Shown here: positions 1 through 64,000 of the stretch, piece after piece
Numbering within the stretch: position 1 is the stretch's first letter
Layout: each line of letters begins with the position of its first letter
Assembly: GCF_002968295.1 (NCBI RefSeq)
Contig: NZ_CP134399.1
Span: forward strand, 2,170,001-2,234,000
Origin: Mycobacterium sp. ITM-2016-00317
GTDB taxonomy: Bacteria; Actinomycetota; Actinomycetes; Mycobacteriales; Mycobacteriaceae
Reading direction: 5' to 3'
DNA: 64,000 nt
Notes under the pieces: generated by a model
The model's database searches: none
What the model was told of the DNA's origin: nothing
What the model saw: only the letters and a program-made list of their open reading frames with translations
Translations under genes and position numbers: made by a program

Positions 1-235
1 GGTCGATCCCGCGTGAGGCGATCACCAGTGTCATGCCCAGCGCGACCAGCATGGTGGGCGCGCCGTTGCGCAGGATGTCGATGGTGCTGCCGTAGAGGTG
101 ACCCTCCTGGATGCGCACGCCGAGGAATCCGGGGGTCAGGAACACGTTGAGCACCAACAGCGCGACCAGCGCGAGGGCCGGCCAGATCAGCGGTGAGTCG
201 GCGATACGACGCCGGACCGACGGGCGGGCGGTCAC
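1..235 (-). CDS. Sugar ABC transporter permease, N-terminal part (cut by window edge)
   Basis: This is the first 78 codons or so of an RbsC/YtfT-type inner-membrane permease; the rest lies beyond the window. It starts with GTG at 235, and that GTG shares four bases (GTGA) with the stop codon of the ATPase gene, so the two are translationally coupled. The translated part has a short basic N-terminus, a hydrophobic segment (residues about 14-30) and then the loop with ILRNGAPTMLVALGMTLVIA, which is typical of the start of the BPD_transp_2 permease fold (second membrane helix). By context it forms the membrane channel for the ATPase and binding lipoprotein encoded upstream. Family assignment is by recognition of sequence pattern. 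Confidence 0.85.
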   Translation of the reverse strand, partial: MTARPSVRRRIADSPLIWPALALVALLVLNVFLTPGFLGVRIQEGHLYGSTIDILRNGAPTMLVALGMTLVIASRGID

Positions 236-1752
236 TGCCCGTCGCCTGCCGCGATGAGCCGGGTGAGCTCGGAAACCGAACAGCCGCCCCGGATCTCGGC
301 CACGGTCAGGCCGTCGCGCAGCACCGCGACCCGGTTGCTGATGCGGGCCACCTCGTCGAGTTCGGCCGAGATGAACAGCACGGCCATGCCCTCTGCCGAC
401 AGTCTGGTGATCAGTTTCTGGATCTGCGCCTTGGCGCCGACGTCGATGCCGCGGGTGGGTTCGTCGAGGATCAGCAGACGCGGCGTCGTGATCAGCCAGC
501 GGGCCAGCAGCACCTTCTGTTGATTGCCCCCACTGAGATTGCGGATCGGGGTGTCGGGGTCGGCCGGTCGGATGTCGAGCATGTCGATGTAGCGCGCGAC
601 GAGTTCGGTCTTGGCCTGGGCCGACAACGGCCGCGCGAACCCGCGGCGGGCCTGCAGCGCCAGCACCAGGTTGTCGCGGACCGACATGTCGGCGACGATG
701 CCCTCGGTTTTGCGGTTCTCCGAGGTGAACGCGAACCCGTGACCGATCGCGGCGCGCGGTGTGCGGATCTGTGCCGGTGCGCCGTCGACGCGGACCTCGC
801 CGCCGGTGGCGTGGTCGGCGCCGAACACCAGCCGGGCCAGTTCGGTGCGTCCGGATCCGAGCAGCCCTGCCAGCCCGACGATCTCGCCGGCATGCAGGTC
901 CAGGTCGGTGGGCTTCACCCGCGGCGGCCGCGCGATCTGCTCTACCGACACGAACGGCGTGGCGGACTGCTCGGTGCGCAGTTCGGATGCCTCGGAGGCG
1001 ATCTCGCCGAGCGTCTCGAGATCGTGTCCGACCATGGCCGAGACCAGCCGGTGCCGGTCGAGCTCGGCGGTGCGCCATTCGCCGACCGTCCTGCCGTTGC
1101 GCAGCACCGTCATCCGGTCCGCGATCTCGTAGACCTGGTCCAGGAAGTGGGACACGAACAGCACCGCAGTCCCGTCGTCGCGGAGCCTGCGGACGACCCG
1201 GAAGAGCTCGGCGACCTCGCCGGTGTCCAGGCTGGAGGTGGGCTCGTCCAGCACGAGCACCTTCGCCTCGACGGCGGTGGCGCGGGCGATCGCCACCAAT
1301 TGCTGGACGGCGATCGGATGGCTGCCCAGCACCGAGCGGGGGTCGATGTCGAGTTCGAGCTGGGCCAGCAGCGTGCGCGCCACCTGGTGCACCGTCCGGT
1401 AGACGATGCGGCCGAACCGGCGGGGTTCGCGGCCCAGCAGGATGTTCTCCGCGACCGTGAGGTTCGGGCAGAGGTTGACCTCCTGGTACACCGTGCTGAT
1501 CCCGGCGTCCTGAGCCTGCCGGGGGCCGGTGAACCGCTGTGGTTGGCCGCCGACCGTGATCTGCCCGCCGTCGATGTCGTAAACACCGGTCAACGCCTTG
1601 ATCAAGGTGGACTTGCCTGCGCCGTTCTCACCCATCAGCGCGTGCACCTCCCCGGGCATCAGGCGGAAATCCACCCCGTCGAGGGCCTTGACCCCGGGGA
1701 AGGTGACGTCGATGCCGCGCATCAGCACCAACGGTTCGGTGACTGGATCCAT
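232..1752 (-). CDS. Sugar ABC transporter ATP-binding protein (YtfR/RbsA type, two NBDs)
   Basis: The 506-residue protein is a fused double nucleotide-binding subunit, the usual size for RbsA/MglA/YtfR. The first domain has a complete Walker A (GENGAGKST, residues 41-49), YQEVNL Q-loop, and Walker B VLVLDEPTSSLD. The second domain has the degenerate P-loop expected of the family (GLLGSGRTEL), an LSGGNQQK signature and LLILDEPTRGIDVG. It powers uptake of a sugar, working with the lipoprotein (28 bp upstream) and the permease (4-bp overlap downstream). The binding protein resembles YtfQ, so galactofuranose or a related pentose/hexose is a reasonable guess, but the substrate is not proven by sequence. 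Confidence 0.93.
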   Translation of the reverse strand: MDPVTEPLVLMRGIDVTFPGVKALDGVDFRLMPGEVHALMGENGAGKSTLIKALTGVYDIDGGQITVGGQPQRFTGPRQAQDAGISTVYQEVNLCPNLTVAENILLGREPRRFGRIVYRTVHQVARTLLAQLELDIDPRSVLGSHPIAVQQLVAIARATAVEAKVLVLDEPTSSLDTGEVAELFRVVRRLRDDGTAVLFVSHFLDQVYEIADRMTVLRNGRTVGEWRTAELDRHRLVSAMVGHDLETLGEIASEASELRTEQSATPFVSVEQIARPPRVKPTDLDLHAGEIVGLAGLLGSGRTELARLVFGADHATGGEVRVDGAPAQIRTPRAAIGHGFAFTSENRKTEGIVADMSVRDNLVLALQARRGFARPLSAQAKTELVARYIDMLDIRPADPDTPIRNLSGGNQQKVLLARWLITTPRLLILDEPTRGIDVGAKAQIQKLITRLSAEGMAVLFISAELDEVARISNRVAVLRDGLTVAEIRGGCSVSELTRLIAAGDGQ

Positions 1753-1780
1753 GTTTACGGTCCGCTGTCCGATGCCCGGT

Positions 1781-2768
1781 TCAGTACTGCCGGTTGGGAA
1801 GTGCTTCGATCGCCTGCTCGGTGGTGAACGTCTGGTCCGGGACCACCACGCGTGCGGGGACCTGCTCGCCCGCCACCACCTTCTTCGCCAGATCCATCAG
1901 TTGCGGTCCGAGCAGCGGGTTGCATTCCACCAGGAAGTTGAACTTGCCGTCGGCCAGCGCCTGCATGCCGTCGTTGGTGGCGTCGACCGCGACGATCTCG
2001 ATGTCCTTGCCGGGGGTCTTGCCCGCGGCCTGGATCGCCTCGACCGCGCCCAGACCCATGTCGTCGTTCTGCGCGAACACCAGGTCGATGTCGGGATGGG
2101 CCTTGAGGAACGCCTCCATCACCTGCTTGCCGCCGGATCGAGTGAAATCGCCTGTCTGCGACGCGATCACCGTCAGGTTGGGCGATGCCGAGATCGCCTC
2201 CTCGAAGCCGGTGTTGCGGTCGATGGCGGGATCGGCACCGGTGGTGCCCTCCAGGATCACGATGTTCACCGGGTCGGTCCGGTCCGCGTACTCCTCGACG
2301 ACCCACTGGCCGGCACGCGGCCCTCGTCGACGAAATCCGCGCCCAGGAACGTCTTATAGGCATCGGGAACCGTGGTGTCCACCGCGCGATCGGTGAGGAT
2401 CACCGGGATGTTCGCGTTCTTGGCCTCCAGCAGCACGGCGTCCCAACCGGTGCGCACCACGGGGCTGAACGCCAGCACGTCGACGCCCTGCTGGATGAAC
2501 GACCGCAGCGCCGAGATCTGGTTCTCCTGCTTGCCGTTGGCGTCGGAGAACTTGAGGTGGACGCCGGCGGCCGAGGCGGCCTCCTGGACGGATTTGGTGT
2601 TGGCGGTGCGCCAGCCGCTCTCGGCGCCCACCTGGGAGAAGCCCATGGTGAGGCTGCCGTCCCCGCTCCCGCTGCCGCCGCCCGGTCCGGGGCCGGCCCG
2701 CTGCCGCACCCCGCCAGGGCGGTGGCCACGGTGGCTGCCAATGCCGCGAACAGTGCTCTTTTCCTCAC
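1781..2768 (-). CDS. Sugar-binding lipoprotein of ABC transporter (YtfQ-like), two frameshifts
   Basis: The gene starts at GTG 2768 behind an AAGGAG ribosome binding site and encodes a lipoprotein signal peptide ending in the lipobox LAGC. After that the frame must change near 2665-2705 to reach the mature domain (GFSQVGAESGW, KQENQ, TDRAVD), and again near 2300-2335 to reach the C-terminal half (EGTTGADPAIDRNTGFEEA, SGDFTRSGGKQVMEAF). These blocks match the order and motifs of E. coli YtfQ. Each change needs one extra base; the span is 988 nt, two short of a 330-codon gene. Both breaks are in GC runs, so sequencing error is likelier than a true pseudogene. Intact, it would be a cell-envelope sugar receptor of about 329 residues. 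Confidence 0.85.
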
Positions 2769-2837
2769 GGTCGCTCCTTGCTGGTGGGGGTGATGGCGTC
2801 ACACCGGGCCGGAGAGTGTGGCCTAGGTAACAGGGTG

Positions 2838-2858
2838 GATGTTAACGCTAACGTTTTG
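2838..2858. promoter_or_regulatory. LacI-like operator candidate upstream of sugar ABC operon
   Basis: An AT-rich island in GC-rich surroundings contains GTTAACGCTAACGTT; the ends AACG and CGTT form a dyad (2844-2855). Sites built on TTAACGTTAA are common for LacI-family regulators of sugar genes in actinobacteria. It lies about 75-85 bp upstream of the GTG start of the binding lipoprotein, a suitable place for a repressor. No LacI gene is visible in the window. Inference from pattern and position only. Confidence 0.4.
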
Positions 2859-2906
2859 GCACTGTCAATAGCCAAAAGGGCAGTTCAAGGGCTGCTGGGC
2901 GGATTG

Positions 2907-2918
2907 GTGAGCGCTCAC
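2907..2918. promoter_or_regulatory. Perfect 12-bp palindrome GTGAGCGCTCAC
   Basis: GTGAGCGCTCAC is a perfect inverted repeat in the 170-bp gap between the M23 peptidase gene (ends 2939) and the sugar lipoprotein gene (starts 2768). It equals the core of the symmetric lac operator, so a LacI/GalR-family protein is a natural candidate ligand. It could instead form a short hairpin at the end of the peptidase transcript, but there is no U-tract. Confidence 0.4.
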
Positions 2919-2938
2919 ATGGCCCGGCTGCTGCGCGC

Positions 2939-3427
2939 TCAGCGCACCGGTTTGAGCCGCACCGGCGTGGTGGCCACCAACCCCAGCGGGTCGACGTAGT
3001 CGGCGCGCGAGGCAGGTCCCCACATCGCGCCCCAGTGCAGGCATGCCGACACCGGGCAGCCCGGATGTCCCGCGGTCAGCGCGCCGAGGGTGGTGCCCGC
3101 CGCGACCACCTGGCCCTGCCGCACCGCGGGGTCCACGGGCTCGTAGCTGGTGCGCAGACCGCCGGGATGGGCGATCGACACGACCGGCCTGCCGGCCAGT
3201 AGGCCCGCGAACACCACCGTGCCCGGGGCCGTCGCGTGCACCGGCTGTCCCGCGACACCGGCAAGGTCGACGCCGCGGTGGCCGCGCTGCCACTTCGGGG
3301 TCGGTGCATCGAACATCCGCACCACCGCCGGCCGCGGACGCATCGGCCAGCCCAGCCGCCCGTCGTCGGCCGCCGCGGGGGCCACCGGCAGTACCGTGAC
3401 GGCGACGGCTATCAGCGCGATCCGCAT
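2939..3427 (-). CDS. Secreted M23-family (LytM-like) metallopeptidase, Rv2891 homolog
   Basis: A 162-residue exported protein. Residues 1-20 form a signal peptide ending APAAA. The rest is a compact LytM/peptidase M23 domain: the zinc-ligand motif HRGVDLAG (HxxxD), the HATAPGTVVFAG strand typical of the beta-barrel core, and C-L-H-W-G near the C-terminus where the family normally has H-x-H. The first histidine of that pair (usually the catalytic base) is a cysteine here, so activity may be altered or absent. It sits next to and divergent from rpsB, as Rv2891 does in M. tuberculosis. Probable role: peptidoglycan binding or cleavage in the envelope. Confidence 0.88.
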   Translation of the reverse strand: MRIALIAVAVTVLPVAPAAADDGRLGWPMRPRPAVVRMFDAPTPKWQRGHRGVDLAGVAGQPVHATAPGTVVFAGLLAGRPVVSIAHPGGLRTSYEPVDPAVRQGQVVAAGTTLGALTAGHPGCPVSACLHWGAMWGPASRADYVDPLGLVATTPVRLKPVR

Positions 3428-3733
3428 CCGCCCAGTTCAGCGCACTGTCGCCGGGTGGCGGAAGCGCGACATCGCACGCCTGTGCACGGTGTGTGCGCTG
3501 GTAAAACCAGCTGCTCGCAGGGTGTAAACTGCTACCCGCAGCTCGTTTGCGCGGGCTGACTTCGCGCGTCTGCGACACGGGCTCCAGTTGTTCCGGGGCA
3601 TCGTCACCTCGCATGCCGGGCGGTCCCGTCCCGAGGTTCTCCTCGACGGCGGGTCCGGCATCGAAAGCAGACGCCAGGGTCCGGCTCACCCGATGCCGGA
3701 CGACAACCGACAAGCAAAGAGGTATCGCCAACC
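3428..3733. other. Intergenic region with rpsB leader and promoter
   Basis: This 306-bp divergent gap holds no convincing gene. A TANNNT-type -10 hexamer, TAAACT at 3525-3530, could start the rpsB-tsf transcript, which would leave a 5' leader of about 200 nt. Long leaders on rpsB are known in E. coli, where S2 represses its own operon, so this leader could be regulatory; no fold was verified. The M23 promoter must lie at the left side of the same gap. Confidence 0.4.
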
Positions 3734-4555
3734 ATGGCTGTTGTAACCATGAAGCAGCTGCTCGACAGCGGCGCACACTTCGGGCACCAGACCCGTCGCT
3801 GGAATCCCAAGATGAAGCGGTTCATCTTCACCGACCGCAACGGCATCTACATCATCGACCTGCAGCAGACGCTGACCTACATCGACTCGGCGTACGAGTT
3901 CGTAAAGGAAACCGTTGCGCACGGCGGTTCGATCATGTTCGTCGGCACCAAGAAGCAGGCGCAGGAGTCCATCGCCCAGGAGGCGACCCGCGTCGGCATG
4001 CCGTACGTGAACCAGCGCTGGCTGGGCGGCATGCTCACCAACTTCCAGACCGTGCACAAGCGCCTCCAGCGGATGAAGGAGCTTGAGGCGATGGAGCAGA
4101 CCGGTGGCTTCGAGGGTCGCACCAAGAAGGAAATCCTCATGCTGACGCGTGAGAAGAACAAGCTGGAGCGCTCGCTCGGCGGTATCCGGGACATGCAGAA
4201 GGTGCCGTCGGCGATCTGGGTCGTCGACACCAACAAGGAGCACCTCGCGGTCGCCGAGGCCCGCAAGTTGAACATCCCGATCATCGCGATCCTGGACACC
4301 AACTGCGATCCCGACGTCGTCGACTACCCGATCCCGGGCAACGACGACGCGATCCGCTCGGCCGCGCTGCTGACCAAGGTCGTGGCCTCCGCGGTCGCCG
4401 AGGGCCTGCAGGCCCGTGCCGGCGGCGGCGCCGACAAGCCCGCCACGGAAGCGGCCGAGCCGCTGGCCGAATGGGAGCAGGAGTTGCTGGCCGGTGCCAC
4501 CACCGCCGCACCCGAGGCCGGCGCGCCCGAGGCCGCAGCACCCGAACAGTCCTGA
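3734..4555 (+). CDS. rpsB: 30S ribosomal protein S2
   Basis: Ribosomal protein S2 binds 16S rRNA on the small subunit and is needed for S1-dependent initiation. The 273-residue sequence has the family hallmarks [22 protein letters not shown] at the N-terminus, [19 protein letters not shown], and the C-terminal [15 protein letters not shown] and [11 protein letters not shown] low-complexity Ala/Pro/Glu tail of about 45 residues follows, as is usual in actinobacteria. ATG 3734 is the only start fitting the family. tsf follows after 27 bp with the same direction, the almost universal rpsB-tsf pair. Confidence 0.99.
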
Positions 4556-4582
4556 TTTCGACGCCTTTAAGGAAAGACATCT

Positions 4583-5410
4583 ATGGCTAACTACACCGCC
4601 GCCGACGTCAAGCGCCTCCGGGAGCTGACCGGTGCCGGCATGCTGGATTCGAAGAACGCGCTGGTCGAGGCCGAGGGCGACTTCGACAAGGCCGTCGAGT
4701 TGCTGCGTATCAAGGGCGCCAAGGACGTCGGCAAGCGCGCCGAGCGCGCCACCGCCGAGGGCCTGGTCGCCGCCAAGAACGGTGCGCTCATCGAGCTGAA
4801 CTCCGAGACGGACTTCGTCGCCAAGAACGCCGAGTTCCAGGCACTGGCCGACCAGGTCGTCGCCGCGGCCGCCGAGGCCAAGGCCGGCGATGTCGAGGCT
4901 CTCAAGGCCGCCAAGCTCGGTGACTCGACCGTCGAGCAGGCCATCGCCGACCTGTCGGCGAAGATCGGCGAGAAGCTCGAACTCCGTCGCGCCGCCTACT
5001 TCGACGGCACGGTGGAGACCTACCTGCACAAGCGTGCCGCGGACCTGCCGCCCGCGGTGGGTGTGCTGGTCGAGTACGAAGCCGGCGACGCCGACAAGGG
5101 CACGGCCGCCGCGCACGCGGTCGCGCTGCAGATCGCCGCGCTGAAGGCCAAGTACCTCAGCCGTGAGGACGTCCCCGAGGACATCGTCGCCAACGAGCGG
5201 CGGATCGCCGAGGAGACGGCCCGCGCCGAGGGCAAGCCGGAGCAGGCGCTGACCAAGATCGTCGAGGGTCGGGTCACCGGGTTCTACAAGGACGTGGTGC
5301 TGCTCGATCAGCCGTCGGTGTCCGACAACAAGAAGTCGGTCAAGTCGCTGCTCGACGAGGCCGGGGTGACCGTGACGCGGTTCGTCCGCTTCGAGGTCGG
5401 TCAGGCCTGA
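4583..5410 (+). CDS. tsf: Translation elongation factor Ts
   Basis: EF-Ts is the guanine-nucleotide exchange factor for EF-Tu. The 275-residue protein begins with the UBA-like domain ([25 protein letters not shown]) carrying the family signature, followed by [10 protein letters not shown] and the conserved [10 protein letters not shown] core. It is co-transcribed with rpsB; a GGAAAG ribosome-binding site lies just upstream of ATG 4583. The operon ends in a strong hairpin terminator at 5425-5473. Confidence 0.99.
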
Positions 5411-5424
5411 TCGCCTGACACGCA

Positions 5425-5473
5425 GACAACGACAAGACCCCCGAGACAGTGTCTCGGGGGTCTTGTCGTTGTC
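5425..5473 (+). terminator. Very strong hairpin terminator after tsf
   Basis: A perfect 23-bp stem (left arm 5425-5447, right arm 5451-5473) with a 3-base loop AGT begins 15 bp after the tsf stop. The central part is GACCCCCGAGAC / GTCTCGGGGGTC. There is no U-tract after it, which fits the U-less terminators common in mycobacteria. It should insulate the rpsB-tsf operon from the downstream glycosyltransferase gene. Confidence 0.9.
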
Positions 5474-5773
5474 GGGAGGCGCGACGGCGGGCCGGGCGGC
5501 GGATTCCGCACCGCGTCGGCGGCGCGGCACGGGAACCCCGCGAATCACCCGCGATTGTTTGCCAACGCTGCACTGTGTGCGGCAAACCGGGGTGCCTGGG
5601 CCGTGCCGCCGAGTTCCGTGGTTTGCCGTGTTCCGTGAGTGATGGCGGTGGCAAAGAGTGCAGCTAATCTGCCTGCCATTTAACGGCTCAGTTAATTGGT
5701 GTTCGTTGCTGTTTTCGCTATTTGCTGAGTTAACCTCTGTCCATGTTGGTGGGGAATAAAATTCGCGGTCCAG
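5474..5773. promoter_or_regulatory. Upstream region of sugar-phosphate transferase with TTTGCC/GGCAAA repeats
   Basis: No gene is apparent here. The left part is GC-rich; the last 100 bp are AT-rich (TTTAACGG, AGTTAATTGG, GAGTTAACC) and probably hold the promoter of the gene at 5774. GTTTGCC occurs at 5557-5563 and 5621-5627, and its inverse GGCAAAC/G at 5581-5587 and 5650-5656. A further ACGGCAA-ACA-TTGCCGT hairpin lies just inside the gene (5801-5817). Such clustered inverted copies suggest a regulator site, but this is inference. Confidence 0.35.
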
Positions 5774-7261
5774 GTGACGGATACCGTTGAAGTCCGCCGT
5801 ACGGCAAACATTGCCGTCGGGGGGGAGGTTTCAGCCGAGGAGATCGCTGACTTCGGCCAGTTACGCAGACACAAAGCCTGGGAACGGGTTGCCGGTCCCC
5901 TGATCGACCTGTCGACCGCGTCGGCGGCGGTGGCGATCGGGATGTTCTGGGCGTCGCACGATCACCTGCAGCTGCCACCGACCTGGATGCTGTGGTTCTT
6001 CGCACCGACCATCCTGATGATGAGCGCGCTGCGGGGTCTCTACCGGCGGTCCCTGGAGCGGACCTTCCTCGACGAACTCCCGACCCTGCAGGCCGTCACC
6101 GCGCTGACCGCGATGCTGCTGCTGAGCGGCCTCGTCCTGAACTCGGGGGTGTCCGGCTCCCTCGGCAACACCGTGGCCAGGATCTGGATGTGCGCGGCGG
6201 TGCTGATCCCGCTCGGGCGGCTGCTGTGGTACTCGATCAAGCGCCACCTCTACCGCCGCAACGTGCTGACCGCGCCGACACTCATCGTCGGCAATGGCCG
6301 GATCGCCGCCAAGGTCGTCGACCGGCTCGAGATCACCCCGGAGTACGGCCTGCGGCCGGTCGGGTTGGTCGACGACGAGCCGCCGTCGATGGGCATCGAC
6401 CGCGACAAGCCTTCGAGCATCCCGTACCTGGGGCGGCTGGACGACCTGGACCGGGTCATCACCGCCACCGGGGCCGAGTGCATGATCGTCGCGTTCTCCC
6501 GCACCCGCGACGACGCGTTGTCCACGGCGGTCAGGCTCGCACAGAACCGGGGCGTGGCGGTGTGGATGGTGCCCCGGATCTTCGACACCATCGGTGTGCA
6601 CGCCCGCATCGACCACATCGGCGGCCTGCCGCTGATCGCCGCTCCCCGCACCGACCCGCGCGGCTGGCAGTTCGTGGCCAAGCACGTGTCCGACCGGGTG
6701 GTCGCGACGGTGGGGCTGGGGCTGATCTCGCCGTTGTTCGTGACCCTGATGCTGCTGGTGCGGCTGAGCTCGCCCGGACCGATCTTCTTCGGCCAGCCCC
6801 GGGTCGGCCGCGACGGCCGGGTGTTCATGTGCCGGAAGTTCCGGTCCATGCGCCCGCCCGAGGCCACCGACGGCGCGTTCACCCTCGATCCCGACCGCGC
6901 GCCGGGCGGGGTGGAGGGCGAGGACCGGCGCACCCGGATCGGCAAGATCATGCGGGCCACCTCGCTCGACGAACTGCCACAGTTGATCAACGTGATCCGG
7001 GGCGAGATGAGCCTGGTGGGCCCGCGCCCGGAACGCCCGGAGTATGTCGACCTGTTCAACATCCAGATCGCCCGCTACGGCGACCGGCACCGGGTCAAGG
7101 CCGGCATCACCGGATGGGCACAGGTGCACGGTCTGCGCGGGCAGACCTCGATCGCCGACCGGGCCGAGTGGGACAACTTCTACATCGAGAACTGGTCGCT
7201 GTGGCTGGACTGGAAGATCCTGGCGATGACCGTCGGGGCCGTGCTGCGTCGCGCCGAGTGA
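5774..7261 (+). CDS. Polyprenyl-phosphate sugar-1-phosphate transferase (WbaP/WcaJ type)
   Basis: The 495-residue membrane enzyme moves a sugar-1-phosphate from a nucleotide sugar to a polyprenyl phosphate, the first step in making a surface polysaccharide or glycolipid. Four hydrophobic helices fill residues about 40-150, then a CoA-binding-like Rossmann domain (APTLIVGNGRIAAKVV), one more helix, and the catalytic bacterial sugar-transferase domain with RVGRDGRVFMCRKFRSM, LDELPQLINVIRGEMS, LVGPRPERPEYV and KAGITGWAQVHGLRGQT. GTG 5774 is the start that keeps the whole N-terminus; there is no strong ribosome site. It stands alone between tsf and the amidase and is not part of the M. tuberculosis order, so it is accessory. 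The sugar is unknown. Confidence 0.93.
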   Translation: MTDTVEVRRTANIAVGGEVSAEEIADFGQLRRHKAWERVAGPLIDLSTASAAVAIGMFWASHDHLQLPPTWMLWFFAPTILMMSALRGLYRRSLERTFLDELPTLQAVTALTAMLLLSGLVLNSGVSGSLGNTVARIWMCAAVLIPLGRLLWYSIKRHLYRRNVLTAPTLIVGNGRIAAKVVDRLEITPEYGLRPVGLVDDEPPSMGIDRDKPSSIPYLGRLDDLDRVITATGAECMIVAFSRTRDDALSTAVRLAQNRGVAVWMVPRIFDTIGVHARIDHIGGLPLIAAPRTDPRGWQFVAKHVSDRVVATVGLGLISPLFVTLMLLVRLSSPGPIFFGQPRVGRDGRVFMCRKFRSMRPPEATDGAFTLDPDRAPGGVEGEDRRTRIGKIMRATSLDELPQLINVIRGEMSLVGPRPERPEYVDLFNIQIARYGDRHRVKAGITGWAQVHGLRGQTSIADRAEWDNFYIENWSLWLDWKILAMTVGAVLRRAE

Positions 7262-7297
7262 GGCCGACCCGCCGGTACGCTTTGGTACCGTTCGGCC

Positions 7298-8704
7298 ATG
7301 GATCGAGTGCACGCGTTCGGTGACGATGCCCTTGGCGACTCCGACGCCGTCGGCCTGGTCGAGGCGCAGCAACGCGGCGAGGTGTCCGCCGAGGAACTCG
7401 TCGAGGCCGCCATCGCGCGCACCGAGAAGGTGAACCCGGCCCTCAACGGTCTCGCCTACCAGGCCTACGACCGGGCACGGGCCCGCGGGCGGCAGCACCG
7501 CCGCTACGGCGGGTTCTTCGACGGGGTGCCGTCGTTCGTCAAGGACAACGTCGCCGTCGCCGGGATGCCCACGATGAACGGCACGGACGCCTGGGATCCG
7601 GTGCCGGCCTCCGACGACGGCGACTTCGCCGCCGCCTACCTGGCCACCGGCCTGGTGCCGCTGGGCCGGACCCGGATGTCGGAGTTCGGTTTCAGCGCCG
7701 CCGCCGAACACCCACGGCTGGGCGCGGTGCGCAATCCGTGGCACACCGGGCACACAGCCGGCGCGTCGTCGTCGGGGTCCGGTGCGTTCGTCGCCGCCGG
7801 GGTGGCGCCGATCGCGCACGCCAACGACGGCGGCGGGTCGATCCGGATCCCCGCGGCGTGCAACGGACTGGTCGGGCTCAAACCGAGCCGAGGCCGGCTC
7901 CCGCTGGACCGCGACATGCGGCAGATGCCGCTGCGCATCGTGGCCAACGGCGTGGTGACCCGCTCGGTCCGCGACACCGCGGCGTTCTACCGCGAGATGG
8001 AGAAAGTGGTCTCGAACCCGAAACTGCCGCCCATCGGCGACGTCACCGGCCCCGACGGCCGACGGCTGCGGATCGCGGTGTGCACCCGGTCGATTGCGCA
8101 CGAGGCCAGCCCGGAGGTCGCCGAACTCACGCTCAAGACCGCGGCCCTGCTCGAGGCGCTCGGCCACCGCATCACCGTGATCGACAACCCGGTGCCGCAG
8201 CGGTTCATGGACGACTTCCTGCTGTACTGGTCGTTCCTGGCGTTCGCGTTGATACGCGGTGGCCGGCGCACCTTCGGCCCGAGCTTCGACCGCAGCAGGC
8301 TGGACAACCTGTCGCTGGGTCTGGAACAGCACGCCGCGCGCAATCTGCACCGGGTGCCGACGGCCATCGCGCGCCTGGCGCGGGTGCGCCGCGTCACCTC
8401 GCGGTTGCAGGCCGACCACGACGTCCTGCTGACACCCACGCTGGCCCACGTGACGCCGCCGGTCGGGCACCTCGATCCCAGCGCTGCGTACCGGCAGATC
8501 ATCGACCGGCTCGTCGAGTGGGTGGCGTTCACCCCGCTGCAGAACGCGACGGGGGAGCCGGCGATCTCGTTGCCGCTGGCCCAGTCCGGGACCGGGATGC
8601 CCGTGGGGATGATGTTCTCCGCAGGCGTCGGGGAGGAAGCCCGCCTGCTCAGCTTGGCGTTCGAACTCGAACAGGCACAGCCCTGGTGCCGCATCCAGGA
8701 TTGA
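7298..8704 (+). CDS. amiC: Amidase (AmiC type, amidase-signature family)
   Basis: This 468-residue cytosolic hydrolase of the amidase-signature family uses a Ser-cisSer-Lys triad. Visible motifs are FVKDN (catalytic lysine), the glycine/serine loop GASSSGSGAFVAAGVAPIAH, and DGGGSIRIPAACNGLVGLKP, which supplies the nucleophilic serine. Position after tsf and length match AmiC (Rv2888c). A substrate cannot be read from sequence. It starts at ATG 7298, 36 bp after the sugar-transferase gene. Small inverted repeats after the stop (CGCCGT/ACGGCG, 8719-8736) may end the transcript. Confidence 0.92.
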   Translation: MDRVHAFGDDALGDSDAVGLVEAQQRGEVSAEELVEAAIARTEKVNPALNGLAYQAYDRARARGRQHRRYGGFFDGVPSFVKDNVAVAGMPTMNGTDAWDPVPASDDGDFAAAYLATGLVPLGRTRMSEFGFSAAAEHPRLGAVRNPWHTGHTAGASSSGSGAFVAAGVAPIAHANDGGGSIRIPAACNGLVGLKPSRGRLPLDRDMRQMPLRIVANGVVTRSVRDTAAFYREMEKVVSNPKLPPIGDVTGPDGRRLRIAVCTRSIAHEASPEVAELTLKTAALLEALGHRITVIDNPVPQRFMDDFLLYWSFLAFALIRGGRRTFGPSFDRSRLDNLSLGLEQHAARNLHRVPTAIARLARVRRVTSRLQADHDVLLTPTLAHVTPPVGHLDPSAAYRQIIDRLVEWVAFTPLQNATGEPAISLPLAQSGTGMPVGMMFSAGVGEEARLLSLAFELEQAQPWCRIQD

Positions 8705-8803
8705 TCACCGCGACATGACGCCGTAACGGGACGGCGATCTGTTAACAACGCCGACACTGCAGGCGGCTGTTGAGGAAACCTGCGAGTCGCAACATCGCTT
8801 CTC

Positions 8804-9979
8804 GTGGAGACCAGTCAGGTCGGCAACGCACCCACAACAGGTCGATCACCGCAGATCCCCACCGGCTCTCAAAACACGTTCACGTGCCTGATCCGGTTCG
8901 CGTTGGCCAACATCCGGCGACGCCCTGAGAGGTTCGTGCTCTCGGTCGTGGGAATCGCGCTCGCGATCGCGTGTGTCACGGTCGTGCGGACCATCTCGGC
9001 CAGTTTCGTCATCACCGGCGAAGATTCGGTCGACGATGTGCTCGGGGCAGGGCAGCTCTGGGTGGTGCCTGCCGCCGGCGTGCACTACGACCCTGCGGCG
9101 CAGGCCATGGTCGCTTCCGGCCCTGCTCCCGCGATCGCCGTCCCTGAGGGGTGGACCGCGACACGCACGCTGTCAGGGGTCACCGACGTCGACGGCGAAT
9201 CGGTGTCGCTGCGGGGCAGCGATCAGATTCCCAGCGGCGAAACGAATCTCGGATCGTCGCTGGCTGAGAGGCTCGGAGTCGGCGAGGGCGACCACGTGAC
9301 GGTCGGCGGGCGTCCGCTGCGCGTCGGCATCACCGGCCACGGCCAGTCGATGACCGTGGCGACCTCCATGGCGCAGTCGATCGTCGGCGACGACGGTTGG
9401 TGGGTGGTGGCCGCGCCGCCGGGCAGCGAACAGCGTCGCGACCTCGCGCAGACGTTCGGAGCTGCTGTGGGGCTGCCCTCGACTCCCGACCCGTCGGTGC
9501 AACCCGACCCCGCGGGCGCCGGACTCATCTACGACACGGTCGGCGGTTCGGGACCGCTGTCCTTCGCGCAGAAGTTCTCGGCTCTGTTCTCGGGCAAGGT
9601 GACCGGGTCGACCCTCGGATTGATATCGATGATCGGGCTCGGTCTGGGCTTCGTCATCGCGATCTCGTCGTTCCTGGCCGCGGTGACCGAGCGGCGCCGC
9701 GAATTCGGCATCATGAGCAGCATCGGCCTGGCCGACGAAGTGCTGTACTTCTTCCTCGTCGAATCGGCCATCGTGTTCCTGTCCGCGTACGTGGTGGGCA
9801 TCATCGGCGCGGGTATCGCTGTGGCGCTGGTGATTCCGGGCATCGCGACGGTGACATCCTGGCTGCAGGGCGCCGCACTGACCGCGATGTTCCTGCCCGC
9901 GATGGCCATCGTCGGGGCGTTGGTTCCGGTCCACCGGCTGCTGCAACAGCGCCCGGTGTCGTTGTTGGGGGAACGCTGA
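8804..9979 (+). CDS. ABC transporter permease, FtsX/MacB-like
   Basis: A 391-residue membrane protein with the FtsX/MacB layout: one N-terminal helix (about residues 45-68, after RRRPERFVLSVVGIALAIA), a large extracytoplasmic domain to about residue 265, and three C-terminal helices with the family motif TERRREFGIMSSIGLADEVL between them. It starts at GTG 8804. The next gene (second permease) overlaps it (TGATG), and an ATPase follows, so the three form an ABC export or mechanotransmission complex. They lead an operon with an amine permease and a copper amine oxidase. A TGTTAACA palindrome at 8740-8747 is in the promoter region. Confidence 0.88.
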   Translation: METSQVGNAPTTGRSPQIPTGSQNTFTCLIRFALANIRRRPERFVLSVVGIALAIACVTVVRTISASFVITGEDSVDDVLGAGQLWVVPAAGVHYDPAAQAMVASGPAPAIAVPEGWTATRTLSGVTDVDGESVSLRGSDQIPSGETNLGSSLAERLGVGEGDHVTVGGRPLRVGITGHGQSMTVATSMAQSIVGDDGWWVVAAPPGSEQRRDLAQTFGAAVGLPSTPDPSVQPDPAGAGLIYDTVGGSGPLSFAQKFSALFSGKVTGSTLGLISMIGLGLGFVIAISSFLAAVTERRREFGIMSSIGLADEVLYFFLVESAIVFLSAYVVGIIGAGIAVALVIPGIATVTSWLQGAALTAMFLPAMAIVGALVPVHRLLQQRPVSLLGER

Positions 9980-10545
9980 TGATCAGCAAGGGTCTGTCCT
10001 ACGGGTGGCTGGCGGCGCGCCGCCGGGTCCGGGAGATGGTGCTTCCGGCCATCACGACCGCCACCGGCGCGTTCCTGGTCGTGCTCGTCTTCGGGATGTC
10101 GGACGGGATCCGCACCCAGTCGGCCTCGCTCGGACACGCCGACGAAATCGCCCGTGCCGTCGTGCTGATCGCCGTCACCGTGCTGTTGGTGGGGGTGGCC
10201 GAGGTCGCGGTCGCGACCACGCGCACCGTCGCCCATCGCACCGGTGAACTCGGGGTGCTGGGCGCCAACGGGGTGCCACGCCGGCCCGTGGTGGCCGCCC
10301 TGCTGGTCGAACCGGTGATCGCGGCCGTGCTGGGCGCGCTCGCCGGTGCGCTGCTGGCCGTCGTCGCCGGGGTCGTCCTCGGTGCCGTCGGCGCCGTCGC
10401 CACCGGGGTGTCCTACCCAGGTCTGGCCTCCGGCGCCGTGACCGCGATCGTGGTCAGCGTCCTGGCGGCGCTGACCACGAGCATCGTGCCGACCTGGAAA
10501 GCGGCCTCGCAATCGCCCATCCGTTCCCTCGCATCAGGAGGTTGA
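9979..10545 (+). CDS. Short FtsX-like ABC permease
   Basis: A 188-residue membrane protein translated from ATG 9979 that overlaps the previous stop (TGATG). It has an N-terminal helix (residues about 22-40) and three further helices with the FtsX-type motif RTVAHRTGELGVLGANGVPRRPV between helices 2 and 3. The large extracytoplasmic domain of the previous permease is missing; only a short loop joins helix 1 to helix 2. It is therefore probably the minimal half of an asymmetric permease pair. Function follows from family and neighbours; substrate unknown. Confidence 0.85.
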   Translation: MISKGLSYGWLAARRRVREMVLPAITTATGAFLVVLVFGMSDGIRTQSASLGHADEIARAVVLIAVTVLLVGVAEVAVATTRTVAHRTGELGVLGANGVPRRPVVAALLVEPVIAAVLGALAGALLAVVAGVVLGAVGAVATGVSYPGLASGAVTAIVVSVLAALTTSIVPTWKAASQSPIRSLASGG

Positions 10546-10547
10546 CC

Positions 10548-11276
10548 GTGACCGCACTCGACGAAACACCAGGTGTCGCAGTTCCCGTCGGCGCCGATCC
10601 AGTCGCCCCGGTCATCGAGATCGCGGATGTCTGGAAGCTGCACAAACTCGGCGACGAGATCGTCAAGGCTCTCAAGGCCGCCGACCTGACGGTGCTGCCC
10701 GGAGAGTTCGTCTGCCTGATGGGACCGAGCGGCAGCGGCAAATCCACCCTGCTCAACATCATCGGCGGCCTGGACCGGCCGACGAAGGGCACCGTGAAGG
10801 TCGCAGGCAAGGACACCGCCGCGCTGACCGAAAGTCAGTACGCCGCGTTGCGCCACGACGCCATCGGCTTCATCTTCCAGAGCTACAACCTGATCCCGTT
10901 CCTGTCGGCGGTCGAGAACGTCGAGCTTCCGCTGATGTTCGAGCCCTACGATCGGAAAGCATTGCGTCAGCGCGCGATCGAGCTGCTTGAGCTGGTCGGG
11001 CTCGGGCACCGGATCAACCACCAGCCCACCAAGATGTCGGGCGGTGAGCAGCAGCGCACGGCGATCGCCCGCTCGCTGATCAGCAGCCCGGCACTCGTCC
11101 TCGCCGACGAGCCCACCGCCAACCTCGACCACCGCACGGGGGAGACGGTGGTGCGGATGCTGCGCGACCTGTGTTCGACCATGGGAGTCACCGTGGTCGC
11201 GAGCACCCATGACCCCACGGTGGCCGACGAAGCGAGCCGTGTCATCCGGATGAAAGACGGACAGATCGTCAATTGA
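10548..11276 (+). CDS. ABC transporter ATP-binding protein (LolD/MacB type)
   Basis: The 242-residue ATPase has Walker A MGPSGSGKST, Q-loop FIFQSYNLIPFLSAVENVELP, a slightly variant signature MSGGEQQRTAIARSL, Walker B LVLADEPTANLD and a switch histidine (ASTHD). This is the LolD/MacB/FtsE branch that pairs with FtsX-fold permeases. AGGAGG at 10536-10541 lies 6 bp before GTG 10548, which favours that start over the upstream TTG 10542. It drives the two permeases encoded immediately before it. Confidence 0.93.
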   Translation: MTALDETPGVAVPVGADPVAPVIEIADVWKLHKLGDEIVKALKAADLTVLPGEFVCLMGPSGSGKSTLLNIIGGLDRPTKGTVKVAGKDTAALTESQYAALRHDAIGFIFQSYNLIPFLSAVENVELPLMFEPYDRKALRQRAIELLELVGLGHRINHQPTKMSGGEQQRTAIARSLISSPALVLADEPTANLDHRTGETVVRMLRDLCSTMGVTVVASTHDPTVADEASRVIRMKDGQIVN

Positions 11277-11301
11277 TCTCAACCACTTTGGGAGACAACC
11301 A

Positions 11302-12813
11302 ATGACACAAGCTGAGGCGGCGCCACCTGCGGGGCGCGACACACTGATGACGACCGAACTCGTCCCCGAGCAGATCCTCCCCAAGGTGATGAGCACGTTC
11401 GGCCTGACGGCGGCCTACGTCTTCATCATCTGCTGGGTCACCGGTTCCTCGGTGATGGCAGGCGGCGGTTGGACGGCCATCCCGATGTGGGTGCTCGGAA
11501 TCCTGACGTTCCTGGTCCCCGCGGGTATGGCCGTGGTCGAGCTCGGCAACCTGTGGCCGGGTCAGGGTGGGGTGTACATCTGGGCCTACCGCACCATGGG
11601 TGAGACGTGGGGCTTCATCGGCGGCTATCTGTCGTGGGTGCCGGTGATCCTCAATGCGGCATCCTCGCCTGCGGTGGTGCTGCAGTTCCTGCTGCTGGCC
11701 TTCCACACCGAACTCGGGCTGACGACCAGCATCATCCTGCAGCTGGTGATCCTGTGGACCGTCATCGGTCTGGCGCTGGCGAAACTGGCCGCCAATCAGA
11801 AGATCATGAACATCGTCTTCGTGGTCTACGGCGTGCTGACTCTGACGATCTTCATCAGCGGTCTGCTCTTCGCCGTCGAGAACGGCTCGGCGACACCGTT
11901 CAGCTGGGCCGAGGCGACCATCCCCAATTTCGCCGTTGCCGGCTTCCTCTACGGAACGGTGCTGCTGTACCTGCTCGGCGTCGAAACCCCGTACAACATG
12001 GGCGCGGAGTTCCTGTCGGTCCGCAAGAGTGGGCCGCGGATGATCCTCTGGGGCTCAACGGCTCTGGTCGCCATCTACCTGATGACCACGCTAGGCACCA
12101 TGATGGCGCTACCCGGCGACGAGATCGACCCGGTGACCGGCATCATCGGGATGCTGGACGTGGCGGGCTTCCCCGGCCTGATGGAGATCTGCGCGATAGT
12201 GCTGGCCGGCATCATCATCGTGGCGCTGATGACCTACCAGGTGGCGTACTCGCGGTTGATCTTCGTCTCCGGCCTGGAACGGCACCTGCCGCGCATCTTC
12301 ACCCACCTCAACCCACGGACCCGTAACCCGGTGACGGCCATCCTGATCCAGGGCGTCATCTCGTCGCTGATCCTCGTGGGCCTGTACTCGCAGAGCAGCA
12401 TGGCCAACGTCACCATCTACCTGCAGGGCGGCCTGAGCACGGTGTGGCTGCTGTCAGGGTTCTTCTTCCTGATCCCGCTGGTCGTCGCCCGCAAGAAGTA
12501 CGCGGACAGGTATGCGAGCGAACAGTTCTGGCGCATCCCCGGCGGCATGGCCGGAGTGTGGGCCGTGGTCGTCGTCGGTTCGATCGGCACGATCGGCGGC
12601 ATCTACTACTCGTTCGTCACGCCGTGGATCGACGTGCCACAAGCGACCTGGATGACATGGGTCGGATCGATCAGCCTCGGCATGTTCGCCCTCGGGCTCG
12701 TGGTCTACATCTTCGGCCGTCGCTCGGCGCACAAGACCAGCCAGGAAGACAACCTGGCTCATCTCGCAGTATTCGACCTCACCAAGACAGAAGCAGAGGA
12801 CACAACCAAATGA
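11302..12813 (+). CDS. APC-superfamily amino acid/amine permease
   Basis: A 503-residue integral membrane transporter with about 12 hydrophobic segments. Features of the APC superfamily include ELGNLWPGQGGVYIWAYRTMGETWGFIGGYLSW in the first third and repeated GTVLLYLLGVETPYNMGAEF-like helices. A GGGAG ribosome site precedes ATG 11302. Its last codons overlap the amine oxidase start (ATGA), so uptake and oxidation are translationally coupled; this context favours a primary amine such as tyramine, phenethylamine, histamine or a polyamine derivative as the cargo. The exact amine is unknown. Confidence 0.9.
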   Translation: MTQAEAAPPAGRDTLMTTELVPEQILPKVMSTFGLTAAYVFIICWVTGSSVMAGGGWTAIPMWVLGILTFLVPAGMAVVELGNLWPGQGGVYIWAYRTMGETWGFIGGYLSWVPVILNAASSPAVVLQFLLLAFHTELGLTTSIILQLVILWTVIGLALAKLAANQKIMNIVFVVYGVLTLTIFISGLLFAVENGSATPFSWAEATIPNFAVAGFLYGTVLLYLLGVETPYNMGAEFLSVRKSGPRMILWGSTALVAIYLMTTLGTMMALPGDEIDPVTGIIGMLDVAGFPGLMEICAIVLAGIIIVALMTYQVAYSRLIFVSGLERHLPRIFTHLNPRTRNPVTAILIQGVISSLILVGLYSQSSMANVTIYLQGGLSTVWLLSGFFFLIPLVVARKKYADRYASEQFWRIPGGMAGVWAVVVVGSIGTIGGIYYSFVTPWIDVPQATWMTWVGSISLGMFALGLVVYIFGRRSAHKTSQEDNLAHLAVFDLTKTEAEDTTK

Positions 12814-14831
12814 CCATGGAGGACACCGCACTGAGCGCGGATCCGATCGGGGACTTCCATCACTACCCGCTCGACCCGCTGAGTGGCCCCGAGATCGAGG
12901 CTGCCGCGGCGGTCGTGAGGGAATCCGAATACGGAACTCCCACACTCAAGTTCGTGATGATCCAGCTCGCCGAACCGGACAAGAACGCGGCGCTGACGTT
13001 CGAGGGACAGCACGACGTTGCGCGTCGTGCATTCCTGACGATGTACGACGCGCCCGCCAAACTGGTCTACGAGGCGGTCGTCGACCTCGGGGCGCGCGTC
13101 GTCGAGTCCTGGACACCGATCCCGGGGCGGTTCCCGTCCTACCTCGTCGAGCACATGACCGGGGTGGAGGAGAAGGTCAGGGAGGATCCCCGCTGGCAGG
13201 AGGCGATGCGCAAGCGCGGCGTCACCGACTTCAGCCTCGCGATGATCGACCCGTGGCCCGCAGGCTATTACGGTGCGCAGGACCACTACGACAACTCGGC
13301 GCTGATCTGCCGTCCGCTGACGTTCATGCGGGCGGCGCCGTCCGAGCACGGATACGCCCGGCCGGTCGAGGGACTCATCGTGACGTTCGACCTCGACGCG
13401 ATGGTCGTCGTCGACGTCGAGGACCACGGGGTGGTGCCGTTGCCGCCGACGGCGGGCAACTACAGCGAGAAGTTCATGTTCGACCCGGACAATCGGCCCG
13501 CCTTCACCCAGTTCCGCGACGACGTCAAACCGATCGAGATCATCCAGCCCGACGGGCCGAGTTTCACCGTCGACGGCTGGAAGGTGCAGTGGCAGAAGTG
13601 GTCTCTGCGGATCGGGTTCAATCCGCGGGAGGGCATCACCCTGCACGAGATCACCTACACCGACCGGGGGGAGACCCGGCCGATCATGTACCGTGCCTCG
13701 CTGTCGGAGATGGTGGTGCCCTACGGCGACAGTTCCCCCACGCACTGGAACAAGAACGTCTTCGACATGGGTGAGGTCGGGATGGGGTTCTCGGCCAACC
13801 CGCTGACGTTGGGCTGTGACTGTCTCGGCGAGATCCACTACTTCGACGGCACGGTCAACGACTCCAGCGGCAACGCGGTGACGATCCCGAACGCGATCTG
13901 CATGCACGAGGAGGATTTCGGGATCTCCTGGAAGCACACCGATTTCCGCACCGAAGAGGTCGAGGTGCGCCGGTCCCGGCGGCTGGTGATCTCGATGATC
14001 TGCACGGTCGGCAACTACGAGTACGGGTTCTTCTGGTACTTCTACAACGACGCCTCGATCGAGGTCGAGGTCAAGCTCTCCGGGGTGCTGACCACGGGCG
14101 CGGTCGAGATGGCGCCGGGGGAGCAGCCGCGCTGGGGCAAGATGGTGGCTCCGGGTATCTACGGCCCGAACCACCAGCACTTCTTCAACTTCCGCCTGGA
14201 CATGAGCATCGACGGTGCGAACAACAGCGTCTACGAGGTGGATTCGGTACCCGAACCCGACCCGGAGCTGAACCCGCACCACAATGCGTGGATCACCCGA
14301 GACACCCTGGTGGCCTCCGAAGCCGACGGGGCGCGCGACTGGAACTGGTCGACGGGCAGGTACTGGAAGGTGACCAACCCGGCCAAACCCAACGAGCTCG
14401 GCATCCCGGTGGCCTACAAGCTGGTGCCCAAGGACGTGGTGCCGGTGATGGTGCAGGAGGGCTCCCACATCTATGACCGCGCCCGCTTCCTGCAGCACAA
14501 CCTGTGGGTGACCCGGTACGACCCCGCCGAACGGTTCGCCGCAGGCGACTACATGTACCAGTCGGCCGACGTGCAGGGGCTGCCCGATTTCGTCGCCGAC
14601 GACGCGCCGCTGGAGAACACCGACGTGGTGCTCTGGTACACCCTGGGCGCCCACCACGTGGTGCGGCCCGAGGACTGGCCGGTGATGCCGTGCGCGTACA
14701 CCGGCTTCCACCTGAAGCCGATCGGCTTCTTCGACGGGAACCCGGCGCTGGACCTGCCGCCGTCACCGCCGAAGGCCTGCCACGCGGGTCAGGCCGGTCT
14801 GCCGGTGGCCGAGCGCGCCCTGGAGTCCTGA
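12810..14831 (+). CDS. Copper-containing primary amine oxidase
   Basis: The 673-residue enzyme oxidises primary amines to aldehydes, ammonia and hydrogen peroxide with copper and topaquinone. The cofactor-forming tyrosine is Tyr403 in T-V-G-N-Y-E-Y; the catalytic base is Asp319 in NVFDMGEVGMG; copper ligands are His455 and His457 (NHQHFFNF) plus a histidine of the pair at 615-616 (GAHHVVRPEDWPVMP). Length and motif order are normal for actinobacterial enzymes with D2, D3 and D4 domains and no signal peptide, so it is probably cytosolic. ATG 12810 overlaps the permease stop; ATG 12816 is an alternative. The released aldehyde and peroxide would need other enzymes; the AhpD-like gene at 15257 may be relevant. 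Confidence 0.96.
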   Translation: MTMEDTALSADPIGDFHHYPLDPLSGPEIEAAAAVVRESEYGTPTLKFVMIQLAEPDKNAALTFEGQHDVARRAFLTMYDAPAKLVYEAVVDLGARVVESWTPIPGRFPSYLVEHMTGVEEKVREDPRWQEAMRKRGVTDFSLAMIDPWPAGYYGAQDHYDNSALICRPLTFMRAAPSEHGYARPVEGLIVTFDLDAMVVVDVEDHGVVPLPPTAGNYSEKFMFDPDNRPAFTQFRDDVKPIEIIQPDGPSFTVDGWKVQWQKWSLRIGFNPREGITLHEITYTDRGETRPIMYRASLSEMVVPYGDSSPTHWNKNVFDMGEVGMGFSANPLTLGCDCLGEIHYFDGTVNDSSGNAVTIPNAICMHEEDFGISWKHTDFRTEEVEVRRSRRLVISMICTVGNYEYGFFWYFYNDASIEVEVKLSGVLTTGAVEMAPGEQPRWGKMVAPGIYGPNHQHFFNFRLDMSIDGANNSVYEVDSVPEPDPELNPHHNAWITRDTLVASEADGARDWNWSTGRYWKVTNPAKPNELGIPVAYKLVPKDVVPVMVQEGSHIYDRARFLQHNLWVTRYDPAERFAAGDYMYQSADVQGLPDFVADDAPLENTDVVLWYTLGAHHVVRPEDWPVMPCAYTGFHLKPIGFFDGNPALDLPPSPPKACHAGQAGLPVAERALES

Positions 14832-15250
14832 CCCGTACTCCCGTCGTTCCGCCTGAACGGGATGAACAGTGCCAGCGACGCGAGAAGCAGAGCGCTCAGC
14901 GCGACGACATTGAGCACCTGGTCACGCGGGCTGTAGTGGTGCAGCATCTGCAGGTGAAGGATCAGATGCAGCAGGTTGAACACCGCCCACGTGCCTGCGG
15001 TGACCCGGACGAGCGTGGTGTTGGCCACGCAGATGAACGCCAGCACGCTGAGTACCGTCAGGCCGAGGAAGAAGGCTCCGACGTCCTTGGCGAAATGTTC
15101 GTTGTAGGGGCCGAGTTGGGGCAGCCAACTCATCCCCAGGCCGGGGAACGTGTCGTACCAGTGGACAGGCGCGAAGTACGCCCATCCGCCGGTGACCGCG
15201 CCCGTGAGGGCAAGAAAGCAGAGCAGGACGCGATGCGGTGTCGGGTTCAC
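14789..15250 (-). CDS. Small four-helix membrane protein, unknown function
   Basis: A 153-residue protein with four hydrophobic segments (about 8-25, 50-72, 78-100, 112-130) and a polar Arg/Ser-rich tail. The pattern WYDTFPGLG and ...NEHFAKDVGAFFLGL is seen in uncharacterised DUF4345-like membrane proteins, though I cannot confirm that family. It starts at GTG 15250, just 6 bp after the AhpD-like gene, so the two probably form an operon. Its 3' end overlaps the amine oxidase gene by 43 bp on the opposite strand. Confidence 0.75.
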   Translation of the reverse strand: MNPTPHRVLLCFLALTGAVTGGWAYFAPVHWYDTFPGLGMSWLPQLGPYNEHFAKDVGAFFLGLTVLSVLAFICVANTTLVRVTAGTWAVFNLLHLILHLQMLHHYSPRDQVLNVVALSALLLASLALFIPFRRNDGSTGQDSRARSATGRPA

Positions 15251-15256
15251 GTCGAC

Positions 15257-15700
15257 TCACGGCTCCACGGCGTAGTGGCTGGAGATCGCTATGCGGTTGA
15301 GGGCGTTGATGACGGCGGCTACCCAGCGCAGCGCGGCGGCCTGCTGCCCGCTGAGTGCGGCGGTGTCCTCGTCGATGCCTGCGTTGGGGGTGTCGATGCG
15401 GGTGATCTCCTCGGCGATCGCCAGTGCGGCCCGCTCGGTGGGGGAGAAGTAGTTCGTCTCCCGCCACGCGGGAAGCACGGCGAGTTGATCGGTGGTCGCT
15501 CCCTTGGCCAGCGCGTCGCGCACGTGCATGTGCAGGCAGAACCCGCAGCCGTTGAGCTGGGAGGCCCGGATGCGGACCAGCTCGACGGTCAGCGCGGGCA
15601 CCCCGGCCGCCAGCGCCGCCTTCTCGGCCTGTCCGGAGAGCGTGATGGTCGTCTGGTATGCGTTCGGGACCGCTGAACTCAGCGGCGTGCGTGCAGTCAT
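15257..15700 (-). CDS. AhpD-like / carboxymuconolactone decarboxylase-family protein
   Basis: The 147-residue protein belongs to the AhpD/CMD fold. It carries the redox motif NGCGFCLHMHVRDAL, that is CxxC followed by a histidine three residues on, as in alkylhydroperoxidase AhpD and related reductants. Families of this type protect against peroxide or organic peroxides. Here it may deal with by-products of the neighbouring amine oxidase, but that is inference. It is the first gene of a two-gene minus-strand unit with the membrane protein at 14789. Confidence 0.9.
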   Translation of the reverse strand: MTARTPLSSAVPNAYQTTITLSGQAEKAALAAGVPALTVELVRIRASQLNGCGFCLHMHVRDALAKGATTDQLAVLPAWRETNYFSPTERAALAIAEEITRIDTPNAGIDEDTAALSGQQAAALRWVAAVINALNRIAISSHYAVEP

Positions 15701-15909
15701 GTCAGTGAGACGAGAACGGGGCGGCAGATGTGACAGCGACGAGCGTGCGTGGACTTCGGGAGAATGTCGGCGTGTCGGCCGCAGACACGCCCGCTCGCGC
15801 GGTGGAGAGTGCCGCCTGTGGCCCTTCGGTCATCTGACGCTCCTGGGTTTGGCAGGATTGGGGGGTCGTCACGTGGTGGCGGCGTTGTGTGCAGACCGGA
15901 AGGAGCCCG

Positions 15910-16665
15910 ATGGCTGATCCAGCGGACGAGCCATTCACCGACCAGCCCCCTCTGATCCGGCCGGCATACGGCAGGGTCCTGCTCAAGCTCGGCGGTGAGA
16001 TGTTCGGCGGCGGTCAGGTCGGGCTCGATCCCGACGTGGTCGCGCTGGTCGCACGCCAGATCGCCGAGGTCGTCCGCAGCGGCGCGCAGGTCGCCGTCGT
16101 GATCGGCGGCGGGAACTTCTTCCGCGGCGCCCAGCTGCAGCAGCGTGGCATGGAGCGCACCCGGTCGGACTACATGGGCATGCTCGGTACCGTGATGAAC
16201 AGCCTTGCCCTGCAGGACTTCCTGCAGAAGGAGGGCATCGACACCAGGGTGCAGACCGCGATCACCATGGGTCAGGTCGCCGAGCCCTACATCCCGCTGC
16301 GGGCCGTCCGGCACCTGGAGAAGGGGCGCGTCGTGATCTTCGGCGCCGGCATGGGTCTGCCGTACTTCTCCACCGACACCACCGCCGCCCAGCGCGCGCT
16401 GGAGATCGGCGCCGACGTGGTGCTGATGGCCAAGGCGGTCGACGGCGTGTTCTCCGCGGACCCGCGCATCGAGCCGGACGCCGAACTGCTGACGGCGATC
16501 AGTCACCGTGAGGTCATCGACCGCGGGCTCAAGGTCGCCGACGCGACCGCGTTCAGTTTGTGCATGGACAACGGAATGCCGATCCTGGTGTTCAACCTGC
16601 TCGTCGACGGCAATATCGCGCGCGCCGTCGCGGGTGAGAAGATCGGGACACTGGTCACCACGTGA
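15910..16665 (+). CDS. pyrH: UMP kinase
   Basis: UMP kinase phosphorylates UMP to UDP in pyrimidine nucleotide synthesis; the bacterial enzyme is a hexamer regulated by GTP and UTP. The 251-residue protein has the amino-acid-kinase fold motifs [23 protein letters not shown], and the uridylate-specific [29 protein letters not shown] 20-residue N-terminal extension precedes the core, as in mycobacterial PyrH. ATG 15910 is chosen because AGGAG lies 6-8 bp upstream. It heads the pyrH-frr-cdsA-rlmN cluster. Confidence 0.98.
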
Positions 16666-16705
16666 CGCGTGGCACCGGGAGAGCAACAGCGACGGGAGAA
16701 AGACA

Positions 16706-17263
16706 GTGATCGACGAAACCCTCTTCGATGCCGAGGAGAAGATGGAGAAGGCCGTCTCGGTGGCACGCGACGACCTGGCGTCGATACGTACCGGCCGCGC
16801 GAACCCCGGGATGTTCAACCGCATCCATGTCGACTACTACGGCGCCTCCACCCCGATCACGCAGCTGTCCAGCATCAACGTGCCTGAGGCGCGGATGGTC
16901 GTCATCAAGCCGTACGAGGCCGGCCAATTGCGCATCATCGAGGACGCGATCCGCAACTCCGACCTCGGGGTCAACCCGTCCAACGACGGCAACATCATCC
17001 GCGTCTCGATCCCGCAGCTCACCGAGGAGCGCCGCCGTGACCTGGTCAAACAGGCCAAGGCCAAGGGCGAGGACGCCAAGGTGTCGGTGCGCAACATCCG
17101 TCGCAAGGCGATGGAGGAACTGTCCCGGATCAAGAAGGACGGCGACGCCGGCGAGGACGAGGTGACCCGCGCCGAGAAGGACCTCGACAAGAGCACCCAC
17201 CAGTACACGAATCAGATCGACGAACTGGTCAAGCACAAGGAAGGCGAGTTGCTGGAGGTCTGA
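16706..17263 (+). CDS. frr: Ribosome recycling factor
   Basis: RRF, with EF-G, splits the post-termination ribosome. The 185-residue product begins [16 protein letters not shown] and has the conserved [25 protein letters not shown] segment, [14 protein letters not shown] strand and the C-terminal [15 protein letters not shown] helix. GTG 16706 gives the standard length, with a GGGAGAAAG ribosome site upstream. pyrH ends 40 bp earlier and cdsA begins 2 bp after frr. Confidence 0.98.
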
Positions 17264-17265
17264 CC

Positions 17266-18143
17266 ATGACCGACCAGCACTCGACTCCCGTGGGAACCCA
17301 GCCGGTCGACGAGCCGCCGAAGAAGTCGTCACGCGCCGGGCGCAACTTCCGGCCGCGCTCGCGGTGGGCTTCGCCCTCGGCGGCATGCTCATCGTCACCC
17401 TGCTGTTCGCACCGAAGGTGTGGGTGGTCGTGGTGTCCGTGGCCATCGCGATCGCCACCGTGGAGGTCGGCCGTCGGCTGCGGGAGGGTGGCTTCGCGAT
17501 CCCGCTGGTACCGCTCCTGGTCGGCGGACAGGCGATGATCTGGCTGACCTGGCCGTTCGGCGCCGCGGGGGCGCTCGGCGCGTTCGGCGGCACCGTCGTG
17601 GTGTGCATGATCTGGCGGCTGGTGTCGGGCGGACTGTCCACCGCGCCGCAGAACTACCTGCGCGACACGGCCGTCACCGTGTTCCTGGCCGCCTGGGTGC
17701 CGCTGTTCGCCAGCTTCGGCGTGCTGCTGATCTACCCGGACGACGGCGCCGGCCGGGTGTTCTGCCTGATGCTGGGCGTGGTCGCCTCCGACGTCGGCGG
17801 CTACGCCGCCGGGGTGCTGTTCGGCAAGCACCCGATGGCGCCGGCGATCAGCCCGAAGAAGTCCTGGGAGGGCCTGGCCGGTTCGCTGCTGCTCGGCGTG
17901 GTGGTGTCGTCGCTGGCCGTGGAGTACCTGACCGACAATCCGTGGTGGGTCGGGGTCCCGCTCGGGCTGATGCTCGTCATCACCGGAACCCTCGGCGACC
18001 TGGTCGAGTCTCAGGTCAAACGCGATCTGGGGATCAAGGACATGGGCACGCTGCTGCCCGGTCACGGTGGCCTGATGGACCGGCTGGACTCGGTGCTGCC
18101 GTCGGCCGTGGCGACCTGGGTCGTGCTGTCCCTGCTGGCCTGA
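17266..18143 (+). CDS. cdsA: Phosphatidate cytidylyltransferase, single frameshift
   Basis: CdsA makes CDP-diacylglycerol from CTP and phosphatidate, the branch point for all phospholipids, and is essential in mycobacteria. The N-terminal tail (TDQHSTPVGTQPVDEPPKKS) is in one frame and the membrane part (ALAVGFALGGMLIV onward) in the next, with the change at about 17343-17358 where one base, probably a C in AAC(C)TTCC, is missing. The rest shows 6-8 helices and the family signature SPKKSWEGLAGS, LGDLVESQVKRDLGIKDMGTLLPGHGGLMDRLDS. The span is 878 nt, one short of 293 codons. A broken essential gene strongly suggests a sequence error. Confidence 0.92.
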
Positions 18144-18176
18144 GCACACCCCGACGGGGGATACTGGACGGCAGTC

Positions 18177-19271
18177 ATGCCCAATCCACTTCCGCTCGTC
18201 TTCGATGCTCCTCGCCGCGCGCTGCCGCCGAGGCACTTCGCCGACCTCGCCGACTCCGAGTGCGCCGCGGCCCTGGCCGATCTGGGATTGCCGGCCTTCC
18301 GGGGAAAACAGCTGGCCAACCAGTATTTCGGCCGGCTGATCGCCGATCCGCTGGAGATGACCGACCTGCCTGCCGCGGTGCGCGAACAGGTCGGCGCCAC
18401 CCTGTTCCCGACGCTGCTGCACGCCGACCGCGAGATCGAGTGCGACTCCGGCGCCACCCGCAAGGTGCTGTGGCGTGCGGTCGACAACACCACGTTCGAG
18501 TCGGTGCTGATGCGCTATCCCGACCGCAACACCGTGTGCATCTCGTCACAGGCAGGCTGCGGGATGGCCTGCCCGTTCTGCGCCACCGGGCAGGGCGGGC
18601 TCCAGCGCAACCTGTCCACCGCCGAGATTCTCGAACAGGTCCGCGCGGCCGCGGCCGAACTGCATAACCGCGGTGGCCGCCTGTCGAACGTCGTCTTCAT
18701 GGGCATGGGCGAGCCGCTGGCCAACTACAACCGGGTGCTCGCCGCCGTCAAGCGGATCGTCGCCCCGCCGCCGAACGGGTTCGGCATCTCGGCGCGCTCG
18801 GTCACGGTGTCCACGGTCGGGCTGGCCCCGGCGATCCGCAAGCTCGCCGACGAGAAACTCAACGTGACGCTCGCGGTGTCGCTCCACACCCCCGACGACG
18901 AGTTGCGCGACACGCTGGTGCCGGTCAACAACCGGTGGAAGGTCGACGAGGTGCTCGACGCCGCGCGCTACTACGCCGACGCCACCGGGCGCCGGGTGTC
19001 GATCGAGTACGCGCTGATCCGTGACGTGAACGACCAGCCGTGGCGGGCGGATCTGCTCGGCAAGAAGCTGCACGGCAAGCTCGGCCCGCTGGTGCACGTG
19101 AACCTGATCCCGCTCAACCCGACCCCGGGCAGTGAGTGGGACGCCAGTCCCAAACCGGTCGAGCGCGAGTTCGTCCGGCGGGTCCGCGAGCGCGGGGTGT
19201 CGTGCACGGTGCGCGACACCCGCGGCCGCGAGATCGCCGCTGCCTGCGGGCAGCTGGCCGCTCAGAGCTGA
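18177..19271 (+). CDS. rlmN: 23S rRNA (adenine2503-C2)-methyltransferase
   Basis: RlmN is a radical-SAM enzyme that methylates A2503 of 23S rRNA (and A37 of some tRNAs). The 364-residue protein has the CxxxCxxC cluster motif CGMACPFC (Cys128, 132, 135), [14 protein letters not shown], and the C-terminal AACGQLA cysteine (Cys357) that carries the methyl intermediate. It starts at ATG 18177, 33 bp after cdsA. Gene order pyrH-frr-cdsA-rlmN matches M. tuberculosis Rv2883c-Rv2880c. The accessory catabolic region starts directly after it. Confidence 0.97.
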
Positions 19272-19275
19272 CGCA

Positions 19276-19704
19276 TCACGGCGCGCCGCCGGGACGGTTG
19301 ACGAACCACACGTTGTCCTCGCGCAGATGCCGGCTGCGCCAACCGTCGGGCGTGCGCACCAGTTCGTGGAAGTAGTAACCGCCGCACGAGCTCTGGTCGG
19401 CCATCCCCGGCAACTGCATCGGGTTGTAGAACATCGCCCGCACCGAGGCGGTGTCACCGGTGACGGTGGCCTCGACGTTGGTGATGTAGTGCATGGTCCA
19501 CGGAATCGCCTCGAACGCGCTGCTGAACAGCTCGGCGATCTCGTCGCGGGAGCCCGGCGGAATGCCCGCCGACGAGTAGTCGATCACCGCGTCCTCGGTG
19601 AACACCGAGCGGTACAGCTCCCAATCCTTGGTGTCGACGCCCCGGGCGTACCGATTCAGCAGCGCCCGGATCTCCAACTCGTCGGCGAGCGCCTGAGGTT
19701 CCAT
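19276..19704 (-). CDS. SnoaL/NTF2-like protein
   Basis: A 142-residue single-domain protein of the NTF2/SnoaL-like fold, recognised from the pattern EIRALLNRYARGVDTKDWELYRSVFTEDAVIDY, the internal HYITNVEATV strand, and FHELVRTPDGWRSRHLREDN at the end. Members of this fold act as small isomerases, cyclases or dehydratases on hydrophobic ligands; many in mycobacterial catabolic loci are unassigned. Its ATG overlaps the stop of the aldehyde dehydrogenase gene by one base (TGATG), so both are one transcript. Confidence 0.88.
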   Translation of the reverse strand: MEPQALADELEIRALLNRYARGVDTKDWELYRSVFTEDAVIDYSSAGIPPGSRDEIAELFSSAFEAIPWTMHYITNVEATVTGDTASVRAMFYNPMQLPGMADQSSCGGYYFHELVRTPDGWRSRHLREDNVWFVNRPGGAP

Positions 19705-21188
19705 CAGTCGGGCAGACCGATCGTCTTGGCCTCCAGGTACTCCTTGTAGCCCTCTTCGCCGTTGCGGTAGCCCAGGCCGCTCTGCTTGGTCCCGCCGAAC
19801 GGGCTGCCGATACCGAAGTGGCTCTTGCCGTTGATGGTCACGTTGCCGGTGCGCATCCGGGTCGCGACGGCGAACGCGCGCTCCAGGTCGGCGCCGCTGA
19901 CCTCGCCGGAGAGCCCGTAGATCGTGTTGTTGGCGATCGCGATCGCCTCGTCGTCGGTGTCATACGGGGTGACGGTCAGCACCGGGCCGAAGATCTCCTC
20001 CTGGGCGACCTGCGAATCCGGGTCGACGTCGGCCAGCAGCGTGGGCTGGGTGTAGTACCCGACCGGCAGGTTCTCCGGGATGCCGCCGCCGGTGACCAAT
20101 CGGGCGCCGGAGTCGATGCCGCTGCGGATCAGGCCGAGCACCTTCTGCCGCTGGGTGTCGCTGATCTGCGGGCCCTGCATGTTGCCCGGGGTCCACGGAT
20201 CGCCGACCGGGAAGTTCTCCATCATGTTCTTGAGGATCTCGATGCCCTCGTCATAGCGGCTGCGCGGCAGCAGGATCCGGGACGGCAGGATGCAGGACTG
20301 CCCGCTCATCACGCAGGCCATCATCGCGGCCATCGACAGCGCAGAGCCGAAGTCGGCGTCGTCGAGCACGATGTGCGCGGACTTGCCGCCGAGCTCCAGC
20401 AGCGTCTTCTTCACCGTCGGCGCGCCCGCCGCCAGGATGGCGCGGCCGGTGGCGGTGGATCCGGTGAACGTGATCATGTCCACCCGCGGATCGGACGACA
20501 GCGCCGCGCCGACCTCGTTGGCGTTGGAGACCACCACGTTGAACACCCCCGCCGGGATGTCGGTCTCCTCGGCCACGATGCGGCCGTATTCACTGCCCGA
20601 CCACGGGGTGAGCTGAGCGGGCTTGAGCACCACGGTGTTTCCCGCCATCAGGGCGGGCACCGTCTCGGCGATGTTGAGGTAGAACGGCACGTTCCACGGC
20701 GTGATCGCGCCCACCACGCCGACCGCCTCGTAGTGGATCTTGCGCCGGGCGGGCCCGAGCGGGGTGTCGTGCACCCCGTTGTCGACGAGGTACTCGAAGT
20801 TGCGGCCGTGCTCGGCCCAGTGCTTGACCTCGTCGATCGGGCTCTCGATCTGGCTGCCAGTGACCGAGACGGGGCAGCCGACCTCGGTGATCAGGACCCG
20901 GCGCAGCCGCTCCTTGTTGCGGTCCAGCGCCTCGTGCAGCTGGGTCAGGCAGTGGTAGCGGAAGTCCTTGTCGCGTGACCAATCCGTCTCGTCGAAGGCT
21001 CTCCGGGCGGCGCCGACAGCGCGCGCCATGTCCTCGACTGTGCCGTCGGTGGCCTGCCCGGCGACTTCCTCGCTGGCGGGATGGACGACATCGAATGTCG
21101 CTCCGCTACTGGTGTGTTGCAGCTCGCCGTCGATGAGCATCCGCTCGTCGCCGGCCAACACGCCCGATTCGCTCTGCACTGTGGTCAT
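19704..21188 (-). CDS. NAD(P)-dependent aldehyde dehydrogenase
   Basis: The 494-residue enzyme oxidises an aldehyde to an acid. It has the ALDH superfamily motifs AITPWNVPFYLN (cofactor site), TFTGSTATGRAI, catalytic Glu265 in LLELGGKSAH, nucleophile Cys299 in SGQSCILPSR, and EEIFGPVLTV. ATG 21188 gives the normal family length. A copy of the conserved 29-bp regulatory element lies 10 bp upstream (21198-21226) together with a GCTGAC-T-GTCAGC dyad. Context suggests it serves the same pathway as the P450 and BVMO genes further on. Confidence 0.95.
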   Translation of the reverse strand: MTTVQSESGVLAGDERMLIDGELQHTSSGATFDVVHPASEEVAGQATDGTVEDMARAVGAARRAFDETDWSRDKDFRYHCLTQLHEALDRNKERLRRVLITEVGCPVSVTGSQIESPIDEVKHWAEHGRNFEYLVDNGVHDTPLGPARRKIHYEAVGVVGAITPWNVPFYLNIAETVPALMAGNTVVLKPAQLTPWSGSEYGRIVAEETDIPAGVFNVVVSNANEVGAALSSDPRVDMITFTGSTATGRAILAAGAPTVKKTLLELGGKSAHIVLDDADFGSALSMAAMMACVMSGQSCILPSRILLPRSRYDEGIEILKNMMENFPVGDPWTPGNMQGPQISDTQRQKVLGLIRSGIDSGARLVTGGGIPENLPVGYYTQPTLLADVDPDSQVAQEEIFGPVLTVTPYDTDDEAIAIANNTIYGLSGEVSGADLERAFAVATRMRTGNVTINGKSHFGIGSPFGGTKQSGLGYRNGEEGYKEYLEAKTIGLPD

Positions 21189-21197
21189 AGCCACAGC

Positions 21198-21226
21198 ATT
21201 ACAAATTTTGAGCTGACTGTCAGCCT
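21198..21226. promoter_or_regulatory. 29-bp regulon element, copy 1 (aldehyde dehydrogenase promoter)
   Basis: ATTACAAA-N12-TGTCAGCCT on the plus strand, matching the consensus TTTACAAA-N12-TGTCACGCT at 7 of 8 and 7 of 9 positions with the same 12-base spacer. It ends 10 bp from the aldehyde dehydrogenase start, whose gene is read leftward. A second perfect dyad, GCTGAC-T-GTCAGC (21212-21224), overlaps it. The position suits a TetR-family operator. Confidence 0.6.
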
Positions 21227-21240
21227 GATTGATCGATCGA

Positions 21241-21792
21241 TCAGTCGGTGGACGGTCGGATTCCGACCGCGTGGCGCAACTGCGCAAGAAACTCGTCGTC
21301 GTCGTCGCTGCGCACGATGTAGTGCGATACCGCGACCCGGATCGCGGTAGCGGCCTTGACCCCGGCATTGGCGCCGGTGAGCAGTCTCTCCAGCTGTGCC
21401 CGCATCGACGGGATGATCTCGGACAGCCGCCCGATCACCACCTCGGGCTCGATGTCGACGAGCCGCACCCCCGAATAGGACTGCTGGTATTCGACGATGA
21501 AGCGCATCGCCGCGTCGAGCCGCTCATTGCCGCGCAGGCCCGCGGTGGCCTTGGCGATCCCGGTCTCGAACATCTCCCGTTCGTAGACGCCGAACGCCTC
21601 GAGCAGCGCCTGCTTGTCGGCGAACCAGCGGTACAGGGTCGGGCGGGACACCCCGGCCTGCAGCGCCACCTCGGACAGGCTCAACTTGGTCTGGCCGCTG
21701 CGGCCCAGCACCTCGGAGGTGGCGACGAGGATCCGTTGCCGCGTCGAGATGTCCTCGGCGGCGCCGGCGGTATCGGCTGCGGACTGCTTCAC
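21241..21792 (-). CDS. TetR-family transcriptional regulator (paralog of 27370 gene)
   Basis: A 183-residue TetR-family regulator. The N-terminal helix-turn-helix is TRQRILVATSEVLGR...LSLSEVALQAGVSRPTLYRWFADKQALLEAF (residues about 15-65); the rest is the ligand-binding domain. It is strikingly similar to the TetR at 27370-27939 over its whole length, including the C-terminus (AIRVAVSHYIVRSDDDDEFLAQLRHAVG against AVRVAISQYLVRSDDSDELLAQLRHAAG). It starts at GTG 21792 and ends at a perfect TGATCGATCGATCA palindrome. Likely controls the neighbouring aldehyde dehydrogenase and other element-bearing genes (inference). Confidence 0.9.
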   Translation of the reverse strand: MKQSAADTAGAAEDISTRQRILVATSEVLGRSGQTKLSLSEVALQAGVSRPTLYRWFADKQALLEAFGVYEREMFETGIAKATAGLRGNERLDAAMRFIVEYQQSYSGVRLVDIEPEVVIGRLSEIIPSMRAQLERLLTGANAGVKAATAIRVAVSHYIVRSDDDDEFLAQLRHAVGIRPSTD

Positions 21793-21876
21793 GTTCTACG
21801 GGCCTCACTTACGGGTTCGGAGACGATCGTAAAGCGTGGGCCCCTCAGATCGCGGGCGAAGCGCTCGCGTCGTTGG

Positions 21877-23025
21877 TCACAGGCTCCGCTGGAGCAGGGC
21901 CACGGTGTCGAGGTCCTCCAGTGCGTTGAGGCTGCGCGTCAGGCCCTTCAGTGCGATGTCCTCGACCTGCATGCCACCCATGCCGGCGGTGATCAGCGCC
22001 GCGACGTACGGATACAGCGCACCCTGCCGGTAGCGGAGCCACAGGTCGTCGCGGTCGATGTCGGGGCCGCCCGATGCGGCCAGCGCGCGCCGGTACACGT
22101 CGAGCAGGTCCTGCTGGGTCTGCTGCCGGTCATCGGTGGTCATGGAGGTGACCAGGGTGTAGGCCAGCTCGCGGCTGGGGTGGCCGCGCCGGACCGCCTG
22201 CCAGTCCAGCAGTCCGGCCTGCCCGTCGCGGAAGTACAGGTTGCCGGGGTGGGCGTCGCCGTGCATCACGGTGTGCGGCGGGCGGTCCACGAGCGCCGCC
22301 ACGGCGCGGTAGTTCTCGTCGATGAAGCGTCCGCGCTGCACCGGAAGGTCGGTGCGTTCGGCGATCCGCCGCGACGCCGTCCGCAGCAGCGGAGCGGTGA
22401 GCATCGAGGCGCTGTCGCCCGAGGCGGTGTAGAGCCAGCCGAGCGGGCCGGTGCGGCCGCGCGCCGGCAACCGGCCCCAGAACGTCCCGTGCAGCCGGGC
22501 CAGCAGTTCCACGACGAGCGCGGCCCGGTCGGGATCGATCGGATGGAGGGTGTCGGGGAATTCGCACGGCAGTCCGGACGGGTCCGCCAGATCTTCCAGG
22601 ATCAGCACGAACCTGCCCGTGGCCGGGTCGAAACGCGAACCGAAGCTGCGCGGCACCCCTGCCAGCTCCGGTGCGAGCTGGCGGTAGAACCGGGTCTCGG
22701 TGTCGGCGAGGTTGCCGAGCTCGCCCATCAGTCGGGTCGTCACTGTCTCGGCGGCCATCTTGACGAACACCGTCGCGGGGATGTCGTCACCGGTCAGTGC
22801 GAGGCGGGCGCGCGACGAGGTGCCTGCGTCGCCGCCGAGCACCGACACCGACGTGACCGAGCGGCCGAGGATCGACGACAGTGCCTCGGCATCGAGTTGG
22901 GCGACGGTGCGGGGCAGGGCGCGCCGGCCGCCGACCAGCGCGTCGGTCCCGATCCGGCGGAACGCGCGACCCAGATGCGAGGCCAGACCCGCAACGGGCG
23001 CGACCCGATTGGCGATGACGGACAC
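21877..23025 (-). CDS. Aminoglycoside-phosphotransferase-fold kinase
   Basis: The 382-residue protein belongs to the APH/choline-kinase fold. It shows the nucleotide-loop SVLGGDAGTSSRARLAL, the catalytic loop MHGDAHPGNLYF (HxDxxxxN) and the metal-binding aspartate in GLLDWQ. Relatives of this type are common beside acyl-CoA dehydrogenase and CoA-transferase genes in actinobacterial lipid or xenobiotic catabolism and are not antibiotic kinases. GTG 23025 is preferred because AGGAG lies 7 bp upstream; a GTG at 23058 would add 11 residues. It is divergent from the CoA-transferase gene; a regulon element lies between them. Confidence 0.88.
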   Translation of the reverse strand: MSVIANRVAPVAGLASHLGRAFRRIGTDALVGGRRALPRTVAQLDAEALSSILGRSVTSVSVLGGDAGTSSRARLALTGDDIPATVFVKMAAETVTTRLMGELGNLADTETRFYRQLAPELAGVPRSFGSRFDPATGRFVLILEDLADPSGLPCEFPDTLHPIDPDRAALVVELLARLHGTFWGRLPARGRTGPLGWLYTASGDSASMLTAPLLRTASRRIAERTDLPVQRGRFIDENYRAVAALVDRPPHTVMHGDAHPGNLYFRDGQAGLLDWQAVRRGHPSRELAYTLVTSMTTDDRQQTQQDLLDVYRRALAASGGPDIDRDDLWLRYRQGALYPYVAALITAGMGGMQVEDIALKGLTRSLNALEDLDTVALLQRSL

Positions 23026-23060
23026 CAGGTGACTCCTAGGCTTGGACCGATAGCCCACAT

Positions 23061-23089
23061 AGGGTTACAAAGCGGAACGATTTTGTAAA
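23061..23089. promoter_or_regulatory. 29-bp regulon element, copy 2 (kinase / CoA-transferase intergenic)
   Basis: On the minus strand this reads TTTACAAA-N12-TGTAACCCT, a perfect left half and 7 of 9 right half at the same spacing. It is also the best palindrome of the set: TTACAAA (23065-23071) and TTTGTAA (23082-23088). It lies between the divergent kinase and CoA-transferase genes, 19 bp from the ATG of the latter. Confidence 0.6.
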
Positions 23090-23107
23090 ACGGAGGAGGT
23101 CGGAGGC

Positions 23108-24297
23108 ATGGTGGGTCCGCTGGCGGGGGTCCGGGTCGTCGAGCTCGGCGTGTGGGTGGCGGGTCCGGCCGCAGGCGGCATCCTCGCCGACTGGGGCGCC
23201 GACGTGATCAAGATCGAACCGCCCACCGGTGACCCGGCCAGGACGTTCGGCCGGATGCTGGGCATCGACCCCCAGGACGCCCAGCACGTCAGCCCGCCGT
23301 TCCAGATGGACAACCGCGGCAAGCGCAGCGTGATGCTGGATCTCACCACGGCCGAGGGGCAGTCGGCCGCGCGCGAACTGCTCGCCGGCGCCGACGTGTT
23401 CCTGACCAACATCCGCACCGGCGCGCTGCGCCGCATCGGTTGCGACTTCGAGACGGTGGCAGCGGCCAATCCGCGCCTGGTCTACGGCCTGATCACCGGG
23501 TACGGCGGTGACGGTCCGGACGCCGACCGGCCTGCCTACGACGTGGCCGCGTTCTGGGCCAGGGCCGGGCTGGCGCATCTGCTGACGCGCCCGGGGGAGA
23601 CCCCGCCGTTCCAGCGCGGCGGGATGGGGGACCACATGGCCGGTATGACGCTGGCCGGCGCGGTGTGCGCGGCGCTGCTGGCCCGGACCCGCACCGGTAC
23701 CGGGCAATTGGTGACCACGTCGCTGTACCGGCAGGGCGCCTACACGGTCAGTTTCGACCTCAACACGTTCCTGATCACCGGGCAGCCGATCGCGATCGGC
23801 GGCGGGAGTCGATGGGCAACCCGTGCATGAACAACTACACCGCGGCCGACGGGCGACGGTTCTGGCTGGTGGGCCTGCAGGGCGAGCGGCACTGGCCCGC
23901 ACTGTGCGCGGCGGTCGCACGGCCCGAGTGGCTGGCCGACGAACGGTATGCCACCGGACGGGCGCGGGCCGCCAACGCGGTCGAGCTGATCGCCGAACTC
24001 GACGAGATCTTCGCGGGCCGGACGCTCGCGCAGTGGTCGGAAATCTTTGCCGGACAACCGGATCTGTTCTGGTCGCCGATCAACTCGCTGGAGGACGTCG
24101 TCGCCGACGAACAGTTCCACGCCGCGGGCGGGATCGTGTACGTGCCCGACGCCGCCGGCGGATCGGTGCCGATGGTCGCCACCCCGGCCGACTTCCACGG
24201 GACGCCCACCGAGATCCGCCGTACGGCACCGGAGCTCGGCGAGCACACCGACGAGGTGCTGACCGAGCTGGCTCAGCGCACGAACCGTTCGACGTAG
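23108..24297 (+). CDS. CaiB/BaiF (class III) CoA-transferase, single frameshift
   Basis: The enzyme moves CoA between acyl-CoA and a free acid. The first part (GVRVVELGVWVAGPAAGGILADWGADVIKIEPP) and PAYDVAAFWARAGLAHLL (which carries the catalytic aspartate) are in one frame; from MGNPCMNNYTAADGRRFWLVGLQ the sequence continues in the next frame. The change lies at about 23797-23808 in GGCGGCGGGAG; adding one base (GGCGGCCGGGAG) restores a 396-codon gene. The two halves are what the family normally has in one chain, so a sequence error is the simplest reading. Strong GGAGG ribosome sites precede ATG 23108. Confidence 0.88.
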
Positions 24298-25529
24298 GGC
24301 GCGAAGCGGCGGCGCAGTTCGGTCTTGTCCAGGCCGAGGTCGGCGGCCCGGTAGTCCACCGAGCCCAACCTGCCCCTGGTGTGTCCGGCCAGGTATTCGC
24401 GGACCGCCGCACGTGATTGCGCGCTCGGCCGGTAGCCGGCGGTGTCCCAGACCCGCTCGACCATGGCCAGGTCGTCGGCCATGAACTCGTCGAAGCGCAC
24501 GTCGATGGTCCGGTCCGTCGGCAGCTTGTCGTGGTCGCGCAGACATGCCGCCAGCATCTCGTCGATGCGGTCTATCCAGTAGCCGGCCACGGTCGGCACG
24601 TCAACCTCGTCGACGCTCATGCGCATCGTGTAGGTCATCATGGTGGCCATCGACACCGCGACGTCGACGGGGTCGCGGTGGGTGACGATGAACGTGGCGT
24701 CGGGGAAGACGTTCATGATCGGCACGAACTGCTCGAGGTGCTGCGGGCTCTTGAGCACCCACCGCCGCGGGTGCCCGTCCTGGTGCAGCAGCACCTGGAG
24801 CATCATCCGCAGAAACTGGTATCCGGGCGTCTGATCGTTGTCGCGCAGGTAGTCCGACCACCGCGGCAGATGTGTCAGGGTGGTGAAGAACCCGCTGGCG
24901 AAGTCCTGCACCATCAACCCGATGTCCTCGTGGATGTGGTCGATCGTCATCTCGTGCATCAACTGGAAGTACGGCATCAGCGTGTTCGAGATGTTCAGCG
25001 CCGCACCGGTTCTCTCCCGGCGGGGGGCGATCGTGCCCTCCTCGCCGGGCGGGGGCAGCGGTTCCTGGGCCTCCCAGTACGGCAGCGAGCGCAGGGCGGG
25101 ATCGGCGGCCAGCAGGCTGTGCAGATGGGTGGTGCCGGTGCGGGGCAGGCCGGCGATGATCAGCGGGGCGCTGATGTCGATGTCGAACACCTCGGGATGG
25201 CGCTTGAGGTGCTCGACGACATACAGCCTGCCCTTGAGGAATGTGAGCATCAGCGAGAACGCATAGGTGCGGCCGAACCGGGTCAGCCGGGGGAGCTCGT
25301 GAAAGGCCTGCAGCAGCACCGCCATCCGCTCGCGGTAGTCCTGCTCGCCGAAATCGGTGAGTCCGGTCTGGGCTGCCGCCTGCTCGTGCAGTGCGTCGGC
25401 GGTCAGCGGGCAGTAGTCGGCCATGGCCGACATGCCGTCGATGATCGCCTGCGCCTCCGCGGTGAACGTCGGCCGGGCCAGGTCGGTGATGTGCACTGGC
25501 GCCGGACGCGGAGAGGGGGGAGCTGTCAC
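24273..25529 (-). CDS. Sulfotransferase-family protein
   Basis: A 418-residue protein with the PAPS-type 5'-phosphosulfate loop GLPRTGTTHLHSLLA (residues about 122-136) and the 3'-phosphate motif region FIVTHRDPVDVAVSMATM. This is the Stf-like family abundant in mycobacteria, which sulfates lipids or small hydroxy compounds; many members in catabolic loci have unknown acceptors. It starts at GTG 25529 and is divergent from the DUF1214 gene. Its 3' end overlaps the CoA-transferase gene by 25 bp on the opposite strand. Confidence 0.9.
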   Translation of the reverse strand: MTAPPSPRPAPVHITDLARPTFTAEAQAIIDGMSAMADYCPLTADALHEQAAAQTGLTDFGEQDYRERMAVLLQAFHELPRLTRFGRTYAFSLMLTFLKGRLYVVEHLKRHPEVFDIDISAPLIIAGLPRTGTTHLHSLLAADPALRSLPYWEAQEPLPPPGEEGTIAPRRERTGAALNISNTLMPYFQLMHEMTIDHIHEDIGLMVQDFASGFFTTLTHLPRWSDYLRDNDQTPGYQFLRMMLQVLLHQDGHPRRWVLKSPQHLEQFVPIMNVFPDATFIVTHRDPVDVAVSMATMMTYTMRMSVDEVDVPTVAGYWIDRIDEMLAACLRDHDKLPTDRTIDVRFDEFMADDLAMVERVWDTAGYRPSAQSRAAVREYLAGHTRGRLGSVDYRAADLGLDKTELRRRFAPYVERFVR

Positions 25530-25550
25530 GGGGCAGGACGCTACTCGGAC

Positions 25551-25584
25551 GTTACATATCTTACAAGAAGTGTTTTGTCGTAAG
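25551..25584. promoter_or_regulatory. Operator-like inverted repeat; weak copy 3 of regulon element
   Basis: An AT-rich island between divergent sulfotransferase and DUF1214 genes. It contains GTTACA-N14-TGTTTT (25551-25576), a weak match to the element with the right spacing, and an overlapping inverted repeat CTTACAA / TCGTAAG at 25560-25584 with one mismatch. Either may be the true site. This copy is the least certain of the series. Confidence 0.4.
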
Positions 25585-25594
25585 GTTTGTGGTT

Positions 25595-26761
25595 ATGATC
25601 TCGGGCATGTCTGCTCCCGGCGGTGACACGGCGGCCGCGTGGCGTGAATTGCTCACCGCCTTCGCCGATTTCGACAAACAGTTCCTCGAAGGGCCGAAGG
25701 CGGTGCGCGGCGGGACCGCGGTGGCCGAGGGGTACCAGAACCTCGCCACCATGCTCTCGCTGTCACTGGACATGCACTTCTTCGCCGACCCGGTCGCGCC
25801 GCGCTTCATCGACACGCTGACACCGTTCCGGCCAGACCGGCGCTGGGGCGGCGACAACACCGACTGCTACTACGGTTACGCGGTCGTCGACCCGCGGCGC
25901 ACCTACCGGGTCAGCGGCCGGCCGAACGACAGTGTCATGTACTCGGTGACGGTCTACAACGAGCCCGAGCCCGGCGCCTGGCCCAACCGCACCGTCGGCC
26001 TGCTCTACGACGTCGACATGCCGCTGGACGGTGACGGCCGGTTCGCGTGTCTGCTGGGCCCGCACCGGCCGGCGGGCTATCAGGGGCCGTTCATCGAGCT
26101 GTCCCCGGACGCGCGCGGCATCATCACCCGCGACTACCACGAGCATCCCGACACCGGGGCGCGCGTGCAGTGGGACATCGAGGTCGTCGATCACGCCGGG
26201 CTGCCGGTCGTGCCTCTGAAATCCGATGCCGACCTGTCGAAGTCGCTGCGGGCGTCGTTGCGCTTCGCCCAGGACATGTACGCGTTGACGCCGCTGATCC
26301 TGGCCGAGCGGCAGCCGGTCGAGCTCGCCGACGGTCAGTCGCTGAGCGTGAACACCCTCGCGCCGCCGTACCGCGCGGGCGGCGCGACGTACGGGTACTC
26401 GATGCAGGACGCCTGCTACTGCCTCGGCGGGTTCTCGCTGCAGCCGGGGGAGGCCCTGGTGATCACCGCCGAGCACCCGGCGTGCCGGTTCTGGAATCTG
26501 ACCCTGTGGAACCAGTACATGGCCGCGCTGGACGTCGAATACGGCCGGGCAGGTCTGAATTCCGGTTCGGCCGTGCCCAATTCCGACGGCACGGTCACGA
26601 TCGTGATCAGCATGGAGCAGCTCGACCATCCCAACGCGATCTCGACCAAGGGCCACCCGGAGGGGCTGATGTCGTTCCGCTGGTTCCTGGCCGACGACCT
26701 GCCCGCACATCCCGCCACCGAGGTGGTGCCGGTCGCGGCCGCGCCGGTCACGCTCAGCTGA
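25595..26761 (+). CDS. DUF1214-type protein, unknown function
   Basis: A protein of about 388 residues with no signal peptide. The C-terminal part (SLQPGEALVITAEHPACRFWNLTLWNQYMAALD, ...GRAGLNSGSAVPNSDGTVTIVISMEQLDHPNAIST, MSFRWFLADD) matches the pattern of DUF1214 proteins, which occur in many mycobacterial catabolic clusters without an assigned activity. Possible starts are ATG 25595 and ATG 25607; no clear ribosome site is present, so the message may be leaderless. It is convergent with the TetR gene at 26754 and overlaps it by 8 bp. Confidence 0.8.
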   Translation: MISGMSAPGGDTAAAWRELLTAFADFDKQFLEGPKAVRGGTAVAEGYQNLATMLSLSLDMHFFADPVAPRFIDTLTPFRPDRRWGGDNTDCYYGYAVVDPRRTYRVSGRPNDSVMYSVTVYNEPEPGAWPNRTVGLLYDVDMPLDGDGRFACLLGPHRPAGYQGPFIELSPDARGIITRDYHEHPDTGARVQWDIEVVDHAGLPVVPLKSDADLSKSLRASLRFAQDMYALTPLILAERQPVELADGQSLSVNTLAPPYRAGGATYGYSMQDACYCLGGFSLQPGEALVITAEHPACRFWNLTLWNQYMAALDVEYGRAGLNSGSAVPNSDGTVTIVISMEQLDHPNAISTKGHPEGLMSFRWFLADDLPAHPATEVVPVAAAPVTLS

Positions 26762-27359
26762 GGGCCGCGCCCATCACCGGCGCGATCCACTGCCGCAGAT
26801 AGTCCCGCAGCGCCGCGGGCGACCGCGGTGGATCCGACGGCGCGATGACCATCGACTGGATCATCCGCAACACGAACTCCACCAGGTCGTCCATCCGCTG
26901 TCCGGTGAAACCCATGGCCGCCCAATCGATGCGGGTGCGCTCGAGCATGGTGCGGGAGCGCGATATCGCTGCGGGCATCACCATCTGCCGGCTCATGACA
27001 CGCATCCGGTCGGTCTCCAGCAGCAGCGCCAGCAGAGGTTCGTGGGGCAACTGCTCGACCACGTAGGCGACCGCCTCGACCAGCAGATCGGTGGGATCGC
27101 TGAGGCGCCCGGCGATGCGGCCGATGCGGGCCGTCCAATGGTCGAGCGCGATCTGCGCCGCGGCCGCGAGCAGTTCCTCGGTGGAGGCGAAGTAGCGGTA
27201 GATGGTCGGGCGGGTGATGCCGACGTCGGCGGCCACCTCGGTGAGCGTGGTCAGGCGCGGGCCCCGACGCTCGATGCTGTTCAGTGCGGCGCTCAGGATG
27301 CGCCTGCGCGCCTCGGTGTCGTCGGCGGGCGGCGCGCCCCGCCACCCTTTGCGCCCCAT
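26754..27359 (-). CDS. TetR-family transcriptional regulator
   Basis: A 201-residue TetR regulator from ATG 27359. The DNA-binding domain is ARRRILSAALNSIERRG...LTTLTEVAADVGITRPTIYRYFASTEELLAAAA; the C-terminal domain has the conserved MDDLVEFVLRMIQSMV segment. It belongs to a different subgroup from the paralogous pair at 21241 and 27370. It lies 10 bp downstream of the TetR at 27370 on the same strand, so the two regulators are probably co-transcribed. Confidence 0.9.
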   Translation of the reverse strand: MGRKGWRGAPPADDTEARRRILSAALNSIERRGPRLTTLTEVAADVGITRPTIYRYFASTEELLAAAAQIALDHWTARIGRIAGRLSDPTDLLVEAVAYVVEQLPHEPLLALLLETDRMRVMSRQMVMPAAISRSRTMLERTRIDWAAMGFTGQRMDDLVEFVLRMIQSMVIAPSDPPRSPAALRDYLRQWIAPVMGAALS

Positions 27360-27369
27360 CGGGCGAACA

Positions 27370-27933
27370 CTACCGGCCGGGGTCCTTGACCCCGGCCGCG
27401 TGGCGGAGCTGAGCCAGCAACTCGTCGGAGTCGTCGCTGCGCACCAGGTACTGCGAGATCGCCACCCGCACGGCGGTGGCCGCGGCCACGGCCGCGTCGG
27501 GGCCGGTGCACAGTCGCTGCAGCCGCTCACGCATCAGCGGCAGCACCCGGGCCAGCCTCCGGATCACCTGGTCGGGTTCCACGTCGACCATCCGCAGTCC
27601 GGGATAGGACGATTGGTAGTCGACGATGACGCGAAGGGCCGCATCGAGCCGCTCGGCGGGCGGGAGATCGGCGGTGGCGGCTGCGATCGCCCGCTCGTAG
27701 TACTGACGCTCCCACACCACGAACGCGCCGAGCAGTTCGCGTTTGTCGGCGAAGTACCGGTAGAGCGTGGGCCGGGAAACCCCGGCCTGGGAGGCCACCT
27801 CCGACAGTGACAGCTTCGTCGTTCCATTGCGGCCCAACACTTCTGCGGTGGCGACCAGGATCCGCTGACGGGTGGAACCGTCCGGGTCGTCGGCATCGCG
27901 GGGTCCGCCCTCACCCGACATCCGTTGCGGCAT
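27370..27933 (-). CDS. TetR-family transcriptional regulator (paralog of 21241 gene)
   Basis: About 187 residues from ATG 27933 (GTG 27939 possible). The N-terminal HTH (TRQRILVATAEVLGRNG, LSLSEVASQAGVSRPTLYRYFADKRELLGAF) and the whole ligand domain closely match the TetR at 21241-21792, pointing to recent duplication and probably to the same DNA target. The regulon element at 27943-27971 lies between this gene and the divergent P450, a typical autoregulatory layout. Confidence 0.9.
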   Translation of the reverse strand: MPQRMSGEGGPRDADDPDGSTRQRILVATAEVLGRNGTTKLSLSEVASQAGVSRPTLYRYFADKRELLGAFVVWERQYYERAIAAATADLPPAERLDAALRVIVDYQSSYPGLRMVDVEPDQVIRRLARVLPLMRERLQRLCTGPDAAVAAATAVRVAISQYLVRSDDSDELLAQLRHAAGVKDPGR

Positions 27934-27942
27934 GCACACAGC

Positions 27943-27971
27943 TTTACAAATTAACAGTGGAGTGTCACGCT
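27943..27971. promoter_or_regulatory. 29-bp regulon element, copy 4 (TetR / P450 divergent promoter)
   Basis: TTTACAAA-N12-TGTCACGCT, an exact consensus copy. The right end is followed by six bases and then GTG 27978, the P450 start, with no room for a ribosome site. If CACGCT acts as a -10 element (with TG two bases upstream and TTTACA as -35 at 17-bp spacing), the P450 message would be leaderless. Read the other way, TGTAAA could be a -10 for the TetR gene. Confidence 0.7.
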
Positions 27972-27977
27972 ATTTCC

Positions 27978-29231
27978 GTGACTGCACCATCGCTGCGCGA
28001 GCGTGAGCACAGCTCGATCGACATCACCTCACACGACTTCTGGAGCCGGCCCTTCACGCAACGCGACGAGTGCTTCGCAGCCCTGCGCGCCGGTGAGGGG
28101 CTGACCTGGCACGCGCCGCTGCCGTCGCTGTTCCCGATCGAGGAGCCCGGTTTCTGGGCGCTCACCCGCAGGGCCGACATCGCCTACGTCAGCCAGCATC
28201 CGGAACTGTTCACCTCGGAGCGCGGTGTCGCACTCGACCCGATGCCGGCCGAGGTGCAGCGTTTCGCGTCGTTCTTCCTGACCATGGACCCGCCGCAGCA
28301 CACGACCTACCGGCGGTTGATCAGTTCGGCGTTCACCCCGCGCAACGTCCGCCAGATCGAGGCGCAGATCCAGCGCAACGCCGTCGCGATCGTCGACGAT
28401 CTGGTCGGGGCCGGCGACATCGACTTCGTCGCCGATTGTGCTGCGCGCCTTCCGATGCTGACGATCATGGAGATGCTCGGCGTGCCGGAGGCCGACCGGC
28501 CCGCGCTCGCGCTGGCTGCAGAGAAGCTGTTCTCGATGAGCGACGACGAGTACAGCTCGCTGGAGGAGCGGGCGGCCAACACCCTCAACGAGATCATGTT
28601 GCTGTCGAGCACCGGCGTTGAGCTGGCCAGGTTCCGCCGCGCCAATCCGGGTGACGACCTGATGACCGCCATCGTCAACGCCGAGGTCGACGGCCAGCGG
28701 CTCACCGACGAGGAGATCGGCGCGTTCCTGATCCTGCTGGCGTCGGCGGGCAACGACACCACCAAGCAGACGACCACGCACGCGATGCTGGCGCTGAGCC
28801 GGAATCCCGATCAGCGGGACTGGCTGACGGCGGACTTCGACGGCCGCATCGGCACCGCGGTCGAGGAATTCGTCCGGTGGTCCTCTCCGATCATGCAGTT
28901 CGCCCGCTTCGCCACCCGCGACACCGAGATCAACGGCCAGCCGGTGGCCGAGGGGGACAAGGTCGGACTGTTCTACTGCTCGGCCAACCGCGACGAGACC
29001 GTCTTCGAGCACCCCGGGACCTTCGACCTGTCCCGCTCGCCCAATCCGCACCTCGGGTTCGGCGGCGGCGGCCCGCACTTCTGCCTCGGTAACCAGCTGG
29101 CCAAAGCGGAGCTGCGACATCTGTTCCGTGAGTTGCTCTCTCGGCTGAAGGTCGTGGAGCTCGGCGAACCCGAGCTGCTCTACAGCACATTCGTGCACGG
29201 CGTGAAGCGACTACCCGCCCACGTGCGCTGA
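27978..29231 (+). CDS. Cytochrome P450
   Basis: A 417-residue soluble bacterial P450. It has the I-helix oxygen-activation motif LLASAGNDTTKQT, an E-x-x-R helix (EEFVRW) and the heme loop FGGGGPHFCLGNQLAKAELR with proximal Cys369. GTG 27978 directly follows the exact regulon element. A [3Fe-4S] ferredoxin gene lies 14 bp downstream and is likely its redox partner. It probably hydroxylates the pathway substrate or an intermediate; CYP family number cannot be assigned without alignment. Confidence 0.96.
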   Translation: MTAPSLREREHSSIDITSHDFWSRPFTQRDECFAALRAGEGLTWHAPLPSLFPIEEPGFWALTRRADIAYVSQHPELFTSERGVALDPMPAEVQRFASFFLTMDPPQHTTYRRLISSAFTPRNVRQIEAQIQRNAVAIVDDLVGAGDIDFVADCAARLPMLTIMEMLGVPEADRPALALAAEKLFSMSDDEYSSLEERAANTLNEIMLLSSTGVELARFRRANPGDDLMTAIVNAEVDGQRLTDEEIGAFLILLASAGNDTTKQTTTHAMLALSRNPDQRDWLTADFDGRIGTAVEEFVRWSSPIMQFARFATRDTEINGQPVAEGDKVGLFYCSANRDETVFEHPGTFDLSRSPNPHLGFGGGGPHFCLGNQLAKAELRHLFRELLSRLKVVELGEPELLYSTFVHGVKRLPAHVR

Positions 29232-29245
29232 GGATCGGAGTGGTC

Positions 29246-29440
29246 ATGCGGATCGCAGTGGATCTCACCAGGTGCACCGGTCACGGTATCTGCGAGTCGA
29301 TCGCCGAGGACGTGTTCGAGGTGCAGGACGACGGCAGCGTGGTCATCCACGGAGCCGAGCGCCCGGAGTCGGACCGCGACCGGATGCGGCAGGCCGTCAC
29401 CCAGTGCCCGGCCGCCGCCCTCCACTTCGCCGCGGAATAG
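29246..29440 (+). CDS. [3Fe-4S] ferredoxin, P450 partner
   Basis: The 64-residue ferredoxin has Cys10 and Cys16 in RCTGHGIC, where histidine replaces the second cysteine of the usual CxxCxxC, and Cys54 in QCPAAAL. This C-x2-H-x2-C plus CP arrangement is typical of mycobacterial ferredoxins encoded beside P450s. ATG 29246 follows GGAG by 5 bp; GTG 29240 is an alternative. It would carry electrons from a ferredoxin reductase (not in this window) to the P450 at 27978. Confidence 0.95.
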   Translation: MRIAVDLTRCTGHGICESIAEDVFEVQDDGSVVIHGAERPESDRDRMRQAVTQCPAAALHFAAE

Positions 29441-29442
29441 CG

Positions 29443-30290
29443 CTATTCCGCGGGCGGGGTTTTCGGCGGGCGGGGGCGCACCAGCACCGACTGCTGGATC
29501 GCCCCGACGGCGCCGGCCTCGTCGAACAGGGTGCCCAGTGTGGTGCCCACACCGTCGGGCCCGTAGTTGGTTTCGGCGCGGATGCCGATCCACTCGCCGG
29601 CGGGCATCCGGTGGATGTGCACGGCGAGGTCGGTGTTCAGGAACGTCCACTTGCGGATGTCGAGTTTGGTGCCGATGCCGTTGGCGTCGTCGGCGACGGC
29701 GAACAGCCGCTCCAACGCCGTCATCGATTCTCCGCCGACCAGGTCGACCTCCGGCCTGATCCAGGATTCCCCGGGCCGGCGGCCATCGGCGTGGTCAGCC
29801 AGCGCCAGTCCAGGCTGTGCACGTAGTTGCGGTCCCAGTTCTTCTTCATGTCCCGGCCGCGGGCCTGCGACAGTGGCCGCAGCGGTTCGGCGGCGGCGTG
29901 CTCCACGGCGGCGGTATCCAGCGTCTGCAACCGCCACCCGCTGGCCCTGGCAACCGCCCGCGGGGTGCCGTCGGGCCCCGGTGCCAGCATCTCGGCGGTG
30001 ATCAGCTCGATCTGCTTGCCGGAGCGTTCCCGCCTGCTGCGCACCCACAGGTCGCCTTCGGCGGGGACGGGCCCGAGCAGGTCGACGAGCACCCGGCTCA
30101 ACCGGGTGTCCGCCCGCGGCTCGCAGCGCTGCAGTCCGCGCACCAGCAGCGCCGAGACCGGCGCGGCGTGCTGGATGTGCGTCGACCATGTGCTGCGCAC
30201 CAGATCGGAGGCGACGAACTTCTCGCCGAGTTCGTCGGCCCCGACGAGGGTGTAGTAGGAGTCGCGCGTGGTCGGCTCGGACACGGTCAC
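29443..30290 (-). CDS. Acyl-CoA thioesterase-like (double hotdog) protein, single frameshift
   Basis: The protein has the TesB-like/double-hotdog layout of mycobacterial acyl-CoA thioesterase-family proteins. The N-terminal three-quarters (SYYTLVGADELGEKFVASDL onward to NWDRNYVHSLDWRWLT) and the C-terminal part (GRRPGESWIRPEVDLVGGES, WTFLNTDLAVHIHRMPAGEWIGIRAETNYGPDGVG) are in neighbouring frames. The junction is at about 29770-29800; one extra base restores 282 residues. GTG 30290 overlaps the SMP-30 stop (GTGA). Likely a sequence error. The intact enzyme would release CoA from a pathway acyl-CoA. Confidence 0.82.
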
Positions 30291-31099
30291 CTTCCGGGGA
30301 TGTCGACGGTGACGGCGTCGAGGCTGGACAGCGTGGTGCCCCGCAGCCGTTCGGGATACGCGCTGGGCGCGCTCAGCAGGAACAGCGTGCGGTTCTCGGG
30401 CCCCCCGAGGGCACAGGCGATGGCGGCGCGGTCGGCGATGTGGATCCGGTCGGTGACCCGGCCGCCGTCCTCGATGCGTTCGAACTGGTGGGCCAGCGTC
30501 ATCGCCGTCCACACGCCGCCCTCGGCGTCGATGCAGATGCCGTCCGGTGGCCCGTCCAGGCCGTCGGCGAAAACCCGTGGCGCCGAGAGGCTGCCGTCCT
30601 CACCGACGGTGAACGCGGTCAGTCGTCGGCCGGTGGATTCGGCGACGATCAGCGTGTCGCCACCGTCGGTGAGGACCATCCCGTTGGGGAAGTCGAGGCT
30701 CTCGGCAACCACGTCAGCGCGCCGGCGGTCGGGATCGACCCGGACGACGACGCCGCCTTCGCGGGCCTGGGAGCCGACGTAGGCGCAACCGTGCCGGTCG
30801 ATCACCATGTCGCCGAGGGCAGCCGGGGTGATCGCCGACAGGTCGGCGACGGTGGTCACCGACTCGCCGTCGTAGCCGAGCACCAGCCGCTGCTCGGTGG
30901 ACACGATCAACAGCGAACCGTCCGGCCGGAAACCCAGTCCCGACGGGGCGTGACCTGGCAAGCTCAGGGTGCTCATCTCGCCGGCCAGGGTCACGGTGTG
31001 CACGGCTTCGCCGAGCATGTCGGAGAACCACACCAGGCCTTCGAACCAGCGCGGGCCCTCGCCGAAGCAGAAGCCGTTGGCCAACGGAGTGAACGTCAT
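30287..31099 (-). CDS. SMP-30/gluconolactonase-family lactonase
   Basis: A 270-residue six-bladed beta-propeller hydrolase of the SMP-30/gluconolaconase/LRE family. Metal ligands of the family are visible: Glu in FGEGPRW, Asn in SLDFPNGM and Asp in GPPDGICIDAEGGVW. Such enzymes open lactone rings. That fits well with the nearby Baeyer-Villiger monooxygenase, which makes lactones or esters. It is divergent from the operon at 31169 and shares the regulon element at 31108-31136. Confidence 0.92.
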   Translation of the reverse strand: MTFTPLANGFCFGEGPRWFEGLVWFSDMLGEAVHTVTLAGEMSTLSLPGHAPSGLGFRPDGSLLIVSTEQRLVLGYDGESVTTVADLSAITPAALGDMVIDRHGCAYVGSQAREGGVVVRVDPDRRRADVVAESLDFPNGMVLTDGGDTLIVAESTGRRLTAFTVGEDGSLSAPRVFADGLDGPPDGICIDAEGGVWTAMTLAHQFERIEDGGRVTDRIHIADRAAIACALGGPENRTLFLLSAPSAYPERLRGTTLSSLDAVTVDIPGR

Positions 31100-31107
31100 G
31101 TCGTGAC

Positions 31108-31136
31108 TTTACAAAACACGGGACAAGTGTCACGCT
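31108..31136. promoter_or_regulatory. 29-bp regulon element, copy 5 (lactonase / P450-BVMO operon)
   Basis: TTTACAAA-N12-TGTCACGCT, exact consensus. It separates the divergent lactonase gene (start 31099) from the seven-gene operon beginning at 31169. As at copy 4, six bases follow the right end before a GTG (31143), which opens a 9-codon reading frame coupled to the first operon gene. Confidence 0.7.
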
Positions 31137-31142
31137 CGCTGG

Positions 31143-31172
31143 GTGCAGCTGTCAACCAGGAGCATGTCGTGA
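31143..31172 (+). CDS. Putative 9-codon leader ORF coupled to operon
   Basis: GTG 31143 lies seven bases after the right end of the regulon element, with no ribosome site, as expected for a leaderless mycobacterial message. The frame encodes VQLSTRSMS and its TGA overlaps GTG 31169 of the next gene (GTGA), while AGGAG (31158-31162) inside it serves that gene. Leaderless short ORFs that couple to the following gene are known in mycobacteria. Existence of this peptide is inferred. Confidence 0.4.
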   Translation: MQLSTRSMS

Positions 31173-31879
31173 ACATGAAGAAATACCACAGCCACACGTT
31201 GCTCTACCTGCACGAGACCATCGACCTCGGGTCGGCGGGCAGCGAACGGTTCGTCGCCGAGTTCGACGGCGTCTACCACCCGATGATGGCCGAGCTCGGC
31301 GCCCGGCTGTTCGCCCTCTGGGAGACGACGCCGTACAACGGGCACTGGCCGCAGGTCACCGTGATCTGGGAGATCGACGCGTTCGCCGACTACGCCCGCA
31401 TCGGCCGGGCCCAGGCGCGCGGCGGCAGTCACGAAGCCGCAGCGGGCAAGTGGGCGGCCTACTTGCGTGAGACCGGTGCGCGCGGCGAGGGCCGCATCAT
31501 GTACGCCGGGCGCAGCAACAAGACCCTGGCGCAGTTGCAACAGTCGGATTTCAAGGCCGGACTGGTGATTCAGGAGGTCATGCAGACCAAGCCGGGCCGC
31601 CAGGACGACTACATCCGCGAGCTCGAACGACTCTACGTACCGTGGTCGGAATCCACCGGCAAGCGCTGGCTGGGCTCGTTCATCACCACCTTCCGGTTCA
31701 ACGAGGTGATCCACTACTGGGCGCTGGAAGGGGAGTGGGCCTGCTTCGAGAACCACTACCCGTCGTGGAAGGACAGCCCGCCGGCCGAGATCGTCACCTG
31801 GATGAGCGTGGCTCCCGCGCTGCGCGACGGCTGGGAGGATTCGATCCTGGCCGCCCTGCCCCCGTCCCCGCTGCAGTGA
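31169..31879 (+). CDS. NIPSNAP-like / dimeric alpha-beta barrel protein, unknown function
   Basis: A protein of about 236 residues, soluble, with two repeats of a ferredoxin-like alpha+beta pattern: MKKYHSHTLLYLHETIDL...VTVIWEIDAFADYARI and LVIQEVMQTKPGRQDDYIREL...TTFRFNEVIHYWALEG. This is the style of NIPSNAP or EthD-type dimeric alpha-beta barrel proteins, which often accompany oxygenases in catabolic operons; the activity is unknown. GTG 31169 has AGGAG six bases upstream; ATG 31175 is the alternative. Its stop overlaps the P450 start (GTGA). First gene of a seven-gene operon. Confidence 0.75.
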   Translation: MNMKKYHSHTLLYLHETIDLGSAGSERFVAEFDGVYHPMMAELGARLFALWETTPYNGHWPQVTVIWEIDAFADYARIGRAQARGGSHEAAAGKWAAYLRETGARGEGRIMYAGRSNKTLAQLQQSDFKAGLVIQEVMQTKPGRQDDYIRELERLYVPWSESTGKRWLGSFITTFRFNEVIHYWALEGEWACFENHYPSWKDSPPAEIVTWMSVAPALRDGWEDSILAALPPSPLQ

Positions 31880-33114
31880 GTGCGGAAGTGACCACGGCGC
31901 AGGACTTCACGTACGACCCGTTCGACCCGGCGGTGATGGCCGACCCGCTGCCGTACTACCGGGTGCTGCGCGACGAGCATCCCGTCTACTACCTGGACAA
32001 GTGGGACACCTACGCGCTGTCGCGGTTCGACGACATCTGGCGGGTACTGGAGATCAACGACGGGACGTTCGTCGCGTCGGACGGGACGCTGCCGGCCGCG
32101 GCTGTGCTCGCCCGGCACCACGACGGCCCGGTGCCCGACCCGCCCCTGCACCCCATGCCTTTCCACGCCAACTTCGACGCGCCGATCTACGACGAGGTCC
32201 GCCGCTGCACCGCGGCGCCGTTCCGGCCCAAGAACGTCGCCAAGCTGGGTGAGCGGATCCGGGTGCTGGCCAACGAACGGCTCGACGAGCTGCTGCCCCT
32301 GGGCCGGTTCGACCTGACCCAGGACTACGGCGGGATCGTCGCGGCCTCGGTGGTGTGCGAACTCGTCGGCCTGCCAAGCGATCTCGCAGCTGACGTGCTG
32401 GCCACCGTCAACGCAGGCAGCCTGGCGCAACCGGGCAGCGGCGTCGAGGTGGCCAACGCCCGGCCGGGCTACCTGGAGTACCTCACACCGGTGGTGCAGC
32501 GCAGGCGCGCCCAACAGGGTGACGCACTGCCGATCGTCGACAACCTGTTGGCCTACCGGCTGCCGGACGGATCGGCACTGTCCGATCTGGAGGCGGCCGT
32601 GCAGATGCTGGGGGTGTTCATCGGCGGCACCGAGACCGTCCCCAAGATCGTCGCGCACGGACTGTGGGAACTGTCGGCGCGGCCGGGTCAGCTCGCCGAG
32701 GTGCGGTCCGACCTGGACGTCAACGTGCCCGTGGCGCGCGAGGAGATGATCCGCTACTGCGCGCCGGCCCAGTGGTTCGCGCGCACCCTGCGCAGGCCGT
32801 TCACCCTGCACGACACCACCATCCGGCCCGGCCAACGGATCATCTCGCTGCTCGCCTCGGCCAACCGGGACGAGCGCGAATATCCCCGCGCCGACGAGTT
32901 CATCTGGAACCGGCCGATCGAACGGCTGCTCGCGTTCGGCCGGGGCCAGCACTTCTGCCTGGGCGCACACCTGGCCCGGCTGGAGATCACGATCATGGTG
33001 ACCGAATGGCTCAAGCGGGCGCCTGCCTTCCGAGTCGACACCGCCGCCGCCTCGCGGCCGCCGTCGAGCTTCCAGTGGGGCTGGAACAACCTACCGGTCG
33101 AAGTCGAGGTGTGA
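31876..33114 (+). CDS. Cytochrome P450 (second)
   Basis: A 412-residue soluble P450. The I-helix reads GVFIGGTETVPK, so the usual acid-Thr pair is E-T; the K-helix motif is EEMIRYC (ExxR) and the heme loop LAFGRGQHFCLGAHLARLE with proximal Cys361. GTG 31876 shares four bases with the previous stop. It is not closely alike the P450 at 27978. No ferredoxin gene is in this operon, so it may use the ferredoxin at 29246. Likely oxidises the substrate or a ring carbon in the pathway. Confidence 0.95.
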   Translation: MSAEVTTAQDFTYDPFDPAVMADPLPYYRVLRDEHPVYYLDKWDTYALSRFDDIWRVLEINDGTFVASDGTLPAAAVLARHHDGPVPDPPLHPMPFHANFDAPIYDEVRRCTAAPFRPKNVAKLGERIRVLANERLDELLPLGRFDLTQDYGGIVAASVVCELVGLPSDLAADVLATVNAGSLAQPGSGVEVANARPGYLEYLTPVVQRRRAQQGDALPIVDNLLAYRLPDGSALSDLEAAVQMLGVFIGGTETVPKIVAHGLWELSARPGQLAEVRSDLDVNVPVAREEMIRYCAPAQWFARTLRRPFTLHDTTIRPGQRIISLLASANRDEREYPRADEFIWNRPIERLLAFGRGQHFCLGAHLARLEITIMVTEWLKRAPAFRVDTAAASRPPSSFQWGWNNLPVEVEV

Positions 33115-33115
33115 C

Positions 33116-34084
33116 GTGTGGGCCTACCGACTCGTCGCGCCGTACACATTCGAGAAAATCGATGTGCCGCAACCGTCTCCGCAGTCACTCCGCGACGGCC
33201 AGGTGCTGCTGCGGTTCCTCGCCGCGGGCATCTGCGGCTCGGACCTGCCCGGGTATCGCGGCGCCAAGGGCAGACTGCCCGGTGACACCGGCGCCCGCGC
33301 CGCCGAGATGACCGGCTTCCCGATCCACGAGATCGCCGGCGAGGTGATCGCGAGCAGGCACGCCGCGCACCATCCCGGTGACCGGGTGGTCGGGTGGGCG
33401 TCGGGCTTCGACGGGCTCATGCAGGAGGTGGTCGCCGACGGCGAAGGTCTGGTGGCCTACCACGACTCGTTGACCCCGGCCCACGCGGTCGCGCTGCAAC
33501 CGCTGGCATGCGTGCTCTACGCCGTCGAGCAGTTGCCCGAGCTGACCGGCCGGCACGTCGCCGTCCTCGGTCAGGGCTCGATCGGCCTGCTGTTCTCCTA
33601 CGCGGCCAAAGTCGCCGGGGCGGCCCACGTCACCGGCGTCGACCCGGTGGACCGCACCGACGTCGGGCCCGCGTTCGGCGTCGACACCGTCGTACGCGCC
33701 ACCAGCGACCGCTGGGTGAGCCACCTGCCCCCGGACGCCAAGCCGGACATCGTGATCGAGGCGGTCGGGCACCAGGTGGCGACCCTGTCGCACGCGGTCG
33801 AGGCGGCCGCGTTCGGCGGTACGGTCTTCTATTTCGGTGTGCCCGACGACGACTCGTATCCGATCAGCATGCGCACCATGCTGCGCAACAACCTGACCCT
33901 GAAGTCCGGGGTGACGGTCGAACGCAGGCGGGTGCTCGCCAAGGCCGACGCGTTCGCGCGCTCCCACCCGGGGCTGCTGGACAAGTATCTGACCCACACC
34001 TTCGGCGTGGACGAGGCCCCCGCGGCCTTCGAGCTCGCCTCGCGTCCGGTGCCGGGCCGAATCAAGATCGCGATCGCGGCCTGA
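33116..34084 (+). CDS. MDR-family alcohol dehydrogenase-like oxidoreductase
   Basis: A 322-residue medium-chain dehydrogenase/reductase. The catalytic zinc cysteine is in AAGICGSDLPGYRG, followed by a GFPIHEIAGEV segment; the Rossmann fold is VAVLGQGSIGLLFSYAAKVAGAAHVTGVD. The structural four-cysteine zinc lobe of classic alcohol dehydrogenases appears absent. GTG 33116 begins just 1 bp after the P450 stop. Suggested role: turning a P450-made alcohol into the ketone used by the BVMO three genes later (inference). Confidence 0.9.
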   Translation: MWAYRLVAPYTFEKIDVPQPSPQSLRDGQVLLRFLAAGICGSDLPGYRGAKGRLPGDTGARAAEMTGFPIHEIAGEVIASRHAAHHPGDRVVGWASGFDGLMQEVVADGEGLVAYHDSLTPAHAVALQPLACVLYAVEQLPELTGRHVAVLGQGSIGLLFSYAAKVAGAAHVTGVDPVDRTDVGPAFGVDTVVRATSDRWVSHLPPDAKPDIVIEAVGHQVATLSHAVEAAAFGGTVFYFGVPDDDSYPISMRTMLRNNLTLKSGVTVERRRVLAKADAFARSHPGLLDKYLTHTFGVDEAPAAFELASRPVPGRIKIAIAA

Positions 34085-34085
34085 C

Positions 34086-34841
34086 ATGGCGAACAGGATC
34101 CGGGACGCGCTGGCGGACAAGCCCCAGATATGGGGCGGCTGGGTGGTCGGCCCGACGGTGCTGGGCCCCGAGGAGTTCGCCGCAACCGGCTACGACTATG
34201 TCGGATTCGACTGCCAGCACGGCTATCTCAGCGATGCCGACGTCGCCCGGATGCTGCGCCGGCTCGAACACGTCCCGGTCGCGACCGTGGTGCGGTTGCC
34301 CACCGCCGACGCCGCACCGATCGGCCGGGTGCTCGACGCCGGTGCCGACGCCGTGGTGATCGCGATGGTCGAGTCGGCCGAGCAGGCCGCGGCGGCGGTG
34401 GCCGCCACCCGGTACGCGCCGGCCGGGGTGCGCAGCTTCGGGCCGCTGCGCGCGAGCATGGGCATCGACCCGCAGAGCCTGCAGGACCGCGTGTCGGTGT
34501 TCGCGATGATCGAATCCGCACCCGGCCTCGCCGCGGTCGACGACATCTGCGCCGTCGAAGGGCTCACCGGCATCTACGTCGGGCCCGCCGATCTCGCGAT
34601 CGCGTTGGGCCACGGCCCGACCGACGCGTGGACGCGACCCGACGTGTCGGCGGCGATGCAGCGCATCCAGCGCGCCACCGCCGGTGCCGGGCTCGTCGCC
34701 GGCATACACGCCAACACCGGCTCCATCGGACATGCGATGGCGCAGAAAGGGTTCCGGATGATCACCCTGGCCTCGGAGTCGCAGGCGCTGCGCCGCGGCG
34801 CCGCCGAGCACCTCGCCGAGGCGCTCGGCCGGTACTCCTGA
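34086..34841 (+). CDS. HpcH/HpaI-family aldolase
   Basis: A 251-residue class II aldolase of the HpcH/HpaI/citrate-lyase fold. The core includes YDYVGFDCQHGYLSDADV, VRLPTADAAPIGRVLDAGADAVVIAMVES, MIESAPGLAAVDDI and IYVGPADLAIALG, which provide the metal Glu and Asp ligands and the pyruvate-binding Arg. These enzymes split 4-hydroxy-2-oxo acids to pyruvate plus an aldehyde. In this operon it suggests that ring opening leads to a hydroxy-oxo acid. It starts at ATG 34086, 1 bp after the MDR stop. Confidence 0.93.
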   Translation: MANRIRDALADKPQIWGGWVVGPTVLGPEEFAATGYDYVGFDCQHGYLSDADVARMLRRLEHVPVATVVRLPTADAAPIGRVLDAGADAVVIAMVESAEQAAAAVAATRYAPAGVRSFGPLRASMGIDPQSLQDRVSVFAMIESAPGLAAVDDICAVEGLTGIYVGPADLAIALGHGPTDAWTRPDVSAAMQRIQRATAGAGLVAGIHANTGSIGHAMAQKGFRMITLASESQALRRGAAEHLAEALGRYS

Positions 34842-35572
34842 TGGGCGCCGACCGCGTCGCGTTGGTGACCGGCGCGGCCCGCGGGCAGGGCGCGGCGATC
34901 GCGGCCCGGCTGATCCGGGACGGGTTCCTGGTGGCGGCATGCGACCTGCTCGTCGACGAACTGCGGCAGACCGTCGACGGGCTCGGAGCCGACCGGGCGA
35001 TGGCGGTGGAGCTGGACGTCACCTCCGGAGAGCAGTGGGGTGACGCGGTCGCGGCGGTGCTCGACAGGTTCGGCGCGCTGAGCACGCTGGTCAACAATGC
35101 CGGCGTGCTGCACCGTGCGTCACTGTCCGACGAGACGGCCGACGGCTTCGAAGGCAGCTGGCGGGTCAACTGCCTGGGCCCGTTCCTCGGTATCCAGGCC
35201 GCATTGCCGCACCTGCGCGGTGCGGCGAACGCCTCGATCGTCAACACCTGCAGCACCGGGGCGGTCCGGCCGTTCCCGAACCACAGCGCCTACGGCTCGT
35301 CGAAATGGGCGCTGCGGGGCCTGACCCAGGTCGCCGCCGTCGAGCTGGCGCCGGCCGGTATCCGGGTGAACGCGGTGCTCCCGGGCCCCGTCGAAACCCC
35401 GATGCTCGACCCGGCCACCCAGTCCCGGCTGGCCGATACGGCGTTCATGGGCCGCATCGGCAAACCGGCCGAGATCGCCGACGCGGTCGCGTTCCTGGTC
35501 TCCGAGCACGCCACCTTCATCACCGGTTCGGAGCTCATCGTCGACGGTGGGCAGTCCCTGAAGATTGGATGA
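34841..35572 (+). CDS. Short-chain dehydrogenase/reductase
   Basis: A 243-residue classical SDR: cofactor motif TGAARGQGAAIA, NNAGVLHR, catalytic Ser in NTCSTGAVRPF, and Y-x-x-x-K in AYGSSKWAL. C-terminal PGPVETPM and the final GGQSLKIG are standard. ATG 34841 overlaps the aldolase stop (TGATG). Likely oxidises an alcohol of the pathway; substrate unknown. Confidence 0.94.
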   Translation: MGADRVALVTGAARGQGAAIAARLIRDGFLVAACDLLVDELRQTVDGLGADRAMAVELDVTSGEQWGDAVAAVLDRFGALSTLVNNAGVLHRASLSDETADGFEGSWRVNCLGPFLGIQAALPHLRGAANASIVNTCSTGAVRPFPNHSAYGSSKWALRGLTQVAAVELAPAGIRVNAVLPGPVETPMLDPATQSRLADTAFMGRIGKPAEIADAVAFLVSEHATFITGSELIVDGGQSLKIG

Positions 35573-37101
35573 CGATCCCCATGGCCAACACGCTGTCCGT
35601 AGCGATCATCGGCGCCGGCCCCGGAGGCCTGGCACTGGGAATCCTGCTGCGCAAGGCCGGATTCGACGACTTCACCATCTTCGACCGCGAAGACGGCGTC
35701 GGCGGCACGTGGCGGATCAACACCTATCCGGGCCTGGCGTGCGACGTGAAGTCGCACCTGTACTCGTACTCGTTCGACCTCAACGCCCGCTGGTCCCGGC
35801 TGTGGTCGGGGCAGGAGGAGATCCTGGAGTACTTCGAACGCTGCGCCCAGCGTCACCGTCTGCGGGACAACCTGCGGTGCAACACCGAGATCGTGTCGGC
35901 GCACTGGAACGCCGAGTCCCGCACGTGGCGGCTGACCACCGCCGCCGGCGACGAGCACACCTTCGACGTCGTGGTCTCGGCCGTCGGGATGTTCACCCGG
36001 CCGGTGATGCCCGACCTCGTCGAGGAGGAACCGTTCACCGGCACGATCATGCACACCGCGCGGTGGGACCCGTCGGTGGACCTCAGCGGTGCCCGGGTGG
36101 CGGTGCTGGGCACCGGATCGACTGCGGCGCAACTGGTCCCGGAAGTGGCGAAGAAGGCCGCCAAGGTGTATTCGGTGCAGCGGTCACCGACATGGGTGCT
36201 GCCCAAGCCCGACCGGGAGTACAGCGAGCGGGAGAAGTGGATGTTCGCCCACATCCCGCTGGCCAAGAAGATCTACCGCACCCGGCTGTGGTTGCGCAGT
36301 GAGTCCAACATCTCGGTCATCGAGCACGGCAGCGACAAGACCCAGGAGTTCAAGAGCATCGCGCTGCGCTCGTTGGAGGCCACGGTGACCGACGACGCGC
36401 TGCGCGCCAAGCTCACCCCGGACCATCCGCTGGGATGCAAACGGCTGGTGTTCGCCACCGACTACCTGCAGACGCTGACCCAGCCGCACGTCGAGGTGGT
36501 CTCCAGTCCCGCGCGCCGGCTGCGGGCGCGCTCGCTGCTCACCGAGGACGGCACCGAACTCGACGTCGACGTCGTCCTGTGCGCGACCGGTTACGCGGCG
36601 GCGGACTACCTCGGGCAGATCGAGGTGCGCGGCGCGGACGGCGCGCTGCTGAGCGAGACATGGCGCGACGGCGCGTTCGCCTACCTCGGGATGACCGTGC
36701 CCGGCTATCCCAACTTCTTCATGCTCTACGGGCCCAACACCAACGTCGGCTCCAACAGCGTGATCTTCATCCTGGAGGCGCAGGCGCGCTACATCGTGCG
36801 GGCGCTGCGGCACATGCGGCGCAGGAAGCGGAACTACATCGAGGTACGGTCCGAGGTCATGACGCGTTACCTGGACTGGATCGACACCTGGATGCAGGGC
36901 ACCGTGTGGCTGACCCGGTGCAGCAACTACTTCCGCGCCGCCAACGGCCGCGTGGTCACCCAGTGGCCGCGCAGCGCCCGCACGTTCTGGCAGCTCACCC
37001 GGTTCTTCAAGCCCGGTGACTACGCCTTCGCCGAACCCCAGCGCAGGACCGCCATCCGGGTCGGCGCGCAGACCGCGGCGCAATCGGTAGGCCGGCCGTG
37101 A
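35569..37101 (+). CDS. Baeyer-Villiger-type flavin monooxygenase
   Basis: A 510-residue FAD/NADPH enzyme. FAD-binding GAGPGGL is at residues 15-21, the NADPH-binding GTGSTAAQ in mid-protein, and FTGTIMHTARWD (Phe156 to Asp167) matches the Baeyer-Villiger fingerprint FxGxxxHxxxW[P/D]. GGTWRINTYPGLACDVKSHLYSYSF follows the family pattern. It inserts oxygen next to a ketone to give an ester or lactone. ATG 35569 overlaps the SDR stop (ATGA). The following esterase and the SMP-30 lactonase would hydrolyse the product, giving a coherent ketone-cleavage module. Confidence 0.94.
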   Translation: MTIPMANTLSVAIIGAGPGGLALGILLRKAGFDDFTIFDREDGVGGTWRINTYPGLACDVKSHLYSYSFDLNARWSRLWSGQEEILEYFERCAQRHRLRDNLRCNTEIVSAHWNAESRTWRLTTAAGDEHTFDVVVSAVGMFTRPVMPDLVEEEPFTGTIMHTARWDPSVDLSGARVAVLGTGSTAAQLVPEVAKKAAKVYSVQRSPTWVLPKPDREYSEREKWMFAHIPLAKKIYRTRLWLRSESNISVIEHGSDKTQEFKSIALRSLEATVTDDALRAKLTPDHPLGCKRLVFATDYLQTLTQPHVEVVSSPARRLRARSLLTEDGTELDVDVVLCATGYAAADYLGQIEVRGADGALLSETWRDGAFAYLGMTVPGYPNFFMLYGPNTNVGSNSVIFILEAQARYIVRALRHMRRRKRNYIEVRSEVMTRYLDWIDTWMQGTVWLTRCSNYFRAANGRVVTQWPRSARTFWQLTRFFKPGDYAFAEPQRRTAIRVGAQTAAQSVGRP

Positions 37102-38033
37102 CCGACCACGACTTCGCTGAGCGCCTCGACCCCGCCCTGCGCCACCTCGCGGCCGCGCGCACCGACCTGTCACCGCACCTTCTCGGCGTCGTGCGGGACT
37201 CGCTGAACCAACGACGGGCCGAGACTGCGAGGACACTCGACACCGTCGGTGTGGAGATCGAGCAGCGTGAGATCGCGGTGCCGCAGGGCCACCACGTCAC
37301 GGTGCGGATCTATCGTGGCGGCGTGCCCGGGTCGGGGGCACTGATCTACTGCCATTCCGGAGCTTTCGTGCTCGGCAACCTCGACACCGACCACCGCCAG
37401 TGCGTCGAACTGGCCCGCCGCGGACGGTGCACCGTGCTGTCAGTGGACTACCGGCTGGCCCCCGAGCATCCGTTCCCGGCGGCGCTCGACGATGCGGCCG
37501 CGATCCTGGAATGGGCATCCAGGAGCGCGGTCGAACTGGGGATCGACGCGGCGATGATCGCCGTGGCCGGCAGCAGCGCAGGCGCGGCGCTGGCAGCCGG
37601 TCTCGCTCAGCGGGCCGCGGCAGGCAGTGCGCCGCCGGTGGTGTTCCAGCTGCTGCACCAGCCGGTGCTCGACGACCGGCTGTCCCCGTCGAAAGAGGAG
37701 TTCCTCACCACGCCCGGCTTCGACGGGGAAGCGGTGCAGTGGATGTGGCGGCACTACGGAGCGGGTACGGAGGTCCCGGAAGACGCAGTACCCGCGCGCG
37801 CCGAGGACCTGTCCGACCTGCCGCCCGCGCTGATCACCTGCTCGGAGCTCGATCCGCTGCGCGACGAAGCGATCGACTACGCGCTGAGACTGCTGTGGTC
37901 CGGCGTCGGCGCCGGTCTGCACGTGTTCAGCGGCACCTGCCACGGTTTCGACTCGCTGGTCCCGGAGTGGGAAGTCAGCGAGCAGCTCTTCGACATCCAG
38001 GGCGCGGCGCTACGCCGGGCTTTCCTGCGCTAA
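37098..38033 (+). CDS. Alpha/beta hydrolase (HSL/Est-type esterase)
   Basis: A 311-residue hydrolase of the hormone-sensitive-lipase family. The oxyanion motif is YCHSGAFVLGN (HGGG-like), the nucleophile is in AGSSAGAALAAG, and the acid and His are in CSELDPLRDEAIDYA and CHGFDSL. Part of the fold, DYRLAPEHPFPAALDDA, is characteristic. GTG 37098 overlaps the BVMO stop (GTGA). Likely hydrolyses the BVMO ester product; last gene of the operon. Its end overlaps the SRPBCC gene by 24 bp on the other strand. Confidence 0.94.
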   Translation: MTDHDFAERLDPALRHLAAARTDLSPHLLGVVRDSLNQRRAETARTLDTVGVEIEQREIAVPQGHHVTVRIYRGGVPGSGALIYCHSGAFVLGNLDTDHRQCVELARRGRCTVLSVDYRLAPEHPFPAALDDAAAILEWASRSAVELGIDAAMIAVAGSSAGAALAAGLAQRAAAGSAPPVVFQLLHQPVLDDRLSPSKEEFLTTPGFDGEAVQWMWRHYGAGTEVPEDAVPARAEDLSDLPPALITCSELDPLRDEAIDYALRLLWSGVGAGLHVFSGTCHGFDSLVPEWEVSEQLFDIQGAALRRAFLR

Positions 38034-38492
38034 CTCCCGGGCGATCGCCTGGTGGTAACTGTCGATGTTGGCCGGGTTCACGATGCGGAAGAAGTTGTCG
38101 GGCAGGGGTGATTCCCGGTAGGCCTCGACCGTCATGGTCCGGCTGAACAACGTGACGCCGTCGGCGGGTTGAGTGAATTTGTACTGCACACTGATCCGGC
38201 CCGGCATGCCGCCGTTGCCCTCGCTGTCGTGGCCGAGGTTGCCGACGGAGTTGAACATCCACAGCCGGGGCCGCATCGCGATCGCCAGATGCCAGGTGAA
38301 GATCCGCTTCCCGTCGGGACCGGTCTCGGTCCAGGTGTCGCCGACCTCCAGCGGCAGCTTGTCCGGCACCTTGCCGACATGCGCGCTGCCGGGGTAGGTC
38401 CTGGTCCAGTTGACAGGGTTCGTCACGAAGTCGTAGATCTGTTCGGGGGATTGGGTGAACGCCGTCTCTGACGTCGTCGTGACGATTCCCAT
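38010..38492 (-). CDS. SRPBCC-family (START-like) protein
   Basis: A 160-residue single-domain protein with the polyketide-cyclase/SRPBCC pattern: TSETAFTQSPEQIYDFVTNPVNWTRTYPGSAHVG at the start, a strand-rich middle and a long C-terminal helix (NIDSYHQAIARELAQ). These proteins bind hydrophobic ligands in a deep pocket. ATG 38492 has AAGGAG 7 bp upstream. It is divergent from the acyl-CoA dehydrogenase gene across regulon element copy 6. Confidence 0.87.
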   Translation of the reverse strand: MGIVTTTSETAFTQSPEQIYDFVTNPVNWTRTYPGSAHVGKVPDKLPLEVGDTWTETGPDGKRIFTWHLAIAMRPRLWMFNSVGNLGHDSEGNGGMPGRISVQYKFTQPADGVTLFSRTMTVEAYRESPLPDNFFRIVNPANIDSYHQAIARELAQESPA

Positions 38493-38520
38493 GCCAGCTC
38501 CTTCTCGCCTGCCGCGCGTC

Positions 38521-38549
38521 TTTACAAAGTCACGCCATAATGTCACGCT
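38521..38549. promoter_or_regulatory. 29-bp regulon element, copy 6 (SRPBCC / acyl-CoA dehydrogenase)
   Basis: TTTACAAA-N12-TGTCACGCT, exact consensus. Five bases after its right end is GTG 38555, in frame with the acyl-CoA dehydrogenase, and a ribosome-site-preceded GTG follows at 38594. It also lies 29 bp from the ATG of the SRPBCC gene read leftward. The layout again suggests a shared divergent promoter/operator. Confidence 0.7.
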
Positions 38550-38593
38550 GCCAGGTGGGCGGCCAAGGGGGCGCGGGAACTGGAGGTGCCACG

Positions 38594-39742
38594 GTGGACT
38601 TCTCCGAAGTCAGCCTCGCCGAGGGAGATCGAGCATTTCAGGCCGAGCTGCGCGAGTTCCTGGCCTCGGTGGTGACCGACGAGGTCATCGACCGCGACCG
38701 CCGGACCGGGGACAACTTCGACGAGACCGTTCATCTTGCCCTCGGCACGGCCGGGTATCTCGAACGCGACTGGCGCGCCGAGGCTGACGGTGGTTTCACC
38801 GCCGTGCAGCGGCGGATCTGGGAACTGGAGATCGGTCGCGCGCATACCCCGTGGTTCCACTGGGGGACGACCTCGATGGTCGCTCACGCGGTGACGCGGT
38901 TCGGCTCCCAGTCGTTGCGTGACGAGATCCTGCCCGGGGTGCTGGCCGGACGAATCCGGTTGTGCCTGGGCTACACCGAGCCCGAGGGCGGTTCGGACGT
39001 GGCCACCTGCAAGACCCGGGCAGTGCGCGACGGCGACGACTGGATTGTCAACGGCGCGAAGATGTTCACCTCGAACGCCCAGCACGCCCAGTACGTCTTC
39101 CTGATCACCAACACCGACCCGGCGGCGCCCAAGCACCAGAGCCTGACGATGTTCCTGGTCCCGCTGGACTCGGACGGCGTCGAGATCCAGCCGCTCCGCA
39201 CCGTCGACGGGGATCGCACCAACATCACGTTCTACAGCGACGTCCGCGTCGCCGACCGGTACCGGGTGGGGCCGGTCAACGGCGGCTGGACCGTGTTGCG
39301 CGATGCGCTGAACACCGAACACGGCACCGTCGACCGCGACGAGAACGGATTGAGCAAGCTCGCGGTGATGATCGATCAGGTGCTGCTGCTCGCCGAGGAG
39401 CTCGACCGGGTGGCCGGCGAGGTGTCGGCCGACGGTCGGCTCGATGACGAATCGGTCGGTTATCGCCTGGGGCGCAGTGTGGCCCGGCTGGAGGCGGCGA
39501 TGAGCACGCCGGGCATGTTCGGCAGGGTCGCCCTGGCGCAGACGATGCGCGACATCACGCCAGACCTGATGGACATCGGCGGTGCGGCATCGGCGGTGGA
39601 GAACGGGCTCAGCGCCGAGTATCTGTTCCGGCTGGCTGCGCCGGTGGGCATCTACGGCGGCACGCTGGATGTGTTCCGCAACATGATCGCCCAGCACGTG
39701 CTGGGACTCGGCAGGCCGAACTATTCGCCGGCGCGCACGTAG
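38594..39742 (+). CDS. Acyl-CoA dehydrogenase
   Basis: A 382-residue flavoenzyme of the acyl-CoA dehydrogenase family, with CLGYTEPEGGSDVATCKTRA, DGDDWIVNGAKMFTSNAQHA and the C-terminal GIYGGTLDVFRNMIAQHVLGLGRPNYSPART. It introduces a 2,3 double bond into an acyl-CoA, the first step of beta-oxidation. GTG 38594 has GGAGG 7 bp upstream; a leaderless GTG 38555 in the same frame would add 13 Gly-rich residues. The last 60 bp of the gene are duplicated at 41299-41360. Confidence 0.93.
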   Translation: MDFSEVSLAEGDRAFQAELREFLASVVTDEVIDRDRRTGDNFDETVHLALGTAGYLERDWRAEADGGFTAVQRRIWELEIGRAHTPWFHWGTTSMVAHAVTRFGSQSLRDEILPGVLAGRIRLCLGYTEPEGGSDVATCKTRAVRDGDDWIVNGAKMFTSNAQHAQYVFLITNTDPAAPKHQSLTMFLVPLDSDGVEIQPLRTVDGDRTNITFYSDVRVADRYRVGPVNGGWTVLRDALNTEHGTVDRDENGLSKLAVMIDQVLLLAEELDRVAGEVSADGRLDDESVGYRLGRSVARLEAAMSTPGMFGRVALAQTMRDITPDLMDIGGAASAVENGLSAEYLFRLAAPVGIYGGTLDVFRNMIAQHVLGLGRPNYSPART

Positions 39743-39825
39743 GTCCATCCCCTCAGAACGGCGGTGGGTCGTCGCCATAGTCGGGTTCGCGCCAGCCGGT
39801 GGGTGATTCCCACGGGGTGTGACTT
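39680..39825. repeat. Direct repeat, left copy (partner 41299-41443)
   Basis: These 146 bp, covering the last 63 bp of the acyl-CoA dehydrogenase gene and the adjacent 3' end of an HNH-endonuclease-like gene on the other strand, reappear at 41299-41443 with scattered changes (about 88-90% identity by eye). Similarity resumes at about 39866-39920 against about 41455-41510. The 1.47 kb between the copies holds two small genes of different composition. Confidence 0.8.
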
Positions 39826-39920
39826 GGTGATCGCGGGTGTGCTCGCGCGTTGTCGTTGTCGGACAAGCGCTGTCGGCGGTTGCGTCGGCGTTCGGCTTCG
39901 ATGGACCGGGCTCGGGTGTT
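39753..39920 (-). pseudogene. 3' remnant of DUF222/HNH endonuclease gene
   Basis: On the minus strand this encodes only the C-terminal tail ARSIEAERRRNRRQRL...SHTPWESPTGWREPDYGDDPPPF followed by a stop, nearly the same tail as the full-length protein at 41371-43020 but with an insertion of about 10 residues between the two blocks. The upstream rest of that gene is missing and the frame runs into unrelated sequence. It is a truncated leftover from duplication or displacement of the endonuclease gene. Confidence 0.8.
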
Positions 39921-40096
39921 CGAAGCGCTCTTCCGCACTTGCTGTGCGGTTGCACTTGCGGTCACCTGCTGGGTTGCGCAAACGTTGGTGGCAACCAACA
40001 GTTCCCTGCGAGCATCATGTCTGGTCTTGTCGGCAGCGCTGTATTCGGGGCCACCCATTTACCGTGCGTAGCCCGGGAGTGAGACAGAGCGTTTAA
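39921..40096. other. Non-coding stretch between repeat and small genes
   Basis: With the remnant to its left this makes a stretch of about 354 bp (39743-40096) without an intact gene. The sequence here is lower in GC than the surroundings and shows no convincing promoter, hairpin or reading frame. Confidence 0.4.
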
Positions 40097-40489
40097 TCAG
40101 CTATTACGGCTACGGAGCGTGTGGTGGACTGCGAAGGCAGCCCATATCAGAGTCCACATTCCGCCCCAGAGTAACCACCCGACGCCAAAGAATCCCAAGA
40201 TGCCGCCTGCCGCTTCGGCGCTTTCACGTTCTGACTGACTTGCTCCGGGCTCGACGTCTACGTTGGCTGCTGATGCGAACCAGAACAAGGTCGGGATGAC
40301 CGTGCCGAGAAGCGAGAAGATTGCCAATAGAGCAAAGCCATAGTGGATGGTGAAGCGTCGTTCGTTGTTATGCGGGCGGCGCTGAGGCGGTGTTGGCGGA
40401 GGAGGCGCTGTAGGCCCCCATGCTGTTCCGTCGAAATACCTTTGCCCACCATTGCCCGACGGATCTGGATACCAGCCTGGTGCACTCAT
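40097..40489 (-). CDS. DUF2510-domain small membrane protein
   Basis: A 130-residue protein: the N-terminal MSAPGWYPDPSGNGGQRYFDGTAW is a DUF2510 motif, followed by a proline-rich linker (PPPPTPPQRRP) and two hydrophobic helices (about residues 47-70 and 95-120). ATG 40489 follows AAGGGGG. DUF2510 proteins are small actinobacterial membrane proteins of unknown role. It lies between the direct repeats, in a segment less GC-rich than its neighbours, so it may be recently acquired. Confidence 0.82.
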   Translation of the reverse strand: MSAPGWYPDPSGNGGQRYFDGTAWGPTAPPPPTPPQRRPHNNERRFTIHYGFALLAIFSLLGTVIPTLFWFASAANVDVEPGASQSERESAEAAGGILGFFGVGWLLWGGMWTLIWAAFAVHHTLRSRNS

Positions 40490-40648
40490 TGTGCCCCCTT
40501 CCCCATGATTTGAGACGATAACCCGCGCCGCCAGCAAACATATCGGAACTGCTGGCTGTTGCCGGCAGTTCTCGATGCCCTGACATTGGAGCAGCCTTCC
40601 AAGGTTGACGCGCGCTGAGTCGCAGCGATTTATTCGTGGCTGAATCTT

Positions 40649-41023
40649 CTAGCGAAGAATGTCGGTACCGGGCGGCATCCAGCGCGGTTCGTCAGGCAGG
40701 ACGTTATGGTCGAACACCAGGTATGTCTCACGGGCCTGGATGCTCTCGTCGTAATGGTAGCCACCTGTGGTGGTGCACGAGTAGGACCCGCATGAGGTGC
40801 GAATCGGCATGTAACCGGCTGGTGACCAGATGACGCGGGCCCGTTCCCAGCTACCGTCGGAGTAACGCGGCGCGTCACAGATCGTCCGACGCTGTGAACC
40901 GAACAATCCCCACCTGATCGTTTCACAGCCGACCCGCGGGTCGGCATTCGCTGGAGCTGCACTGATGGTGACGGATGTGGCAAGCAGGCTGCAAGCAATG
41001 GCCAATAAAGCGGTAGCGCGCAT
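40649..41023 (-). CDS. Small secreted protein, unknown function
   Basis: A 124-residue exported protein. Residues 1-27 are a clear Sec signal ending SAAPANA. The mature part has paired cysteines (GCETIRWG, RTICDAPRYSDGSWERARVIWSPAGY, SCGSYSC), and the DGSW-x-R-x-R-V-x-W pattern seen in small secreted mycobacterial proteins of unknown function. It lies alone between the direct repeats. The perfect palindrome CGTAAATTTACG (41063-41074) is 40 bp upstream. Confidence 0.8.
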   Translation of the reverse strand: MRATALLAIACSLLATSVTISAAPANADPRVGCETIRWGLFGSQRRTICDAPRYSDGSWERARVIWSPAGYMPIRTSCGSYSCTTTGGYHYDESIQARETYLVFDHNVLPDEPRWMPPGTDILR

Positions 41024-41298
41024 AGATATCCCCCCAGGACAATAGCGACACGCATGTATGCTCGTAAATTTACGCTACCGTTATCGTCGGCGCAATGCAG
41101 AAGTTTGCGAAAGTTGCACCGCGACGTTGATTCAGAAGCTCTGTACCCAGCGCCGTGGTCGTCGATTCAGGTAGCTGTCCGGGATAGCGCGACCTATACG
41201 AGCAAACTTCTACGGGCGATTTGTCCACGCCTGGGGCGGCAGCAGCAGTGTCGGGGGTTCGCGGCCATCTGCCAAGCCGTTCCTCTTTTCCCGTCCAT
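41024..41298. other. Intergenic, low-GC segment with CGTAAATTTACG palindrome
   Basis: No gene is seen. A 12-bp perfect palindrome CGTAAATTTACG (41063-41074) could be an operator for the secreted-protein gene at 41023. The remainder is of mixed composition and ends at the right copy of the direct repeat (41299). Together with the repeat, the stretch without a gene is about 346 bp. Confidence 0.4.
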
Positions 41299-41443
41299 AA
41301 CATGATCGCCCAGCACGTGCCGGGACTCGGCCGGCCGAACTACTCGCCGGCGCGCACGTAGGTCCGTCCCTTAGAACGGTGGCGGGTCGTCGCCGTAGTC
41401 GGGTTCGCGCCATCCGGTGGGTGATTCCCACGGGGTGTGACTT
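41299..41443. repeat. Direct repeat, right copy (partner 39680-39825)
   Basis: The first 62 bp copy the 3' end of the acyl-CoA dehydrogenase gene, now without the gene in front of it; the rest is the 3' end of the intact HNH-endonuclease-like gene. Changes against the left copy include CTG to CCG and GGCAGG to GGCCGG, plus a 1-base length difference, so the duplication is not brand new. Confidence 0.8.
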
Positions 41444-43020
41444 TGTGGCATCAAGCGTTGTTTGCGGTTGCGTCGGCGTTCGGCTTCGATGGATCGGGCT
41501 CGGTTGTGGGCGCGGGTGTTTCGGCGTTTGGGCATCATCGCCCCGCGCCCGTTACTGATCACCGGCTCTGGTGGGTCGCCAGTCCACAACGTGCCGGTCG
41601 GTGTGCACAGGGCCGGGAAGAGTCGGCGGCTGCCGGGGTGGGTGGTGTAGGTGTGCCCGGTGGGGGCGGTCCAGACGACCGTGCCGTCGGGATACTGTCG
41701 GTCGCGCCACCCGGTGGGGCCGGTCCAGAACGTTTTCAGCAAATGATGAAAACGGCACAGCGACTTCAAATTTGAGGCGTGCGTGGGCCCGAGTGGGTAG
41801 GGCACGGTGTGGTCGATGTCGGCCAGCGTGGCCGGGGCGTCGCAGCCGGGGAATCGGCAGGTGAGGTCTCGGCAGCGGATGAATTCGGCCAGTGCGCGTG
41901 AGGGGGTGTAGCGCGGCTCGGGCCCGGACATACCGGGATGGATGACCTCGCGGATCTTGGCTCTGTCGAGCATGCCGTCGAAGAAGGGTGCGGGCATGAG
42001 CCCGGCTCCGAAGATGTAGCCCGACCGCCCCGGGATCAGGGTGGGTGCGCCGCGCCGCGCCGTGGACGCCGGCGCCGGGACGGGCTCTTCGGGCGCGTGG
42101 TCGGTGTCTGCGTCGGTCTGCTCGGCGGGCTTGGGCTGCGTTCCTTCTTCTGTCTCTGACTCGGACGCCGTGGTCTCGCAGGACGTCCTCGATTGCCCGG
42201 TGGTGTGGTCGGTGAGGGCGTAGACGATGATCTCCTGCACTGGGCGGGGGTTGGTGGCAGCCTCGCAGTCACCGTTGCCGCAGCGGCAGGCCAGGGTGGT
42301 GATCCCGTGGAACAGGGCGGCCAGGGCATCCTCGCGGCGCTCATCGAGGGTGCGGGGGTCGGCGTCGCAGACGCTGTAGGCCATCGCGGTCAGGGTGCGT
42401 TCCCCAGCAGCGGCATCACCGTCGAACATCCGCGCCCACACCGTGGTGAACCCGGGCGCATCACCGGGGTTGCCGAACTCGATAGTGCGCCCCAGGTCGC
42501 CTTCGCGACTCTTCCGTACGGCGTCGGGGTCGTGGCGTTCGACGATGGTGTCGATCTCGGCTTCGGTCTTCTTGACCGACAACGGTCCCCAGCCGAGGAT
42601 GTCGGCGGCCAGGTCGGCGTCGACCGCGGCGATCAAGTCCGGGTCGGTGATCAGGTCGGTGCGGGTGATGATCGCGCGCACCAACATTTCGCTGATCAAC
42701 CCCTGCAGGAACAGCGCCCCGAGTTTGGGGAGGCGGTCGCGCAGCACCACCGCGCGGTAGGCCTGATGCAGCGCCAACCCCTGGGTTATCCGATACGCCG
42801 CGGCCAGTTCGGCGGTGACCGCCGCTTCCGGGTCGACCCACCAGTCCAGTCGGTCATCGGGGGCGAGGTCGACGCGGCGGATGAACAATTCGGCCATCAG
42901 CGCCAGCTTGCGGGCACACACCGCGTTCTCCATCCGCGAGGTCACCGCGGCGGCGTCGATGAGCTCGGCATCCGAGAGCCCGGCGAGCTGGTCGGGCTCC
43001 GGAACCGATCCTTCGAACAT
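41371..43020 (-). CDS. DUF222 / HNH endonuclease-domain protein (13E12 repeat family)
   Basis: A 549-residue protein of the mycobacterial REP13E12 family: an N-terminal DUF222 helical domain (about 1-300, LSDAELIDAAAVTSRMENAVCARKLALMAELF), an acidic low-complexity linker (about 280-330), and a C-terminal HNH nuclease domain with CRFPGC, IDHTVPYPLGPTHASNLKSLCRFHHLLK. These genes are multi-copy, mobile-like elements and phage or island integration sites in M. tuberculosis; the nuclease target is unknown. A truncated relative lies at 39753-39920. Confidence 0.93.
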   Translation of the reverse strand: MFEGSVPEPDQLAGLSDAELIDAAAVTSRMENAVCARKLALMAELFIRRVDLAPDDRLDWWVDPEAAVTAELAAAYRITQGLALHQAYRAVVLRDRLPKLGALFLQGLISEMLVRAIITRTDLITDPDLIAAVDADLAADILGWGPLSVKKTEAEIDTIVERHDPDAVRKSREGDLGRTIEFGNPGDAPGFTTVWARMFDGDAAAGERTLTAMAYSVCDADPRTLDERREDALAALFHGITTLACRCGNGDCEAATNPRPVQEIIVYALTDHTTGQSRTSCETTASESETEEGTQPKPAEQTDADTDHAPEEPVPAPASTARRGAPTLIPGRSGYIFGAGLMPAPFFDGMLDRAKIREVIHPGMSGPEPRYTPSRALAEFIRCRDLTCRFPGCDAPATLADIDHTVPYPLGPTHASNLKSLCRFHHLLKTFWTGPTGWRDRQYPDGTVVWTAPTGHTYTTHPGSRRLFPALCTPTGTLWTGDPPEPVISNGRGAMMPKRRNTRAHNRARSIEAERRRNRKQRLMPQSHTPWESPTGWREPDYGDDPPPF

Positions 43021-43110
43021 GTGTGCGACTCTACCGATGGGGTGTGACAGGTGCGGTCGTTACTGGAGCATCTGTGGACCGATTCGGATCTGTGGACAAA
43101 CCGCCGCAGA

Positions 43111-44043
43111 TCAAAGCTGCGGAATGACCTCCGAGGCCAGCAGTTCCAGCGTCTGATCCGAGGCCCGATCGTGGGTGAACAACACGATCTGGCCGAATCC
43201 CAGCTCGACCAGCGCGCCGAGGCGATCTGCCATCTCGGCCGGTGTCCCGATCAAGTCGGTGTCGTGTAATCCGAATCCCTCGCCGCCGAAACGCTTTTCG
43301 GCGAGGCTGCGCACCTTCGGCAGTGCGGCGTCATCCGGTGCCAGCGCCATCACCGCCTCGATCGAGAGCGTGATGGTGCCCGGGTCGCGGCCGACGTCGT
43401 CGCAGATCGACCGCAAAGCGGCGATCTTCTCCTTGATCTGACCGAGAGCGTAGGTCGGCACATTCCACACGTCGGCATACCGCGCCACCAACGGCAATGT
43501 GAACTTCTCGCCGACCCCGCCGACGACGATCGGGGGGTGTGGATGCTGGACCGCGCCCGGTGCGATCGGCATGTCGGTGACGGTGAAGTACTTGCCCGCG
43601 AAGTCGATCCGGCCGTCGTCGAAAGCCTGATGCAGGATCTGCAGGGTCTCGCCGAGTTGTTCGGACCGGTCGGCGAAGGTGCCCCACGGCAGGCCGGCGC
43701 GACGGTGTTCATCCTCGATGGAGCCGCTGCCGAGGCCGAGGCTGAGCCTGCCGCCGGAGATCTGGTCGAGCGTGGTCGCCATCTTGGCCAGCGTGACCGG
43801 ATGGCGGAACTGGTTGCACAACACCATGTGTCCGACCCGCAGCGTGTCGGTGCGGCTCAGCAGCGCGGTGGCCAGGGTCCAGGCCTCCATCGACGGATAG
43901 TCCGGCATGCCCGGCCCGTACAGATGGTCGTAGAGCCACAGCGAGTCGATGCCGAGGTCCTCGCACCGCAGGGCCCGGTGCAGGATCTCATCGAAGGCGA
44001 AGCCCATCTGGGGCAGGTAGATGCCGATCTCCGGCCTGCTCAT
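43111..44043 (-). CDS. LLM-class F420/flavin-dependent oxidoreductase
   Basis: A 310-residue TIM-barrel enzyme of the luciferase-like monooxygenase superfamily. Features are IGIYLPQMGFAFDEI, SLWLYDHLY, TATTLDQISGGRLSLGLGSGS (cofactor-binding), and HPHPPIVVGGVGEKF. In mycobacteria most such proteins use coenzyme F420 to reduce or oxidise a substrate. ATG 44043 has an AGGAGGG ribosome site. It is divergent from a second LLM gene at 44144. Confidence 0.92.
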   Translation of the reverse strand: MSRPEIGIYLPQMGFAFDEILHRALRCEDLGIDSLWLYDHLYGPGMPDYPSMEAWTLATALLSRTDTLRVGHMVLCNQFRHPVTLAKMATTLDQISGGRLSLGLGSGSIEDEHRRAGLPWGTFADRSEQLGETLQILHQAFDDGRIDFAGKYFTVTDMPIAPGAVQHPHPPIVVGGVGEKFTLPLVARYADVWNVPTYALGQIKEKIAALRSICDDVGRDPGTITLSIEAVMALAPDDAALPKVRSLAEKRFGGEGFGLHDTDLIGTPAEMADRLGALVELGFGQIVLFTHDRASDQTLELLASEVIPQL

Positions 44044-44094
44044 GACCCTCCTGGGTGCCGCGCTGTACATTGTGCCGTCTGCATGGTAACGACA

Positions 44095-44110
44095 TTCTCG
44101 CAAGTGAGAA
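44095..44110. promoter_or_regulatory. Near-palindromic operator between two LLM genes
   Basis: TTCTCGCAAGTGAGAA is a 16-bp imperfect inverted repeat (TTCTC/GAGAA arms plus inner C/G pairs) in the 100-bp gap between the divergent LLM genes. This is the normal place and size for a TetR- or GntR-type operator. It does not match the 29-bp regulon element, so another regulator is likely. Confidence 0.4.
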
Positions 44111-44143
44111 GGAAGTTCTGGCGAGACGACCCGGAAGGCTGCC

Positions 44144-45079
44144 ATGCAGTTTGCGATCACCCATCCGATGCACAGCCATCCCTACAATCCCGAACTCGTC
44201 ACCGGGACCGGGATCGCGCAGGTGGCCACGGCCACCGAGAAGGCCGGGTTCGGCGGCTTCGGCTTCACCGACCATCCCGCGCCGACCCGACGCTGGCTGC
44301 AGGCGGGCGGGCACGACGCGCTCGACCCGTTCGTGGCGATGGGCTTCGCAGCGGCCCACACCACGACGCTGCGATTGATCCCGAACATCGTGGTGCTGCC
44401 GTACCGCAACCCGTTCGTCGTCGCCAAAGCCGGCGCCACCCTGGACCTGATCTCCGGCGGTAGATTCACCCTGGCCGTCGGAGTCGGCTATCTGAAGCGG
44501 GAATTCGCCGCTCTCGGTGTGGCATTCGACGAGCGTGCCGAACTGTTCGAGGAGGCGCTGAAGGTGATCCGCGCCGTCTGGACCACCGACGAGGTCACCG
44601 TCGAGGGTAGGCACTTCAGCGCCGCCGGCATCGCCGCCCATCCCAGGCCGGCCGCCCCGCCGCCGATCTGGGTGGGCGGCAACACCTCGGCCGCACGGGC
44701 GCGGGTCGCCAGGTACGCCCAGGGTTGGTGCCCTTTCCGGGCCCCGGCGCTGCTGGCGCAGACCGCCCGCACGGCGCCGCTGGAGACGTCGGAGCACCTG
44801 AAGGCCGGCATCGATGACCTACGGCGCCGCCTGGAGGATGCGGACCGCGATCCGTCCGGCGTCGACATCACGTTCACCAACGACACGGGTGGTTCTCCGG
44901 GGTCCACCGACTTCAACGCCGACGAATTCCTCTCCGGCGTGGCCGAACTCGAAAAGGCCGGGGTGACCTGGATTCAGGTGACGGTGCCGGGGGACAGCCT
45001 CGCGCACACACTGGAGACCATCGAGGAGTTCGGCGAATCGGTCATCGCCCCGGCGTCGCTCACGACCCGGCGAGCCTGA
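44144..45079 (+). CDS. LLM-class F420-dependent oxidoreductase (second)
   Basis: A 311-residue luciferase-fold protein. Motifs: MQFAITHPMHSHPYNPEL, GFGFTDHPAP, LDLISGGRFTLAVGVGYLKREFAALGV, and the IWVGGNTSAARARVARYAQGW segment. It belongs to the TIGR03619-type F420 group by appearance. Its 3' end overlaps the MDR gene at 45060 by 20 bp on the opposite strand. Substrate unknown; it might reduce or oxidise intermediates of the same island. Confidence 0.92.
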   Translation: MQFAITHPMHSHPYNPELVTGTGIAQVATATEKAGFGGFGFTDHPAPTRRWLQAGGHDALDPFVAMGFAAAHTTTLRLIPNIVVLPYRNPFVVAKAGATLDLISGGRFTLAVGVGYLKREFAALGVAFDERAELFEEALKVIRAVWTTDEVTVEGRHFSAAGIAAHPRPAAPPPIWVGGNTSAARARVARYAQGWCPFRAPALLAQTARTAPLETSEHLKAGIDDLRRRLEDADRDPSGVDITFTNDTGGSPGSTDFNADEFLSGVAELEKAGVTWIQVTVPGDSLAHTLETIEEFGESVIAPASLTTRRA

Positions 45080-46079
45080 CCAGCGTCTTGCCGATGTTGG
45101 CGCCGGTGAACAGGCCGTTGAGCGCGTCCACACAGGATTCGATGCCGTCGAAGATGGTTTCGCGGTGAGTGAGCAGGCCCTGCTCGTCCCAGCCGCGCAG
45201 CGCGGCGAACGCCTCGTCGAAGCGCCCCCATTCGTCGAGGGCGTTGAAACCCTGCATCGACGCGGTTTTGGCGAGCAGATTGACGTAGTTCGCCGGTCCC
45301 GGGTGCTCGCCGGTGAGATAGCTGGAGATCACCCCGCACAGCACCACCCTGGCCTTGTGCGCGAGCCTGCCGAGCACCGCGTCGAGGATCGGTCCGCCCA
45401 CGTTGTCGAAGTACACGTTCACGCCCTTCGGGCAGTGCAGGCGCAGCGCCGCGGGCAGGTCGTCGTTGCGGTAGTCGATGCAGGCGTCGAATCCGAAGTC
45501 CTGCACCACCGCCCGGCATTTGTCCGGCCCGCCGGCGATACCGACCACCCGCGCCCCGGCGATCTTGGCGATCTGCCCGGCCACCGATCCGGTGGCCCCG
45601 GCCGCGGCCGACACCACGACCGTGTCGCCGGGCTGCGGGCGGCCGATCCCGGTCATGCCGAAATACGCGGTGGCGCCCGTCGGCCCGTAGACCGACATCA
45701 CCGCCAGCTGGTCCACCCGGTCGCCCGGGCCGGGCACCGGCGTGGTGAACAGGTCGTCGCGCACGGTCGTGTACTCCTGGAACCCGGTCAACGTCGTCAC
45801 GATGTCGCCGACCGTGTAGGCGCGACAACGGCTTTCGATCACCTCGCCGATGCCGGCGGCGCGGATCACCTCACCCAGGCCGACCGGCGGCAGATAGCCG
45901 GGCTGGTCGTCGAGCCAGGTCCGCACGGCCGCGTCGACGCCGACGTAGGTGGTGCGCACCAGGGCTTCGCCGGCCGCGGGTTCGGGGGCACGCGTGGTCA
46001 CCAGCTCGGTGTCCTCGGGTGCGACCAACCCCTGTGGCCGGCGGCGCAACACAATCTGGCGGTTCGTCAGCGTCGACAC
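45060..46079 (-). CDS. MDR-family NADPH oxidoreductase (PTGR/CurA-like)
   Basis: A protein of about 339 residues of the zinc-free MDR group (prostaglandin reductase, NADP-dependent alkenal/one oxidoreductase). It begins NRQIVLRRRPQGLVAPEDTELV, has YGPTGATAYFGM, the Rossmann stretch VVSAAAGATGSVAGQIAKIAGARVVGIAGG and FDNVGGPILDAVLGRL. These enzymes reduce activated C=C double bonds, such as enones. GTG 46079 fits the family N-terminus, although no strong ribosome site is present. Confidence 0.9.
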   Translation of the reverse strand: MSTLTNRQIVLRRRPQGLVAPEDTELVTTRAPEPAAGEALVRTTYVGVDAAVRTWLDDQPGYLPPVGLGEVIRAAGIGEVIESRCRAYTVGDIVTTLTGFQEYTTVRDDLFTTPVPGPGDRVDQLAVMSVYGPTGATAYFGMTGIGRPQPGDTVVVSAAAGATGSVAGQIAKIAGARVVGIAGGPDKCRAVVQDFGFDACIDYRNDDLPAALRLHCPKGVNVYFDNVGGPILDAVLGRLAHKARVVLCGVISSYLTGEHPGPANYVNLLAKTASMQGFNALDEWGRFDEAFAALRGWDEQGLLTHRETIFDGIESCVDALNGLFTGANIGKTLVRLAGS

Positions 46080-46125
46080 CCGGCCGAACCTACCCAAGCC
46101 CGGATGGCGCCGAGCCGCTATTGAA

Positions 46126-46929
46126 CTAACAGCGCCACAACGCCTCCTGCGTCGTGGTGGCGATCAACGTGCCGTCGGTGTCGTAGAGCGAACCGCGCAC
46201 CAGCCCGCGGGAGTCGCCCACGTTGAGCTGATGCACCTCGTACCGGTGCCAGTGGTGCGGGGTGAACGCGCGGTGGAACCACACCGAATGATCCAGGCTG
46301 GCAGCAAAAGTCGAAGACCCGGGCTCCGGCTCGAGCGGGACGCCGGACGGCCGGGCCACCGGCACCGGCCCGAAGTCGGACAGGAACGTCAGCGTGCACG
46401 CGCGCAGCAGTGGGTCGTTCTCGATCTCGTCGCGGGTGCGGATCCAGAACGGGGGCACCGCGAAGACCGAGTCGTCCTCGGGCCGGGTGCGGATCTCGAA
46501 GCGGTCGGCGAACTCGATGTCGGGTTCTTTCGCGCACGCGTCGGGCAGCGCCACCGACGGCGCGGGGGAGGGGTGTTCCTCGGCGCCCGGCTCCGGCACA
46601 TGGAAGGACGCGATCATCTCCAGGATCACCGCGCCCCGTTGGACGGCGGTGACGCGGCGAGTGTCGAAGGAGCGGCCGTCGCGGGTGCGCTCCACGTGCA
46701 GTTCCACCTCGTCGCCGTAGCGACCGCCGCGGACGAAGTACAGATGCAGCGACTGCGGCAGCTTGCCCGCCCCCACCGTGGCCCCGGCAGCGCCCAGTGC
46801 CTGCGCGGCGATCAGCCCGCCGAACAGCCGGGAGCCGGGCCCGGCGGCGGTCGGCCGGGTGACGAACACGTCGTCCCGGCGGTCGAAGCGCAGAAGGTCG
46901 GCGATCCAGCTCTGCTTGACACCTGTCAC
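46126..46929 (-). CDS. tesB: Acyl-CoA thioesterase II (TesB type)
   Basis: A 267-residue double-hotdog thioesterase. Motifs are LFGGLIAAQALGAAGATV, SLHLYFVRGGRYGDEVELHVERTRDGRSFDTRRV and, near the C-terminus, ASLDHSVWFHRAF with the catalytic aspartate, then GLVRGSLYDTDGTLIATTTQEALWR. It hydrolyses medium/long acyl-CoAs. GTG 46929 is the start. Distinct from the frameshifted thioesterase-like gene at 29443. Confidence 0.93.
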   Translation of the reverse strand: MTGVKQSWIADLLRFDRRDDVFVTRPTAAGPGSRLFGGLIAAQALGAAGATVGAGKLPQSLHLYFVRGGRYGDEVELHVERTRDGRSFDTRRVTAVQRGAVILEMIASFHVPEPGAEEHPSPAPSVALPDACAKEPDIEFADRFEIRTRPEDDSVFAVPPFWIRTRDEIENDPLLRACTLTFLSDFGPVPVARPSGVPLEPEPGSSTFAASLDHSVWFHRAFTPHHWHRYEVHQLNVGDSRGLVRGSLYDTDGTLIATTTQEALWRC

Positions 46930-46976
46930 AAGAAGCCGACCCTATCGGGTGGCGAAGTAGCGCTTCCCGTCGGCGG

Positions 46977-47675
46977 CTACCGGGCGACGCCCGGCAGCTG
47001 TGCGCTCATCTCGACCTTGTCCGCGTCGAAGCTGAGCATGCCGGCGATCGGCAGGCTCTCCGGCGGTGGGTCGGTGTAGCTCCACGCCACGTCCTCGACC
47101 ACCAGCTCACCGACCACCGCGTCACCAACGACGGCGTCCCAGTACGTCGCGTAACCCTTGTAGTTGCAGTAGGTGACCGTCTCGGAGCGCCGGAGCGCAT
47201 CGGTGCGGACCAGCGCCGGGTCGACGTAGAGCCGCGGCGCCAACGCCGTCTCGAACACGATCACGGTGTTGGCGGTGTCGACCAGCACGGTCCCGGCGAC
47301 GACGACCCGCAGCGCACGGGAGGTGGGGCGGCAGTCGACACGGTGGTACGGGTTGGGCGGGTAGTGCACCAGCCGGCGGCCCTCCTCCAGCCAGGCGTCG
47401 ACGGCCGACCACGGCACCACCGCGAAACCGGGCAGCTCCGGAACCGGCGTGCTCGGCAGATCACCGATGTCCGTGGTCGTGAACGCGTAGCTCAGCGGCT
47501 CACCCCGCCGGTGCACCATCACCGCGTCCTCGGTGTCGAGCACGGTGCGCCCGTCGACGAGCGCCTGCACCCGCCGCGGATGCGGCTCGATGTAGACCAG
47601 GTCGCCGGACACCTCTGGGCTGAACCGGCCGGCCCGGTCCCGGCTGAGCGGGCCGCTGCCCGCCACCAGACTCAT
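46977..47675 (-). CDS. DUF427-domain protein
   Basis: A 232-residue soluble protein with two DUF427 units: the first around YIEPHPRRVQALVDGRTVLDTEDAVMVHR, the second around RALRVVVAGTVLVDTANTVIVFET...RLYVDPALVRTDAL, ending with the family motif TYCNYKGYATYWDAVVGD and VAWSYTDPPPE. DUF427 proteins are widespread in actinobacteria and unassigned; the fold is a small beta-rich domain. ATG 47675 has a GGAGCG site upstream. A small gap (47 bp) separates it from tesB downstream. Confidence 0.9.
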   Translation of the reverse strand: MSLVAGSGPLSRDRAGRFSPEVSGDLVYIEPHPRRVQALVDGRTVLDTEDAVMVHRRGEPLSYAFTTTDIGDLPSTPVPELPGFAVVPWSAVDAWLEEGRRLVHYPPNPYHRVDCRPTSRALRVVVAGTVLVDTANTVIVFETALAPRLYVDPALVRTDALRRSETVTYCNYKGYATYWDAVVGDAVVGELVVEDVAWSYTDPPPESLPIAGMLSFDADKVEMSAQLPGVAR

Positions 47676-47862
47676 CGAAGCGCTCCGCCGACAACATGAT
47701 CCGTCGCAGTCAACAGCTGGACCCCTCCGCTCGGACGTCGTGGGTGAGATTTTGGTGAGTGAGATTCTTCTAACAACAGACCACCCCGCAGCGGCAAAGT
47801 GACGAAGATCTACGAAACGGGTACCACCTTGCAACCGGGTGGACGACGAACGGGGTGGCCGC

Positions 47863-49293
47863 GTGAGACGACTCAATGGCGTGGACGCCATGATGCTCTA
47901 CAGCGAGACCCCGGAAGTCCACATGCACACCCTCAAGATCGGTGTGCTGGACGTGTCCGCAGTCGAGGGCTTCGACTTCGAGTTCTTCCGGCGCGCCGCG
48001 TTGGCCAGGCTGCACGCGCTGGCCCCGCTGCGCTATCAGCTCGTCGACATCCCGCTGAAGTTCCACCACCCGATGTGGGTGCAGAACGCCGAGATCGACG
48101 TCGACTATCACGTGCGCAGGGCGCGGGTGCCGGCGCCGGGCGGTCGCCGCGAACTCGACCAGCTGATCGGCGAGATCGCGGGCACGCCCCTGGACCGACG
48201 GTATCCGCTGTGGGAAATGTATGTCGCAGAAGGGTTGGCGGACAACAAGATCGCAGTCATCCACAAGGTCCACCACGTGCTGGCCGACGGTGTCGCGTCG
48301 GCCAATCAGCTGGCGATGGCGATCCAACCGCGCGAACCGGGGATCGGCGGCCAGATGCCCGAGTCGCCCGCCGACTCGACCGCGCCGAGAAACCTGCTCA
48401 AGGCCGCGGCACGCGATCACGTGCGCCAGGTGCGACGGCTGCCCCGGCTGGTCAACGAGACCGCAACCGGAGTCTCGCGGGTGCGGAGGCAGGCCAGGGA
48501 GCGCGGGCGTCATCCGGACCTGGCGCGCAACTTCGCGCCGCCGCCGACCTTTTTCAACCACGTGGTCACACCGGGTCGGCGCTTCGCGACCGCGCCGCTG
48601 GCGCTCGCGGATGTCAAGGAGACGGCCCGGCATCTCGGGGTCACGCTGAACGACATCGTGCTGGCGACCGCGGCCGGTGCGCTGCGCGAACTGCAGTTGC
48701 GTTACGACGGGAAAGCCGACTCCCCGCTGATCGCGGGTGTCCCGGTCAGCTTCAACACCTCGCCGGAGCGGCTGTTCGGTAACGAATTCACTTATATGAC
48801 ACCGTCTTTGCCGGTCCATGTGGCGGATCCCATCGCTCGGGTACGGCTCACCGCGACGGCGACGGCCATCGCCAAGGACAATCACCAGCTGCTCGGGGCG
48901 ATGCTGCTGCCGAACTGGCTGACCTATCTGCCGCCGGCCGCCACTCCGCACATCTTCCGGTCGCAGGCCCGTCGCCTGGAGTCCTCGATGGTGATGAACC
49001 TGACCGTCTCGAACGTGCCGGGTCCGAGGGAGCGCGGCGTGATGGACGGCGCCGTCGTCGACGAGATCTACTCGGTGGGCCCGATCGTTGCCGGCAGCGG
49101 CATCAACATCACAGTGTGGAGCTACGTCGATCAGCTCTCGATCTCGGTGCTGACCGACGACTCCACACTGAAGGACCCGCACGAGGCCACCGATGCGTTG
49201 CTCGCGTCGTTCGTGGAGATCCGGGCCGCCGCAGGGCTGTCGGAGATCCTGACACCTGTCGAGAAGACGATGCCGGTCGCGCCGGCGCTCTGA
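47863..49293 (+). CDS. Wax ester synthase/diacylglycerol acyltransferase (WS/DGAT)
   Basis: A 476-residue acyltransferase that joins acyl-CoA to a long-chain alcohol or diacylglycerol to form wax esters or triacylglycerol. The catalytic HHxxxDG is in HKVHHVLADGVAS (residues about 139-152), and NDIVLATAAGALRELQ, PLIAGVPVSF and MNLTVSNVPGP are family motifs. GTG 47863 gives the usual LNGVDAMMLY start; GTG 47839 would add 8 residues. It is the last large gene before the two paralogs of unknown function, and regulon element copy 7 follows it. Confidence 0.93.
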   Translation: MRRLNGVDAMMLYSETPEVHMHTLKIGVLDVSAVEGFDFEFFRRAALARLHALAPLRYQLVDIPLKFHHPMWVQNAEIDVDYHVRRARVPAPGGRRELDQLIGEIAGTPLDRRYPLWEMYVAEGLADNKIAVIHKVHHVLADGVASANQLAMAIQPREPGIGGQMPESPADSTAPRNLLKAAARDHVRQVRRLPRLVNETATGVSRVRRQARERGRHPDLARNFAPPPTFFNHVVTPGRRFATAPLALADVKETARHLGVTLNDIVLATAAGALRELQLRYDGKADSPLIAGVPVSFNTSPERLFGNEFTYMTPSLPVHVADPIARVRLTATATAIAKDNHQLLGAMLLPNWLTYLPPAATPHIFRSQARRLESSMVMNLTVSNVPGPRERGVMDGAVVDEIYSVGPIVAGSGINITVWSYVDQLSISVLTDDSTLKDPHEATDALLASFVEIRAAAGLSEILTPVEKTMPVAPAL

Positions 49294-49381
49294 ATCGTAC
49301 CGAAGTCCGGAACCTGTTGTTCGGCGCACTCTTTCGCGGCGCGTCGACGATTTCCCGCGCGCACCGAGATCCGATCGATAC

Positions 49382-49410
49382 TTTACAGATGCCATCATAA
49401 ATGTCACGCT
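49382..49410. promoter_or_regulatory. 29-bp regulon element, copy 7 (paralog pair promoter)
   Basis: TTTACAGA-N12-TGTCACGCT: right half exact, left half 7 of 8, same spacing. It stands between the WS/DGAT gene and the co-directional paralog pair beginning at 49456, 45 bp upstream of the first start. Unlike the other copies it is not in a divergent gap, so it should serve only the rightward genes. Confidence 0.6.
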
Positions 49411-49455
49411 ATCGAAGGCGCCACGCGATGCGCGCCGAAGATGTGGAGGCAGACG

Positions 49456-50040
49456 GTGAGAGCTCGGACGTTCGAGACAGGCAGCGTCGCGGGTCCATCC
49501 GGGAAGAGGTCCGGAGTCCGCATCGACGGCGAGACCGTGCACACCTACGACCTTCACGTGATCGCGGCCGACGTCGACGGGGTCGTCGCCGCGGCCGGCG
49601 GCTGGCTGTGTGACCGGGCGCGGGCCGGCTGGCAGGTCACGGTGGCGGTGCCGCCGGATCGCGACGTCCGGGCGCTGACGATCCTCGGCCTCGACGTCGA
49701 CGCGCATCAGCCCGCCCTGACCGCACCGCCGGGCACGGCCGCGGTCGCGGTCGACGCCAGGGTGCTGCGCGACGACGAGCGCCTGCGCGAGCGCGTGCTG
49801 GACCTGGTCGACGCCGCGCGGGCCGAGGTCACCGTCTGGGGTGACCCGTCCCCGGTCGGATCGGACGGCCGGTTCGACAAGGTGGTGCACCGTCTCAGCG
49901 CGGCCGCGCGGGCCTTCAAGGCGCGGGCCCTGCAGACCACCGGACAGGTGGCGCCGGATCTCGCGGTCGAGAGCTTCGTCAGCGCCGCGCTCTGGTATCC
50001 GCCCGACGGCGCCGATCTGATGCCGCTGTCGGAGCGCTAG
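49456..50040 (+). CDS. Hypothetical protein, paralog A (tandem pair)
   Basis: A 194-residue soluble protein I do not recognise. After an N-terminal extension, the core reads GGWLCDRARAGWQVTVAVPP (about 48-67), RALTILGLDV, AVDARVLRDDERLRERVLD, AEVTVWGDPSPVG and a C-terminal HRLSAAARAFKARAL helix. The same blocks recur in order in the next gene. GGAGG lies 6 bp before GTG 49456. The stop overlaps the start of the second paralog (TAGTG). Position behind regulon element copy 7 links it to the catabolic genes. Confidence 0.8.
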   Translation: MRARTFETGSVAGPSGKRSGVRIDGETVHTYDLHVIAADVDGVVAAAGGWLCDRARAGWQVTVAVPPDRDVRALTILGLDVDAHQPALTAPPGTAAVAVDARVLRDDERLRERVLDLVDAARAEVTVWGDPSPVGSDGRFDKVVHRLSAAARAFKARALQTTGQVAPDLAVESFVSAALWYPPDGADLMPLSER

Positions 50041-50573
50041 TGGCGTCGCGGCGCTTCCGTTCGGTCAGTGGCGCGGGCGCAGGCCCGGCCCGCCACGGCG
50101 TCGTGGTGCTGGCCTGCGGGGTCGCGCCGGTCGTGGCAGCGGTCGGCGGGTTCCTGTGCGACCGCGCACGCGGGGGATGGGACGTCAGGGTGCTGGTGTC
50201 CGGGCCGGTCGACACCCGGGCGCTGGCCATCCTCGGGGTGTCGGCGCACCCGGAGCCGGCGGACGTCGAGACGTTTCTGGACGGGATCGCGGCCGGCACG
50301 ACCGTGGCGGTGCAGGACCGGATGCTCGACGCCGACGCGTCCATCCGTCACCGGTTGCGCCGGGTCGCAGCCCGGCCGGGCGTCACCGTCGCGGTGTGGG
50401 GAGAGGGCAGTCCCGCAGGGCCGGCCACGATCGCTCACCGTCCGTCCGCGGCCGCCGAAGCGTTCAAGACCCACGCACTGCGCGCGGCATCGGCCACCGA
50501 TTCCGGCGGCGCGGGGGTCGAGGTGCTGCACCCGCTGCACGCCGGTGCGTACCGGCGCCTCTCCATCGTCTGA
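50040..50573 (+). CDS. Hypothetical protein, paralog B (tandem pair)
   Basis: A 177-residue protein from GTG 50040, which overlaps the previous stop by one base. It is a clear paralog of the preceding product: GGFLCDRARGGWDVRVLV, RALAILGVSA, VAVQDRMLDADASIRHRLRRV, VTVAVWGEGSPAG and HRPSAAAEAFKTHALRA align to the same blocks. Function unknown; the shared W-G-x-x-SP motif and alternating strands and helices suggest a small alpha/beta fold. The gene ends within a 15-bp direct repeat (50563-50577 and 50581-50595). Confidence 0.8.
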   Translation: MASRRFRSVSGAGAGPARHGVVVLACGVAPVVAAVGGFLCDRARGGWDVRVLVSGPVDTRALAILGVSAHPEPADVETFLDGIAAGTTVAVQDRMLDADASIRHRLRRVAARPGVTVAVWGEGSPAGPATIAHRPSAAAEAFKTHALRAASATDSGGAGVEVLHPLHAGAYRRLSIV

Positions 50574-50595
50574 AGAGACCCCATCGTCTGAAGAG

Positions 50596-50850
50596 CTACT
50601 GGGTGTCGCGGTAGCGGTGGATGTACCAGCTGCGTGCCACGAACCCGAGCACCATGGCCGCGAAGCCGACCATGAACCAGTCCTCGACGCGGCCGGTGTG
50701 GTTGCCGTGGATCATCAGCAGCAGGAAGCCGGCGACCAGCAGGCCACCGATCTGGTAGAAGCGGTAGTTCTCCGTCGACCAGCCCCACTGGGCGGACGGC
50801 ACGTCTTCGACGTCGACACCAGTGCGTCGTTCCACCTCGGTGCTTGCCAC
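50596..50850 (-). CDS. DUF2631 membrane protein (Rv2876 homolog)
   Basis: An 84-residue protein with two hydrophobic helices (about 34-48 and 60-74) after a polar N-terminus containing [18 protein letters not shown]. This is the DUF2631 pattern; Rv2876 has the same length class and lies at the matching place in M. tuberculosis, next to mpt70. Function unknown. Start GTG 50850. It marks the end of the inserted catabolic region and return to the conserved backbone. Confidence 0.88.
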
Positions 50851-50950
50851 GGCTGCTCCTCATGGTCGGGCTGACAACTGACGCCAATTCTGGCACAGGC
50901 CTACTACGGACCGCCGTAGACCTCGGTGAAGGCCAGTAGGCTCCGCGGTC

Positions 50951-51787
50951 ATGGCATCCCAGATCCTGCAGGACAAGGTCGTCTTCATCACCGGCGCGGC
51001 CCGCGGTCAGGGCCGTGCGCACGCCGTGCGGTTCGCCGAGGAGGGCGCCGACGTCATCGCCTACGACCTGTGCGACCAGCTCGACAGCGTCGCCTACCCG
51101 ATGGCCACCCCCGAGGACCTCGACGAGACGGTGCGGCTGGTGGAGAAGACCGGCCGCCGGATCGTGGCCGAGCGCGGCGACGTGCGCGACCGCGACCGCC
51201 TCGCCGAAGTGGTGGACCGGGGCGTCGCGGAGTTCGGTCGCCTCGACTTCGTGCTGGCCAACGCCGGCATTCTGCCCGCCGCGGGCGCGCCCGGCCGCGA
51301 CATCACCGCGTTCACCGACGCGATCTCGGTGATGCTCAACGGCGTGTACTTCACCATCGAGGCCGCGCTCCCGGCGCTGCTGCGCAACCCCGACGGCGGC
51401 GCGATCGTGATCACCAGCTCGGCCGCCGGGTTCACCTCGGTCAGCACCGGGTTCGACACCATGAGCCACGGCGCGGCCGGCTACACCGCCGCCAAGCACG
51501 GCGTCGTCGGCGTGATGCGGCACTTCGCCCGCTCGCTGGCCGAGAAGAACATCCGGGTCAACTCGGTGCATCCCGGCGGCGTCGCGACCCCGATGGTGCT
51601 CAACGAGGCGCTGGCCGAGTGGGCCGGCGAGCACCCGTCGTTCAGCGCCGCGCAGCAGCCGCTGCTGCAGCTGCCGATGATGGAACCCCACGACGTCAGC
51701 GACCTGATGGTCTACCTGTGCGGGCCGTCGGGCCGCTACATGACCGGCGCCGCGATCCCGCTCGACGCGGGCCAGACCTCGAAGTAG
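50951..51787 (+). CDS. Mycofactocin-type short-chain dehydrogenase
   Basis: A 278-residue SDR of the carveol-dehydrogenase-like group. It has TGAARGQGRAHAVRFAEEGADVIAYDLC at the cofactor site, then an insertion (QLDSVAYPMATPEDLDETVRLVEKTGRRI) characteristic of mycofactocin-associated SDRs with tightly bound NAD, NAGILPAAG, and a YTAAKHGVVG catalytic helix. Such enzymes exchange electrons with mycofactocin rather than free NAD. ATG 50951 fits the family. Divergent from DUF2631 gene. Confidence 0.93.
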   Translation: MASQILQDKVVFITGAARGQGRAHAVRFAEEGADVIAYDLCDQLDSVAYPMATPEDLDETVRLVEKTGRRIVAERGDVRDRDRLAEVVDRGVAEFGRLDFVLANAGILPAAGAPGRDITAFTDAISVMLNGVYFTIEAALPALLRNPDGGAIVITSSAAGFTSVSTGFDTMSHGAAGYTAAKHGVVGVMRHFARSLAEKNIRVNSVHPGGVATPMVLNEALAEWAGEHPSFSAAQQPLLQLPMMEPHDVSDLMVYLCGPSGRYMTGAAIPLDAGQTSK

Positions 51788-51813
51788 TCAGCCGAGCGCG
51801 CCGTACCGGCGCT

Positions 51814-53156
51814 TCAGCTGATGGCGCCGTAGCGGCGCAGCGCCTCGGCCCGTTCCTGCCCGTGGTCCACGAGCGGCTGCGGGTAATCCTCGGGACGGTC
51901 GGCGCCGAGATTGTGCACGTCGGCCACGCCGGCCAGTTCCGGCACCCAGCGCCGCACGTAGTCCCCGGACGGGTCGAACTTCTTGCCCTGGGTGCCGGGG
52001 TTGAACACCCGGAAGTACGGGGCGGCGTCGGTGCCGCTGCCCGCGGCCCACTGCCAGCCGTGCTGGTTGTTGGCCATGTCGCCGTCGACGAGCTGCTCGA
52101 GGAACCAGCGCGCCCCCCACTGCCACGGCAGGTGCAGGTCCTTGACCAGGAACGACGCGGCGATCATCCGGACCCGGTTGTGCATGAAGCCGACCTCGGC
52201 CAGTTGCCGCATCCCGGCGTCGACGATCGCGAAACCGGTCCTGCCGCGCTTCCACGCCTCGAAGGTCCGTTCGGCGTCGCCGTCGTCGTCGACCTCGATC
52301 GCGTCGAAGCTCCTGTTCCAGTTCCACCAGGTGCTGTCGGGCCATTCGCGCACCACCGAAGCATAGAAATCCCGGAACGCCAGCTCCCGCAGATAGGCCT
52401 GCGCGCCTCGGCCGCTGCCCAGGTCGGCGGCCAGGGTGCGCGGGTGGATGGCGCCGAACTTCAGATGGGCCGACATCCGGCTGGTGGCGGCGAGATCGGG
52501 GCGGTTGCGGTCCTCGGCGTAGTCGTCCAGTCCGTCGGCGACGAAGCTCCGCCACGCCTGCAGCGCAGCCGTCTCCCCGGCGGGCAGCTCCAGTGCGACG
52601 CCGGGATCGGGGATCTCGACGGCATGGCGGCCCGCGACGTCGGCGGGGTCGATCCAGCGCGCCGTCGCCGCACCGGACTCCGCCGGGGCTCGCCAGCCGT
52701 GCCTGCGCCAGGCGTCGAAGAACGGGGTGAACACCCTGTACGGGGTGCCGTCGGCCTTGGTCACCCGGCCGGGGGAGACCAGGTAGGGCGACCCGGTGGC
52801 CACCAACTCGACGTCGCCGAGCGCGTCGCGGACCTGCTCGTCGCGCCGCCGGCCGAACGGGGTGAAGTCGTCGGACACGTGTACCGAGGACGCCCCGACC
52901 GCCTCGGCCAGCGCGGGGAGCCGCGGCGGGGATCGCCCTCGGTCACCAGCAGGCGCCCGTCCAGGCTCTGCTGCACGTCGCGCAGTGCGTCGTAGAGGTA
53001 CTGCAGCCGCCGCGGTCCCGACGAGGCCCGTAGCCGCGGGTCCAGCACGTAGCAGGCGAGCACCTCGGTTCCGGCGCCGTCCGTGTCGGCGGCGGCCCGC
53101 AGTGCGGGCAGATCGGTGAGCCGCAGATCGCGGCGCAACCACAGCACGGCGGTCAT
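51814..53156 (-). CDS. phrB: Deoxyribodipyrimidine photolyase, single frameshift
   Basis: A class I CPD photolyase that repairs UV dimers with light and FAD. The N-terminal antenna domain (TAVLWLRRDLRLTDLPAL, to GDPRRG) is in one frame and the rest, from LPALAEAVGASSVHVSDDFTPFGRRRDEQV through the FAD-binding domain (HLKFGAIHPRTLA, NQHGWQWAAGSGTDAAPYFRVFNPGTQGKKFDP), in another. The change is at about 52915-52935 in a C run; one extra base gives 447 residues, and the span is 1343 nt. Start ATG 53156. Likely a sequence error rather than loss of function. Confidence 0.92.
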
Positions 53157-53249
53157 GGCGTTGATGCTGCCCGCTGTCACCGGCGGGGAAACCGGTGCGG
53201 GCAAAGGTGACGGAACGGTCATCCGGAAGCGTTCCCGCCCCGCTGACGC

Positions 53250-53295
53250 GAGGGTCCCCCGCACCGGCCGGGGGGACCGTGCGCGGGGGACCCTC
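53250..53295 (-). terminator. Hairpin between photolyase and MPT70-like gene
   Basis: GAGGGTCCCCCGC (53250-53262) pairs with GCGGGGGACCCTC (53283-53295), a perfect 13-bp stem with a 20-base loop that itself is GC-rich. It lies 18 bp after the stop of the minus-strand MPT70-like gene, so it probably ends that transcript. Confidence 0.75.
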
Positions 53296-53312
53296 TTCTG
53301 TGGTGCCGCCGG

Positions 53313-53897
53313 CTACGCTGGCGGCGGCATCAGCACGGTGTCGATCAGGTACACCGTGGCGTTGGCGGTCTGCACGCCGCCGCACACCACCGAGGCATTG
53401 TTGACCTTGAGGCTGTCGGCCATGCCGGACACCGTGAGCGGCGCCCCCTCGACGGTGACGTGCTCGCCGACGACCTGGTCGGGCGCGGCCTGACCGGGCA
53501 CGACGTGGTAGGTGAGGATGCTGGTCAGCAACGCGGAGTCGGTCTTGAGGGTCTCCAGCGTGGCCGGGTCGATCTTGGCGAACGCGGCATTGGTGGGCGC
53601 GAACACGGTGAACTCGCCGCCGTCGAGGGTGTCGACGAGATTGACGTTCGGATTGAGCCGGCCCGAGATGGCCTGCGACAGCGTGGTGAGCATCGGGTTG
53701 TCGGCCGCGGCGGTCGACACCGGCGAACTGGCCATGCCCTGCACCGATCCCGGACCGTCCGGCACCTGCTGCACGTAGGCCGCGCAGCCCGGTCCGACGG
53801 GCGCGGCCGCGGCGGTTCCCGCGGCGCCCAGTGACAGTCCGACGGCGGCGCTCATCGCGAAGCCCGCTCCGGCAAGAGTTTTCATGCTGATGTTCAT
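53313..53897 (-). CDS. mpt70: Secreted fasciclin-domain protein (MPT70-like)
   Basis: A 194-residue exported protein. Residues 1-32 are a Sec signal peptide (KTLAGAGFAMSAAVGL...AAAA), with no lipobox. The rest is one fasciclin (FAS1) domain: [49 protein letters not shown], and a C-terminal two-Cys loop. In M. tuberculosis MPT70 lies beside MPT83 and is controlled by SigK; no sigK is in the window. ATG 53897 was chosen because it gives the signal peptide. 83 bp of this gene are identical to its neighbour. Confidence 0.9.
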   Translation of the reverse strand: MNISMKTLAGAGFAMSAAVGLSLGAAGTAAAAPVGPGCAAYVQQVPDGPGSVQGMASSPVSTAAADNPMLTTLSQAISGRLNPNVNLVDTLDGGEFTVFAPTNAAFAKIDPATLETLKTDSALLTSILTYHVVPGQAAPDQVVGEHVTVEGAPLTVSGMADSLKVNNASVVCGGVQTANATVYLIDTVLMPPPA

Positions 53898-53932
53898 GGT
53901 CGTGAGATTCCTTCCAGTGGTCGATCGGTGAT

Positions 53933-54625
53933 TCAGTTGGCGGGGGGCGGCATCAGAACGGTGTCGATCATGTAGACGGTGGCGTTGGCGGTCTTGACGC
54001 CACCGCACACCAGCCCGGCGTCGTTGACCTTCAGGTCGTCGCCGGCACCGATGACCGTCAGCGGCGCGCCCTGCACCGTGGAGTGCTCGCCTGCGACCTG
54101 ATCGGGCGCGGCCTGGCCGGGCACGACGTGGTAGGTGAGGATGCTGGTCAGCAACGCGGAGTCGGTCTTGAGGGTCTCCAGCGTGGCCGGGTCGATCTTC
54201 GCGAACGCGTCGTCGGTCGGCGCGAACACGGTGAACTCGCCGCCGTCGAGGGTGTCGACCAGATTGACCTGCGGGTTGAGCTGGCCGGAGAGCGCCTGGG
54301 TCAGCGTCTTGAGCATCGGGTTGTTCGACGCCGCCACGGTCACCGGTTCGGCTGCCATGCCGGCCACCGAGCCGGGGCCCTCGGGGACCTGCTCGGCGTA
54401 TGCCGCGCAACCGGAGCCGATGAGGTTGGCCGCGGGATCGGCCGCAGGGGCCATCGACGACGACGTGGTCATCTCGTCGGTCGCCGATGCCATGGCCGAC
54501 GAGGCGGTGCTGCTGGCCGACGAGGCTGTGCTCCCACCGTCCTCACTCGAACACGCGGCCGCACCGAGGATGGCCACCGCGGCGATTCCCGCCACTGCGG
54601 CTGACTTCCGGCGAGTTGTCATCAT
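53933..54625 (-). CDS. mpt83: Fasciclin-domain lipoprotein (MPT83-like)
   Basis: A 230-residue lipoprotein: signal peptide with lipobox LGAAACSS (Cys about 25), a Ser/Thr/Ala-rich linker (about 30-65), then a FAS1 domain with [36 protein letters not shown] and [13 protein letters not shown] 54625 lies behind GAAGGG...AGGAA. MPT83 is a cell-surface lipoprotein of M. tuberculosis with the same layout. The gene lies 35 bp upstream of the MPT70-like gene on the same strand, so they are probably one transcript. Confidence 0.9.
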
Positions 54626-54780
54626 TTCCTGAATCCCTTCGTGGACGGACACCGTTGCCCGCACTGAATTGGCACACGGGTGATTCCCAGCTGCGGCGCG
54701 GTTGGATTGGTCCGGACGGGCCGGCGTCACAGTCGCGTCACACTTGGAGATTCCCGACCGGCGGGCGGCACAATGGGTCG

Positions 54781-55962
54781 GTGAGCGAAACCGGGGCGCG
54801 TCGGCGCGTACTGATTCTGGGCAGCACGGGGTCCATCGGCACCCAGGCGCTCGAGGTCATCGCGGCCAACCCGGACCGCTTCGAGGTCGTCGGACTGGCC
54901 GCAGGCGGCGGCAACACCGCGCTGCTGGACCGGCAGCGCGCCGAGACCGGCGTGTCGCGCGTCGCCGTCGCCGACGAGGCCGCCGCCGCGACGCTGGGCG
55001 GGGTCACCCACGCCGGGCCGGATGCGGCCACCCGGTTGATCGAGGACGTCGCGGCGACGACCGGTGTCGACGTCGTGCTCAACGCGCTCGTCGGCGCGCT
55101 CGGCCTGCAGCCGACACTGGCGGCGCTGGCCACCGGCGCGCGGCTGGCGCTGGCGAACAAGGAATCCCTGGTGGCCGGTGGGCCGCTGGTGCAGAAGGCG
55201 GCCGCGCCCGGCCAGATCGTGCCCGTGGACTCCGAGCATTCCGCGCTGGCCCAGTGCCTGCGCGGCGGCAGCGGAGACGAGGTGGCCAAGCTGGTGCTCA
55301 CCGCCTCGGGCGGCCCGTTCCGCGGCTGGACCGCCGAGCGCCTCGAGGACGTCACCCCGGAGCAGGCCGCGGCGCACCCGACCTGGTCGATGGGGCCGAT
55401 GAACACGCTGAACTCGGCGTCGCTGGTCAACAAGGGCCTTGAGCTGATCGAGACGCACCTGCTGTTCGGTGTCGACTACGACCGCATCGAGGTGGTGGTG
55501 CACCCGCAGTCGATCGTGCACTCGATGGTCACGTTCACCGACGGATCCACCCTCGCCCAGGCCAGCCCGCCGGACATGAAGTTGCCGATCGCGCTGGCGC
55601 TGAACTGGCCCGCGCGCGTCGCGAGCGCCGCCGCGGCGTGCGATTTCACCACCGCCTCGCGCTGGGATTTCGAACCGCTCGACGACGAGGTGTTCCCGGC
55701 TGTGGCCCTGGCCCGGGAGGCCGGCCGGGGCGGCGGTTGCCTGACCGCGGTGTACAACGCGGCCAACGAGGAGGCGGCTGCGGCGTTCCTCGCCGGCCGG
55801 ATCCGCTTCCCGGCGATCGTGCGCACTGTGGCCGACGTCCTGCGCGCTGCCGACCAGTGGGCGGCCGAACCAGCTACCGTGGATGACGTACTCGACGCGC
55901 AGGACTGGGCCCGTGACCGGGCCAGGCGCGCCGTCGAGCGGGAACCCGCAGGTAGCAGATGA
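54781..55962 (+). CDS. dxr: 1-deoxy-D-xylulose 5-phosphate reductoisomerase
   Basis: Second enzyme of the MEP isoprenoid pathway, making 2-C-methyl-D-erythritol 4-phosphate with NADPH; target of fosmidomycin. The 393-residue product has [16 protein letters not shown] (NADPH site), [24 protein letters not shown] (metal site), [10 protein letters not shown] and [28 protein letters not shown] active-site loop. GTG 54781 is the start. dxr, rip1 and ispG run in the same direction, as in M. tuberculosis Rv2870c-Rv2868c. Confidence 0.98.
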
Positions 55963-55978
55963 TAGGACTCACCCCCGG

Positions 55979-57217
55979 ATGATGTACGTGCTCGGCGTGA
56001 CGCTGTTCGCGATCGCCATTCTGGTGTCTGTCGCGCTGCACGAATGCGGCCACATGTGGGTGGCGCGCGCCACAGGCATGAAGGTGCGCCGCTACTTCGT
56101 CGGCTTCGGGCCGACCCTGTGGTCCACCCGCAGGCCCAACAAGCTCGGCGAGACCGAGTACGGCGTCAAGGCCGTGCCGCTCGGCGGGTTCTGCGACATC
56201 GCGGGCATGACCGCGGTCGAGGAACTCGACCCCGAGGACCGGCCGTACGCGATGTACCGGCAGAAGACCTGGAAGCGGGTGGCCGTGCTGTTCGCCGGGC
56301 CTGCGATGAACTTCGTCATCGGCCTCGTGCTGATCTACGCGATCGCGGTCATCTGGGGTCTGCCCAACATCAAGGCGCCGACCACCGCGGTGGTCGGGGA
56401 GACCTCGTGCATCAAGTCCGAGGTCAGCCAGGGCGAGCTGGGGGACTGCATCGCCAACAGCCCGGCGGCCGCGGCAGGCATCCAGGGCGGCGACGTGATC
56501 ACCAAGGTCGGTGACACCGAGGTGCCCACGTTCGACGCCCTCGTCGACGCCGTGCGTCAGCAGAACGGCCCCACCACGCTGACCGTCCAGCGCGACGAGA
56601 ACGGCCGGACGCGGGAGTTCACCACCACCGTCGACGTCACCCCGAGCCAGCGCTACGTCGCCGGCGAGGACGGCGGTCCCGCCGTTCCGGTGGACGTCGG
56701 CAGCATCGGCGTGACCGCCGCGCAGTTCGGGCCGACGCAGTACAACGCGCTGACCGCGGTGCCCGGCACGGTGGTGTTCACCAAGGACCTCGCGGTGGAA
56801 CTCGGCAAGGCGATCGTGAAGATCCCGACCAAGGTCGGCGCACTCGTCGAATCGATCACCGGCGGGGAACGCGATCCCGAGACGCCGATCAGCGTGGTCG
56901 GTGCGTCCCGGATCGGCGGGGAGACCGTCGAACACGGCATCTGGGTGGCGTTCTGGTTCTTTCTGGCACAGCTGAACTTCGTGCTCGGCGCGGTGAACCT
57001 GATCCCGCTGCTGCCCCTCGACGGCGGACACATCGCGATCGCCCTGTACGAGCGCGTGCGCAACAAGATCCGCGAGCTGCGCGGCAAGGTCGCCGCGGCG
57101 CCCGTCAACTATCTGAAGCTGATGCCCCTCACCTACGTGGTGATCATCGCGATGTTGGGTTTCACGCTGCTCACCGTGACCGCTGACGTGGTCAATCCGA
57201 TCACGTTGTTCCAGTAG
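55979..57217 (+). CDS. rip1: Site-2-type intramembrane zinc protease Rip1 (RseP family)
   Basis: A 412-residue membrane protease that cleaves anti-sigma factors and other membrane proteins. The HExxH motif is His21-Glu22-Cys-Gly-His25 in the first helix, followed by [15 protein letters not shown], a PDZ domain ([15 protein letters not shown], about 165-240) and the C-terminal LLPLDGGH motif with the third zinc ligand. It closely matches M. tuberculosis Rip1 (Rv2869c) in pattern. The start ATG 55979 is 16 bp after dxr and matches the Rip1 N-terminus. Confidence 0.97.
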
Positions 57218-57228
57218 GAGATTCAGTC

Positions 57229-58407
57229 ATGACCTCAATCGGCCTGGGGATGCCCGCGCCGCCTGCGCCGGTGTTGGCTCCCCGTCGCAGGACCCGCCAG
57301 CTGATGGTGCGCGACGTCGGCGTCGGCAGCGACCATCCGATCTCGGTGCAGTCGATGTGCACCACCAAGACCCACGACATCAACGCCACGCTGCAGCAGA
57401 TCGCCGAGCTGACCGCGTCCGGCTGCGACATCGTCCGGGTGGCCTGCCCCCGGCAGGAGGACGCCGACGCGCTGTCGGTGATCGCGAAGAAGTCGAAGAT
57501 CCCGGTGATCGCCGACATCCACTTCCAGCCCAAGTACATCTTCGCCGCGATCGACGCCGGATGTGCTGCGGTGCGGGTGAACCCGGGCAACATCAAGGAG
57601 TTCGACGGCCGGGTGGCCGAGGTCGCCAAGGCCGCCGGTGATGCCGGCATCCCGATCCGCATCGGGGTCAACGCCGGATCGCTGGATCCGCGACTGTTGA
57701 AGAAGTACGGCAAGGCCACGCCGGAGGCGCTCGTCGAGTCCGCGCTGTGGGAGGCGTCGCTGTTCGAGGAGCACGGCTTCGGCAACATCAAGATCAGCGT
57801 CAAGCACAACGATCCCGTGGTGATGGTCGCGGCCTACGAGCAGCTCGCCGCGCAGTGCGACTACCCGCTGCACCTCGGCGTCACCGAGGCCGGCCCGGCG
57901 TTCCAGGGCACCATCAAGTCCGCGGTGGCCTTCGGTGCGCTGCTGTCCAAGGGCATCGGCGACACCATCCGGGTGTCGCTGTCCGCGCCGCCGGCCGAAG
58001 AGGTCAAGGTCGGCAACCAGATCCTGGAGTCGCTGAACCTGCGCCCGCGCGGGCTGGAGATCGTGTCGTGCCCGTCGTGCGGCCGTGCCCAGGTGGACGT
58101 CTACACGTTGGCCAACGAGGTGACCGCCGGGCTGGAGGGCATGGACGTGCCGCTGCGGGTGGCGGTGATGGGCTGTGTCGTCAACGGACCCGGCGAGGCC
58201 CGCGAAGCCGACCTGGGGGTGGCCTCCGGAAACGGCAAGGGGCAGATCTTCGTCAAGGGTGAGGTCATCAAGACCGTCCCGGAGGCGCAGATCGTGGAGA
58301 CCCTCATCGAGGAGGCGCTGCGGCTGGCCGAGGAGATGGGTCGGCAGGCGGGCGACGCACAGGGCGCAGAAGGTGCCTCCGGTTCGCCTGTTGTGACCGT
58401 AAGCTGA
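57229..58407 (+). CDS. ispG: 4-hydroxy-3-methylbut-2-en-1-yl diphosphate synthase
   Basis: IspG (GcpE) makes HMBPP from MEcPP in the MEP isoprenoid pathway using a [4Fe-4S] cluster. The 392-residue protein has [18 protein letters not shown] at the TIM barrel start, [29 protein letters not shown], and cluster cysteines in [11 protein letters not shown] and [15 protein letters not shown]. It follows rip1 by 11 bp in the same direction. A 9-bp-stem terminator sits right after the stop (58412-58432). Confidence 0.98.
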
Positions 58408-58411
58408 TAGA

Positions 58412-58432
58412 CGGCCCCACGGGGTGGGGCCG
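58412..58432 (+). terminator. Hairpin terminator after ispG
   Basis: CGGCCCCAC-GGG-GTGGGGCCG, a perfect 9-bp GC stem with a 3-base loop, begins 4 bp after the ispG stop codon. It probably ends the dxr-rip1-ispG transcript. No U-tract follows. Confidence 0.75.
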
Positions 58433-58463
58433 GGTGGTCAGGGTCAGTTCAGAAAGAGTCCAG

Positions 58464-59327
58464 ATGTCGGCTCCTCCGCTTTTTCGCCTCGTTGACGAGC
58501 GAAGGGTGTCGGTGGTGCGCGACATCCGTGACATGGTCGCCGTCCGCGAGGTTCTCGACGACGATCCCGTGGCCTCCTGCATGGTCGCCGCCCGGGTCGC
58601 CGAGCACGGCATCGACCCGTCCAACATCGGCGGCGAACTGTGGACGCGCAGGCGGGCCAACGAGTCGCTGTGCTTCGCCGGGGCCAACCTGATCCCGCTG
58701 CGAGGGGCGCCCAACGACCTGAATGCGTTCGCGGACAAGGCGATGAGCAGTGCCCGCCGGTGCTCGTCGCTGGTCGGCCGCGCCGAGTTGGTGCTGCCGA
58801 TGTGGCAGCGCCTCGAACCGGTGTGGGGCCCGGCCCGCGACGTGCGGGCCCATCAGCCGTTGCTGGCGCTGCAGACCGCCCCGGCGTGCCCCGTCGACCC
58901 GGCCGTGCGCCCGGTGCGGATGGAGGAGCTCGACGCCTACCTCGTCGCCGCGATCGATATGTTCATCGGCGAGGTCGGCATCGACCCCCGCGTCGGCGAC
59001 GGCGGGCGGGGCTACCGCCGGCGGGTCGCCGGCCTGATCGCCGCGGGCCGGGCGTGGGCCCGGTTCGACCGCGGCGAGGTGGTGTTCAAGGCCGAGGTCG
59101 GCTCGCAGTCCCCGGCGGTCGGGCAGATCCAGGGCGTGTGGGTGCATCCGGACCAGCGCGGCCGGGGCATCGGCACCGCAGGCACCGCCGCGGTAGCGGC
59201 CGCGGTGGTGGGCAGCGGCCGCATCGCGAGCCTGTACGTCAACAGCTTCAACACCGTCGCCCGCGCGACGTATGCGCGCATCGGCTTCACCGAGATCGCG
59301 TCGTTCGCGACGGTGCTGCTCGACTGA
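58464..59327 (+). CDS. GNAT-family acetyltransferase (Rv2867c homolog)
   Basis: A 287-residue protein with an N-terminal DUF4081-like region (about 1-160, VREVLDDDPVASCMVAARVAEHGIDP) and a C-terminal GNAT acetyl-CoA domain (acetyl-CoA loop VHPDQRGRGIGTAG and the NSFNTVARATYARIGF end). This layout and its place directly after ispG match Rv2867c. Acceptor unknown. ATG 58464. Confidence 0.92.
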   Translation: MSAPPLFRLVDERRVSVVRDIRDMVAVREVLDDDPVASCMVAARVAEHGIDPSNIGGELWTRRRANESLCFAGANLIPLRGAPNDLNAFADKAMSSARRCSSLVGRAELVLPMWQRLEPVWGPARDVRAHQPLLALQTAPACPVDPAVRPVRMEELDAYLVAAIDMFIGEVGIDPRVGDGGRGYRRRVAGLIAAGRAWARFDRGEVVFKAEVGSQSPAVGQIQGVWVHPDQRGRGIGTAGTAAVAAAVVGSGRIASLYVNSFNTVARATYARIGFTEIASFATVLLD

Positions 59328-59353
59328 CCGGGCCGGACCCTTACGCTGCACGC

Positions 59354-60079
59354 ATGACCGAGCCCGACGTGACGACGAACCGCACCGCGGCGAGCCGCGA
59401 GATGGCGACCGCGGCGAGCCGCGAGATGGCGACCGCGGCGAGCCGCGACATTGCCGCTGCGCTGGTCCACGCTCTGGAACGTCGGCACGAGGTGCTCGAC
59501 ACGGTCGTCGCCTCCGAGGACTACGACGCGGCCATCGAAGCGCTGGCCGATCTGCTCGACACCTCGCACGAAGCCGCCGAAGCCGTGCTGCGGCTGTCCT
59601 TCGACCGGCTCACCAAGGTCTCGCGGCGCCGCATCGCCGCCGAACTGCAGAACCTCACCAGCCGGGAGCAGGACTACACCCCGCCGGAGCAGCTGCCGGG
59701 GTCCGCGCGCAGGCTGATGCTGCGGCCTTTCAGCCCCGACCGGGATCGCGACATCTTCGCCGCCCGGACAGGGGACATGCGTTCGGCCGGTGACGGAACC
59801 GACGCGCCTGCAGGCGATCTCAGTGAGGAGATCGCCGCCGCGGTGGCCCGGGTGGCCGCCGAGGAGGCCGCGTGGCTGGTGGCCGAGGTCGGTTCGGCGA
59901 AGGTCGGCATGGTGTTCGGTGACCTGGTCGACGGTGAGGTCGGTGTGCGCATCTGGATCCACCCCGCGCACCGCAAGCAGGGTTACGGGACCGCGGCGTT
60001 ACGGGCGTCCCGGTCCGAGATGGCCGCGTACTTCCCGGCGGTGCCGCTGGTGGTCAGGGCGCCGGCGGCAGGCGGCTGA
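59354..60079 (+). CDS. GNAT-like protein with GyrA-like helical segment and N-terminal repeats
   Basis: A 241-residue protein with three parts. Residues about 11-34 are three copies of an 8-residue unit (TAASREMA) from 24-bp DNA repeats. Residues about 35-110 (HALERRHEVLDTVVASEDYDAAIEALADLL...AEAVLRLSFDRLTKVSRRRIAAEL) resemble the DNA-gyrase subunit A segment that ends in the L-x-R-L-T...R-R-I-x-x-EL motif. The C-terminal part is a GNAT-like fold (IWIHPAHRKQGYGTAALRA). Function unknown; the combination occurs in actinobacterial acetyltransferases. ATG 59354. Confidence 0.8.
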   Translation: MTEPDVTTNRTAASREMATAASREMATAASRDIAAALVHALERRHEVLDTVVASEDYDAAIEALADLLDTSHEAAEAVLRLSFDRLTKVSRRRIAAELQNLTSREQDYTPPEQLPGSARRLMLRPFSPDRDRDIFAARTGDMRSAGDGTDAPAGDLSEEIAAAVARVAAEEAAWLVAEVGSAKVGMVFGDLVDGEVGVRIWIHPAHRKQGYGTAALRASRSEMAAYFPAVPLVVRAPAAGG

Positions 60080-60148
60080 CCTTTCTCCTCGAAGGCGCGC
60101 GGTGCGCCTGCACCGAAATCGGATCGTTACTTCTTAACATCTGACTCA

Positions 60149-61963
60149 ATGGCAACACTGTTCACACACGCAACACGGATGACGGGGTTGGCGACGGCGG
60201 CCGCGCTGGTGCTGACGCTCGGCGCGTGCACCCCGCGGCCCAACGGCCCCGAACCCACCGCCGAGAAGTTCTTCGCAGCGCTGGCCACCGGCGACACCAA
60301 CGCCGCGGCGCAGCTGGCCGACCGGCCGGAGGCGGCGCGGGCAGCACTCAACGAGGCCTGGGCGGGACTGCAGGCCACCGGGCTGGACGCACAGATCCTG
60401 AGCTCGAAGTACGCCGAGGACACCGGCAGCGTGACCTACCGCTACACCTGGCACCTGCCCAAGAACCGGACGTGGACCTACGACGGACAGCTGAACCTGG
60501 TGCGCGATGAGGGCCGGTGGGAGGTGCGGTGGGGTGCCACCGGACTGCATCCCAGGCTGGGGGAGAACCAGAGCTTCGCGCTGCGCGCCGACGCCCCGCC
60601 GCGAGCCTCGGTGCACGAGCGCACCGGAACCAACGTGCTGGTGCCCGGCTACCGGTACCACTTCGCACTCGACGCCAAGGCCGCCGGCGCCGACCTGATG
60701 CCCACCGCGCACACGATCGTCGGCGCGCTGCACCGGTTCGACAACACCCTCGACGCGCAGCGGCTGGCCGAGCTGGCCAGTTCCAAGAAGGGCCCGCTGG
60801 GTCTGGTCACGCTGAACCAGGCCGACCACGACGCGGTCGCAGGCGCACTCGCCGCGGTGCCCGGCGTGGTGATCACCCCGCAGCCCGAAATGGTGCCGAC
60901 CGACCCGACTTTCGCGCCCGCGGTGGTCAACGAGATCAAGAAGACGGTGGCCGAGGACCTCGACGGTGATCCCGGCTGGCGGGTGGTCACGGTCAACCAG
61001 AACGGCGTCGACGTCGACGTCCTCAACGAAGTGCCGGGTCAGCCGGCGCCGTCGGTGAGCATCACCCTCGACCGTGCCGTGCAGACCGCCGCGCAGAACG
61101 CGGTCGGCTTCACCGACAAGCAGGCGATGATCGTCGTGATGAAGCCGTCCACCGGCGAGATCCTCGCGGTGGCCCAGAACTCGGCGGCCGACCGGGAGGG
61201 CCCGCTGGCCACCATGGGTCTGTTCCCGCCCGGATCGACGTTCAAGATCATCACCGCGGGCGCGGCCATCGAACGCCAGATGGCAACGCCGAACACACTT
61301 CTGGGGTGTCCGGGCACCATGGACATCGGCCACCGCACCGTACCCAACTACGGCGGCTTCGACCTCGGCACCGTGCCGATGTCGCGGGCCTTCGCCAGTT
61401 CGTGCAACACCACGTTCGCCGAACTTGCCAGCAGGATGCCGCCGCGCGGACTGACCCAGGCCGCCTCGCAGTACGGCATCGGGCCCGACTACGACATCCC
61501 CGGGCTGAGCACCGTCAGCGGATCGGTGCCGCCGACGGTCAACCTGACCGAGCGCACCGAGGACGGCTTCGGCCAGGGCAAGGTGCTGGCCAGCCCGTTC
61601 GGCATGGCCCTGGCCGCGGCCACCGTCGCGGCCGGGCACACCCCCGTGCCGCGGCTGATCGAGGGCCGTGACACCCAGATCACCGGCGACCAGCAGCAGA
61701 TCCCCCCGGCGGTGGTCGACGGGCTGCGCCCGATGATGCGCCTGGTGGTCACCAACGGCACCGCCAAGGACCTGCAGGGCGCGGGCGACGTGCGCGGCAA
61801 GACCGGGGAGGCCGAGTTCGCGGGCGGCTCGCACTCGTGGTTCACCGGCTACCGCGGCGACATGGCGTTCTCGGCGCTGATCGTCGGCGGCGGCAGCTCG
61901 GAGTACGCCGTGCGGATGGTCAAGGGCATGCTCGACTCCCTGCCGCCGGACTACCTGGCCTGA
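60149..61963 (+). CDS. Penicillin-binding lipoprotein (Rv2864c homolog)
   Basis: A 604-residue class B penicillin-binding lipoprotein that cross-links peptidoglycan. The signal peptide ends in lipobox TLGAC (Cys27); residues about 35-160 are an MecA-type N-terminal domain, then a dimerisation region, and the transpeptidase domain with S363-TFK (SxxK), SSCN (SxN), and KTGEAEF (KTG). Position and layout match Rv2864c. It starts at ATG 60149. Confidence 0.94.
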   Translation: MATLFTHATRMTGLATAAALVLTLGACTPRPNGPEPTAEKFFAALATGDTNAAAQLADRPEAARAALNEAWAGLQATGLDAQILSSKYAEDTGSVTYRYTWHLPKNRTWTYDGQLNLVRDEGRWEVRWGATGLHPRLGENQSFALRADAPPRASVHERTGTNVLVPGYRYHFALDAKAAGADLMPTAHTIVGALHRFDNTLDAQRLAELASSKKGPLGLVTLNQADHDAVAGALAAVPGVVITPQPEMVPTDPTFAPAVVNEIKKTVAEDLDGDPGWRVVTVNQNGVDVDVLNEVPGQPAPSVSITLDRAVQTAAQNAVGFTDKQAMIVVMKPSTGEILAVAQNSAADREGPLATMGLFPPGSTFKIITAGAAIERQMATPNTLLGCPGTMDIGHRTVPNYGGFDLGTVPMSRAFASSCNTTFAELASRMPPRGLTQAASQYGIGPDYDIPGLSTVSGSVPPTVNLTERTEDGFGQGKVLASPFGMALAAATVAAGHTPVPRLIEGRDTQITGDQQQIPPAVVDGLRPMMRLVVTNGTAKDLQGAGDVRGKTGEAEFAGGSHSWFTGYRGDMAFSALIVGGGSSEYAVRMVKGMLDSLPPDYLA

Positions 61964-61990
61964 CGCCGCGGCGGTACCGTGGACACCGCC

Positions 61991-62623
61991 ATGACGGACA
62001 TCAACCACGGTCGAGCCCGCCGCGCCGACGACGGGGGACCGCACGGCCCCGACGCGGTCGAGATGCGCATCTCCGACGCCGACCGCAACGGCACGCTGCG
62101 CCGGCTGCACAACGCGGTCGCGCTCGGGCTCATCGACATCCAGGAGTTCGAGGAGCGCTCGGCGGCGGTGTCGCGGGCGCGGTTGCGCTCCGAACTCGAC
62201 TCGCTGGTCGGGGATCTGCCCGGGCCCGGCGCGATCGTGACGTCGGCGGCCGACCGGGTGGAGCTGCGCGGCGTCCTCGGCTCACTCAAGCGTCAGGGGG
62301 AGTGGGTGGTGCCGTCGCGGCTGGCGCTGCACCGACGGATGGGTTCGGTCGACCTGGACCTGACCCGGGCCCGCTTCGCCGGCCCGATCGTGGTGATCGA
62401 GCTGGACATGAAGTTCGGCGGCCTGGACCTGCGGTTGCCCGACGGGGCCAGCGCGTCCATCGACGACGTCGAGGTCAACGTCGGCAGCGCCCACGACCAC
62501 CGCAGGGACGCCCCGGCCGAGGGCAATCCGCACGTGATCCTCACCGGCAAGGTGGTGTGCGGGTCGGTAGACATCCGCGGTCCGCGTAAGTCGTGGCGCA
62601 TGGGGCCACTGCGGAGCATCTGA
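61991..62623 (+). CDS. DUF1707 and LiaF-like domain protein
   Basis: A 210-residue protein. Residues about 25-80 are a DUF1707 domain (MRISDADRNGTLRRLHNAVALGLIDIQEFEERSAAVSRARLRSELDSLVGDLP), followed by a beta-rich LiaF/DUF2154-like segment with repeated GS-x-D(L/I) strands. Such proteins are thought to act in envelope stress or as regulators, but none is assigned here. ATG 61991 is favoured because it gives the standard DUF1707 start; GTG 61979 is the alternative. Confidence 0.85.
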   Translation: MTDINHGRARRADDGGPHGPDAVEMRISDADRNGTLRRLHNAVALGLIDIQEFEERSAAVSRARLRSELDSLVGDLPGPGAIVTSAADRVELRGVLGSLKRQGEWVVPSRLALHRRMGSVDLDLTRARFAGPIVVIELDMKFGGLDLRLPDGASASIDDVEVNVGSAHDHRRDAPAEGNPHVILTGKVVCGSVDIRGPRKSWRMGPLRSI

Positions 62624-62632
62624 TCAGGCCCG

Positions 62633-63019
62633 CTAGCGCGGGTCGAGCACGGCGAAGCTCACCGTGGCGCGCGCGGCCAGCCGGTCGCGGGCCATATCGG
62701 TGACGTCCACCGCGATCACCGACAGGCGTCGTCCCGCCCGCACCACGGTCGCCTCGGCGCGCGCCGGCCCCTCGAGCACCGGCGCGAGATAGTGGATGGT
62801 CATGTCCGCGGTGGTCACGTCCTGGCCGGGCCCGACGTGCCGATCGGCCAGCCGGCCCGCCGCGATGTCGATCAGCGTCGCGACCAGACCGCCCTGCAGC
62901 GCGCCGCGCCGGTTCACCAGATCGGGACGGTTGTCCAGTTCGATGACCATGCGTTCGTCGGAGTCCACCACGTCACGGAAGTCCATCTGGGCGAACAAGT
63001 GGCCCGGGGTGACCTGCAT
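62633..63019 (-). CDS. Hotdog-fold thioesterase (PaaI type)
   Basis: A 128-residue single hotdog-domain protein with [34 protein letters not shown] and [17 protein letters not shown], the PaaI/YdiI pattern. These enzymes hydrolyse aryl or acyl thioesters of CoA. ATG 63019. It is convergent with the DUF1707 gene and divergent from mapB (23 bp gap). Confidence 0.9.
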
Positions 63020-63042
63020 GGCGGAACGCTAGCATTGACGCT

Positions 63043-63900
63043 ATGTCAGTACGGACCGCCCTCCGGCCCGGCACGGTCTCGCCGATGCTGCCGGTGCCCA
63101 AGTCGATCGCGCGCCCCGAGTACGTCGGCAAGCCCACCGCGCGCGAGGGCAGCGAGCCGTGGGTGCAGACCCCGGAAGTGATCGAGAAGATGCGGGTGGC
63201 CGGGCGGATCGCCGCCGGTGCGCTCGCCGAGGCGGGCAAGGCCGTCGCCCCCGGCGTGACGACCGACGCGCTCGACCGGATCGCCCACGAGTACATGATC
63301 GATCACGGCGCCTACCCGTCGACGCTGGGCTACAGGGGATTTCCGAAATCCTGCTGCACATCGCTGAACGAGATCATCTGCCACGGCATCCCCGACTCGA
63401 CCGTGATCGAGGACGGCGACATCGTCAACATCGACGTCACCGCCTACATCGACGGCGTGCACGGCGACACCAACGCCACGTTCCTGGCCGGCGACGTCAG
63501 CGAGGAGCACCGGCTGCTCGTCGAACGCACCCACGAGGCGACCATGCGCGCCATCAAGGCCGTCAAGCCTGGCCGGGCTTTGTCCATCGTCGGGCGGGTC
63601 ATCGAGTCGTATGCAAACCGGTTCGGCTACAACGTGGTTCGCGACTTCACCGGGCACGGCATCGGCACCACGTTCCACAACGGGCTGGTGGTGCTGCACT
63701 ATGACCAGCCTGCCGTGGAGACCGTGCTCGAACCCGGGATGACGTTCACGATCGAGCCGATGATCAACCTCGGCAGCCTGGACTACGAGATCTGGGACGA
63801 CGACTGGACCGTGGCCACCAAGGACAAGAAGTGGACCGCGCAGTTCGAACACACGCTGGTGGTCACCGATTCGGGCGCCGAGATCCTCACCCAGCTCTGA
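63043..63900 (+). CDS. mapB: Methionine aminopeptidase (type I)
   Basis: MetAP removes the initiator methionine from new proteins and is essential. The 285-residue protein has an N-terminal extension with the SH3-binding-like PEYVGKP motif typical of actinobacterial MapB (Rv2861c), and metal ligands in [39 protein letters not shown] and [11 protein letters not shown] 63043 (AUG ATGTCAGTACGG). The conserved backbone order PBP-lipoprotein to mapB is as in M. tuberculosis. Confidence 0.97.
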
Positions 63901-63921
63901 GGTTCTCGGTAGCCTGACCAG

Positions 63922-64000
63922 ATGAGCAGGCGCGGGTGGGTCGCGGTGCTGCTTGCAGGCTGTCTGCTCGCCGGGTGCGGGCATGCGGTCACCGGTACCG
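63922..64000 (+). CDS. Lipoprotein, N-terminal part (cut by window edge)
   Basis: Only 26 codons are inside the window. They encode MSRRGWVAVLLAGCLLAGCG followed by HAVTGT, a mycobacterial lipoprotein signal peptide with lipobox LAGC (Cys19) and the frequent [H/T]xVTGT start of the mature chain. The gene begins 22 bp after mapB in the same direction. The function cannot be told from this fragment. Confidence 0.75.
   Translation, partial: MSRRGWVAVLLAGCLLAGCGHAVTGT

Follow-up and report, generated by a model that had tools for sequence, protein, structure and literature searches.

Why does one short, spaced sequence element recur ahead of so many catabolic genes in a single region of a mycobacterial genome? 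Could it be an operator, a promoter, or both? We analyzed a window of 64,000 nucleotides from Mycobacterium sp. ITM-2016-00317 (contig NZ_CP134399.1, positions 2,170,001 to 2,234,000) together with related loci and genomes of the genus.

Six copies of a spaced motif in a catabolic gene cluster

A pattern scan of the window for TTTACAAA-N12-TGTCACGCT, allowing up to three mismatches, returned exactly six matches, against a mean of 0.00 in dinucleotide-preserving shuffles (n=100, same threshold).

27943..27971, + strand: exact match, between TetR-B (-) and a CYP268-like P450 (+)
31108..31136, + strand: exact match, between an SMP-30 lactonase (-) and a NIPSNAP/P450/ADH/aldolase/SDR/BVMO/hydrolase operon (+)
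38521..38549, + strand: exact match, between an SRPBCC protein (-) and an acyl-CoA dehydrogenase (+, GTG at 38594, leadered)
49382..49410, + strand: 1 mismatch, ahead of the paralog pair p49A/p49B (family not known)
23061..23089, - strand: 2 mismatches, TGTAA variant, between phosphotransferase-TetR-A (-) and a CoA-transferase III (+)
21198..21226, + strand: 3 mismatches, ahead of an aldehyde dehydrogenase (-, ATG at 21188)

All three exact and all three close copies listed in a preliminary description of this DNA are recovered here, each with the constant spacing of 12 bases reported for them. That description counted seven sites, six of which are real; the seventh, a weak copy at 25551, was dropped because it carries more than three mismatches and its neighbors are rarely kept (of 31 related loci, only 4, namely L014, L018, L025 and L026, have the sulfotransferase, DUF1214 protein and TetR-C at full length). 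Seven transcription units were proposed as well. The sites stand, but the units served exceed seven, because four of the six copies (23061, 27943, 31108 and 38521) lie between divergent genes. The genes concerned are the following.

19707..21188, - strand: aldehyde dehydrogenase
21244..21792, - strand: TetR-A, paralog of TetR-B and candidate repressor (TetR_N match; found in 31 of 31 related loci)
27373..27933, - strand: TetR-B, candidate repressor (TetR_N, 5.7e-15; co-occurs with the motif)
27978..29228, + strand: cytochrome P450, closest solved relative CYP268A2 (PDB 6bld, E=2e-129)
29246..29437, + strand: ferredoxin (Pfam Fer4_13)
30290..31099, - strand: SMP-30/gluconolactonase-like protein (Pfam SGL)
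31169..31876, + strand: NIPSNAP-like protein that heads the main genes of the BVMO operon (its NIPSNAP match is weak and falls short of the curated cut-off)
31888..33111, + strand: second P450 (Pfam p450)
33116..34081, + strand: zinc alcohol dehydrogenase
34086..34838, + strand: HpcH/HpaI aldolase
34841..35569, + strand: short-chain dehydrogenase
35569..37098, + strand: flavin (Baeyer-Villiger type) monooxygenase (FMO-like; PtlE-type BVMO similarity below the curated cut-off)
37098..38030, + strand: alpha/beta hydrolase
38594..39739, + strand: acyl-CoA dehydrogenase

Is the motif simply common in this genome? A whole-genome scan found 13 sites with up to three mismatches, compared to 4 for the reversed control pattern, and 8 sites (genome G000) compared to 0 with up to two. 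Six of these eight fall inside one 86-kb stretch that includes the cluster. Random scatter of the motif, a possibility that could have undone the proposed regulon, is thereby ruled out.

Several near-identical copies within one region might also reflect a non-regulatory multicopy repeat or mobile element. However, conservation resides mainly in the arms, the 12-base middle varying from copy to copy, and the copies hold their place ahead of the same downstream genes across the named loci. The 31108 copy is kept in all 31 loci that reach that place, orthologous copies of 38521 are found in L017, L021, L023 and L025, and p49A homologs lie downstream of the motif in 14 loci from 14 other genomes. 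Sites of the 23061 type (class c) recur in related loci, and those of the 21198 type (class d) number 25, with 4 additional ones. These conserved positions already contradict a mobile element, and we consider this explanation extremely improbable.

The motif travels with TetR regulators

Which protein might bind the motif? The cluster encodes TetR regulators, as both TetR-A and TetR-B, which are 67% identical, contain a TetR_N domain. A protein search with TetR-B yielded 1959 homologs at E<=1e-15. The motif (up to one mismatch) is present in 154 of 198 genomes of the genus, and a TetR homolog was found in every one of these (154/154). Conversely, where such a TetR was not detected, the motif was absent as well (0 of 34 genomes); detection scored 17 candidates per genome, and a TetR could be missed. 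Among the 164 genomes that have the TetR, 10 lack the motif. At up to two mismatches, G019 and four genomes from other families show matches but no TetR.

The core dyad is present in 23 of 28 TetR-centred loci (most of 3.5 kb, some overlapping), where about 1.3 would be expected from background density, and it is a near-perfect palindrome in some copies (L038, L040). TetR-A has its own-promoter site at 23061, ahead of the phosphotransferase gene that precedes it. Regulator and target promoters thus share a (pseudo)palindromic site, except in five genomes (G001, G006, G007, G010 and G023), where some 1.7 kb separates the motif from the TetR gene, instead of the motif being placed at the start of that gene. 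Two distant, unlinked TetR paralogs, in G007 and G022 (51% and 46% identity), carry the dyad beside their start.

The co-occurrence of motif and TetR, 154/154 against 0/34, supports the earlier proposal of a shared cis element that defines a regulon. The paralogous TetR proteins, proposed at the same time, remain the best candidate binders by their mutual identity, this co-occurrence and the dyad beside the distant paralogs. TetR-C, a third TetR encoded nearby, was rejected as a binder because it is not conserved, with a full-length copy in no more than 4 of 31 loci.

Being observed among related species, the co-occurrence could track the gene cluster instead of TetR. Could the motif then be the promoter of an alternative sigma factor, or the site of an unlinked regulator, with the TetR proteins merely traveling along? 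Its -10 is non-canonical (see below), and in the two leaderless classes nine bases of TGTCACGCT and eight of the left arm never vary, which would suit such a promoter. The core, however, is a dyad, the motif at up to one mismatch is missing from the 34 genomes without a detected TetR, and the dyad reappears beside distant TetR paralogs elsewhere. We regard this alternative as improbable and favor a TetR regulon, with the paralogous TetR proteins as candidate binders, as the best reading of the sequence comparisons.

Start codons lie at a near-constant distance from the motif

At the P450 site, all 32 named loci (32/32) have the start codon exactly 6 nt past TGTCACGCT, and in 31 of 32 the divergent TetR-B gene begins 9 nt away from the other arm. 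The six bases between motif and start codon vary while their number is kept to the exact base. In loci that lack the P450, the GTG at +6 persists as a stub ORF or as the start of ferredoxin. Another copy, found in L005 and not part of the window, shows an ATG at +6 ahead of a SnoaL-like gene. In all 32 P450 loci and all 31 BVMO loci, ATG or GTG occupies the point at which transcription would begin past the proposed -10, the arrangement of leaderless genes. Across 198 genomes, the start codon was placed at +6 in 102, at +5 in 60 and at +7 in 29; as +5 is also enriched, the start position is not fixed in every clade. The acyl-CoA dehydrogenase unit differs, its start codon lying 44 nt past the motif at 38521.

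In the NIPSNAP/BVMO operon, the GTG at +6 opens a micro-ORF of 8–24 codons, depending on the locus.

31143..31172, + strand: proposed leaderless micro-ORF, 9 codons, 6 nt past the motif; its stop overlaps the NIPSNAP-gene GTG at 31169 as GTGA

The stop overlaps the next start (NTGA) in 29 of 31 loci. A conserved peptide gene was rejected: only V-x-[LM]-S is kept and the second codon changes, so that we interpret the micro-ORF as an element for start and coupling, not as a peptide gene. According to the available text of Shell et al. 2015 (PMC4633059), an RTG at +1 suffices for leaderless mycobacterial genes, and small ORFs can be coupled through RTGA. Those examples resemble ours, one of them keeping the linkage without conservation of the peptide; the arrangement described here differs in its link to a single operator family and its persistence in many species.

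An outer GCT tag largely follows the direction of transcription

The outer GCT tag of the arms mostly tracks the direction of transcription, with exceptions on the SMP-30 side. The right arm ends in CGCT in 63 of 63 cases at the two sites with a rightward leaderless start. At the aldehyde dehydrogenase site, by comparison, the right arm retains TGTCA and has lost CGCT, which is present in 1 of 25 sites and in 0 of the 4 additional ones. Most sites with a leftward leaderless start carry AGC as an extension of the left arm (29 of 32 at TetR-B, 23 of 25 at the aldehyde dehydrogenase). None of 31 loci has AGC on the SMP-30 side (0/31), yet in 9 of them, the window included, only 8 nt separate the SMP-30 start from the arm. 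This breaks a strict rule under which an outer left AGC would always, and solely, accompany a gene start on that side.

Leaderless mycobacterial promoters have been described with a -10 of TANNNT (available text of PMC3898074). The hexamers CACGCT and AAAGCT fit its A and final T, but not its first T. The -10 CACGCT may therefore be weak or use another sigma factor, and we limit our claim to the statement that the element works like a leaderless promoter.

Is the motif, then, a TetR operator only, with start codon spacing that reflects compact intergenic packing and true promoter elements elsewhere? The aldehyde dehydrogenase site keeps its half-sites despite loss of the right tail, CACGCT makes a poor -10 under the TANNNT rule, and the tag rule is broken on the SMP-30 side; all three would fit an operator. 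Against it, the spacing is exact while the six bases vary, even where the P450 is lost, and the 27943 intergenic region has hardly any space for a separate promoter between the motif and the start codons on either side. We find a pure operator unlikely. Of the earlier wording, 'operator or promoter', the shared element holds up and the either/or probably does not, the DNA being likely to play both roles.

A putative operator-promoter

We propose that the motif acts as operator and as promoter, often bidirectional and leaderless, for a TetR regulon shared by many mycobacteria, a conclusion that the sequence data make likely. The paralogous repressors TetR-A and TetR-B would bind the dyad TTTACA-N14-TGTMA, and the two-turn spacing of the arms suggests two dimers per site. 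The same DNA would serve as core promoter, with a -35 of TTTACA, an extended -10 of TGT-CACGCT and 17 bp between the hexamers. Transcription would start about 6 nt beyond, often at the first base of the start codon. The TetR-B/P450 site is the model case.

27943 copy, proposed operator dyad: TTTACA-N14-TGTCA
27943 copy, proposed rightward promoter: -35 at 27943-27948, -10 at 27966-27971
27943 copy, proposed leftward promoter: -35 at 27963-27968, -10 at 27940-27945
27943 copy, flanking starts: P450 GTG at 27978 (+6), TetR-B ATG at 27933

Here both arms end outward in GCT and the two promoters would interlock, each arm providing the -35 for one promoter and the extended -10 for the opposite one. 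RNA polymerase could then occupy such interlocked promoters in either orientation but not in both at once, and a single bound repressor would silence the two. CYP268A2 and related mycobacterial P450s have terpenoid or branched lipids as substrates. Release of the repressor, and with it joint induction of the P450s, dehydrogenases, BVMO, lactonase, CoA-transferase and acyl-CoA dehydrogenase, would come from a ligand that is probably a substrate or product of terpenoid- or alicyclic-like nature.

A more far-reaching version is tentative, and we hold it as a possibility somewhat short of even. A 32-bp dyad would play a triple role, as a two-arm repressor site and as two fully interlocked divergent promoters, each arm being a half-operator in addition to a -35 for one promoter and an extended -10 for the other. 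The detachable outer GCT triplet would largely set the direction of transcription. The promoter would stay sub-optimal because the repressor requires C or A as the first base of the -10, and evolution would toggle a direction by gain or loss of the tag, leaving the operator unchanged.

Comparison with known systems

How does this element relate to described regulators? According to the available text on BkaR and KstR2 (PMC3920632, PMC3068626), these mycobacterial TetR repressors likewise have their gene beside divergent targets and a conserved palindromic motif at a few catabolic promoters, their own included. The motifs published for them, GTTA(N)T(N4)A(N)TAAC and AnCAAGnnCTTGnT, are compact, whereas the arms of the present motif are 14 bp apart, differ in sequence and seemingly coincide with a core promoter; comparing the sequences by eye, we rejected a KstR2- or BkaR-type site. 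The best PDB relative of TetR-B by sequence is Mce3R of M. tuberculosis (9b7y, E=4.2e-8), over residues 11-104 only. Mce3R is a double TetR chain with a 25-bp site described as non-palindromic in the available text of PMC11667970, while TetR-B is a single TetR of 187 aa with a dyad site. An Mce3R-type site is set apart by this description only.

The divergent pair prpD/Rv1129c, as far as the available text of PMC3898074 goes, similarly joins a regulator and its target, both leaderless. The bidirectional promoters of E. coli described by Warman et al. (PMC12825309, available sections) also use one DNA sequence for divergent transcription, with polymerase in either orientation. They share a symmetric -10, with starts on either side of it or inside it; here, the -35 would overlap the opposite extended -10, a repressor dyad would be built in, the proposed -10s lie at opposite ends of the dyad and the proposed starts are 45 bp apart.

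Every ingredient of the proposed element is already known, but the regulon and its promoter layout were not found in the open-licence literature searched, and the motif may overlap one of those in Table 2 of Balhana et al. Text matches listed for TGTCACGCT look unrelated, judging by their titles, and no motif passage was found in the available part of the AlkX paper.

Significance

What does this mean for mycobacteria? The motif would provide a common switch, with named candidate repressors, for P450, BVMO and CoA-dependent breakdown genes and for the orphan family p49A. Its near base-exact geometry would allow leaderless starts, coupled micro-ORFs and mutually exclusive divergent promoters to be predicted in many genomes directly from the DNA. 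Sites with and without the outer tag may serve as a natural series on how one repressor controls a bidirectional promoter.

The motif and the genes it serves

Seven copies of a 29-bp element with two arms separated by 12 bases had been listed in the preliminary description; we write its core dyad as TTTACA-N14-TGTMA. Six are present, at 21198, 23061 (minus strand), 27943, 31108, 38521 and 49382: three are exact and the others carry 1, 2 and 3 mismatches. The seventh, at 25551, does not match the pattern. Shuffled sequence is expected to hold none of the motif. Nor is the element scattered at random across the host genome, a single contig of 6.06 Mb of which the window spans bases 2170001-2234000. 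Allowing up to 2 mismatches, we found 8 sites versus 0 for the reversed control, 6 of the 8 inside 86 kb; with up to 3 mismatches, 13 sites stand against 4 control matches. One copy (locus L005) lies 36.6 kb before the window, and 6 nt beyond it is the ATG of a SnoaL-like gene. The motif serves the following genes.

Site 27943: P450 (closest solved relative CYP268A2) and ferredoxin
Site 31108: SMP-30 lactonase and thioesterase
Site 31108: operon of NIPSNAP-like protein, second P450, zinc ADH, HpcH aldolase, SDR, BVMO-type flavin monooxygenase and hydrolase
Site 38521: SRPBCC protein and acyl-CoA dehydrogenase
Site 21198: aldehyde dehydrogenase (ALDH)
Phosphotransferase, then TetR-A (21244..21792)
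23108-24297: CoA-transferase III
Site 49382: p49A/p49B (49456-50570), a paralog pair without family assignment, 43% identical to each other

Judged by its families, this set would suit a substrate that is cyclic or resembles a terpenoid. The predicted route begins with hydroxylation and oxidation to the ketone; Baeyer-Villiger insertion would then give a lactone to be opened, and breakdown would continue with CoA-dependent steps. No significant Pfam or NCBIfam family was found for p49A/p49B. Homologs of p49A lie 3' of the motif in 14 of the 61 loci compared from other genomes, and this orphan family is therefore a frequent regulon member.

The CoA-transferase III gene is broken into two overlapping frames, with 240 codons before the first stop; in 29 of the 31 related loci the gene is a single frame, 386-400 codons long from the match start (exceptions: L043, 369 codons; L032, 121), and the split is either a frameshift or a sequencing error. 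By eye, a stretch covering the end of the acyl-CoA dehydrogenase gene (3') and adjacent downstream sequence (39680-39800) recurs at 41300-41400, adjoined by a DUF222 gene, hinting at a duplication or insertion. Of the 31 related loci, no more than 4 show the sulfotransferase, DUF1214 and TetR-C genes (24276-27359) at their full length. An inverted repeat ahead of DUF1214, CTTACAAG-N9-GTCGTAAG, also read by eye, may be a TetR-C site.

Start codons at a nearly constant distance

How rigidly is the motif tied to the genes beside it? We compared the window with 31 named loci. All 32 carry the TetR-B/P450 site without mismatch and a GTG 6 nt beyond its right arm (+6), and in 31 of them 9 nt separate the left end of TTTACA from the TetR start codon on the opposite strand (CAT/CAC; 8 nt in L037). 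Eight of the 31 related loci lack the P450 gene (L016, L017, L021, L022, L023, L025, L037, L044) and keep motif, start codon and ferredoxin. In six of them (all except L022 and L025) the GTG begins a stub ORF, 8-13 codons long, which by eye overlaps the ferredoxin start as NTGA; in L025 the GTG itself starts the ferredoxin. L033, with a truncated P450, also retains it. Across 198 genomes of the genus, exact arms were followed by RTG at +6 in 102, at +5 in 60 and at +7 in 29, with 0 in reversed controls. The +5 class, exemplified by the TetR-B-side sites of genomes G020 and G021, is also real; the distance to the start may be 5 or 6 nt according to clade, or some +5 codons may not be starts.

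The SMP-30/NIPSNAP site was compared in 31 loci, the L033 contig ending before it. Here a micro-ORF, 8-24 codons long, begins at the +6 GTG; its peptide is not conserved, and its stop overlaps the main-gene start as NTGA in 29 of 31 (exceptions L040, L042); coupled leaderless ORFs of this kind were described by Shell et al. (PMC4633059). Within the micro-ORF a second TGTCA (CTGTCAA/ATGTCAA, 31149-31155, motif positions 42-48) follows the first by 23 bp in 31/31 loci, a heptamer that belonged to the class-sorting rule, which every locus reaching the site passed. On the other side, the distance from the arm to the first long SMP-30 frame is 8 nt in nine loci including the window, 5 or 11 nt in 6 and 20-44 nt in 13; in 3 of the 31 no start was found up to 80 nt away. 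In six of the nine, among them the window, TAAAGT stands 6 nt before the SMP-30 start, and our guess is that it could be an alternative -10 in the same arm. Some genomes have two motif copies near the SMP-30 gene (L097, 1441/1501, 60 bp apart; L081, 954/1501, about 550 bp).

Proposed operator arms and an outward tag

Could the element also be a promoter? Rightward it reads TTTACA, 17 bp, CACGCT with TGT ahead, and on the opposite strand GTGACA, 17 bp, AAAGCT with TGT ahead; in both directions the predicted transcription start is 7 nt away from the last T. Against this reading, the proposed -10 CACGCT lacks the first T of TANNNT, the -10 reported (PMC3898074) for 73% of the primary transcription starts of M. 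tuberculosis. Moreover, the gene at 38594 is leadered and that at 49456 probably so, and the leaderless layout is therefore not the rule at every site.

We sorted sites into classes by simple rules. The right arm ends in CGCT at 63/63 P450 and NIPSNAP sites. At ALDH sites (class d: CAT/CAC 9-10 nt left, TGTCA right, at least 1 mismatch), where nothing starts on the right, CGCT remains in 1/25, plus 0/4 from a looser scan, and TGTCA is intact in 25/25. The class d site is missing in 7 of 32 loci; the looser scan recovers L014, L025, L034 and L043, and in the other three (L038-L040) no ALDH gene was found. Among the other classes we found no ALDH-type site free of mismatches. To the left, AGC precedes TTTACA at 29/32 TetR-B and 23/25 ALDH sites. 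At the SMP-30 site the tag does not track starts cleanly: AGC is missing in 31/31, yet in 9 of these loci only 8 nt separate the SMP-30 start from the arm. Nor is any tag constant in class c, the TGTAA sites, which has 20 entries with palindromes counted once per strand. TTTACA and TGTMA thus behave like the arms of a putative operator; the outward GCT behaves like part of a putative promoter at most sites, though not at every one.

Candidate binders and their distribution

Which proteins would bind the dyad? The preliminary description named the paralogs TetR-A and TetR-B (27373..27933), which are 67% identical and have predicted recognition-helix stretches SRPTLYRWFADK and SRPTLYRYFADK. TetR-B is 95% identical to its counterpart in Mycolicibacterium vaccae NBRC 14118, so that the host is probably closely related to M. 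vaccae. With up to 1 mismatch, the core dyad occurs in 23 of 28 TetR-centred loci (most 3.5 kb, some overlapping), versus about 1.3 predicted from a background of 6 matches in 456 kb (26 other loci, mostly not mycobacteria). In some of the 23 it lies at TetR-A's ALDH side or about 1.2 kb away, not at the TetR start. The five loci without it (G001, G006, the first copy of G007, G010, G023) have the motif about 1.7 kb from TetR. Distant paralogs outside the main cluster, in G007 (51% identity) and G022 (46%), have the dyad adjoining their start. These findings make TetR-A and TetR-B the most likely binders. Because the dyad arms lie two helical turns apart, two predicted dimers per site are suggested, as with QacR, whose 28-bp site is quoted in PMC4482099.

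Among 41 genomes, the host's own and relatives, the motif (up to 2 mismatches) is present in 25: 21 of the 25 that belong to the host's genus and 4 of the 16 that do not (G032, G033, G035, G038; one or two copies each, all with 2 mismatches), several of the 41 having one or two control-pattern matches as well. TetR was found in 20/25 and 0/16, respectively; in G019, with a single 2-mismatch match, it was not found. Of 198 genus genomes, 154 have the motif (up to 1 mismatch) and, with 17 candidates per genome scored, at least 164 a TetR-B homolog (E<=1e-20). Every one of the 154 falls within the 164, leaving 10 with TetR only and 34 in which neither was found; as the species are related, the Fisher value for this overlap is not a true probability. 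Near TetR in the 10, four loci hold degenerate dyads and the rest none, as if the regulon were decaying.

Mycobacteria are already well known to have TetR regulons whose palindromes lie at catabolic promoters (BkaR, KstR2). A divergent regulator-target pair in which both genes are leaderless (prpD/Rv1129c) is likewise known, and so are, in E. coli, bidirectional promoters with a shared -10. The literature searched, with partial coverage, yielded no paper on the present motif or regulon. As far as we have seen, then, this would be a new TetR regulon, with an unusual predicted fusion of operator and promoter.
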